Below the pieces are notes generated by a model. That model was not told the DNA's origin. It ran no database searches and saw only the letters and a program-made list of their open reading frames with translations. Source: a virus. Taken from it: a DNA stretch of 32,224 bases. The DNA is taken from IMG/VR virus record IMGVR_UViG_3300023049_000080, positions 1 to 32,224 of that record. One strand, written 5' to 3'. Positions 1 to 32,224 of this stretch are shown here, piece after piece. Each line of letters opens with the position of its first letter. Within the stretch, counting starts at the first letter, position 1. The position numbers and the translations under genes were made by a program.

Positions 1-147
1 ATGAAGCGATTTCGGCTTAAACCCAATTGCGCCTTAGCGCAAAAGAGCGTGGGGAAAAAATTATTAAAACGGGTAAGTAGCGATGAACTTTCAATTCAGC
101 AGTATCGTAGCACTTGCACACAACACCCGTATAAAAAAGCGTTTTAA
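1..147 (+). CDS. possible short or truncated ORF at window edge
   Basis: An open frame of 48 codons begins with ATG at the first base and stops with TAA at 145-147. The product would be small and very basic (many Lys and Arg) with no recognisable domain. Because the window starts exactly at this ATG, it could be the tail of a longer gene or chance. It contains a perfect inverted repeat, TTGCGC-CTTA-GCGCAA, at 27-42, and its last codons overlap a large palindrome at 122-165. Both fit regulatory DNA better than a gene. Low confidence. Confidence 0.2.
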   Translation: MKRFRLKPNCALAQKSVGKKLLKRVSSDELSIQQYRSTCTQHPYKKAF

Positions 148-165
148 TGTTTTTTATACTGTGTT
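122..165. promoter_or_regulatory. large imperfect inverted repeat upstream of early genes
   Basis: GTATAAAAAA at 129-138 is the exact reverse complement of TTTTTTATAC at 150-159, with an 11-base loop. Outside a small CC/T bulge, AACAC (122-126) pairs with GTGTT (161-165), giving 15 paired bases in all. It lies between the edge ORF and the first clear early gene. The stem is AT-rich, so it would be a weak terminator at best. An operator or other protein-binding site is equally possible. Confidence 0.45.
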
Positions 166-177
166 ATAAAAATAATT

Positions 178-207
178 TGTCCAGTTTATTACTATAAAAA
201 CTGGACA
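178..207. promoter_or_regulatory. 10-bp inverted repeat, candidate operator of the early operon
   Basis: TGTCCAGTTT (178-187) and AAACTGGACA (198-207) form a perfect inverted repeat around a 10-base AT centre. A near-consensus Bacteroidetes -7 element (TAATTTG, 173-179; one base shorter than TAnnTTTG) overlaps its left edge, so a bound dimer would cover the start of transcription. No good -33 TTG is present. It sits 37 bases before the ATG at 244. Operator function is inferred from symmetry and position. Confidence 0.45.
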
Positions 208-243
208 TTAAATAAGTAATAATCAACAAATAAAACAAAAACC

Positions 244-423
244 ATGGCAAACGTAAAAGAGTTTAAAGACGCAAAAGGAGAAAACAGAATAAAAGTAACC
301 TCAAAGGGTAGGATAACTTATCTAAGTACCGAAGGGTATCACAACAAACAGGATATGGTAGATGCAGCAATACATCACTCAAAAGCTATATTAAAAAAAT
401 ACGCTCCCGAACTTTTAAAATAA
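244..423 (+). CDS. YegP/DUF1508-like small protein
   Basis: A 59-residue ORF starts in an A-rich leader (AAAACCATGG) typical of Bacteroidetes translation starts. The sequence reads FKDAKGENR near residue 6, then a hydrophobic strand, then STEGYHNK and a helix with AAIHHSKAI. This matches the order of the DUF1508/YegP fold: K-D-x-x-G-x-x-R, strand, x-S-x-x-G-Y, helix. The role of this family is not established; members are small cytoplasmic proteins. It is the first clear gene of the early plus-strand set, 22 bases before the next one. Family assignment rests on pattern only. Confidence 0.55.
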   Translation: MANVKEFKDAKGENRIKVTSKGRITYLSTEGYHNKQDMVDAAIHHSKAILKKYAPELLK

Positions 424-445
424 TCAATAAATAAAAAGCAAAATT

Positions 446-634
446 ATGAACACTGAAAGATTAACCGAGTTAAGAGAGGAGCTAAAAAGATTTGATAAAC
501 GTTTAAATGCTTATGAGAAAAAGCTTTCAGAAGATCCCCTTGCCGCTTACGGATGCACTGAAAGCGGGGAACTGAAAAGGGCCGCTTTAGACTTTAAACT
601 TTCTTTGACTAGGAACATTACAAAAAGATTATAA
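446..634 (+). CDS. small helical protein of unknown function
   Basis: A 62-residue product, almost wholly charged and helical: the first 30 residues (LTELREELKRFDKRLNAYEKKL) show a heptad-like spacing of leucines suited to a short coiled coil. No motif or family was recognised. It lies between the YegP-like gene and the helicase, with one base separating its stop from the helicase ATG. It is therefore almost certainly co-transcribed and translationally coupled with the helicase, and a helper role for that enzyme is possible but unproven. Confidence 0.6.
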   Translation: MNTERLTELREELKRFDKRLNAYEKKLSEDPLAAYGCTESGELKRAALDFKLSLTRNITKRL

Positions 635-635
635 T

Positions 636-2288
636 ATGAGCAGTCATGAAAATAGTCAAAATAATATGAGCAAAATAATATTAAGAGATTATCAGTTAAC
701 AGTTGTCAACGAAACTAGGCAAAGATTAAAAGATGGTTTCGATCACTTAATTGTTCAATTGCCAACTGGAGGAGGTAAAACAATAATCTTTTCCTATATA
801 GCTCAAAACGCAATTCCTAAAGGTAAAAAAGTATTAATCTTAACAGATAGGGATGAGCTTCTGAAACAAGCAGGAGGGACGCTTTCAGATTTTAATATAA
901 ATCCCTATTTTATTAAAGCTGGAGCTAAAATAATAGACCATCGGAAAAGCTGTTTTATCGCTATGTCTCAGACGCTCAGAAAGCGAATTGATAAACCAGA
1001 TTGGCAAAAATGGATTTTAGATGAAATTGATATTGTAATAATCGATGAGGCACACATTCAAGAGTTTAATTATATTTTTGAATGTGGTTTACTGGATAAT
1101 AAAATGGTTTTAGGTTTTACGGCTACACCTTCAAGAAGTGGCAAAATGAGACAGCTAGGATTAGATTATGAACGGATGGTTCGTGGTCCGCAAGTCAAAG
1201 AATTAGTTTCTAAAGGTTTTCTAGTCAATTGTGATACTTACGATTGCGGCTCCCCTAGTTTGGATAATGTAAGCGTTAATTCACAGACCAATGACTATAA
1301 TTACAGCTCAATGGCTAAACAGTTTGACAAACCAAATCTTTATGCTGGATTGGTTAAAAATTACGAAAAATACACTCCAGGTCAAAAGATGTTAGTTTTT
1401 TGCTGTAATGTAGATCACGCTATAAAAACAGCTATTGAATTGGCTAAAAAAGGTTATCCTGTTAAATTTGTGAGTAGCAGTAGAGCGAAACCAAAAGAAC
1501 CAGAAATAGGATGTACTGAGGGTAAAATTCAGAAATATAAAGAAAGCGTAAAAGCTTATGAATTTTACAAAGAAAACTATGAAAATTATAGCGGAGGCCG
1601 CAAATCTGTTTTAAAGTGGTTTAAAGAAACTCCATCCGCTATTTTGGTGAACGTTGATATGCTAACGAAAGGATTTGATGAACCTAGTATTGAAGTAGTG
1701 GCATTAAACAGAGCTACTAAATCAATGACTTTATACTTGCAGATGATTGGCCGTGGATCTCGTGTCTTTAGGGATAAATTAAATTTTACTTTATTTGATT
1801 TTGGAGGAAACGCTCAAAGATTAGGAACCTATGAATCAAATAAGGAGTGGGGACTTTGGCATGAGGAGAAAAAAGGAGGTAGTGGAGTTCCTCCTTTAAA
1901 GGAGTGTGGTATTACTTCAAAATCTAAGCCAATTACTGGATCTGGCGAAGTTAAAAAGGGATGCAAAAGATTAATTATGGCATCGGTTAGTTTGTGCCCT
2001 TTTTGTGGATTTAAATATCCAGAACCAGATCCAGCCAAAGAAATCGATTTGCAATTGGCTGAAATAAAAGACGCCAATGGAGTAAGTATAAAAGTAAAGA
2101 GCTTCAAATTAATGAATCATTATGAGCTTAAAACCTACAGGCAAATTAAAGAGCATACAAGCGCATGGCTTTGGCGTCAACTATGGTTAAGAGGCGGTGA
2201 AAAGGAGCTTAGGGATTTTGCCAACTATGACCATTGGAGTAGTGGCACAACTCAGAGAGCTATAGGCTTTTGTAGAGGAAAATTTTAA
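636..2288 (+). CDS. superfamily II DEAD/DEAH-box helicase
   Basis: A 550-residue ATP-dependent nucleic-acid translocase, probably acting in phage DNA replication or recombination. Visible motifs: Q-like LRDYQ near 16-20, Walker A PTGGGKT (43-49), DEAH (137-140), TATP motif III (162-165), motif V TKGFDEP (344-350), and arginine-finger motif VI QMIGRGSR (369-376). After the two RecA-like domains comes a Cys-containing segment (C424, C443, C454, C457, the last pair as CPFC) likely to bind zinc, then a helical tail. The layout resembles the RAD3/type III restriction-like helicases common in phages of Bacteroidetes. An alternative start is Met11 (666); both have A-rich leaders. No nuclease or methylase partner is adjacent, so a restriction role is unlikely. 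Confidence 0.9.
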   Translation: MSSHENSQNNMSKIILRDYQLTVVNETRQRLKDGFDHLIVQLPTGGGKTIIFSYIAQNAIPKGKKVLILTDRDELLKQAGGTLSDFNINPYFIKAGAKIIDHRKSCFIAMSQTLRKRIDKPDWQKWILDEIDIVIIDEAHIQEFNYIFECGLLDNKMVLGFTATPSRSGKMRQLGLDYERMVRGPQVKELVSKGFLVNCDTYDCGSPSLDNVSVNSQTNDYNYSSMAKQFDKPNLYAGLVKNYEKYTPGQKMLVFCCNVDHAIKTAIELAKKGYPVKFVSSSRAKPKEPEIGCTEGKIQKYKESVKAYEFYKENYENYSGGRKSVLKWFKETPSAILVNVDMLTKGFDEPSIEVVALNRATKSMTLYLQMIGRGSRVFRDKLNFTLFDFGGNAQRLGTYESNKEWGLWHEEKKGGSGVPPLKECGITSKSKPITGSGEVKKGCKRLIMASVSLCPFCGFKYPEPDPAKEIDLQLAEIKDANGVSIKVKSFKLMNHYELKTYRQIKEHTSAWLWRQLWLRGGEKELRDFANYDHWSSGTTQRAIGFCRGKF

Positions 2289-2303
2289 TTTAAAAAATAA
2301 AAA

Positions 2304-2405
2304 ATGTTTAATAAATTGGTTAGAGATGTAACAATTATTGTAATCATTGTAATAATTATAGTAATGATAGCAGGATTTATATTTGGTAGATATTATAATT
2401 CTTAA
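2304..2405 (+). CDS. 33-residue single-pass membrane peptide
   Basis: This ORF starts at ATG 2304, in an A-run 15 bases after the helicase stop. It encodes a short basic head (MFNKLVRD), about 20 strongly hydrophobic residues (TIIVIIVIIIVMIAG and following) and the tail GRYYNS. This is one transmembrane helix with a positive N-terminus. The size recalls small phage membrane effectors or holin-like peptides, but no family is recognised. It ends just before promoter A. The composition (Ile-rich, codons ATT/ATA/ATC) could arise by chance in AT-rich DNA, so it is a candidate only. Confidence 0.4.
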   Translation: MFNKLVRDVTIIVIIVIIIVMIAGFIFGRYYNS

Positions 2406-2408
2406 AGT

Positions 2409-2452
2409 TTTGTTAACTATAGTTTTTAAAGCTTATAAGTATTATATATTTG
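2409..2452 (+). promoter_or_regulatory. promoter A (accessory-type, 44-base architecture)
   Basis: TTTGTTAA (2409-2416), GTTTTTA (2422-2428) and the perfect Bacteroidetes -7 box TATATTTG (2445-2452). The TTT at about -33 is 19 bases from the -7 box. The last G is 25 bases from the ATG at 2477, so the leader would be very short. The 44 bases match promoter B at 34 of 44 positions with no gaps, which supports function. Confidence 0.7.
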
Positions 2453-2476
2453 TAGTGTACTTAAAACAAACATACC

Positions 2477-2713
2477 ATGACAACTACTACAAAAACATTA
2501 AAAATTAAAATAGAAGGACATAAAGAAACATCTATAAATTTTGCAAGAATATCAAACGGAATAAATGTTTTTGAAGGTAAAACAACTAAAACAAAAGGGA
2601 AAAAAGAAGTTCATGTATATGTTTATGAAAAAAATCAAAGAGTTCAAGTAAAAGTTTTGCAAGGTCTTAAAAATTTAATAATAGAAAAAGATTTTTACAA
2701 ATTATACAACTAA
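2477..2713 (+). CDS. small basic protein of unknown function
   Basis: A 78-residue, lysine-rich product with alternating hydrophobic residues (TLKIKIEG, KEVHVYVYEK, QRVQVKVLQG) that suggest a small antiparallel beta-sheet followed by a short helix. No family was recognised. It is the first gene behind promoter A, with an A-rich leader (ACAAACATACC) and no Shine-Dalgarno. A GC-rich hairpin and the next small gene follow. High charge and small size are compatible with an early host-takeover or nucleic-acid-binding protein, but this is inference. Confidence 0.6.
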   Translation: MTTTTKTLKIKIEGHKETSINFARISNGINVFEGKTTKTKGKKEVHVYVYEKNQRVQVKVLQGLKNLIIEKDFYKLYN

Positions 2714-2721
2714 AAACCAAC

Positions 2722-2741
2722 CGGGGCTTAACCGCCCCTTT
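2722..2741 (+). repeat. intergenic GGGGC hairpin, copy 1
   Basis: CGGGGCTTAACCGCCCCTTT sits 8 bases after the stop of the preceding gene. GGGGC (2723-2727) pairs with GCCCC (2734-2738) around TTAACC, and a short T-run follows. It stands out as GC-rich in AT-rich DNA and recurs almost identically at 2979-2998 in the next intergenic gap. It could be a weak terminator or attenuator, or a processing or stabilising hairpin. Confidence 0.65.
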
Positions 2742-2753
2742 AACACCCAAATC

Positions 2754-2972
2754 ATGAAAATTACAATTAAAAAAGTAGAGCAAGTAATTAATCCAAAAAT
2801 TCAAAACTTAAAAACAGATCCAGAAATATATGAAGCAATTTACAGCACGTTTCAAATATTAGATCAAAAAATTGACTATAATTCAAAATTCGGAAAATCA
2901 ACTATATTTTTTTCAAACGCAAATTGGAGAGAAATTTCAAAAGATATAGCCAATACAATAAACGCTAAATAA
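2754..2972 (+). CDS. small protein of unknown function
   Basis: A 72-residue product with no recognised domain. It begins with a beta-like strand (MKITIKKVEQVI), then a helical stretch with EIYEAIYSTFQILDQ, and a C-terminal helix (NWREISKDIANTINAK). Acidic and basic residues are balanced. It lies in the promoter A operon between two copies of the same GGGGC hairpin, an arrangement that marks it as a unit of its own within the transcript. The start has an A/C-rich leader (ACCCAAATC) and no Shine-Dalgarno. Confidence 0.6.
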   Translation: MKITIKKVEQVINPKIQNLKTDPEIYEAIYSTFQILDQKIDYNSKFGKSTIFFSNANWREISKDIANTINAK

Positions 2973-2978
2973 AATAAA

Positions 2979-2998
2979 CGGGGCTTAACCGCCCTTTT
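2979..2998 (+). repeat. intergenic GGGGC hairpin, copy 2
   Basis: CGGGGCTTAACCGCCCTTTT is identical to the copy at 2722 for its first 16 bases, then has one C fewer and one more T. The stem is GGGC/GCCC with a possible G-U pair, the loop is TTAACC, and TTTT follows. It is placed 6 bases after the upstream stop, as in copy 1. Confidence 0.65.
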
Positions 2999-3012
2999 AA
3001 TAAAATAAAGCC

Positions 3013-3372
3013 ATGAAAAAAGAAATAAAAACCAAAGAAGTAGATTTTTTTATAGAAAAAGCTATTAACTACACTAAGGAAAGTAATAATATTGAAAGTA
3101 TAGAAAAACAAATTAAGTTAACTAAGGAGTTTGAGCCTGAATTTAAAGAACTCTACAACAATTTAACCCAACGTTTTACCTTTGAATTTGAAAAAAAAGA
3201 TTTTAACGAAAAGATTGAGTTTCTAGAATTTTTAATAAACGAAATCACAGAATCATTAATTAAGGCTAAAAATAAATTTTCTTTAATTTCTGAATCAAGT
3301 ATTAACAAACTTGAATCCTTAAGAGATACTTTTGAACGTAGATTGACAAAAGTTTATATTACTAAAAAATAA
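3013..3372 (+). CDS. helical coiled-coil protein of unknown function
   Basis: A 119-residue, highly charged and almost wholly helical protein (KEIKTKEVDFFIEKAINYTKES; FEFEKKDFNEKIEFLEFLINEITESLIKAKNKF). Long amphipathic stretches suggest a coiled coil or helical hairpin. No family was recognised. It is the last gene of the promoter A operon; about 90 bases separate it from the bidirectional terminator at 3464-3497, beyond which the baseplate genes run in the opposite direction. Confidence 0.6.
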   Translation: MKKEIKTKEVDFFIEKAINYTKESNNIESIEKQIKLTKEFEPEFKELYNNLTQRFTFEFEKKDFNEKIEFLEFLINEITESLIKAKNKFSLISESSINKLESLRDTFERRLTKVYITKK

Positions 3373-3410
3373 AAACTCATGAAACCAACAAAATAATCAA
3401 CTAATTAAAC

Positions 3411-3418
3411 TATATTTG
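3411..3418 (+). promoter_or_regulatory. isolated consensus -7 box before terminator
   Basis: TATATTTG matches TAnnTTTG exactly but has no TTG at the usual -33 distance and no gene downstream before the terminator at 3464-3497. If active it would make an RNA of roughly 75 bases ending in that hairpin. Low confidence: short AT-rich consensus matches arise easily by chance. Confidence 0.2.
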
Positions 3419-3463
3419 TAACGCTTCTTATATTTTTCATGATTATTTTTTTTAGGTTATTGC

Positions 3464-3497
3464 AAAAACTCCTTAGCTATCAAGTTAAGGAGTTTTT
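3464..3497. terminator. bidirectional terminator between early and baseplate genes
   Basis: A perfect 12-base-pair stem (AAAAACTCCTTA at 3464-3475 with TAAGGAGTTTTT at 3486-3497) and a 10-base loop, with T-runs on both strands. It separates convergent transcription units: the helical-protein gene from the left and the gp45-like spike gene from the right. The stop codon of the spike gene (3485-3487) lies at the edge of the loop, so the last codons are part of the hairpin. Confidence 0.9.
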
Positions 3498-3973
3498 ATT
3501 TGATCTATTTTTGAGCTGCTTATATTGGTATTAACAGGAGTGTGCTCATAAGTAAGACCTAAACCAGCAAACAGCGCTTTTATTTTTACTAATTCAACGT
3601 TAAGAAGTCCGTCTGACGAATCCAAAGAACTCTGTAAAGCACTAAACCTAACCGCATTGTCAACGGCTCCACCTATCTCGCATGTTCCATTTGTTTTTAA
3701 ATGAATTGCAAAACTTATTGAACCATCTATAGATTGCGAAAATATGCGTTTCTCGCCCTCTTTTGCTACTTGATTAGTGTTTATATACCCTATTATAACT
3801 GGCTCGGAGTTAACGGCTGTAGGAGAGTATATGGCGGTCATGTTTTTTAAAGGCTGTGAATCATCCCCATAATTAGATGCAACCTTAGCGGTTTTTACTC
3901 CGTACTCCTGCACCTTTAAAATACGCTTTCCGTTTTCAATTACAAAATCCCTTACCTTGCTAAATGTTATCAT
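3485..3973 (-). CDS. Mu gp45-like baseplate spike protein
   Basis: A 162-residue protein in the place of Mu gp45, the membrane-piercing central spike at the end of the tail tube. The pattern fits: an N-terminal beta domain, a polar middle (YSPTAVNSEPVIIGYIN), then GEKRIFSQ..GSISFAIHLKTNGTCEIGGAVDNAVRF, which matches the G-E-x-R-hydrophobic strand followed by Lys-x-x-Gly-x-hydrophobic-x-Ile repeats of the beta-helical spike. A helical stretch (LQSSLDSSDGLLNVELVKIKALFAG) follows. No His-rich iron site is obvious at the tip. It lies directly downstream of the hub gene (14-base gap) and is the last gene of the tail unit. Confidence 0.65.
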   Translation of the reverse strand: MITFSKVRDFVIENGKRILKVQEYGVKTAKVASNYGDDSQPLKNMTAIYSPTAVNSEPVIIGYINTNQVAKEGEKRIFSQSIDGSISFAIHLKTNGTCEIGGAVDNAVRFSALQSSLDSSDGLLNVELVKIKALFAGLGLTYEHTPVNTNISSSKIDQIKTP

Positions 3974-3987
3974 TTTTCCTTTGTGTT

Positions 3988-5013
3988 TTATTGTATCTCA
4001 AAAATATTTGTAGGTATTCCCCCGGTAAATGCCTCAGGTGTTAAACAATTAATTGTCATTGTATCCGCTCCGCTATCTTCTTTATAAATTATTTCATTAA
4101 TTACAAACTTTTGTTTTTTATAGATGAATAATTCTGGATTTATAAATTCGATTATTTGACCGCATAATAATTCATAATCTATTTTTGGCAATTCTAAAGC
4201 TAGCTGAATACCTCTTAATTCTGCTGCTAATACGTTTTGAGCTGCCTGTATAGTGCTAGTATCATCTCCACTGGAAAGTATCTTACAAACGCTCCTTATT
4301 TGCTCAACGTTTGGATTTTTTACGCCATCAACCGTACTGACTCCAACATTTTCATCGCTAGGTTGACGTCTTACTGTTATATCGCTATGAAAAGCCCTTC
4401 CATTAATAGCCATTTTGCTAGATAATAAATTTGAACTATCATAAGACCTTACAGGATTTGAGCCTATAAAAGCTTTAAAATAATAAACATCTCCTTTTTT
4501 CGTGTGACCAATAACTATATTTCTTTGACTTGCTAATTGAGTTAAAAAAGATGCTACAGATTGAGTTGGTTGAGCCACCGCCTTCTCGTAAACCAAATTC
4601 ATTTTATTGGAAACATTTCTTTCGATTAATTGACCTATTTCAAAAGGCTTTAATAATTGAGCTGATATTTCGGATAGTGATTGATTATTTTTCTCCAAAG
4701 GATAGACACTATCTGGAATTGTAACATCTTCTAAAATACCACTTTTTGTGTAACCGCTAAAAGATACTAATTGTGGCGTTTTAGAAGATGCGAAATCATT
4801 GTTAACAATATTACCAGTAAGCAGCAAATCCATATTATCTGAAAATATTTCAATCTTTGGATATGTTAGCGGCTTAAATATTTTTTGGTGCTCAACGTTA
4901 AAAGGATCAAATCTAGCATCAAAACTAAAAACACTGGCAAAAGTATCTAAATTAAATTTTAGAGTTAAATTGCTAAAATGATTAAAAAATTTATTTTCTA
5001 TTTTTATCTTCAT
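3988..5013 (-). CDS. Mu gp44/P-like baseplate hub protein
   Basis: A 341-residue protein resembling the Mu gpP (gp44)/late-control D-like hub, which closes the tube and holds the spike. Features: an N-terminal beta-barrel-like part with DARFDP and a LLTGNIVNNDF strand typical of the first hub domain, a second barrel (LVSFSGYTKSGILEDVTIPD), a helical segment (QSVASFLTQLASQRNIVIGHTKKGDVYYFKA) where the family has its split domain, and a C-terminal barrel with the long strand LLCGQIIEFINP. The order N - methyltransferase - P - gp45 matches Mu except for the inserted methyltransferase. Confidence 0.75.
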   Translation of the reverse strand: MKIKIENKFFNHFSNLTLKFNLDTFASVFSFDARFDPFNVEHQKIFKPLTYPKIEIFSDNMDLLLTGNIVNNDFASSKTPQLVSFSGYTKSGILEDVTIPDSVYPLEKNNQSLSEISAQLLKPFEIGQLIERNVSNKMNLVYEKAVAQPTQSVASFLTQLASQRNIVIGHTKKGDVYYFKAFIGSNPVRSYDSSNLLSSKMAINGRAFHSDITVRRQPSDENVGVSTVDGVKNPNVEQIRSVCKILSSGDDTSTIQAAQNVLAAELRGIQLALELPKIDYELLCGQIIEFINPELFIYKKQKFVINEIIYKEDSGADTMTINCLTPEAFTGGIPTNIFEIQ

Positions 5014-5014
5014 G

Positions 5015-5785
5015 TTAAAACATTTTAGGTTCTGTATCTATTTTGTTAATTCTTTGCTGTGCTATCTTAAAATAACTTTCATTATTTTCTATTCCGATTC
5101 CGTTTCGGTTTAGATTCTTGCATGCCAGCATAGTTGTTCCGCTTCCCATAGTAAAATCTAAAACAGTTTCGTTTTCGTTTGTATATGTTTTTATTAGGTA
5201 TTCCATTAATGGTACAGGTTTTTGTGTTGGGTGTACATTTTTATTATTACCCCTTGGAAATTTTAATATATTTTTAGGATAATTAGTATATTCAACTTTA
5301 AATTCTTTCTTATGTGAGGGTCTTGAACCTATTACATTTACAAATCCTGTGTTTGGTCTTTTGTGTATTTTATCTACCTTTATTAAATCTTGTGGGTTAT
5401 AAATCATTCTTTTGTTTCCTAATTGAGTTTTATGCCCCATACTACCCAAACTGAAAACACTTATATTTTCAGTTCTCTTCATTGGCATATTTTTAGCGTG
5501 AATAAATCCCGCACTTGTTGATTTTTCCCAAACCCAATCATACTTATAGTTCTTAATATTTGACATTCTTAAAGCACTACTAAAAGGCTCACTACCAAAT
5601 AAAACTATTGCACCGTTAGGTTTTATAATTCTGTTTAACTGTTCCCACATCAACTCAAAATCAATAATACTATCCCATTTACAATCAGTAGTTCCGTATG
5701 GCGGGTCTGTGATAATTGCATCAATAGAACCGCTTTCTATAGTATTCATTACTTGTAAACAATCGCCTAATCTTAAATCTATCAT
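5015..5785 (-). CDS. beta-class DNA methyltransferase (N6-adenine or N4-cytosine)
   Basis: A 256-residue S-adenosylmethionine-dependent methylase. The catalytic DPPYG lies at 27-31, followed by the target-recognition region, HPTQKP (185-190) and the SAM-binding DFTMGSGTT (210-218). Catalytic motif first and SAM motif last is the beta-class order. DPPY favours N6-adenine, although N4-cytosine enzymes share the fold. No restriction nuclease is adjacent, so it is a solitary enzyme that may protect phage DNA from host restriction or alter gene expression. It lies inside the baseplate cluster, 3 bases after the gpN-like gene and 1 base before the hub gene, on the same strand and with no promoter of its own. 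It therefore follows the late tail timing. Confidence 0.93.
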   Translation of the reverse strand: MIDLRLGDCLQVMNTIESGSIDAIITDPPYGTTDCKWDSIIDFELMWEQLNRIIKPNGAIVLFGSEPFSSALRMSNIKNYKYDWVWEKSTSAGFIHAKNMPMKRTENISVFSLGSMGHKTQLGNKRMIYNPQDLIKVDKIHKRPNTGFVNVIGSRPSHKKEFKVEYTNYPKNILKFPRGNNKNVHPTQKPVPLMEYLIKTYTNENETVLDFTMGSGTTMLACKNLNRNGIGIENNESYFKIAQQRINKIDTEPKMF

Positions 5786-5788
5786 AGC

Positions 5789-7003
5789 CTAAATATAATA
5801 AGTAATTAATCTACCTTTTTTTATTCTGTAAATTTCACTTAAACCCATGTTATTAATCCGCTTAAAAGTTTCCAAATTTTCATCACTTGCTAAACCTAAA
5901 AACCTGTGAGTTAACACTATTAAATTACTATCCTTTTCTAAAATAACACTCCTTTCTTGTCGAGCATCAAAACTTAGAACAAATAAACTTTGACTGGTAT
6001 ATGTAACCAAATCAATTAACGAGGATTGTAAATCTATATCTGGCGAATATTCATCATTAATATTTTCTAAAGGAATTTGGTTTGCATCAATAGTGGCTAA
6101 ATAATCATTATACAAACCAAACAATTCAGAATTTACACTTTCAATATCAGACCTAACTATATAATCATTTGGCAACGGATTAACCGAAGATTTAGCCAAA
6201 TTTCCAAGCAAGGCGGCTGCTTGAGTTTCGAAATAATATTTACTTTGTCGATTTTCTGGATTAATAGTTTTTTTAATTTCCTCGTAAGCTGATTTTATTG
6301 AATCGATTTTACTTCTAATATTTCTTATGAAATTTGCTGGCTCACTTAATACTAATTGAGCGGTTGTAATTGCAACCTCGGTTTCCTGAATAAGCAAATT
6401 TAAATCTCCTAAAGCTTTATTCTTTAAGGCAATATATTCGTTGAAATTAATAGAATCTGGCTCAAATCTAGCCGCCGAAATTTCTATTGATGATTTTAAA
6501 TCGTTTATATCGCCTGTTTGTGGCTCAGCTTTTGAAACATAATTTTGTATTCCTAAACTATTAAGTCTTACAACACGATCTTCAACCTCATCGGGTATGG
6601 AGTCAGAATCTTCTGGATAGTCATCAGCTATGCTTTCCCAAAATAAAACGTTTATTTCTGTATTGCCAAAACTATTGTCGTTCCTTTCTATATTAGTCGG
6701 ATGCCCTTTTAAAGTACCATAAAAAGGGTGAGTTATAACCCATGACCTTTTATCTTTTGCGCTGTTTTCAAAAGCTTTGGCTTGATTCAAATTATCCTCT
6801 CCAGTAAAATAAAAATTAAGCGGAAAAGATCCAGATTCAGATTCTTTTCGATCTATAAAAGAACCGCGAACATTTATAAAATCATACTTTGCAAAGTTTA
6901 GTTTTGTTGACTTTACACTATCGCGCCAAAGTGGATAGTAAACAGATCCATCGCCTGTTTTTATAGTGAATTTTATGTTTTCAAGTCTTTCCTTCCAAGC
7001 CAT
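5789..7003 (-). CDS. Mu gpN-like (DNA circularization N-terminal domain) tail protein
   Basis: About 404 residues. The first 140 match the 'DNA circularization' domain of Mu gpN: M-x-W-x-x-R-L start, FPLNFYFTGEDN near residues 60-70, then WVITHPFYGTLKGHP, the HP-x-x-G-x motif of the family. The family name is historical; structural work on Mu-like tails places it in the baseplate hub. The rest is helical with no clear motif. The frame also opens at Met -3 (7012), which would overlap the upstream gene by 10 bases. I prefer the ATG at 7003 because it gives the TAATG stop-start overlap used elsewhere in this genome and the usual MAWKERL start of the family. Confidence 0.8.
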   Translation of the reverse strand: MAWKERLENIKFTIKTGDGSVYYPLWRDSVKSTKLNFAKYDFINVRGSFIDRKESESGSFPLNFYFTGEDNLNQAKAFENSAKDKRSWVITHPFYGTLKGHPTNIERNDNSFGNTEINVLFWESIADDYPEDSDSIPDEVEDRVVRLNSLGIQNYVSKAEPQTGDINDLKSSIEISAARFEPDSINFNEYIALKNKALGDLNLLIQETEVAITTAQLVLSEPANFIRNIRSKIDSIKSAYEEIKKTINPENRQSKYYFETQAAALLGNLAKSSVNPLPNDYIVRSDIESVNSELFGLYNDYLATIDANQIPLENINDEYSPDIDLQSSLIDLVTYTSQSLFVLSFDARQERSVILEKDSNLIVLTHRFLGLASDENLETFKRINNMGLSEIYRIKKGRLITYYI

Positions 7004-7740
7004 TATTTCCAATGTTTTTTAAGTTGATATTCTGCGTTTTTTTTGTAGAATATATTTATCTTTTTTGAAGCTTTTGTTTTTGCTGCTCTTATAAAACCTC
7101 TACCATTTACATTTGCGCTATCAGCTTTTTTTAAATAGAAAACTTTTTTTAGCTTAAACCTTGCGCCTCTCGATCCTTTACTTCTTTTTAATCCTTTTAA
7201 CTCGTAAATCATGCCCGTTCCTTTATTTTCTAAAAGCATGTATTTTTTACCACTTGCGGCGGTTGACATTACTGCCGCGACAAATTTGGACTTTTTAGTT
7301 CCTCTATGAGATTTATAAGCCTTAGACGCTTTGTGAGCATCTAATTTAGTTAGCCAATTTGTACTTTGCAACCTTCTTTGCTTGCTTTTTGATACTCTAG
7401 CATCATCGTGAGGCACTAGCCTACTAGTGTCTAAATTACCGCCAAACTCTTGTTTTTCTAATTCATTAGCGATATCAGCTCCTTTTTTAGAATTTATTCC
7501 AGCCATAGACACCATGGAATTAATCTTAAACCCATTGGCTTTATCAACCGTGCTAAAAGCCTTTAAAAACGTTTTTCTCCTAGTAATAAATCTTTTTGCT
7601 CCTTGTATTGGGATTTCTTTTTTTGTCTCAAAAGCAGCATTGTTGAGCGTATTACGAACCGCACTAGGTAAAGCAGACCTATGAAGAGTTTCAAGTTTCA
7701 CAGTCAATTTAATAACCTCATCTGCATCTAGTTTTAACAT
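7003..7740 (-). CDS. prophage minor tail protein Z-like, very basic
   Basis: A 245-residue strongly basic protein, with lysine and arginine runs through the second half. The N-terminal 60 residues (LPSAVRNTLNNAAFETKKEIP and onward to FITRRKTFLKAF) fit the start of the lambda GpZ-like minor tail family: an alanine-rich helix, then a basic helix that ends before KAFSTVDKA. No enzymatic motif is seen. It lies between the fibre genes and the gpN-like gene, so it probably belongs to baseplate or tail completion. The C-terminus (FYKKNAEYQLKKHWK) overlaps the start of the gpN-like gene through TAATG. Confidence 0.5.
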   Translation of the reverse strand: MLKLDADEVIKLTVKLETLHRSALPSAVRNTLNNAAFETKKEIPIQGAKRFITRRKTFLKAFSTVDKANGFKINSMVSMAGINSKKGADIANELEKQEFGGNLDTSRLVPHDDARVSKSKQRRLQSTNWLTKLDAHKASKAYKSHRGTKKSKFVAAVMSTAASGKKYMLLENKGTGMIYELKGLKRSKGSRGARFKLKKVFYLKKADSANVNGRGFIRAAKTKASKKINIFYKKNAEYQLKKHWK

Positions 7741-7743
7741 GTT

Positions 7744-8901
7744 TTATATGTTCCACAAATTACCAATAAATCCACTTCTAAAATAAATCTTAGAATCTTG
7801 AACAAAAATCTGACCGTTAGTATTATTTATAAATTTTTCAAAGTTTCTAGTTTCTCCAGTAAAAGGATAACTGTAAATATTGCCACCTATAAAAGTGTAA
7901 AACTTTGAATCCTTTATAAAATAGTTTGTAGATTTTTGAAAATCAGAATTTAAAGTAATATCTGAGGATTGAGTAAATTCAAAAGTTTCCGAATCAAAAG
8001 AATAAGATCTTACCTTAAAATCATCGGCGGTATTATTACCGTTATTACTTAGGTAAATAAATCCATCATCAGCAAATAAATATGGAACGTGATCGGTTGA
8101 TGTTTGTTGAGTTACTGTAAATTTATTTACTACGGTTTCCAAATTTGTCAAGTTGAAAACATAAATATCGTAAACCGTGGCGGCGTCTGTTTTTGCTAAA
8201 CAAATTAAAGCTCCTTTATGAATTACTGCATCATAAATTAAAATGTCGTTATCGCCTTGATCTACTCTAATAACTTGTTGAACGTTTGTAGATTGAGGTC
8301 CGTTAGTTAAAATAAATCCATCGGATAAATAATAGCTAGTATTGGTTGAATTATAGCTTAACAGACCGCTATAGGGTAAGCTTATGGTGTTTTGTACTGT
8401 TTCCTTTGATAAGTCAATCAACCTAACATTTGAAAATTTGTTAACAATTAAAAGAACCTGCGAAGATGAATTTATATTTGATTGTACGCTAAAATTATAG
8501 GTATTATCTCCAGAGCCTTCTAATTCGTAGGTGGCTCCAGAAGACAAAGAATCAGAAACTTGACATATAAAAAAATAATTATTTGGTAAATTATCAAGGC
8601 TAACATTAATAGACACTTTTAATCCATTAACTGTTAACACTTGCATAGTGTCGTTTAATTCATTAGTGAAAACTTTTAAAGCGTCAAGGAGCTGATATTG
8701 AGTGCTTTCACTATCCTCTGTTTCTGTAAAATCAAGCCCCGCATCTCTTATTATTTTATAAATGTTAGTTATAACATCTCCATATATTTCACGAACCACA
8801 GGCGTGCCTGGATCCGTTGCCGTTTCGTTTTTAATTTGTCCATCTGGAAATAAAGTATTATTTCCGTCCTGTACGATTGGTAAATCTCTTATTGTTCTCA
8901 T
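7744..8901 (-). CDS. tail fibre 2, probable beta-propeller-like tip
   Basis: A 385-residue protein. Residues about 18-77 (DGQIKNETATDPGTPVVREIYGD to the LLDALKVFTNEL helix) resemble the same region of the neighbouring fibre, suggesting a shared baseplate-attachment module. The remainder is beta-rich, with repeated blades of about 45 residues such as ALICLAKTDAATVYDIYVFN, YLFADDGFIYLSNNGN, YFIKDSKFYTFIGGNIYSY and IFVQDSKIYFRSG: visual repeats of hydrophobic-D-x-hydrophobic-Y typical of a beta-propeller. It is likely a receptor-binding protein. No chaperone gene follows. The next gene starts 3 bases downstream. Confidence 0.6.
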   Translation of the reverse strand: MRTIRDLPIVQDGNNTLFPDGQIKNETATDPGTPVVREIYGDVITNIYKIIRDAGLDFTETEDSESTQYQLLDALKVFTNELNDTMQVLTVNGLKVSINVSLDNLPNNYFFICQVSDSLSSGATYELEGSGDNTYNFSVQSNINSSSQVLLIVNKFSNVRLIDLSKETVQNTISLPYSGLLSYNSTNTSYYLSDGFILTNGPQSTNVQQVIRVDQGDNDILIYDAVIHKGALICLAKTDAATVYDIYVFNLTNLETVVNKFTVTQQTSTDHVPYLFADDGFIYLSNNGNNTADDFKVRSYSFDSETFEFTQSSDITLNSDFQKSTNYFIKDSKFYTFIGGNIYSYPFTGETRNFEKFINNTNGQIFVQDSKIYFRSGFIGNLWNI

Positions 8902-8911
8902 GGAGTGTAGT

Positions 8912-9964
8912 TTATAATTGTATTACGTCGACGTGAATTTGTATGTTCTGTATAGGATCTGTAGTTTCTTCAACGTATATTTTAGCTTTCGAAGTGCTGA
9001 CTTTTTTAAACGGTATTGGAAGAAAATCATTATCAAAATCAAACGTTCCTAAGCTTTCAACACTTAAATCTAATCTGTAATTTAAGCTGTCCATAGTGTT
9101 GGTAAATGTTATTTCCACCTCTGTGGCTCCACTAGGAGAAGCTGTGCATTTAGCGGTTATTTGACCGTTTGAAACAAAATTAGTACCTACTGATATTCCG
9201 CCAATATCTCCCAAAACAAAACGCCCCCTATTTCTTAAAGCTGGCGTTCCAATTCCATTAATTATATCCCAAAATTCAGAAGATAATAAGCCATTTCTAT
9301 CGGTTGTGGCTAAATAATCATCACTATCATCGCCATTAACTCTTTTTGTGAATACTGTTTTATTTGTTAGAGGCGTTGTAGCTGACTCGTCGGTTGTTCC
9401 CGTGTTTTCTTGCGTCTGAGTAGCCGCTTTTAAGTAATTTAGCTCCTCTACTATTGTTCCTAAATTAAACGCGTCTACCTCTCGTATAATTAGCACGCTG
9501 GCCGTTGTGTTAATTATTCTTACATATTCATCCTGTTTAAAAGTTCCTAAGTAAATTACTGACTTATTAGCATTGTCTAAAGTACCACGAATTGTAGTTT
9601 CGCTTCCTTTGTCAAAAGTTGCTTTTGCTCTGAATATTTCGTTATTGGTAACCTTACCTAATCGAATAGGCAAAGTTAAAACGCTTCCAGATTTACTTAA
9701 TTCATAATTTAGATCATTTTTAGTGGCTAAACTTCTTAGTGAATCAATAAATTGGTAGCCGTTTGTTTCATTTTCTGGTAAATTGTTGAAGCTTAATCCA
9801 GATAAATTCATAAGCTTCGCGACTAGCTGATGAAAATCTCCATAAACTCTTTCGTTAACAGGTGTTCCATCTCCAGACCCTGTGTTATCTTTTATCCTGC
9901 CGTTTAGATAGTTTGAAGGATCTGAAAGGTCTATGTTTTGCAAGGTTGCTTTATTTCTGGCCAT
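8912..9964 (-). CDS. tail fibre 1
   Basis: A 350-residue fibre. The N-terminal segment (YLNGRIKDNTGSGDGTPVNERVYGD followed by a helix and GYQFIDSLRSLA) is the same type as in the second fibre and probably plugs into the baseplate. The middle is beta-strand rich (LTLPIRLGKVTNNEIFRAKATFDKG), then a Thr-rich linker with TTPLTNKTVFTKRVNG and GLLSSEFWDIING, and a C-terminal beta domain (ITFTNTMDSLNYRLDLSVESL) typical of trimeric fibre ends. It follows the gp48-like gene by 33 bases. Receptor binding is inferred from position and composition. Confidence 0.65.
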   Translation of the reverse strand: MARNKATLQNIDLSDPSNYLNGRIKDNTGSGDGTPVNERVYGDFHQLVAKLMNLSGLSFNNLPENETNGYQFIDSLRSLATKNDLNYELSKSGSVLTLPIRLGKVTNNEIFRAKATFDKGSETTIRGTLDNANKSVIYLGTFKQDEYVRIINTTASVLIIREVDAFNLGTIVEELNYLKAATQTQENTGTTDESATTPLTNKTVFTKRVNGDDSDDYLATTDRNGLLSSEFWDIINGIGTPALRNRGRFVLGDIGGISVGTNFVSNGQITAKCTASPSGATEVEITFTNTMDSLNYRLDLSVESLGTFDFDNDFLPIPFKKVSTSKAKIYVEETTDPIQNIQIHVDVIQL

Positions 9965-9997
9965 TTTTTTATTTTTTGTTTGTTGCTACTTTGTTTT

Positions 9998-10864
9998 TTA
10001 ATTTCGTATTGTTCCTAGTGATGAATTTGTAAAGTTAACGAATATATAGGCAGCTAAATGGGCTGGCTTTAATTTTAATACTAATTCTCTAAACTCCCGC
10101 CTTCTGCTTTCTGAAATTACAGCGGTTTGACCTAGCTCATCCCCTCCAATAAAAAAGCTGGCCCATAAGTTGTCACCAACTCCATAAGATTCATCAGGAT
10201 CTATTTTATTTGCAATAACCTCAAAGGTTACTCCGCCATGAAAAGTCCCCTCCCCATGTTGAGTATCTCCTCCGTGCTGAGTTGCATCTACAACTGAGCC
10301 ACTAACCTCCCCTGGCGTTTTGTATATCGGAACCGGCTTAGTAATACTAATACCGCCACCGCCCGCACTAAATGTAGGTGTATTTTCATAAACTCGAACA
10401 TTAAATCCAGAAAGCCTTAACTGATCCTCTATAAAACTCCTTCCCTGTCTAGCCTTTATATTGTTTGGATGACCAATTTTTCTCCTTAAAGCAGATTTTC
10501 TAAAATCTAAATCATTTCCCGTTCTATCGGTTAATCCATATTTGTATTCTAAAAATGAAGCATCTTCTTTTGTAAAGTTTTCATTATCTGGAATGCTGGC
10601 GTTTATTAAATTAGTGTATTCATTTATAAATCTTAAAAAGCTTAAATTAATTGCGTCATGCAACAAATCAAAAGTACCTCCTTTTGGTTTATAAAAAGCT
10701 CTACCGGTAGGGTATAATTCATCAACTAAATTAGTAAGCTCCGTTACTATAATGTCATCCTCGGTTTGGACAGAAGTTGCTGGATATTTATGAGGAGTAT
10801 TATATCCAAATTGGGTATTTGAGCCATGTTGTGTTTTTTGATCTCTTGGATTTATTTTACCCAT
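9998..10864 (-). CDS. Mu gp48-like (DUF2313) baseplate protein
   Basis: A 288-residue wedge component, the partner of baseplate J that links it to the tail fibres. The helical core (LVDELYPTGRAFYKPKGG, FLEYKYGL, DFRKSALRRKIG) matches the LLPPGRAF-type start of the DUF2313/YmfQ family, and the C-terminus (EFRELVLKLKPAHLAAYIFVNF) matches the conserved helix and KPAH-strand at its end. A Gly- and His-rich part (QHGGDTQHGEGTFHGG) in between is a probable metal-binding or flexible insertion also found in Bacteroidetes phage proteins. The start overlaps the J stop by one base (TAATG), so translation is coupled. Confidence 0.8.
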   Translation of the reverse strand: MGKINPRDQKTQHGSNTQFGYNTPHKYPATSVQTEDDIIVTELTNLVDELYPTGRAFYKPKGGTFDLLHDAINLSFLRFINEYTNLINASIPDNENFTKEDASFLEYKYGLTDRTGNDLDFRKSALRRKIGHPNNIKARQGRSFIEDQLRLSGFNVRVYENTPTFSAGGGGISITKPVPIYKTPGEVSGSVVDATQHGGDTQHGEGTFHGGVTFEVIANKIDPDESYGVGDNLWASFFIGGDELGQTAVISESRRREFRELVLKLKPAHLAAYIFVNFTNSSLGTIRN

Positions 10865-12030
10865 TATAAATAATTTACGTTTATAAGGTTTGGTATTTTT
10901 TCCCTGCTAAAAATAAAGCTAGTTTGACTGACTCCATCTATTAACATACTAAAATTATTAAAGAAATTATCTGGATCTAAAACATCGCTGACAACTCCTT
11001 GAAGTTTGGCGGAATAAAGAATATCGTTTTTGTTCCTTAGAAGATCTGATCCATCAACAAACGGCCTTATATTTTTTAGAAACTCAATTAAATTAAGCTC
11101 AATTGAATCCCTAACCGATGTGCTGCTATCTTCTAATCCTGTAATGTTTATCTCTACATCTACAGGATCAATTGGAACAACCTCTAAGTTTACCTGTATA
11201 GGCCTTCTTGCTCTTTGAGCTGTTGGTTTAGTTTCGTCTGGATCAAAATTAATAACCTCCTCCACCTCATCTAAAATAGCTTGACTAGGTACTCCAGCAT
11301 TTCCAGATGATTCTACAAATATTTGAACTGTTCCAGCCTCTCCATCTTTTACGTAAGGATAAACAAAGCGAACTCCAGCAGCGTCGGAAGCCCATATTCT
11401 GTAATCGGATTTTGAACCGCCTTGTGGTTCTAATTGAATTGCGTTTAATATAGAATTTCTAAATTCCTGCGTTGTTTCAGCGGCCAAAGGATCAGTAAAA
11501 ATAGCTCCGCTACTAGGTTTATTTATTACCACCGTTTTATCTACACCAATAACTGGTTCGGTGATTGTTAAGTTATTTCCGTTGTCTTGTAAATAATCCA
11601 ATCCGCCACCAATTGATCTCACAGTAATTATATCATCCGTGCCTGTAAGCGTGTATTCATTTTCCAAAATATATAATTTATTTGGATTTGATGAATCAAT
11701 ATTTGATTTAAAGGTTAATCCACTCCTTAAAACGCTATCCTCTACGCCTGTAACATTTACCCTATAAATTGCAGAGGTGGCTGGTCTTATATCTCTATTA
11801 AGGTAAATACTGCCTAATCTATTTAGAGATCCGCCATTTTCAAAAGTGTCCGCCGTATCTGGATAAAGGTTTCTTTGAGCATCTTCAATCCCTAAATAGG
11901 CTAATTTAAACTGAGCGGCTAAAACACCAGAAAAGGCGTCCAAAACTTTCTTTAATTTATCATCCGATAAATTTAAACGGTTTCTAAGGTCGTTAGATAT
12001 TTGCTCTTTTAATTCTATTATTGTTTTCAT
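10864..12030 (-). CDS. baseplate J-like protein (Mu gp47)
   Basis: A 388-residue wedge protein of the contractile baseplate, involved in triggering sheath contraction. Typical features: an N-terminal helix, GSLNRLGSIYLNRDIRPATSA (residues about 65-85) matching the family's L-D-x-x-x-x-x-x-x-R pattern, a beta sandwich with GGLDYLQDNGNNLTITEPVIG, the conserved GTVQIFVESSGNAGVPSQ with the DEVEEVI helix, and RARRPIQVNLEVVPIDPVDVEINITGL, the family's conserved V-x-x-x-V-P-x-P-V-x-V strand. It starts by ATGA overlap with the gp46-like stop and couples to the gp48-like gene at its end. Confidence 0.9.
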   Translation of the reverse strand: MKTIIELKEQISNDLRNRLNLSDDKLKKVLDAFSGVLAAQFKLAYLGIEDAQRNLYPDTADTFENGGSLNRLGSIYLNRDIRPATSAIYRVNVTGVEDSVLRSGLTFKSNIDSSNPNKLYILENEYTLTGTDDIITVRSIGGGLDYLQDNGNNLTITEPVIGVDKTVVINKPSSGAIFTDPLAAETTQEFRNSILNAIQLEPQGGSKSDYRIWASDAAGVRFVYPYVKDGEAGTVQIFVESSGNAGVPSQAILDEVEEVINFDPDETKPTAQRARRPIQVNLEVVPIDPVDVEINITGLEDSSTSVRDSIELNLIEFLKNIRPFVDGSDLLRNKNDILYSAKLQGVVSDVLDPDNFFNNFSMLIDGVSQTSFIFSREKIPNLINVNYL

Positions 12031-12506
12031 ATAATCTCTTGAATTATCAACTCGTTTCTTGAATTATCCCACGCCATTTTTAATTGTCGATTAGCTTGAT
12101 TTTGAAATTCTGATATTGCTATTATTATTTCGGCTTTATTATTAGCGGCAATATTTACCTCAACTTCAAAATTAACTACATTGTTAAGAAATTGCAAATC
12201 CGCATTAACTGCATCTTCTATTAATTTTCTACCCTCTCCATTTAATGCAACGGTTGACAAAACTCTTTCGGTTTGTGAATTAAACCATTTATCTGGATTG
12301 TTAGAATAAAATAATTGGTTACCCCAATAATCAAAATTTTCTTCCAAATCGCTTTCATCTTCCGTTGTATCTTGTTCAACGTTGCCACCGTATAAAGCTA
12401 AATAAATAGTCTGATAAATAGTTTCCGACATAAGCAAATCAGAATTTAAAATTCTCATTTCCCCTCCAGATCCTCCTTCAAATAAATTTATATCTTTTGT
12501 TGACAT
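12027..12506 (-). CDS. Mu gp46-like baseplate wedge protein
   Basis: A 159-residue protein in the gp46/gp25-like place beside baseplate J. It shows an N-terminal Gly/Asp-rich start, YWGNQLFY near residue 62 (the family has W-W-G-D-x-x at this place), then the helix FNSQTERVLSTVALNGEGRKLIEDAVNADLQFL, which resembles gp46. The last strand is WDNSRNELIIQEII. The start codon lies inside a 27-base tandem duplication; the upstream copy carries its own ATG that reads only a seven-codon peptide. ATGA overlap with the J gene. Confidence 0.75.
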   Translation of the reverse strand: MSTKDINLFEGGSGGEMRILNSDLLMSETIYQTIYLALYGGNVEQDTTEDESDLEENFDYWGNQLFYSNNPDKWFNSQTERVLSTVALNGEGRKLIEDAVNADLQFLNNVVNFEVEVNIAANNKAEIIIAISEFQNQANRQLKMAWDNSRNELIIQEII

Positions 12507-12547
12507 GGCTTATCTTTTTTTGCTTGTTGACATGGCTTATCTTTTTT
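12497..12547 (-). repeat. tandem duplication of gp46-like start region
   Basis: The 24 bases at 12497-12520 and 12524-12547 are identical with a period of 27, each holding the ATG start (minus strand GCCATGTCAACA). The gene uses the ATG at 12506. The upstream ATG at 12533 opens only MSTSKKR followed by a stop. A recent slip or recombination event has copied the translation-initiation site. Confidence 0.9.
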
Positions 12548-12560
12548 ATTAACTAATTAA

Positions 12561-14555
12561 CTAATTACCATAGTTTAAAACTCCTACAGTATTCTGCATG
12601 CTTATAGGTATAGCGGTTCCGTCTTGAAAGACTTTCTCCACATTACCACCCTTGTCTCTGACGTCAATTCTAACATTACTATCTCTTATTGTTTCTGTAG
12701 TTTGCTGACTTGCTGCTTGCGAACTATTTGGCAAAACACCGCTTTCATCTCCATTCCTATCAAAATTAAAATTCGCTTCCATTTCATTGAGCTTGTCCAA
12801 TCCAACGCTTGCTAAAGATCCAAGTTTTCCAGGCAATTGAGATAAAATAAACAACATGGATTTTAAAGGAAGCAGGAAGAAAGTAATCAATGCGTTTCCA
12901 ATTCCTTTGAAAAAGTCTAAAAAATCAAACTCTTGAAAAAATTTAGTAATTGTAGCCCAAGCCGTTCCTAGCATTTCTGTAAATTTAGTAAATTGCTTCC
13001 CGAAAAAAGCCACAATTTCATCCCAATAAAGAAATATATAAACGACTGCTAGAACGGCTGCAATAATCGCTAATATTGGCCATGTTGCTGCAATTACAGA
13101 TATAGCTAAAGCTATAAAAGCCGAATTTGCCAACCAAGTAACCGCAGTTCCTATCAACATAGCGGTTCTGTAAGCTCCTTGCGCCACAGCGTTCTGTATT
13201 AAGGCCCTCTTGTTTGTTTGTGTTATTGCGGTATTTATTCCCATCACTACATTATAAGCAAATAAAGCTATTTTTGTAGCAATTATTAATCCTTTAATTA
13301 TAACAAAAGATCCAATTAATAATCCCGTAGCTTTCAATAAAAATAAACTCGTTTCGGCTGCCGATCTTATGCTTAATTCATTTGCGTCTAATGTACTTTT
13401 GAGAGCTTCCGTTCCACTTAGCAAACTTAATATTTCGGTTGATATATCGACAACCCTTCTAATAAATCCGCCAAAAGCTCCAGTTCCATCATCTATTGAT
13501 AATATCAAACCTTCATAAGCAGAATTTAATAAAATTAAACTACCTCCTAAAGTATCTAATTGTTTAGCGGCCATATCTCTGGCCGCATTAGCTGAATTTT
13601 TCAAAGCTTTTTCTAAAGTTTCTGCTGCATCCGCATTTTCCATAAAAGTAGCAAAAGCCGCAACGGATCGTTTATCTGTTAATTCTAAAGCAGATGCTAA
13701 ATCTATTCCCTCGGCTTTTAATTTTTTTAATCCAGAAACTAAATCTGGTAGAGATTTAACTGGACCGCCTAATGCTTTAGCTAGTTTTCCATTTCCATCA
13801 GCTAAATTTAATAAAATACTTCTGGTAGATGTAGCAGCGGTTGAAGCGTCAAAACCTGCATCAGCTAATTTTCCAAGCAGAGCGGTAGACGCTTCAATTG
13901 AAAATCCAAATTGTTTAGCAACTGGCGCAACTTTAGACATTGCAGTGTCTAAAAATTCCATATTTAGACCAGATTTTGAAGTAGATGCAGCAAATACGTC
14001 TGAAACCCTAGCGGAATCTTTTGCGTTAAGTCCAAAGGCTCTTATAGCTGCTCCAACTTGTTTAGCTGCTTGAGGTAATTCTGTTTTAGTAGCAGCGGCT
14101 AAATCCAAAGTCGCTGCTGTTGCTCCAATTATTTCAGTTTGAGTAAAACCTAATTTTGCTAATTCCGTTTGAAGTCCAGCAACCTCGGTGGCTGTAAAAG
14201 ATGTTGTGGCGCCATATTGTTTGGCGGATTGTTGGAGTTTGACAGTTTTATCTACCGTAGTTCCTAAAACAGAGGCAACATTGGCGTTAGCTTGTTCAAA
14301 ATCAATCATTATTCCAACCGCTCCCGTAACAATACTAAAGGCGGCAAATGCCCCAACAGCCAAACCAAAACCGCTTAACATTCTACTAGCCCTTCTTATA
14401 GGACTTAATAATCTATTAAAACGATGTTCAACCCTTGCAATACCCACGGAAGCCTTAGAAGCGAAGCCATGCACGTTGGCGCTCATTCGTCTTAATGTAG
14501 GACTCAGCTTATCATTTGCTGTAAATATAACGGGAGCTTTAATCGTTGCGGCCAT
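12561..14555 (-). CDS. tail tape measure protein
   Basis: A 664-residue protein that sets tail length and moves out of the tube on DNA ejection. Features: a basic N-terminal region, hydrophobic segment near 60-85, a TP901-type core (about 100-350, with YGATTSFTATEVAGLQTELAKLGF and DTLGGSLILLNSAYEGL), then hydrophobic stretches at about 408-440 and 478-512 (AISVIAATWPILAIIAAVLAVVYIFLYW), a helical section and a polar end. The length suggests a tail of about 100 nm. Unlike in Mu, it does not follow the chaperone directly: a plus-strand cassette and terminator intervene, and a minus-strand promoter upstream (14668-14695) serves it. Confidence 0.92.
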   Translation of the reverse strand: MAATIKAPVIFTANDKLSPTLRRMSANVHGFASKASVGIARVEHRFNRLLSPIRRASRMLSGFGLAVGAFAAFSIVTGAVGIMIDFEQANANVASVLGTTVDKTVKLQQSAKQYGATTSFTATEVAGLQTELAKLGFTQTEIIGATAATLDLAAATKTELPQAAKQVGAAIRAFGLNAKDSARVSDVFAASTSKSGLNMEFLDTAMSKVAPVAKQFGFSIEASTALLGKLADAGFDASTAATSTRSILLNLADGNGKLAKALGGPVKSLPDLVSGLKKLKAEGIDLASALELTDKRSVAAFATFMENADAAETLEKALKNSANAARDMAAKQLDTLGGSLILLNSAYEGLILSIDDGTGAFGGFIRRVVDISTEILSLLSGTEALKSTLDANELSIRSAAETSLFLLKATGLLIGSFVIIKGLIIATKIALFAYNVVMGINTAITQTNKRALIQNAVAQGAYRTAMLIGTAVTWLANSAFIALAISVIAATWPILAIIAAVLAVVYIFLYWDEIVAFFGKQFTKFTEMLGTAWATITKFFQEFDFLDFFKGIGNALITFFLLPLKSMLFILSQLPGKLGSLASVGLDKLNEMEANFNFDRNGDESGVLPNSSQAASQQTTETIRDSNVRIDVRDKGGNVEKVFQDGTAIPISMQNTVGVLNYGN

Positions 14556-14622
14556 AGCTACAAAAATAATAAAAAAATATATGGTAAGTTGTTTTTGTGG
14601 GTTTATATTATTTTACTAAAAC

Positions 14623-14666
14623 TTTGTTAATTATTGTTTATAGGGTTTATTTGTTTATTATGTTTG
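14623..14666 (+). promoter_or_regulatory. promoter C (accessory-type, 44-base architecture)
   Basis: TTTGTTAA (14623-14630), GTTTATA (14636-14642) and the -7 box TATGTTTG (14659-14666) at exactly the spacings seen in promoters A and B; it matches B at 32 of 44 positions ungapped. The -7 box ends 17 bases before the ATG at 14683. It lies back to back with the minus-strand tape measure promoter. Confidence 0.75.
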
Positions 14667-14667
14667 T

Positions 14668-14695
14668 CAAAAATATAAACTTATGGAAGCGGCAA
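14668..14695 (-). promoter_or_regulatory. promoter of the tape measure-baseplate unit
   Basis: On the minus strand, TTG (14695-14693), a 17-base spacer, then TATTTTTG (14675-14668), an exact TAnnTTTG. It is needed because the terminator at 15459-15490 closes the upstream tail unit. The -33 element lies inside the first codons of the opposing gene and the -7 boxes of the two promoters are one base apart. Expected start near 14661, leader about 105 bases. Confidence 0.65.
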
Positions 14696-15441
14696 ATGTT
14701 GAGAATACTAAAATTTGTACTGGTTGTAAAATAGAAATGTTAGCAACTAAGGAGTTTTTTCATAGTCAAAAAGGTGGAAAATATGGTTTAGGTTCTAAGT
14801 GTAAACAATGCATAAACGGTGTTAATATAAAGCGGAATGAGGGAGATTGTGAAAAAGTTAAGGAATTTTATAGAAAATGGAAAAAAGACTATTCTGAAAA
14901 AGTCAAAAAACGTCAAAAAAAATACTATAAGAATAATTCTGAAAAATGTATGAAAGCTGCTGGAAAATGGAAAAAAAATAATCCTGAAAAAGTTAAAGAA
15001 AATCAAAGAAAAACGATAGAAAATCTAACAGATTCTTATATCGCTAGTTCATTAAGAGCAAGAGTCAACCACTTAAACCCTCAAGTCATAGAAACGAGAA
15101 GGCTAATAATTTTAATAAAAAGAGAACTTAGAAAAAATAACTTTAAAACCCTAGAAACAATGCAAGAAGATTCAACAAACAAAAACAATTCACAAATGGA
15201 AAACAATTTAAAAGAAAACGACAACAAAAGAGACCTAAATTTTGAGGTCAAAAATTCAGACGATTTAAACAAAATGCTTTCAGGCTTTTTGATGGATGTA
15301 AGACGTGGAAGTGTTACTCACTATTCAGCAAACAGTATTAATTTAGTAGCTGACAAAATCAATAAAAACAATTTAAACCAGTTAGAGTACAAAAGACTTT
15401 CTGGAGGTGATCGAAAGATTGATTTCTTTGAAAAGGAGTAG
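14683..15441 (+). CDS. zinc-finger accessory protein (HNH-like N-terminus, no HNH)
   Basis: A 252-residue protein in reverse orientation between tail chaperone and tape measure. The N-terminal CTGC...CKQC zinc finger (C12/C15 and C40/C43) followed by repeated K-W-K-K/N-P-E-K units (RKWKK, KKYYKNN, GKWKKNNPEK; about 63-115) is the well-known front part of phage HNH homing endonucleases. However, no HNH catalytic core follows: the rest is an Asn/Lys-rich linker and a C-terminal domain (about 190-252; LNKMLSGFLMDVRRGSVTHYSANSINLVAD and the end GDRKIDFFEKE) of unknown fold. It has its own promoter (C) and terminator. A DNA-binding or regulatory role is plausible, catalysis is not supported. Start at ATG 14683, only about 10 bases after the expected transcript start. 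Confidence 0.65.
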   Translation: MEAANVENTKICTGCKIEMLATKEFFHSQKGGKYGLGSKCKQCINGVNIKRNEGDCEKVKEFYRKWKKDYSEKVKKRQKKYYKNNSEKCMKAAGKWKKNNPEKVKENQRKTIENLTDSYIASSLRARVNHLNPQVIETRRLIILIKRELRKNNFKTLETMQEDSTNKNNSQMENNLKENDNKRDLNFEVKNSDDLNKMLSGFLMDVRRGSVTHYSANSINLVADKINKNNLNQLEYKRLSGGDRKIDFFEKE

Positions 15442-15458
15442 TAAAATACTAATCATAA

Positions 15459-15490
15459 AAAAAACCCAGTAATTACTTACCGGGTTTTTT
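15459..15490. terminator. bidirectional terminator after chaperone and zinc-finger genes
   Basis: AAAAAACCC (15459-15467) pairs with GGGTTTTTT (15482-15490). Inside it, after an A-C mismatch, GTAA pairs with TTAC around a 4-base loop. T-runs lie on both strands. It ends the plus-strand zinc-finger gene and, on the minus strand, the head and tail-tube operon; the stop of the chaperone extension (15473-15475) lies in the loop. Confidence 0.9.
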
Positions 15491-15667
15491 CATTTTATCA
15501 TGCATTTCTTTTGCATTATCATACCAATAACCTATTCCATGATAATCTAGGTGATCTAGGTACATTTGATCGATAATAGAAGGCGACCAGTGATGCTCAT
15601 TAACTACCGATTTAATCATGTCGTCAATGTTTGCAGCCGCTAGCCACCCATCTAAAAAACCGAGCAA
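15473..15667 (-). CDS. frameshift extension of tail assembly chaperone
   Basis: An ORF without an ATG: it opens at a TTG (15667) and runs in the -1 frame relative to the chaperone, whose stop lies at 15652-15654. The expected product is the chaperone fused at GTT-TTT-TAG to the sequence LDGWLAAANIDDM and onward, about 60 extra residues with many Trp, Tyr and His. Such G/GT-type fusions assist tail polymerisation around the tape measure, and lambda G/T and P2 E/E' are known cases. Independent translation from TTG is less likely. The stop lies in the terminator loop. Confidence 0.75.
   Translation of the reverse strand: MLGFLDGWLAAANIDDMIKSVVNEHHWSPSIIDQMYLDHLDYHGIGYWYDNAKEMHDKMKKPGK
15652..15660 (-). 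other. candidate -1 ribosomal slippage site
   Basis: On the minus strand GTTTTTTAG ends the chaperone frame as GTT TTT TAG. A slip of one base back leaves the phenylalanine tRNA on TTT and turns the stop TAG into TTA (Leu) plus G, continuing in the extension frame. Six T and a stop codon in the A-site are a plausible slippery context, although it is not a perfect X-XXY-YYZ heptamer. No clear downstream stimulatory structure was found by eye. Confidence 0.6.
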
Positions 15668-16080
15668 AGTTGATTTAAAGTGTCGAAATCATCCTTTTCT
15701 AATTCCTTAATATCCACTTCTTGAAGCATGGTTATATAGGCAATTATTCTCAAAGTGTAGGTTCCTAACTTTTTTTGTACTTCCAATCCGTCCATTAAAA
15801 CATGCTTATCCGCAGCTTTAATCCTGCTTCTAATTTCAACTTTTTTAATAGCCAAAGAGGAATCTTCTTTATCCGTAAATAAAGGGTATCTTAAGGTATA
15901 TTCAACTTTTCCTTTTGAATCTATAATTAACAAGCCATCTTCAACGGCTTCAATCATGTCCTCGTATTCATCATAAATTTTAGAATCTGGCATTTTACCT
16001 CTTCTAAATTCTTTTTTTAAATGTTTCTCTAAATAACTTTTTACATCTTTAAAGGCGACTTCTTTGTTTACTTTGCTCAT
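15652..16080 (-). CDS. tail assembly chaperone
   Basis: A 142-residue mainly helical cytoplasmic protein between tail tube and tape measure, where Mu gp41, P2 E and lambda G sit. It begins with a lysine-rich helix (KDVKSYLEKHLKKEFRRGK), has a small beta part (VEYTLRYPLF) and a helical C-terminus (YTLRIIAYITMLQEVDIKELEKDDF). No catalytic motif. Function is inferred from position, small size and especially the -1 frameshifted extension. It follows the tail tube gene by 84 bases, a gap that holds a GGCGG hairpin. Confidence 0.75.
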   Translation of the reverse strand: MSKVNKEVAFKDVKSYLEKHLKKEFRRGKMPDSKIYDEYEDMIEAVEDGLLIIDSKGKVEYTLRYPLFTDKEDSSLAIKKVEIRSRIKAADKHVLMDGLEVQKKLGTYTLRIIAYITMLQEVDIKELEKDDFDTLNQLCSVF

Positions 16081-16094
16081 TGGTTTGATATTAT

Positions 16095-16112
16095 GGCGGT
16101 TATTACACCGCC
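16095..16112 (-). repeat. GGCGG hairpin downstream of tail tube gene
   Basis: GGCGGTTATTACACCGCC is a 6-base-pair GC stem with a 6-base loop, 52 bases after the tail tube stop. It is nearly identical (17 of 18 bases) to the hairpin after the major capsid gene. No T-run follows on the minus strand, so it is not a classical terminator. Confidence 0.75.
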
Positions 16113-16164
16113 GTTGATTAATTTACTCTCTATGCTGCTTTTAAGCAAGCCTAATGCGTTATTA

Positions 16165-16575
16165 TTAAAGTTGCTCTAGCTTACCACCTCCAGCGATTTT
16201 AGCTGTTAACTGGGCCGTGTTGCTATCGATTTGTATGTCTCCAACAAACTTTCCTCTACCTCTCCATGTGATTCCAGAAATATGCGTAAAAGTCCACGTG
16301 GCTAAATCTGTATTTTCAGCCAATTTTGGTAGATTTAAAAGCTCGTTATTGCTTATGAAATCAGCTTGCAAAGGCCCTTCAAAAGACCAGCGGACCCTAT
16401 TAACTTGATCGATAAATTCACCTCCACCAGTAATCATATTTGCGTCATCGTTGGATCTAAAACCACCTGGATCGAGCGTGTAAGATTCGTTGGATTTAGT
16501 AGCAAATTTAAAGCTTCCTAAAGTCGGGTGGTTGCAGGTTATTTCTATAATGTCTCCTCCTGTGTATTTTGCCAT
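16165..16575 (-). CDS. tail tube protein
   Basis: A 136-residue protein directly after the sheath gene, the usual place of the Mu gpM-type tube. Strand-rich: an N-terminal IIEITCNHPTLGSFKFATKSNESYTLDPGG, a middle RWSFEGPLQADFISNNELLNLPKLAE, and a C-terminal TWRGRGKFVGDIQIDSNTAQLTAKIAGGG. The closing strand-turn pattern G-x-G-x-hydrophobic-x-G-D is typical of tube subunits, whose rings form the DNA channel. It is highly expressed in such phages; a stable hairpin follows the gene. Start at ATG in a CAAAAACAAA leader. Confidence 0.85.
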   Translation of the reverse strand: MAKYTGGDIIEITCNHPTLGSFKFATKSNESYTLDPGGFRSNDDANMITGGGEFIDQVNRVRWSFEGPLQADFISNNELLNLPKLAENTDLATWTFTHISGITWRGRGKFVGDIQIDSNTAQLTAKIAGGGKLEQL

Positions 16576-16602
16576 TTTGTTTTTGTTTTTTGTATTGGTT
16601 AA

Positions 16603-18120
16603 TTAAAATCCAGCCTCCACTGTGGTTGATTCTATTCTAGCAATCCCAGTTCTTTTGTATCTGAAAAAAGTTTCAAACCTATCTGGATTTGATTCTCCCC
16701 TTTGAACTGAACAACTTTCTTTTGAAAATTCTGGATCAGTAATCAAGGCCCTAGTTGCTAAATCTTCAAAGTAATCAGACAAGATACTTTGCCATTGCCT
16801 TGGTTTAATAGTTCTCTGAGCGTCTGAAACTTGATTATCTGCTATAATAACGTGATCTTTTACGCTTAGAGTTTCTAAAATCCCGTAACCCTCCCTAACA
16901 TTAAAATCTATGTTTAGGTTTCTAGGATAAGCATATTGCAAAGGAACCTCTCCTTCTGGATGATAGGTTGTAACTAAATCCTGAACCTTATATGCTCCGT
17001 TTTCCAAAATAACAGTTGAGCATCCTTTTTTGACTAATAAATCTCTATTATTATAGTCGGACATATCGCCAATATCTCCAGAATTAGGAGTTGGCATATC
17101 TGGATAACTTTGATTGTTTACCGTTAACTGTGGCGTGTCTTGAGCTATTCTTGCGAATATTGCAACCATGTTTGAAGCAGCTTCCCACGTGCATCCATCT
17201 GATTTTGGAGCTGGGCAAAGCACGTTAGTAACCTGACTTATTCTATCCGTGGCTCCTGTTATTGCTACCAAATCGTCCTTATCATCTAAAGTGCTACCGA
17301 AAAAAGCTAAAGAAGGTTTAAAGTCAATCGGATTATACCTTCCAGTTGGTGTTGTTCCATAGGGTATACCATTAAATTGTTCAAAAGCTTCCAGCTTATC
17401 AACGTAAGGATTAATTATAGAAGTATACCACGTAGATCCAAATTGAGCGAGACTAGGTAGTAAATCTACCGTTCCAGCTCCTTCCGTCCTGTTTGTTTGA
17501 GAATAAGTAACTCCAGCAGAATCTCCTTCATTGCTTATCACTACATTACCCTCCTTGCTTGTCGCTCCTTTCCATTTAGTTGTAAATGTAACCACAGCCC
17601 CCGTTGAAGTTGCTGTAAATCCAGAACCTAAAACCGAGTTAACAGCTAAAACAACTTTAGCCGCTATTTGAGTTGGTGTATCATCCTTAACAACTGAATA
17701 ATCATAAGTCTGGAAATCTAAATTATCCCTTCCGTTTACTTTTAAGGTATGAGTTGCGTTTTTTGTCGCGTTACCTGTAACTGTCCATTCTATAGATGTA
17801 GCGGTTGCATCGTTTGCGGTTTCTTGCGGAAATACTACTGTAGGAATACCCGCAACTCCTGGTGAATTTACGGGACGTAAAATTCTTAAAATTTGATGAA
17901 TTGGACTACCAAAACCATAAAGCTCTCCAGCTTCTTGAGCCGAGGTGACTTCTTTTTTTACGGTATCTAAAGTCCCTTGGTTCGCCGTGTTGGCTTCTCC
18001 AAATATTGCAATAATTTGGTTTAGATTTGCGCTGGTATCGTTAAAGAATCCTTTAGTGATTCTGTAACCAGCCACTCTGGCTCTACGCTCTAAACCTACT
18101 GCCGTTGAAATTGCTGCCAT
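16603..18120 (-). CDS. tail sheath protein
   Basis: A 505-residue contractile sheath of the Mu gpL type. The N-terminal domain (VGLERRARVAGYRITKGFF) and the inserted beta domain (about 120-210: THTLKVNGRDNLDFQTYDYSVVKDDTP and TFTTKWKGATSKEGNVV) are followed by the conserved C-terminal helical part with LSVKDHVIIADNQVSDAQRTIKPRQWQSILSDYFEDLATRALI. The protein wraps the tube and contracts to drive it through the cell envelope. Its neighbours (terminator, sheath, tube, chaperone) are in the normal order. The final strand (GIARIESTTVEAGF) is the usual interlocking arm. Confidence 0.93.
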   Translation of the reverse strand: MAAISTAVGLERRARVAGYRITKGFFNDTSANLNQIIAIFGEANTANQGTLDTVKKEVTSAQEAGELYGFGSPIHQILRILRPVNSPGVAGIPTVVFPQETANDATATSIEWTVTGNATKNATHTLKVNGRDNLDFQTYDYSVVKDDTPTQIAAKVVLAVNSVLGSGFTATSTGAVVTFTTKWKGATSKEGNVVISNEGDSAGVTYSQTNRTEGAGTVDLLPSLAQFGSTWYTSIINPYVDKLEAFEQFNGIPYGTTPTGRYNPIDFKPSLAFFGSTLDDKDDLVAITGATDRISQVTNVLCPAPKSDGCTWEAASNMVAIFARIAQDTPQLTVNNQSYPDMPTPNSGDIGDMSDYNNRDLLVKKGCSTVILENGAYKVQDLVTTYHPEGEVPLQYAYPRNLNIDFNVREGYGILETLSVKDHVIIADNQVSDAQRTIKPRQWQSILSDYFEDLATRALITDPEFSKESCSVQRGESNPDRFETFFRYKRTGIARIESTTVEAGF

Positions 18121-18138
18121 AGTTTTTTTTATTTTTAA

Positions 18139-18738
18139 TTAATTAATTAATTCGTATTTATATCCTAATTCTGTATTGGATAATTTGACGTTTGTAAGAT
18201 TATTTGTTATCTCTACACCTTCCCAAACTTTGTAATCTTGGTAAAATCTAACATTATGATTAAGCCGTGCCATGCTCACAAAACTTGCGTCTTGATTATT
18301 ATTTGGCTCATAAGGTTCGATATTCTGAACGTTTGATGACATAACCAAACCAGGAACAAAATCTAATGTCACATAAAAATTACTTTGCAAAATTGCCTTA
18401 ATCTGAAAAGTGATTTTGTCCCTCAGATTCGTGCTTAGCAAGTCCCCTCTTTTTGTCGAAGTCTGTTTAGCTACTGCCCAGGTATCAATTGTAAATGTGG
18501 CATCTTCTTGCGAGCCATGCTGGTTTATAGATTCTGGATTTAAGCTTTCAAATCTTACATTAATGACTAAAATTTCGCTCTTATCAATTGGAACCATTCG
18601 ATCAACGAAAACATTAATCGGAAAAGTATCTTCTTGTAATACTTTTTGATTCTCCAATTCCGTTTTAAGGATAGCGGCAATCTTATGCTTAATAAGCTCA
18701 ACGCCCGAAGGTTCAATAATAGTGTTAATCAGTGCCAT
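18139..18738 (-). CDS. tail terminator/completion protein
   Basis: A 199-residue protein between the connector gene and the sheath, the position of the tail terminator in Mu-like and lambda-like genomes. It shows an N-terminal helix (IEPSGVELIKHKIAAILKTELENQ), then FPINVFVDRMVPIDKSEILVINVRFESL, an alternating strand pattern of the gpU-like/terminator fold, a Thr/Asp strand (ATFTIDTWAVA) and a helix with RDKITFQIKAILQ. Ring formation at the end of the tube is inferred. It overlaps the upstream gene by 14 bases. Confidence 0.6.
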   Translation of the reverse strand: MALINTIIEPSGVELIKHKIAAILKTELENQKVLQEDTFPINVFVDRMVPIDKSEILVINVRFESLNPESINQHGSQEDATFTIDTWAVAKQTSTKRGDLLSTNLRDKITFQIKAILQSNFYVTLDFVPGLVMSSNVQNIEPYEPNNNQDASFVSMARLNHNVRFYQDYKVWEGVEITNNLTNVKLSNTELGYKYELIN

Positions 18739-19108
18739 AATCGCCTAATATACAAGTTATCATTCCTAAAGTTTCGTCTGGAAAGTTTTCGGTAATAACG
18801 TAATTTCTTAAATTACCTGTTGAATCTTTTACATTAACTAAGTGATTCAATAGATTTACTTCATTATTATTATCCCTAGGGTTATAATCTTTGCTTAACA
18901 AATCCGCTTCATCTAAACAAATATGAGCATTTTTACTATTAACAGGTAAACCATCAGAATCGAAATTAATATGATGTTTAGAGGCTAAACCATCTGTTTC
19001 GATAGTTAAGCCGCTAACTGGATGGATTAAAGTGATTTTTTCACCAAATCCGCCCTTCATAATTTTTTTAGCGTCCCTTCTGGCTTTTGCTAATAGTTTT
19101 CCGCTCAT
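18725..19108 (-). CDS. head-tail connector (head closure) protein
   Basis: A 127-residue beta-rich protein after the capsid gene. A short helical basic start (LLAKARRDAKKIMKGGFGEKITLIHPVSGLTIETDGLASK) leads to G-x-x-I-T-L-x-x-P-x-G, the strand-turn-strand pattern of FII-like head closure proteins. A middle with hydrophobic strands (AHICLDEADLL) and a C-terminal ITCILGD follow. It would bridge the portal ring and tail terminator. Evidence is position plus this pattern, so sub-family is uncertain. Confidence 0.5.
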   Translation of the reverse strand: MSGKLLAKARRDAKKIMKGGFGEKITLIHPVSGLTIETDGLASKHHINFDSDGLPVNSKNAHICLDEADLLSKDYNPRDNNNEVNLLNHLVNVKDSTGNLRNYVITENFPDETLGMITCILGDYGTD

Positions 19109-19111
19109 TAT

Positions 19112-19294
19112 TTATTTCTTATCTGGTTTAGGTTTTTTCTGATCCTTTGGCTCTTTTTTTACCTCTTCAACAAAACCTCCTTTAAGGCTCTCTGTGACGT
19201 TTACAAATTTTGATTCATTAACAATTTCGCCCTTTACGGCAATTTTGTTATTTGCCAAAAGATGCTTAAAAGTTTTAATTTTATACTGTTTCAT
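19112..19294 (-). CDS. small basic protein after the capsid gene
   Basis: A 60-residue protein with a short beta-like start (YKIKTFKHLLANNKIAVKGEIV) and a very basic Pro/Lys-rich tail (EEVKKEPKDQKKPKPDKK). No family was recognised. It lies between the major capsid protein and the connector, where small head-completion or assembly factors often sit. The lysine-rich tail suggests contact with nucleic acid or disordered packing, an inference only. It begins shortly after the GGCGG hairpin at 19310-19327. Confidence 0.55.
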   Translation of the reverse strand: MKQYKIKTFKHLLANNKIAVKGEIVNESKFVNVTESLKGGFVEEVKKEPKDQKKPKPDKK

Positions 19295-19309
19295 CTGTTT
19301 TTTTATTAA

Positions 19310-19327
19310 GGCGGTTTTTACACCGCC
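19310..19327 (-). repeat. GGCGG hairpin downstream of major capsid gene
   Basis: GGCGGTTTTTACACCGCC forms a 6-base-pair GC stem with a 6-base loop, 26 bases after the capsid stop. It is nearly identical to the hairpin after the tail tube gene (16095-16112). No T-run follows on the minus strand, so mRNA protection or processing is a better guess than termination. Confidence 0.75.
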
Positions 19328-19353
19328 ATTAAATTATACTTATTACTGCGCTT

Positions 19354-20433
19354 TTACGCGAGTACCTGTGCTGTGTAAATTCTGTCGATTGTGATTGGCA
19401 TTGCCAATGGAGCAGATGTGATTTCAAGAGTTGAACTCATCGTTTTAGAATCTGAATAAGCTCTAAGCAAAAATTCAGCTTCTGTTATAGATGGCATTGA
19501 CGCGTTTTCGCCACCTATTTGACGATCTACCATGTTAGGTAATCCTCCAAAAACTGTTTTTGCCATAAAATCATCTGGTATAAAAACCGCTTTGTTAGCG
19601 TCTAAATAATACGCTGTAGTTCCGTCTGCTTGTGTGTACTTTTGGTTGTAAGTCCAAAGATTGATATTAAAATCTCCAGCGGCTACTTGACCGTGAAAAG
19701 CAAAACCAGTAACGTTGTCAAATTCTGGAGATTGTACATCAGCACGGTTAATACGTCTGTTATCAGCTTTGGCTTTAAAAACTGGATTAGTTAATAAAGC
19801 GGCTAAACCTTCTCCACGCATTACCATATTAAGTGTCATTGAAGAACTTGCTCCAACGTCTCTTAAAAAAGTACCTGCGTTTTTTAGACTAGCTAAAGGA
19901 TTAGCGGTAGCCTTGTTAAAGTATTCATCAGCCCCTAAATCAACCATTGAAGCCGCCTTTCTTTTATAATCAATAGAATCACCATTAATTAGCTCAACAA
20001 TTCCAGTCTGCATCACATCCGCTTGCTGCTTTCTAATTGATCTTTCAATTTTAGATCGCATTTTACGAATATTTTTAAGCGCATTTTGAGCGATAATTGC
20101 GTTAACGTTTGAATTTTCCAATCCAACGCCTAAAGCGATAGTACTCATGTAAACTTCATCTCTTTGAAAATCATATTCCTCACGAAAATATGGAGGTTGA
20201 AATTTCTTTTCAGTAACAATGCTGAATTTATTTTTATTCCCTTCCGTAAATCTTCGAACGTCTACGGCTATGCTATCGTTATCCCGTTGAACCTCTAAAT
20301 CTACTTCCAAAGTCATTGCTGTTTCTCTAGGAAAGAATCCTGAAAATCCTGCTAAAACTGGTTTATCTTCAACAAAAGTTCCGACTACCTTACTGGCAAT
20401 CGTTTTTGTGTGATTCTGAATTGTGATCGCCAT
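19354..20433 (-). CDS. major capsid protein, lambda gpE family
   Basis: A 359-residue HK97-fold capsid subunit of the lambda gpE type. Family features: FPRETAMTLEVDLEVQRDNDSIAVDVRR near residues 34-61, a long helical spine (IIAQNALKNIRKMRSKIERSIRKQQADVMQTGIVEL), a central G-loop/A-domain with GEGLAALLTNPVFKAKADNRR, and a C-terminal beta part ending ITIDRIYTAQVLA. It forms the icosahedral shell with the decoration protein upstream (one-base TAATG overlap) and is cut or matured together with the S49 protease two genes upstream. Highly expressed; a stable hairpin follows. Confidence 0.92.
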   Translation of the reverse strand: MAITIQNHTKTIASKVVGTFVEDKPVLAGFSGFFPRETAMTLEVDLEVQRDNDSIAVDVRRFTEGNKNKFSIVTEKKFQPPYFREEYDFQRDEVYMSTIALGVGLENSNVNAIIAQNALKNIRKMRSKIERSIRKQQADVMQTGIVELINGDSIDYKRKAASMVDLGADEYFNKATANPLASLKNAGTFLRDVGASSSMTLNMVMRGEGLAALLTNPVFKAKADNRRINRADVQSPEFDNVTGFAFHGQVAAGDFNINLWTYNQKYTQADGTTAYYLDANKAVFIPDDFMAKTVFGGLPNMVDRQIGGENASMPSITEAEFLLRAYSDSKTMSSTLEITSAPLAMPITIDRIYTAQVLA

Positions 20434-20873
20434 TAGTTGTCTATTTTAGTTTGTTCTTGGACTGCGAATATCACAAATCCTAAATCGTTTAATACGTCTC
20501 TTAAAGCCTTGTTTCCTACAACGGTATCAAGCGTCACACTTGTTGGTAGTTGTAAAAGAGTACCGTCAATATCCCCGCTGATAGCGTAATCAATAGCAGC
20601 GGTTGCACCTGAGGCTAAAGTTTCATCATTCATGAAAGTAATACCTATCACGTCGGCTAAATTACTTGCAGTTGCTAATTCAACTTGACCAGCCGTACCG
20701 GTGTCTCTAACAACCAACTGACCTGTTGTGGCGTTTTGAGACGCCGCTGGGTCTAAGTTGTTAGCTAAAACTCCCTTGGCAAATCTAGCGCCATATAGGA
20801 ATAAATTTTGTCTTACGAAATCAACCGTTGATTGGTTGTTGGTTGCATTTCTTTGTGTTGCGTTTATGCTCAT
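20433..20873 (-). CDS. head decoration protein (gpD position)
   Basis: A 146-residue protein between the S49 protease and the major capsid protein, exactly where lambda gpD lies. It is Ala/Thr-rich and beta-stranded: NLFLYGARFAKGVLANNLD at the start, VRDTGTAGQVELATASNLADVIGITF with the GxT/V turn and polar loops of decoration proteins, AIDYAISGDIDGTLLQL and RDVLNDLGFVIFAV. It likely trims and stabilises the capsid after expansion. The sequence alone does not prove trimer formation. Confidence 0.65.
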   Translation of the reverse strand: MSINATQRNATNNQSTVDFVRQNLFLYGARFAKGVLANNLDPAASQNATTGQLVVRDTGTAGQVELATASNLADVIGITFMNDETLASGATAAIDYAISGDIDGTLLQLPTSVTLDTVVGNKALRDVLNDLGFVIFAVQEQTKIDN

Positions 20874-20876
20874 AAT

Positions 20877-22103
20877 TTATTTGAGTTTAAAGTTAAATGC
20901 TGAGTTTAGTTCCTTTTGTTCATCGGAAAGTCCAGCATCAAGAGTTGATTCCCCAGTTTGTAAATCTATATTAGATTCTTTTTCTAGTTGCTCAACTGTT
21001 TTCATTTTGCTAGATTTAACTAGCAATTTTTCGCGTTGAGAATTTGATATCTCCAAGCCGCTTTCAATCCCTTCCATCACCGCTTTGGAATCAGTTTCTG
21101 AATGAGCCAACCAGCTTTGGACTCTTTCGGATTCAGCAGTTACACCCATAGCAAGAACCTCGCTAAAAAGCTCTGGATGCGTGTTTTTAAGTTCCTGTTT
21201 TGTCATTGTTTTTGAATTAAAATTAATATTGGTAATATTGTTGTTTGTTATTATTTTTTGGAATAAATCCTCCATTGTAGATCTTCCATCTAGGTAAACT
21301 CCTGTGTCGTCTTTTGCAAATATTGCATTTCCATTAAGTTGCTCGTTTGTTAATTTAGGTCTATTTTCCTGTAATGTAGAAATAAACCTTTCATTAACTG
21401 GATCTAAAAGCTCATTAACTAATAAAGTATAATTATCATTATTTAAAGCCTCCTCAATTGGCTTATTTTTTAAAACTGATTTTGTGGCATAAAGTCTAAT
21501 ATATTTAACTCCGTCCTTTTCGCTATTGGCTTGCCTTCCCTCTGTCTGTAACATGGTTCCTAAACTTCCAACCATTGACATATCACTTTGATAGTATATA
21601 CCATCAGCGGCGCTGGCTATGCCATAAGCCGCACTGGCTAGTGTTCCTCCTTTCGAGATTAAAACGTAAACTGGCTTGTCCATTGCTTTAACCTCGTTAA
21701 TCGTGTCGACCATTATTTCAACCGCAGCTGTGGAGCCTCCACCAGAATCCATGTCAAAAATAAATCCTTTAACGCGGTTGTCTTTCGCCATCGATAAAAC
21801 GTTTTTTGAAACGTCTAACATTCCTAAAGTCGAAGCACCTCCGCCCATTAAAATAGGTCCGTTTATTTTTACAATTCCAACGCCGTTAAATTCGTCTTGG
21901 TTTTCTAATTCATAAGTCCGCCTAATTAACCGATCTTCACTATTAAATACAATGTCAAAAGAATCATTTTTAATATCTTTAAGAGTGTCAAATTTGATTC
22001 CGTTCTTTACATCGCTTAAAACTGAAAGCATGGCTGGTAACGTAAAAGAATCAACGCAAAATGGCGTCAATCCGTAAATCTCTTTAGCTAGTTGAAAATT
22101 CAT
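20877..22103 (-). CDS. S49 capsid protease with C-terminal scaffold-like domain
   Basis: A 408-residue protein of the SppA/lambda gpC family. The N-terminal domain carries the oxyanion and nucleophile region: FDMDSGGGS (116-124), then KGGTLASAAYGIASAADGIY (151-170) with the likely nucleophile Ser157 in LAS-AAY, MVGSLGTM, and a lysine (K208 or K212) in YATKSVLKNKP as the probable base. After about 295 the sequence becomes helical and acidic (ELFSEVLAMGV, EQLEKESN), like a scaffold. An in-frame Met300 at 21206, preceded by the leader AAAAACA, could start a separate scaffold product as Nu3 does in lambda. Co-oriented with decoration and capsid genes. Confidence 0.88.
   Translation of the reverse strand: MNFQLAKEIYGLTPFCVDSFTLPAMLSVLSDVKNGIKFDTLKDIKNDSFDIVFNSEDRLIRRTYELENQDEFNGVGIVKINGPILMGGGASTLGMLDVSKNVLSMAKDNRVKGFIFDMDSGGGSTAAVEIMVDTINEVKAMDKPVYVLISKGGTLASAAYGIASAADGIYYQSDMSMVGSLGTMLQTEGRQANSEKDGVKYIRLYATKSVLKNKPIEEALNNDNYTLLVNELLDPVNERFISTLQENRPKLTNEQLNGNAIFAKDDTGVYLDGRSTMEDLFQKIITNNNITNINFNSKTMTKQELKNTHPELFSEVLAMGVTAESERVQSWLAHSETDSKAVMEGIESGLEISNSQREKLLVKSSKMKTVEQLEKESNIDLQTGESTLDAGLSDEQKELNSAFNFKLK
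21206..21206 (-). other. internal ATG (Met300), possible scaffold start
   Basis: The in-frame ATG of the S49 protease gene has a TTCAAAAACA leader, the same A-rich pattern as other starts here. Translation from it would give a 109-residue acidic helical protein ending at 20877, matching the scaffold part of the lambda C/Nu3 arrangement. Inferred, not directly shown. Confidence 0.4.
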
Positions 22104-22172
22104 ATTACAATATTAACGATTATTTTTTTATCATAAGTTTTTTTGATAGTTTTATTTTTTTTGATAGCTAAT
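22104..22172 (-). other. intergenic gap with duplicated CTATCAAAAAAA motif
   Basis: This 69-base gap between the lysis genes and the protease holds two copies of TTTTTTTGATAG (plus strand; 22138-22149 and 22156-22167), 18 bases apart. No promoter consensus or terminator hairpin is clear. It may be a remnant duplication or a binding site. Confidence 0.4.
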
Positions 22173-22667
22173 TTACCTTAACTTTCCAGCTACACCTTTA
22201 ATCTTTTCATAACCTCTTGATCCAAATAAGGCAACCACCATTAATGATAATAAAGTGACTAAAAGATTAACCCAATGATCTTCAACTTTAAAACTTTTAA
22301 TTGCAGAATCTAAAATCATAATTATAAAAGTAAAAACTAAAGTTCCAGCAGTAGCATAGGGACGTATATTTTTTGAAGCCCAAGAATCTGACTCCATATC
22401 CGATTGCCAGCGTTTTGTAATTTCTTGCATTTCTATTTTATCTAATTCTGCCTGTGAATTAAGCATTTTTTTATCCATTTCGGAAAGGTCTGGTGAATCA
22501 TTTATTTTATTCACTAAATCGCCTAAACCCTTAATTCCTGTAAAACTTCCAGCAAGTTGTAAAAGCTCTGGAGCAACTTTAGTTCCTTTTTCAACCAACC
22601 ATCTGAGACTATCGCCTACTCTTGTGGTTCCGTTTTTTTCTTTGTAACTCGGTTTTGGATCTACCAT
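22173..22667 (-). CDS. holin-like membrane protein (3TM-holin family pattern)
   Basis: A 164-residue protein. A helical N-half ends in EMQEITKRWQSDMESDSWASKNIRPY (about 79-104), the conserved R-W-x-x-D-M-x-S-D-S-W-x-x-K-N-I-R-P motif of the holin family known from gene-transfer-agent release proteins. It is followed by two hydrophobic helices (ATAGTLVFTFIIMILDSAIKS; WVNLLVTLLSLMVVALFGS) and a basic RGYEKIKG tail. It probably forms the lysis pore or supports the endolysin. The start codon is the first of a duplicated 19-base segment shared with the endolysin 3' end. Confidence 0.7.
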   Translation of the reverse strand: MVDPKPSYKEKNGTTRVGDSLRWLVEKGTKVAPELLQLAGSFTGIKGLGDLVNKINDSPDLSEMDKKMLNSQAELDKIEMQEITKRWQSDMESDSWASKNIRPYATAGTLVFTFIIMILDSAIKSFKVEDHWVNLLVTLLSLMVVALFGSRGYEKIKGVAGKLR

Positions 22668-22702
22668 CTTCTGTTTGTTTTTACTACCATCTTCTGTTTG
22701 TT
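22661..22702 (-). repeat. 19-base duplication at endolysin-holin junction
   Basis: CTACCATCTTCTGTTTGTT occurs at 22661-22679 and 22684-22702 (23-base period). One copy holds the holin start ATGGTAG and the other the endolysin end AGATGGTAG. Before duplication the two genes would have overlapped at ATGG-TAG. Confidence 0.85.
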
Positions 22703-23130
22703 CCTATATCTGCGTGAATAAAATGCTTACTTTGATAATGCTTAAATCCGCCAATCCATTTATTTTTGAAAAAATTAGATAAATAGATCATTTTATCCTC
22801 GTCTTGCGTGGTAATGTCTACCGCTCCCCATAAATGAACGCTGTCTCCGCTCCTATCCTTGCTTAACTCATGCCTTAACGTACGTTTACCGCAAGTAATA
22901 AAGAAAGCAAAACCAGCGTCGGTTCTGTATGGCTGTAACGCCCATAAGATAGATAAGTTTTGTTGTTGCTCAACTACGGATAATAATTCAAACTCATGCA
23001 AAATTAATTCTCTATCCGATTTTGTAACTACAGAATGACTTCCGTAATTAAGATATTCCCGAACCGAAAAATCTTTTGGCGTTAATAATTTGTTTTCTAA
23101 TAATTCTAATCTTTGCTCAATTGTTTTCAT
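22684..23130 (-). CDS. M15-family endolysin peptidase
   Basis: A 148-residue zinc peptidase that would cut cell-wall peptides (D-Ala-type carboxy- or endopeptidase) during lysis. It has the family motif S-x-H-x-x-G-x-A-x-D at 97-105 (zinc ligands H99, D105) and the second motif HFIHADIGTNRRW at 136-148 (H139), with a helical front (KDFSVREYLNY) as usual. No signal peptide is visible, so export needs a holin. Both flanking genes are holin-like. It starts by ATGA overlap with the upstream holin gene and ends in the duplicated segment. Confidence 0.88.
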   Translation of the reverse strand: MKTIEQRLELLENKLLTPKDFSVREYLNYGSHSVVTKSDRELILHEFELLSVVEQQQNLSILWALQPYRTDAGFAFFITCGKRTLRHELSKDRSGDSVHLWGAVDITTQDEDKMIYLSNFFKNKWIGGFKHYQSKHFIHADIGTNRRW

Positions 23131-23615
23131 TGGTTGTTTTTTATGTAATTTAATATTTTATCTAAATAACTTTTAAAAAAATCTCGTATAGCATGTAACA
23201 TTTTACTGATATAATCAGTACTTACAATTGCATTATTATCTTTTATTGAAAGTACATTATTTATGGCGCTTATTGTTTCGGAAATTATTAATATTTTCAT
23301 TACCATTTCAACTAAAAATTTAAAGTCATAACCAAGCCCTAAAGCAGCAAGAGCGAAGATCATAGGAACGGATAAAATGGCGCATTTAGCAACAATTCCA
23401 AAAAGTAAAATATTAAAATTAAATCTCATTTTGGTTACAAAAATAGATTTTAAAGACCCTAAAACAGTATCAGAAACCATTAGCCAAATTAAAACTTTGA
23501 CCACATCAATATCTAAGCTTAAATAAACAAATAGAAAATATATCGCTATTTTAATTTCATTCCAGTAATCTGAAAATGTTTCTAAGAATAAATTAAAGTA
23601 TTGTTTTAATTCCAT
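23127..23615 (-). CDS. phage holin (family 4-like)
   Basis: A 162-residue membrane protein with three to four hydrophobic helices (IKIAIYFLFVYLSLDIDVVKVLIWLMVSDTVLGSLKS; FNILLFGIVAKCAILSVPMIFALAALGLG; FLVEMVMKILIISETISAINNVLSI). The pattern W-L-M-V-S-D-T-V-L-G near 44-53 and the E-x-I-S-x-I-N-N-V motif near 112-121 match the holin 4_1 family. A basic C-tail (HAIRDFFKSYLDKILNYIK) follows. It opens the membrane for the endolysin, whose gene overlaps its end by four bases. Confidence 0.75.
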   Translation of the reverse strand: MELKQYFNLFLETFSDYWNEIKIAIYFLFVYLSLDIDVVKVLIWLMVSDTVLGSLKSIFVTKMRFNFNILLFGIVAKCAILSVPMIFALAALGLGYDFKFLVEMVMKILIISETISAINNVLSIKDNNAIVSTDYISKMLHAIRDFFKSYLDKILNYIKNNQ

Positions 23616-23652
23616 TTTTTAGGTAGTTTTTTCATAATAAATTGTTTATTTG

Positions 23653-23928
23653 TTAAAATAATAATCCGCCTAAATAGACTCCTGTTGAAATTGCTATACC
23701 ACTAACCACAATATCCCAATTATTAATTTCTCCTTGTCTCCATTCCCAGATTAAGCCAATGATAAAAGCTAGAGGTAGGAATAAAATAGCCTTATCTAGT
23801 GCCTCTAAATTCCTAAAACCTAGCCAAACCCATGATAAAGATAAACAAGCTAGGAATCCTCCTGTTATGCCTACAATGGCGTGTAAATGGTGGCGTGTTC
23901 TTTTAAAGTAGTTTTTAATTTTTTTCAT
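23653..23928 (-). CDS. small multi-pass membrane protein
   Basis: A 91-residue protein with a basic start (KKIKNYFKRTRHHLHAIVG) and about three hydrophobic helices (GFLACLSLSWVWLG, AILFLPLAFIIGLIWEW, DIVVSGIAISTGVYLGGLLF). The sequence FIIGLIWEWRQG resembles a short conserved membrane motif found in small phage lysis-region proteins, but no family is certain. It overlaps the upstream gene by four bases (ATGA). Its position beside the holin suggests an accessory lysis or anti-holin role; that is inference. Confidence 0.6.
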   Translation of the reverse strand: MKKIKNYFKRTRHHLHAIVGITGGFLACLSLSWVWLGFRNLEALDKAILFLPLAFIIGLIWEWRQGEINNWDIVVSGIAISTGVYLGGLLF

Positions 23929-24137
23929 AATTCTGTATTATTATACCAACTATCTGGAATTTTATCTATTAAGGTCATGTCACTTTCGTAGTTCTCGTGC
24001 TTTAGTATTGCAAAGCCTTGTCCGTTTTGGTTGCTTGTAACATTTGCCCAAGAAGTTGTTGAACCTTGGTAGTTTTCTCCTAAAGTTACCTTTGTATTAT
24101 AATCTTCGCATTGTTCTTTTGTTCCTTTGTAGTACAT
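23925..24137 (-). CDS. small protein downstream of receptor-binding gene
   Basis: A 70-residue soluble protein rich in Tyr, Asn and Thr (ENYQGSTTSWANVTSNQNGQGF, ENYESDMTLIDKIPDSWYN). No family was recognised. It begins one base inside the stop of the concanavalin-like gene (TAATG), so it is translationally coupled, and overlaps the membrane protein gene by four bases. A fibre assembly helper or a small structural cap is possible, unproven. Confidence 0.55.
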   Translation of the reverse strand: MYYKGTKEQCEDYNTKVTLGENYQGSTTSWANVTSNQNGQGFAILKHENYESDMTLIDKIPDSWYNNTEL

Positions 24138-24970
24138 TAGTATATGTTGTTATATCTTGAATTAATATTATTTTCTTTAGCAACCGCATCATCTGTATTT
24201 TCAAAAATTACTAATTCTTGAAACGTAAACATTCCAAAATTAGAAGGGTTATCTGCCCTAAATCCTAGACCTAAAACATTGTCATCAAAAGCAAAATCAA
24301 TATTAAGATAAATTAAAAATTGATTATTAGTATCTGTAAAAAACTGACCTCTAGTAGTGAAGTTTTTTGAAATACCATTAATTACCTGTAAGTTATTTAC
24401 ATTTAAATTATCGTTTACTCTGGTGTTCGAAGAATCAGGTGTTACAACTCCTAAAAAATCATTAACCCCATAATTACTGCCTAATATTACCGAATTCTTT
24501 CCCTCATTATCTCCGACGTAAAACATGCCCTTGACGGCTACTCCATCATTAGGTGCATAAGTGGATAAGTAACCACCGTTATTATCTGCACTTCTGATAA
24601 TACAAGGTTTTCCCCCTTTAAGAATTACTGAACCATTAGAGACTATTTGACCCTGTAGATTTGCAGTGGTCTGAGTCATGTTGTTACTTCCTACTTGGTC
24701 GTATATAATACTTACAAAACCATTTCCAGAACCTACAAAATCTAATAAACTTGCAGTATCTAATTCATTATTTACAAATCCTATATCTAGTTCTGCGTTG
24801 TCACTAGACCTCCTAACTTTAATACAAAATCCTGTATAGTTTTTATCTAGTTTATCTAGGCTTAATCCTAAAGATGCGTTAGGAAATAAGTTTAACATTC
24901 CTTCAAAACCAGACCCTCCACCACCGTTTAACTTAGAATATTCTAAGCCTAATCCGAATCCGAGTCTCAT
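24137..24970 (-). CDS. ArabFuran-catal/concanavalin-like receptor-binding protein
   Basis: A 277-residue protein. The stretch LDKNYTGFCIKVRRSSDNAELDIGF (about 40-64), then DTASLLDFVGSGNGFVSIIYDQVGSNN (about 71-97), matches the start of the 'alpha-L-arabinofuranosidase B catalytic' domain as found in phage and bacterial surface proteins. The C-terminal strand and helix (MFTFQELVIFENTDDAVAKENNINSRYNN) fit the same concanavalin-like fold. Phage copies usually work as glycan-binding or tail-tip modules, and sugar cleavage cannot be shown here because catalytic residues are not assignable by eye. A short Gly-rich hinge (NGGGGSGF) follows the start. It overlaps the upstream gene by four bases. Confidence 0.7.
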   Translation of the reverse strand: MRLGFGLGLEYSKLNGGGGSGFEGMLNLFPNASLGLSLDKLDKNYTGFCIKVRRSSDNAELDIGFVNNELDTASLLDFVGSGNGFVSIIYDQVGSNNMTQTTANLQGQIVSNGSVILKGGKPCIIRSADNNGGYLSTYAPNDGVAVKGMFYVGDNEGKNSVILGSNYGVNDFLGVVTPDSSNTRVNDNLNVNNLQVINGISKNFTTRGQFFTDTNNQFLIYLNIDFAFDDNVLGLGFRADNPSNFGMFTFQELVIFENTDDAVAKENNINSRYNNIY

Positions 24971-25251
24971 AATTCATCGCTTTTAAAACATAAGATATCC
25001 CCCGTTAATCCTGTGATGTTTTTGTAAGGTCCAACTAAAGAACCTCCAGCTAATAATTTTACTGTAAATGAAGCATCGCCACCGCTTGTGGATGCAACCG
25101 TAAAATCACTATCTACATTGGCGTAAACAGCCATAAACTTCTCGCCTGTTGTGCTTGTTTCTCCAGTTGCTAATTGTCTTACTCCAAACTGCCCTAAGCT
25201 TGCTAGGTTGTTTATTTCAGCGTATTTTAATGTATTTTGTGGTTCTGCCAT
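24967..25251 (-). CDS. small beta-rich virion-type protein
   Basis: A 94-residue acidic protein with Thr, Ser and Gly-rich strands (FMAVYANVDSDFTVASTSGG, ASFTVKLLAGGSLVGPYKNITGLTGDILCFKS), similar in composition to fibre-associated or capsid-decorating proteins of Bacteroidetes phages. No family is named with confidence. It lies between the BspA-like and concanavalin-like genes, overlapping the latter by ATGA, so it is probably part of the receptor-binding set. Confidence 0.5.
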   Translation of the reverse strand: MAEPQNTLKYAEINNLASLGQFGVRQLATGETSTTGEKFMAVYANVDSDFTVASTSGGDASFTVKLLAGGSLVGPYKNITGLTGDILCFKSDEL

Positions 25252-25281
25252 TGTGTTTATTTATTTGTTTGTTAATATTAT

Positions 25282-25971
25282 TTATTCTAGCCCTCCGTCG
25301 ATAAACCTCCAACTATGATCAGCTATTAATAAGTCCTTTGCTGTTTCTCCTTCTGTATTATATTTTGAATCACCTGCGTTAAACAAAACACTAGAATTAG
25401 AATTTGCACCTTCCATTCTTATATATAGTTTTGAAACACTTTCCGTTTCTATTATATTTCCTTCTAATATACCAGTTCCGTTTGTCAAATTACTAAATTT
25501 TACTCTTGTTGGAATTACTGTTAAAGCACAATCTTTAAAAAGATTTGTACCATCTGTTATTGAATTTAAATAGTTTCCATCTTCTCCCAATTCATTTAAG
25601 TTACTGCATCCAAAAAACAAATTAGTCCTCGTGTCTTTAAAAAGACCAAATTGATTAATTTTTAATAACTTTAATTTATCACCTGAATTATTAAACCTTA
25701 AACCAGTAAAAGAATTTAAAAGAGAAGCTGTTATTGACAATCTATAAATTCCAGAAGTTGGCAAGTTAATCGTTTGTTCTCCAATTAAATCATTATAAAA
25801 TTCTGGAAATTGAGTACTTCCTATCTTAATAGCCTCTACATTATAACTACCTTGTGCTCCTGTAAATTGAAATTGACTAGAACCAGAACCTGCTTTAGTA
25901 GTGTCAATTTCAATTATAAAAGATCTATTATCTATTCTTAATCTCGCACTTGCTATAATTGACATATTCAT
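25282..25971 (-). CDS. BspA-like surface/receptor-binding protein
   Basis: A 229-residue protein. The front (FIIEIDTTKAGSGSSQFQFTGAQGSYNV, about 18-46) is the usual start of BspA-type proteins, followed by a short leucine-rich-like region (KLLKINQFGLFKDTRTNLFFGCSNLNELGEDGNYLNSITDGTNLFKDC) with the F-x-G-C-S-x-L-N repeat feel of the DUF285 family. It closes with AKDLLIADHSWRFIDGG, as such proteins do. No signal peptide is seen, so it is probably carried on the virion for host surface contact. Assignment by pattern. Confidence 0.55.
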   Translation of the reverse strand: MNMSIIASARLRIDNRSFIIEIDTTKAGSGSSQFQFTGAQGSYNVEAIKIGSTQFPEFYNDLIGEQTINLPTSGIYRLSITASLLNSFTGLRFNNSGDKLKLLKINQFGLFKDTRTNLFFGCSNLNELGEDGNYLNSITDGTNLFKDCALTVIPTRVKFSNLTNGTGILEGNIIETESVSKLYIRMEGANSNSSVLFNAGDSKYNTEGETAKDLLIADHSWRFIDGGLE

Positions 25972-25972
25972 A

Positions 25973-26707
25973 TTATGCTAGTTTTAGTGTGCCTGTTATA
26001 GTAGATATGTCGCTGCCTTTTGTTCTTATTCCAAAAACTGCGTTTTGACCAGCCGTTTCTTTTAAGAATCCTGCAAATACATTTAGTGTTGTTGATGCTT
26101 CAAACGTTAAGGCTCCTGTGCCTACTTGCTCTCCTTGAAACTCTAAATCAGCAGGTAACCCATCTGGCACCGTTGCAACGCATTCGTTTGAAAATTCTAT
26201 GTATTTGTTTACATCAGCTGCTTCAAACGTATATGTGGCGGTGCTTATAGGTTTCTTTGTCCTTTTTATTATTGGTAAATTATCTAAATCATCATAATCA
26301 TTGCTAAACCCTACTTTCGATACAATATTTAATAGTGGATTGCGTTCTTTGAAAATGTCTCCGTTAATATCATAGACCAAGTAATCTCCTTTTTCCCAAT
26401 CTATGCCGAAACGAGTAAAATCATTAAGAATTATATAGGCTTCTCTAAATTTATTTTTATCACCGTCTATTAATTCAGGTGTATTAGTTTCAGCGTTCCA
26501 CTGTGAGATATAAATTAAAACCTCTTGGCTTCCATTTGTGGATAAAATCCAATCATCGCTATTTGCTAATGAAGGCTCTGAATTTATTCCAGATAAGCTA
26601 ATCCACTCGTTACCTAAATAAGTAACGATTTGACCTACTTTTGGTCGCAAATTAACACTCCATAAAACCTTTTTATTCTCTGTATTACTAGTTGTTTGTG
26701 AAGCCAT
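25973..26707 (-). CDS. tail-fibre-type protein of unknown type
   Basis: A 244-residue protein. The front has a carbohydrate-binding-like strand pair (KVGQIVTYLGNEWISLSGINSEPSLANSDDWIL, about 23-55), the middle holds YDDLDNLPIIKRTK, typical of fibre linkers, and the C-terminal part (KYIEFSNECVATVPDGL, TLNVFAGFLKETAGQNAVFGIRTKG) is a beta-sandwich of fibre ends. Its position directly after the portal gene is unusual, since this place normally has the capsid protease. Function as receptor-binding or virion decoration is inferred from these patterns. Confidence 0.5.
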   Translation of the reverse strand: MASQTTSNTENKKVLWSVNLRPKVGQIVTYLGNEWISLSGINSEPSLANSDDWILSTNGSQEVLIYISQWNAETNTPELIDGDKNKFREAYIILNDFTRFGIDWEKGDYLVYDINGDIFKERNPLLNIVSKVGFSNDYDDLDNLPIIKRTKKPISTATYTFEAADVNKYIEFSNECVATVPDGLPADLEFQGEQVGTGALTFEASTTLNVFAGFLKETAGQNAVFGIRTKGSDISTITGTLKLA

Positions 26708-26727
26708 TTTTTATATTTCTTTTATTT

Positions 26728-28410
26728 CTAGTCGTTACCGTTTGCGCTTTCTCCGTTGTTTTCTCCGTTATTTCCGCCACCTCTTCCATTTACTCGCCCT
26801 TCCCTAGTTTCTCTAGGTTCTTCTAATAACGGCTTCAATTCAATACGAGAATTTTCCTTTTTGTATTTTTTGTAATTACTTATCCAATCGCCACCATTTG
26901 CCATTTCTGTAGCTTGCTCTCGGCTTATTAATGGACTATCATCTTTCAATAATTCTCTAATGGCTTTGGCTTCTTTTAGTGGATCAATATGAGGCATTTT
27001 TTTCGCTACAAATCGAGATGAATAAAAAGCTTCTAAAGCCATTTCATCATTTGTTGCAACGGCTCTATCATAACCAGAATCATCTAGCGTTCCTTTCATA
27101 TATTGGTAGTAACACCAAAAACGGTTAATTGGCTTGTAGAATTGCTCTACAATCACATATTCCCGTATAATATCAATAACATATTCCCACATATTTAACG
27201 CGGCTCTTGAGCTGCTATATGACTGCTCAAACATTTGATTAGCTACTTCTGGCGGAATGTCATTTGATGCACAAAGCGATCTAACAATTGCTTTATAGAA
27301 TGGATCAAAATTAACTTCGCTTTCGTTTGTTGTTGATTTTAATTTTGCCCCTCTCGGCAGGTTAAGGACTTGTCCACTTGTTGATTGCCTTAGAGCTTGG
27401 GCAGTTCTGCCGCTTTCTTCAAAAGTATTATCTTCATTGGTAACGTTGGATATTTTTCTAGCTCCCAATCCTCCTAACGGATTTTCTCCAGTTGAATTGT
27501 CATCATGCTCAAAAGTGTAAACCAAATCAGCCATTTTTTCGGCTTTAGAAACCGAAGCCTCAACAAATCTATCAAGTTTGGAAATCTTTTCCATTATTGA
27601 GCTAATTTGGGGGATACCCCTGTGATGATCTACACGATGTTTCCCGCCGTAAATCATCCATACCATAAGATTCCCTTTAGTATCTTTAGCTCTTAGTCTT
27701 TCGTAATCAGCTAGATTATTATTTTTGTCGGTTTTTACCCAAAATGCAACATGCTCGCCCTTTGGGCTGACTTCAACACCGTTAACTATTTTGTTTTTAT
27801 TCCCTTTTCCTTTGTCATCAAATGGCGTTTCAATTTGTTCGCCATCGATTAACTGTATTTTTATTCCTGTTTTTTCTAATCTCATTACAATAAGAGCATC
27901 CCCGCCCAAATAGGCAGTTTTAAAAGCATCGGTGGCTTTTGCGTGCAAGTTCTGGCGACCTGAATAGTCGCTTAATTTCGATTTTGCCCAAAGGTTAAAT
28001 AACCGCTCTTTTTTATTGATGTTTTCGTCACTAACTTGGTTATAGCCTAGTAATTGCAAAACTTCGTTTTCTGGCTCATATTCAAACTTTAAACCCGTAC
28101 CAACGCACCATTTAAAGAATTTACCAGTAATTAACTTAACTAAATCAGTTTTAAGATCTAATTCGTAAGCCCGAAGTCTTAACTTTAAGTGATCTGGCTT
28201 TAAATCGTAAATATTACCAAGCTCTCCAATGGTTTTTTCACCGTCGAAAGCAGCAGAGTAGACTAGGTTGTTTGTTCTAGGAAAAGCTGGCATGTAATTA
28301 CCTCCAAAACTATTAGGATCTAATTTTTTTAGCTCGCTTTTTTGCTTGCCTAGACCGCTTTTTTTATCAGCTTCTTTGGATTCCTTATTAAAAAAGTCGT
28401 ACCAAGCCAT
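26728..28410 (-). CDS. portal protein, lambda gpB family
   Basis: A 560-residue portal subunit forming the dodecameric ring through which DNA is packed and ejected. Lambda-type features: a basic start, KWCVGTGLKFEYEP (about 112-125), QLIDGEQIETPFD (about 185-197), the HHRGIPQISSIMEKISKLDRFVEASVSKAEKMADL region, then IVRSLCASNDIPPEVANQMFEQSYSSSRAALNMWEYVI, which is conserved throughout the family. The C-terminus is a Gly/Asn-rich tail (GRGGGNNGENNGESANG). It lies downstream of the gpW-like gene (4-base gap). Confidence 0.93.
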   Translation of the reverse strand: MAWYDFFNKESKEADKKSGLGKQKSELKKLDPNSFGGNYMPAFPRTNNLVYSAAFDGEKTIGELGNIYDLKPDHLKLRLRAYELDLKTDLVKLITGKFFKWCVGTGLKFEYEPENEVLQLLGYNQVSDENINKKERLFNLWAKSKLSDYSGRQNLHAKATDAFKTAYLGGDALIVMRLEKTGIKIQLIDGEQIETPFDDKGKGNKNKIVNGVEVSPKGEHVAFWVKTDKNNNLADYERLRAKDTKGNLMVWMIYGGKHRVDHHRGIPQISSIMEKISKLDRFVEASVSKAEKMADLVYTFEHDDNSTGENPLGGLGARKISNVTNEDNTFEESGRTAQALRQSTSGQVLNLPRGAKLKSTTNESEVNFDPFYKAIVRSLCASNDIPPEVANQMFEQSYSSSRAALNMWEYVIDIIREYVIVEQFYKPINRFWCYYQYMKGTLDDSGYDRAVATNDEMALEAFYSSRFVAKKMPHIDPLKEAKAIRELLKDDSPLISREQATEMANGGDWISNYKKYKKENSRIELKPLLEEPRETREGRVNGRGGGNNGENNGESANGND

Positions 28411-28413
28411 AAA

Positions 28414-28710
28414 TTAATAGTTTAATCGACCTCTTAATATAGTTGTTCGGCCGTTGTAGCGGTTAATATACATTTGTAGCTGAGTTTCTAAAGCCTGTAT
28501 TCCTTTGATTATTTGATCTAAAGATCTAAATTCTGTGCTAATTTTCATCTGACCATCATCTAAAGTATAAGAAGCTGTTCCAGAATCATCAATAGCATCA
28601 ATCATTTTATCATACATAGAATCGATTAAAAGCTCTATAGCTTCAATCTTAGCCTTGTTTGTTTCTCTTGATGTTATGTATTCAGATAAGGTGTAAACTA
28701 CTATTCCCAT
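28414..28710 (-). CDS. gpW-like head-tail joining protein
   Basis: A 98-residue protein between terminase and portal, the place of lambda gpW, which seals filled heads. The C-terminal two thirds (SYTLDDGQMKISTEFRSLDQIIKGIQALETQLQMYINRYNGRTTILRGRLNY) fit the gpW pattern: strand pair with D-G, then a helix I-x-x-L-E-x-Q-L and a flexible Arg-rich end. The N-terminal helix is longer than in lambda. The start follows a -7-like TATATTTG box by only 6 bases (28716-28723). Confidence 0.55.
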   Translation of the reverse strand: MGIVVYTLSEYITSRETNKAKIEAIELLIDSMYDKMIDAIDDSGTASYTLDDGQMKISTEFRSLDQIIKGIQALETQLQMYINRYNGRTTILRGRLNY

Positions 28711-28715
28711 AAAAG

Positions 28716-28723
28716 CAAATATA
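28716..28723 (-). promoter_or_regulatory. possible promoter for the head operon
   Basis: On the minus strand TATATTTG (28723-28716) is an exact -7 box 6 bases upstream of the gpW-like ATG, giving a nearly leaderless transcript. It lies directly after the terminator at 28728-28760, where a promoter for portal and capsid genes would be needed. A TTG (28750-28748) lies at a too-long 24-base spacing. Weak. Confidence 0.3.
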
Positions 28724-28727
28724 ATAA

Positions 28728-28760
28728 AAAAAAGCTATTGAGGTTAACAATAGCTTTTTT
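28728..28760. terminator. strong bidirectional terminator of the small-gene cassette
   Basis: A perfect 13-base-pair stem (AAAAAAGCTATTG at 28728-28740, CAATAGCTTTTTT at 28748-28760) and a 7-base loop, with T-runs on both strands. It lies 8 bases after the stop of the second cassette gene and before the gpW-like gene, so it ends the transcript from promoter B and would also stop terminase read-through. Confidence 0.9.
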
Positions 28761-28767
28761 ATATATT

Positions 28768-28956
28768 TTATTTCCAGAAAATTACTTTCCAATTAATATG
28801 AGGCATATCAAAATGGAATCTTTTTTTAGTTACAAAATAGGTGCAAAATGATTCTTTTGTTTCTCCGTCGCAATCGATTAAAACCTGATATTTTTTTTCT
28901 TTGTTAGGTTTTGTATCTTCTATTTTATTCCAGTTTTTAAAGCCTATTTTTTTCAT
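28768..28956 (-). CDS. small DUF551-like protein
   Basis: A 62-residue protein. W-x-K-I-E-D-x-K-P near residues 9-17, YQVLIDCDGE (23-32), a Tyr/Phe strand and a closing INWKVIFWK fit the small DUF551 layout (W-I-P-V-x-E-x-L-P ... V-L-V ... W-M-P-L). DUF551 genes are common in phages and their function is not known. It is the second gene of the promoter B cassette, overlapping its partner by ATGA. Pattern-based call. Confidence 0.45.
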   Translation of the reverse strand: MKKIGFKNWNKIEDTKPNKEKKYQVLIDCDGETKESFCTYFVTKKRFHFDMPHINWKVIFWK

Positions 28957-29144
28957 CTTACAAGGCTATCACTACCTACATAGCTAGGTCTACTGTGCAT
29001 TTCTATATCGCACATTGTTTGATTAAAAACTATATAATCATTTTTAGGAAAGTTATCCATTACAAATAAATGATATTTGTTTTTAGTAGCGTTTGTTTTG
29101 TTTGCACATTTCTTAGCTAGTTGGTTTATTGTAAGATTTTTCAT
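28953..29144 (-). CDS. small unknown protein of the moron-like cassette
   Basis: A 63-residue basic protein (NQLAKKCANKTNATKNKYHLFVMDNFPKND) with no recognised domain. Some hydrophobic strands (YHLFVMD, YIVFNQTM) suggest a small fold. It is the first gene behind promoter B (ATG 23 bases after the -7 box). Together with the next gene and the terminator it makes an independent unit set into the packaging operon, which suggests expression outside the late programme and a non-structural role. Confidence 0.5.
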   Translation of the reverse strand: MKNLTINQLAKKCANKTNATKNKYHLFVMDNFPKNDYIVFNQTMCDIEMHSRPSYVGSDSLVR

Positions 29145-29166
29145 GGCTTTATATTTTAATTATACT

Positions 29167-29210
29167 CAAATATAAGATTAACATAAGCTTTATAAACTAC
29201 TATTAACAAA
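29167..29210 (-). promoter_or_regulatory. promoter B (accessory-type, 44-base architecture)
   Basis: On the minus strand: TTTGTTAA (29210-29203), GTTTATA (29197-29191) and the perfect -7 box TATATTTG (29174-29167). It agrees with promoter A at 34 and promoter C at 32 of 44 positions, ungapped. Between terminase stop (29247) and the small gene start (29144). Confidence 0.75.
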
Positions 29211-29246
29211 GTTTTAAGGGTTTACTTATGAAATAACCCTTTTCCA

Positions 29247-31295
29247 CTATTCCCCAACAAACTCCACAAAACTAGCCCAATCTAAATGCCTAAATTTTGA
29301 AGGATTGCTTCGCTTAATTAAATCCATGTAGATGTAAGGAGCCGCAATGTTATAGATTTCAACGTCCCAAAAGTGATTCTCAATCATTGTAGTTTTTTTA
29401 TCCCACTTGTAACCAACTACTTGACCGTTCTCTTTTACCTCCTTTCTTTGCTCGCTTTCAAAATGTTTAAAATAGTCCTTAAAACTATATTTTCCATCCC
29501 TAGGAGTTGGAAAATTCATAAACCCTGGAGGTTGTGTTCCGTCATCCGTTTTCCTGAGCTTCATATAACTGGCCAGCTCATCTTTTAACTGATCGACCTC
29601 CGCTATATATAGTTTAGGATTTTCTCGGCTCCTCTTAACTGCTGGCGTATCTTTTGATTCAGATCTAAACTTTTTATCCGACCTTCCTTTTATTCCATAT
29701 ACAGGATTATTCCCATCAAACATTCCTATAAATTGATCCGCATACCTCGTAAAATGACCTGTATCAATTATTGAGATACTGATAATATATTCGGTGCCAC
29801 TTTGCCCTATAAAATCGCTTTTTATTATTTTCTCTAAAACAGGCCATACGCTGTTTTTCTGACCGTGCATATAAGTAAATTTTTTTCTTTGGTCATCGCT
29901 TTCAATTTCCTTTTTAGATTTTGTATGTTTTCGCTTAAAGGTTCCAATAGCTCCTTGATCGATTGAATACTTAACACCGTTTGCAGCGTATGCCGATATA
30001 GCCCAATCTATTCTTACATCCTCAATATCTTCATCCGTATTCATGATTCCACCTAAATCAGCGGCAAGTGAAATAAAAACAATCTCTCCGTTTCCATCTT
30101 CTTTTGATAATTCATCAGGAATTTCGCCAATTTCATATTTACCTGTGTTTTTCATTAATTGCATAATCTTTGGAGCCTCGCCCCTTTCCTCAAATGGTAA
30201 ACCCAAACGAACATTATAAAATGCCTTTAACATATCAACGTTTACAGGTTTTTTTGGCGGACATGCCTCTAAAAATTCCTTAACAAGATCTGACCAACTA
30301 AAAAATCCTGCTGGAATAATCAAAGAATTAATATAGTAACTTTTATAATTTTCCTCTATTGCTTCGGCGGTTGCTATCCAATCCCCTTGTTGATTTAATT
30401 CATGTTTTGATTTTTGACTAACCTTATGACCGCAATGTGGGCACTTGTATCTTACACTATTTTTTATTAACTTATTATTTTCGTCAGTTTCCCAAACTAT
30501 TCCCGCACGTTTATTATTTACCAAATTAATTTGAAAATCTGTCGGCATCCATCCCTCGCATTTTTCGCAAAGCCAATGCCATTTTCTTTGATCGCCCTTT
30601 AAGTAAGACTCATAAATATTTGATGTTTGAGTTTCGGTTGGTGTGGAAATAAGAAACATCTTTGATAAATTACCAAATGAAGTTTGTCGAGCTTCTACAA
30701 GCTTAACAATGCTACCTTCTTTTTTATCGCTTTTTGGAGCAGCATCGAAATCATCCATAAAAACAGTCTTAACGCTGAAAAATCTAAACTTTCCAGCGTT
30801 ATTAGTTCCTTCAATAATTGCAGAGCCGCCAGCAAATTCCTTTGATAAATCAGTATCTCCAGATCTCTGTCCTTTTGATCTTATAGTGTTGGGCCTTATC
30901 AAATGCTTTAAATTACTGGCTTGCATTATATTATCAAACCGCTCCCGAATTGTTTTCTTTGCCAAATCTTTATCTCCAGCCGTAAACAAAAAATTATCTG
31001 GATTTTCAGAAATTATGTAGGCCATCCCAGGGACCACTAAACCTTGAGTAATTCCAGATTGAGCGGATTTCATAACCGCAATTATTCTGGTCGGATCGCT
31101 AGGGTGTAAGCAATCTACAATCTCCCTACAATATGGCGCAACGTCGTAACTCATTCGTCCATTATATCTGGAAACCTCTTTTGGTAGAAAAATATTATCC
31201 TCAATCCATTTGCTAGGAATCTCTTTTACAGATTTATAGCTATAGAGTTTTTCTTGAAAACTATTTACTTTGTCTTTCCATTGTTGTGCTATCAT
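29247..31295 (-). CDS. terminase large subunit, GpA family
   Basis: A 682-residue packaging motor. ATPase: Walker A-like MKSAQSGIT (75-83), Walker B VFMDDFD (178-184), coupling motif LISTPT (215-220). A zinc-binding part follows (C243/C246, C285/C288) as in GpA proteins. The nuclease domain shows ISLAADLGG (D413), IISISIIDTGHF (D511) and an acidic WDVEIYN near the end. Together these define the lambda GpA type, often linked to cos-end packaging. The small subunit gene lies 38 bases upstream. Downstream comes promoter B and not the head genes. Confidence 0.95.
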   Translation of the reverse strand: MIAQQWKDKVNSFQEKLYSYKSVKEIPSKWIEDNIFLPKEVSRYNGRMSYDVAPYCREIVDCLHPSDPTRIIAVMKSAQSGITQGLVVPGMAYIISENPDNFLFTAGDKDLAKKTIRERFDNIMQASNLKHLIRPNTIRSKGQRSGDTDLSKEFAGGSAIIEGTNNAGKFRFFSVKTVFMDDFDAAPKSDKKEGSIVKLVEARQTSFGNLSKMFLISTPTETQTSNIYESYLKGDQRKWHWLCEKCEGWMPTDFQINLVNNKRAGIVWETDENNKLIKNSVRYKCPHCGHKVSQKSKHELNQQGDWIATAEAIEENYKSYYINSLIIPAGFFSWSDLVKEFLEACPPKKPVNVDMLKAFYNVRLGLPFEERGEAPKIMQLMKNTGKYEIGEIPDELSKEDGNGEIVFISLAADLGGIMNTDEDIEDVRIDWAISAYAANGVKYSIDQGAIGTFKRKHTKSKKEIESDDQRKKFTYMHGQKNSVWPVLEKIIKSDFIGQSGTEYIISISIIDTGHFTRYADQFIGMFDGNNPVYGIKGRSDKKFRSESKDTPAVKRSRENPKLYIAEVDQLKDELASYMKLRKTDDGTQPPGFMNFPTPRDGKYSFKDYFKHFESEQRKEVKENGQVVGYKWDKKTTMIENHFWDVEIYNIAAPYIYMDLIKRSNPSKFRHLDWASFVEFVGE

Positions 31296-31333
31296 GGTGT
31301 TATTTTCTTTGGCTATGTGCTGTTATCGTAGTT

Positions 31334-32068
31334 TTATTTTCTTTGCCCTCTGTTTAGCGTTTCTGAATATTCCTCAATTGCGTTATCTAATTCCATTTGA
31401 GATAAGTTTTTTGATTTTTCAACGTTCAAATTTATTATCGTGGAAAGTTTGTCCGTGATCTCCGCTAGTTTATTCCTATCCCCTTCCGCTAAAATTTCAC
31501 AATATACACTGGCTAAATTTTCCGCATCACTTTGAAAAGTTGAAAAAATACTTTTATTGTGAATGTTTAATATTTGAAAAACTAAATCGACTGGAATTAA
31601 TTTACCTGCCATCTTTTCAATTTTTAATCGCTCATGCTCCGCTCTGTATTCTACTAGCTCTGCATCAGCTTGTTTTTTTCTTAATGTCCAGTCAACAATT
31701 TTCTGGCTATTTAAATCAGCGGCACTAGGGGGGGGATTATCGTCTTGATCTTTTTTTGACCTGCCATCGTTAATAGCGATAGCAGGTTTTTTATTTGCTT
31801 TTTTCTTTACCGCTGGCAATGGTTCGGCTAGTGGTTTTTTCTTTGGCTTTGGAATTGGTTTTACAACCTCGGTATAAATTTGATTTATAGATTTATTTTT
31901 ATCATCAAACTTTTTTTGATACCGATCAAAGAACGCTTTGTTTTGAGCATTCTCGGTGTTGATCTTTTTCTTTTCAACAACTAAATTATCTCTTTGAACA
32001 TTTGTATTTATGACCTGCTGGTTCGTATGGCAAAGAGCTGCAAATTCTTTTCTAGTTAGTAAGGCCAT
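31334..32068 (-). CDS. terminase small subunit, Nu1-like
   Basis: A 244-residue DNA-recognition subunit of the packaging enzyme. The first 25 residues (LTRKEFAALCHTNQQVINTNVQR) fit a winged-helix DNA-binding start. A Lys/Pro-rich linker (about 70-110; PKPKKKPLAEPLPAVKKKANKKP) follows, then ADAELVEYRAEHERLKIEKMAGKLIPVDLVFQIL (about 133-166), resembling the helical, G-x-L-V-P-V part of phage terminase small subunits, and a helical tail that would contact the large subunit. Its position upstream of GpA supports the call. The leader is about 66 bases from the divergent region. Confidence 0.75.
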   Translation of the reverse strand: MALLTRKEFAALCHTNQQVINTNVQRDNLVVEKKKINTENAQNKAFFDRYQKKFDDKNKSINQIYTEVVKPIPKPKKKPLAEPLPAVKKKANKKPAIAINDGRSKKDQDDNPPPSAADLNSQKIVDWTLRKKQADAELVEYRAEHERLKIEKMAGKLIPVDLVFQILNIHNKSIFSTFQSDAENLASVYCEILAEGDRNKLAEITDKLSTIINLNVEKSKNLSQMELDNAIEEYSETLNRGQRK

Positions 32069-32100
32069 TATTTTTTTTAATATGTTATTTTTTTATAGCT

Positions 32101-32124
32101 AAACCCCATATTTTACAAGGGTTT
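32101..32124. other. leader hairpin of terminase operon
   Basis: AAACCC (32101-32106) pairs with GGGTTT (32119-32124) around a 12-base loop, within the expected leader of the small terminase transcript. No T-run follows on the minus strand, so it is not a normal terminator. Confidence 0.35.
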
Positions 32125-32128
32125 TCAA

Positions 32129-32144
32129 TTTGTTATATAACAAA
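32129..32144. promoter_or_regulatory. 16-bp perfect palindrome, candidate operator
   Basis: TTTGTTATATAACAAA is a perfect palindrome lying between two divergent promoter signals, covering the -33 TTG of the rightward one and the -7 box of the leftward one. A second half-site copy ATATAACAAAG (32169-32179) is identical to 32135-32145. Half-site TTTGTTA also recurs at promoters A, B and C. Confidence 0.65.
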
Positions 32145-32159
32145 GATAAGCTAATTTTG
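32130..32159 (+). promoter_or_regulatory. rightward promoter leaving the window
   Basis: TTG (32130-32132), a 19-base spacer, then TAATTTTG (32152-32159): the ideal Bacteroidetes -33/-7 pair. Transcription would start near 32166 and run right, out of the window. No start codon with a sizeable ORF is seen before the end. Confidence 0.65.
32141..32148 (-). promoter_or_regulatory. leftward -7 box of the terminase operon
   Basis: On the minus strand TATCTTTG (32148-32141) matches TAnnTTTG; no well-spaced TTG is present, so an activator may be needed, as for late genes. Expected start is near 32134, about 66 bases before the small terminase ATG. Confidence 0.5.
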
Positions 32160-32224
32160 TACAAAGCCATATAACAAAGTCCAAATCTGTGAAAAATGAA
32201 TAAAGATTGGAGAAGTTAAAGTAT

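Follow-up and report, generated by a model that had tools for sequence, protein, structure and literature searches.

A family of closely similar promoters stands at the head of accessory genes in a clade of tailed phages. In the window, by which we mean the whole 32,224-nucleotide stretch analysed (IMG/VR virus record IMGVR_UViG_3300023049_000080), three such promoters, A (2409-2452, plus strand), C (14623-14666, plus strand) and B (29210-29167, minus strand), are by their sequence copies of one promoter module. Each combines an upstream element, YTAAAnnTTTGTTAA, with a -7 box, TAnnTTTG, at a fixed gap of 28 bases. We consider it likely that the module is an autonomous promoter for swappable accessory genes, and that its upstream element is bound by a protein and recruits polymerase.

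Three promoters share one design

The original prediction placed the three sites at these coordinates and aligned them without a gap. Sequences, coordinates and alignment all proved exact, with identities over 44 positions of 34 (A-B), 32 (B-C) and 32 (A-C) and 28 of the 44 columns invariant. The next-best 44-mer in the window has 28 positions identical to one of the three.

The architecture that had been proposed needed some revision. Its upstream element is real but had been started about 7 bases too low; the full element, YTAAAnnTTTGTTAA, lies about 55 to 41 bases 5′ of the expected transcript start, a position deduced from the -7 box. The constant parts are this element and the -7 box, whereas GTTTWTA, named with them in the original prediction, is a less conserved, -33-like region. 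In promoter A, the upstream element TTAAAGTTTTGTTAA occupies 2402..2416 (profile match 2402-2452), the -33-like GTTTTTA 2422..2428 and the -7 box TATATTTG 2445..2452 (plus strand), the -33-like stretch being located by reference to the position, -12 to -5, that an excerpt of PMC6847099 gives for the -7 box. Promoter C carries CTAAAACTTTGTTAA at 14616..14630 (profile match), GTTTATA at 14636..14642 and TATGTTTG at 14659..14666 (plus strand). The corresponding parts of promoter B, on the minus strand, are TTAAAACTTTGTTAA at 29203..29217 (profile match), GTTTATA at 29191..29197 and TATATTTG at 29167..29174.

Excerpts of the published descriptions put the Bacteroidota primary-sigma box at -12 to -5, with the start 4-5 bases on and a weakly conserved -33 region (PMC6847099, PMC9723704), which is weak in Flavobacterium johnsoniae as well (excerpt of PMC6847099). 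Like sigma-ABfr promoters (-33 TTTG/-7 TAnnTTTG), A, B and C end in TAnnTTTG, and box position and leader length fit: 24, 22 and 16 bases separate the box from the ATG at A, B and C. They differ in having GTTTWTA rather than TTTG at the -33 spacing, and they add an element (about -55 to -41) of which the excerpts of the two descriptions make no mention (PMC6847099, PMC9723704).

The sites stand out from AT-rich background

A weight matrix built from the sites of 11 relatives, with the window's own sites excluded, scored the three window sites at 58.5, 57.9 and 39.4 and the next window position at 2.3; the relatives' sites had been retrieved with the originally proposed pattern, so that the independent check lies only in the positions outside that pattern. 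Across 60 Markov-simulated windows, both strands, a 14-site matrix reached a maximum of 16.3. The matrix and the relatives' alleles also bore out the claim that the upstream TTTGTTAA is a part distinct from the -7 box.

With a G+C content of 34% in the window, chance could be suspected, and a loose gapped pattern did find nearly as many stretches in viral contigs (41) as its reversed control (36). That count was dropped as evidence for this reason; among the 17 exactly spaced sites that it contained, 4 were the window's own sequences again. Given this control, the signal resides in exact spacing and in location 5′ of ATGs. The core pattern occurred in at least 117 stretches against 12 for the reversed core, and 88 of 112 distinct core sites lay 8-70 bases 5′ of an ATG ORF, with 8 within ORFs. 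Together with the held-out scores, the simulations and the phasing described below, these numbers make chance a very improbable explanation. Of the outcomes named beforehand as counting against the prediction, one did not occur: equally good sites were not common in coding sequence or in the simulated windows. One additional TTTGTTAA..28..TAnnTTTG match lies at 8437-8480, within a gene on the minus strand (7744-8901); it was absent from the eight best plus-strand matrix positions in the window and looks like a chance match.

Different cargo genes lie behind the module at shared slots

Promoter A precedes three plus-strand ORFs: A1 (2477..2713, 78 aa), without a match in a family search, A2 (2754..2972, 72 aa) and A3 (3013..3372, 119 aa), for which the search gave nothing clear. 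A homologue of A2 in a related contig, L032, is 96% identical and lies directly behind the promoter there. A hairpin scan, which gave 11 terminator-like sites in the window against 8.9 in shuffles, found a 15-bp stem at 3464..3497 (plus strand), perhaps a terminator, where the plus-strand arm meets the late arm. Behind promoter C lies a 252-aa cargo gene (14683..15441, plus strand) with an endonuclease/HNH-like N-terminal part (phrog_2340, E 3.3e-07; phrog_7091, E 0.0012), and its direction opposes that of the late genes. At the border of this slot, just 5′ of the tape-measure ATG, TATTTTTG (14561..14568, minus strand) is a possible resident late promoter. Promoter B heads two minus-strand ORFs to which the family search assigned no function, B1 (28953..29144, 63 aa) and B2 (28768..28956, 62 aa). 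They are followed by a terminator-like hairpin of 13 pairs plus a T-run (28728..28760, minus strand) and by another TATATTTG (28716..28723, minus strand) just 5′ of a gp05-like gene, possibly a resident promoter after slot B. The hairpin also occurs in two near-empty alleles of the slot (L058 and L065); it is a resident of the slot rather than part of the cassette. None of 10 cargo proteins matched PADLOC.

Several related records hold multiple copies of the module. At two mismatches or fewer, G004 has 7, G009 6, G015 5, and G003 and G007 4 each; the reversed control gave 1 match across 24 virus records. Alleles scoring >28 preceded 35 cargo families (blastp clusters), 29 of which occur in loci also holding a clade core gene. 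The module is found at four slots in the clade, and cargo has been exchanged between contigs. Among the 20 contigs showing both TerL and gp05, the genes that flank slot B, 10 have the module between them, 8 have 86-156 bases and 2 another insert. The cultured cousin phi38:2 lacks the module and has no gene in slots B and C. The slots seem to be transcription-unit borders, and the genes behind the promoter at the four slots are probably a self-standing gene cassette. Matrix, relatives' slots and cargo all agree with the original view that the promoter family heads accessory genes. Some accessory genes stand without the module, namely, a methyltransferase gene at 5015-5785 and the inserts of L054 and L063.

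Common descent, in which one strong promoter of host type was copied along with its cargo and the upstream likeness reflects only recent copying or recombination, would explain why A, B and C are alike beyond the core (34/44 for A-B), why leader types are conserved among alleles and why cargo is exchanged at shared slots. In diverged alleles, however, YTAAAnnTTTGTTAA and the -7 box are both retained and the stretch between them varies, and the helical distance is kept in other virus records. We regard descent as a rather unlikely explanation of the element.

The upstream element keeps a helical distance from the -7 box

Spacing was examined in IMG/VR, where 110 of at least 119 matched stretches yielded 87 non-redundant forward sites, shared descent being partly removed. 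The gap from the element to the -7 box was bimodal, with at least 69 of the 87 sites at 26-28 or 36-38 bases (18 expected), two peaks that are one helical turn apart. For the element in reverse orientation, 118 of at least 120 matched stretches gave 102 sites, at least 59 of them at 32-34 bases, about half a turn off the forward peaks. In 26 virus records, each chosen for holding a site, there were 55 matches and none in the control, and the same phasing was seen in virus records of 10-388 kb. In the general logo, TGTTAAA stands twice in the same direction, 11 bases apart, with conserved G positions; the window's own sites have CTTAAA or ACTAAA in the first repeat, where the logo has GTTAAA.

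Since the helical distance is kept in many other viruses, the element probably marks a place where a protein touches polymerase. The spacing is best explained by a protein on one DNA face beside polymerase, either a bacterial factor or the alpha subunit. A phage-encoded activator that binds the element and turns on the accessory set at one infection stage, as MotA does in driving the middle promoters of T4, would also account for a 28-base spacing fixed in the clade, a weakly conserved -33 region and cargo rather than core genes behind the promoters. One shared phage activator is unlikely, given that virus records of such different sizes and some bacterial promoters have the same element and phasing. 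The 32,224 nucleotides of the window are possibly only part of the phage genome.

Sites upstream of the core promoter are where activators and UP elements work, and a spacing phased by one turn is characteristic of recruitment; the module's element has both properties, which argues against an operator through which a phage or host repressor silences or tunes the accessory genes. For such an operator speak a palindrome of 16 bases containing TTTGTTA (32129-32144), 5′ of TerS, and spacer inverted repeats of 9-12 bases in 5 of 57 alleles. The repeats have no common sequence, the palindrome is a different site, and the annotation of phi38:2, many of whose features are hypothetical, has no integrase. 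Repression is, in our estimate, quite unlikely.

The element also occurs in some bacterial promoters

The upstream element, although separate from the known -7 box as predicted, is not private to the phage of the window. In 299 Flavobacteriaceae genomes, TTAAANNTTTGTTAAN{14,42}TANNTTTG had 110 matches against 15 for the reversed control (tallied from the listing). A good part of the 110 are a few orthologous promoters, those of TetR, PpiC/SurA-like, DUF4870-like and MNPSxSGWIKK genes, names that come from reading the proteins at 30 match loci and eight regions rather than from a family search. In the same genomes, TGTTAAANNTTTGTTAAA had 52 matches against 10 in the control (likewise tallied from the listing); of 30 loci read, 14 lay before one response-regulator-like orthologue and 4 before the MNPSxSGWIKK gene. 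PhoB boxes are direct repeats 11 apart, but a Pho-box reading was unsupported, with no phosphate genes recognized by eye at those 30 loci. We also rejected TTTGTTAA as a general bacterial promoter element, as it showed no clear orientation bias ahead of genes (7 versus 4 and 8 versus 11) in 0.8 Mb from two Flavobacteriaceae genomes.

No site was found in nine cultured Bacteroidota phages, and blastn with a 78-base stretch around site B gave a best E of 0.2 against cultured phages (best 20 of 70 records). The matches listed from open-licence literature held no description of the element, which is weak evidence of absence.

A model for expression of swappable genes

We propose that the clade, probably of Bacteroidota phages, expresses its swappable accessory genes through the module independently of the late genes. 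Host RNA polymerase, carrying the host's primary sigma factor, would read TAnnTTTG, aided by the -33-like GTTTWTA, while a sequence-specific protein would bind YTAAAnnTTTGTTAA on the helix face of polymerase and recruit it. The likeliest binder would be a bacterial DNA-binding protein or, were the element UP-like, the alpha C-terminal domain of polymerase, since the element recurs in other virus records and in some bacterial promoters. The module would occupy apparent borders of transcription units and be followed by varying cargo genes. Of the regulation first suggested, one promoter family stands; a shared regulator of a regulon does not follow, as an UP-like contact or descent with cargo fits about equally.

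UP elements range from -40 to -60, and the module's element, at -55 to -41, falls within that range and is also A/T-rich. It differs in its conserved G positions and the two TGTTAAA repeats 11 bases apart of the general logo, and in occurring statistically at two positions one turn apart and in both orientations; the alpha subunit is a candidate binder. The UP element of E. coli lies 5′ of the -35 region and is rich in A/T (excerpt of PMC4390567). More tentatively, and with doubt slightly outweighing belief, we suggest from these sequence patterns an undescribed Bacteroidota-phage element with the full form TGTTAAA-nnnn-TGTTAAA that, whichever way it points, recruits polymerase from fixed faces of the helix (27 or 37 bases from the -7 box when forward, 33-34 when reverse), a UP counterpart or global-activator box exploited by accessory cassettes. 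How Bacteroidota promoters are recognized, apart from the -7 box, is poorly defined, and a short element that obeys a helical spacing rule offers a cheap and direct reporter test for the existence of an UP-like contact or a widespread activator in the phylum. The promoter is also a sequence handle for finding phage accessory genes without assigned function.

Comparison with other phage cassettes

As described in parts of PMC3203893 and PMC11373665, ESAS of cluster K mycobacteriophages is a promoter-containing motif of ~46-47 bases with seven copies in Adephagia, all intergenic, and is likewise a compact promoter motif repeated within one phage genome. ESAS includes an imperfect inverted repeat (15-17 bases) and is accompanied by a start-site motif, whereas the module has no constant inverted repeat (at least 9 bases in only 5/57 alleles). 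PeSL promoter/stem-loop cassettes of T4-type phages, according to an excerpt of PMC4503421, resemble it in that regulatory signals are conserved at the borders of gene shuffling, but among A, B and C a stem-loop is not constantly joined to the promoter. One hairpin lies before B (29241-29216; no T-run behind; folded stretch, -8.4 kcal/mol), and the whole stretches upstream of A and C form weak folds only.

Two terminator scans found 11 and 16 sites (8.9 in shuffles for each) and two sigma-70 scans 83 versus 66.2 (sd 7.3) and 65 versus 59.3 (sd 9.0) in shuffles, numbers that we did not count as evidence. Morons of lambdoid phages are additional genes that bring a promoter of their own and sit between genes adjacent in relatives. 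Insertion of this kind is seen here, in the 8 of 20 contigs with a near-empty slot B and in the geneless slots B and C of phi38:2, and the case for an own promoter at A, B and C is strong by sequence. An own terminator was not seen: the slot B hairpin is resident, no clear terminator follows cargo C, and weak hairpins lie behind A1 and A2. A further difference from morons is that here one promoter sequence is common to many cargos.

Predicted promoters A, B and C share an extended architecture

The original prediction, made from the sequence alone, held that three promoter sites, A (2409-2452, plus), B (29210-29167, minus) and C (14623-14666, plus), carry a shared control element for accessory genes. 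These coordinates proved exact when we reread the window sequence, and the claimed identities held as well, A and B agreeing at 34 of 44 positions and B and C at 32 of 44. A and C agree at 32 of 44, and 28 columns are invariant among all three; the best unrelated 44-mer of the window has 28 matches to one of them. A weight matrix built from the sites of 11 relatives, with the window's own omitted, gave A, B and C scores of 58.5, 57.9 and 39.4, and the next-best window position scored 2.3; since the relatives were collected by the predicted pattern itself, the independent evidence is limited to positions outside that pattern. The likeness also withstood a chance test, in which the maximum of a 14-site matrix over 60 simulated windows, both strands, was 16.3.

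The likeness continues upstream. An element reading YTAAAnnTTTGTTAA is followed after 28 bases by TAnnTTTG, the −7 box of Bacteroidota primary-sigma promoters; the middle part of this module, GTTTWTA, is variable among relatives. Promoter B is separated from the TerL stop by a hairpin (AAGGGTT...AACCCTT, 29241-29216, minus) that adjoins its upstream element and has no T-run.

The window (32,224 bases of a virus record, 34% G+C) has its late genes (TerS-like, gpA-type TerL, portal, head protease, major head protein, tail sheath, tape measure and baseplate hub) on the minus strand, and its plus-strand arm includes a helicase gene. Among cultured phages, it is closest to phiSM, phi38:2 and related Cellulophaga phages (TerL, 63%). 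The genes compared in phi38:2 are collinear with the window, its tail sheath is annotated, and no feature in its annotation, many entries of which are hypothetical, is named integrase. To judge by the −7 box and the window's kinship with Cellulophaga phages, the host is probably a member of the Bacteroidota. The pattern TTTGTTAA-N14-42-TAnnTTTG was absent from phi38:2 and eight other cultured Bacteroidota phages. Interspersed with the tail genes and oriented like the late genes is a DNA methyltransferase gene (5015-5785), which lacks the accessory promoter.

The module recurs at fixed spacing in other records

A loose gapped pattern matched 41 stretches of viral contigs versus 36 with the reversed control, and its raw count therefore proves nothing. 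The window's exact spacing occurred in 17 of 42 loose-pattern sites, 30 spacings having been allowed; 4 of the 17 were identical to window sites, and for 14 of the 17 an ORF of 30 or more amino acids opens with ATG 16-34 bases downstream. In a genome collection spanning 84,980 species, the exact pattern was found in 2 stretches. At fixed spacing, the core matched at least 117 stretches versus 12 for the reversed control. Among the loci collected for comparison, 88 of 112 distinct core sites stand 8-70 bases before an ATG ORF; for 16 no such ORF was found, and 8 lie within ORFs. Single records held as many as 7 copies in 36 kb, 6 in 35 kb and 5 in 18 kb (at most 2 mismatches).

Among the matches listed in a forward free-gap scan of viral contigs (gap 14-42; 110 of 119 stretches examined), near-duplicate removal left 93 sites, 87 of them with a gap of 14-42; 32 fell at 26-28 and 37 at 36-38 (18 expected over these six gaps), peaks that differ by one helical turn. 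Among those listed for the reverse orientation (118 of 120 stretches examined), the gap was 32-34 in 59 of 102 nonredundant sites, about half a turn off both forward peaks. Such a helical phase, preferred in both orientations, would be the mark of a protein touching polymerase from upstream. With the −7 box placed at −12 to −5, as in PMC6847099, the element of the window's clade would lie at about −55 to −41.

Logos of the element (TGTTAAAgTTTTGTTAAA) show a pair of direct repeats, 11 apart, the first of which is without its G in the window. In 26 virus records chosen for holding a site there were 55 matches versus 0 in the control. The element is rare in Flavobacteriaceae (110 matches in 299 genomes versus 15 in the control; reverse orientation, 52 versus 9 in 149 genomes by our tally), where the 110 matches, hand-collapsed to 86, included 23 at 26-28, 14 at 36-38 and 11 at 40. 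Since the element is shared by other virus records and by some genes of bacteria, the polymerase alpha subunit or a bacterial factor is a likelier putative binder than an activator encoded by phage. In the window's clade, moreover, the predicted promoter as a whole is related by descent and heads swappable cargo. In 14 of 30 bacterial loci with TGTTAAANNTTTGTTAAA (L421-L448), the site stands before the same conserved response-regulator-like gene, as identified by eye (MTLNCVVVDDSAIQRL).

Insertion slots and their cargo

Searching the collected loci with window proteins (tblastn) defined four insertion slots: A at the helicase/end162 junction, B at the TerL/gp05 junction, C at the tape measure/c64 junction and D before TerS. 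Occupancy was counted for slot B, since slots A, C and D came to light largely by way of the module. In 20 contigs with TerL identity of at least 87% and both flanking genes visible, some of them near-duplicates, slot B held the module in 10 (one identical to the window), measured 86-156 bases without module or insert in 8, and contained a module-free insert of about 600 bases in 2 (L054 and L063). A different promoter-like string, TTTTGTACTATATTAGCAATC or a near match, recurs in the TerL slot of L054, L063, L057 and L060; it heads a different insert and is retained in alleles without a gene.

In the window, slot B has a hairpin (28760-28728), then TATATTTG, then gp05. The hairpin is a property of the slot, since the near-empty alleles L058 and L065 also have it. 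At slot C, a TAnnTTTG box stands immediately before the tape-measure gene. Judged by these features, the slots seem to be placed at transcription-unit borders, just upstream of resident promoters.

Sixty-one module alleles scored above 28, 58 with an ORF behind them, and the cargo formed 35 families (blastp linkage at 1e-3); for 29 of these, an allele shares its locus with a core gene of the clade. Cargo C of the window is an endonuclease/HNH-like protein. Four of 10 tested cargos received family names (RadC-like, Rieske, DUF7168/DUF2786 and YopX-family), and PADLOC gave no match for 10 cargos, six of them the window's. Cargo moves, as gene A2 is second in the window and first behind the promoter in another locus, L032.

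By analogy, the module may work like a moron promoter, to which we liken rather than assign it, but slot B has no cassette-owned terminator. It may likewise act similarly to the ESAS of cluster K mycobacteriophages (PMC3203893, PMC11373665), a likeness rather than a class assignment, but it lacks a constant inverted repeat. Its similarity to the PeSLs of T4-type phages (PMC4503421), again short of an assignment, is partial: a stem-loop precedes promoter B, but none is clear before A or C.

Of 57 promoter alleles, 5 (in loci L022, L190, L005 and L167) had an inverted repeat of 9-12 bases in the spacer, against a mean of 0.55 and at most 3 after shuffling; two of the five belong to one cargo family, and the repeats are perhaps cargo-specific operators. 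A perfect palindrome, TTTGTTATATAACAAA (32129-32144), stands about 60 bases before the TerS start as a single exact copy in the window, and resembles an operator close to a late promoter. Nearly identical GGGGCTTAACCGCCC hairpins follow cargo genes A1 and A2 (2723-2738 and 2976-2994), and cargo C contains an internal repeat (14846-15012) with a spacing of 45 bases.
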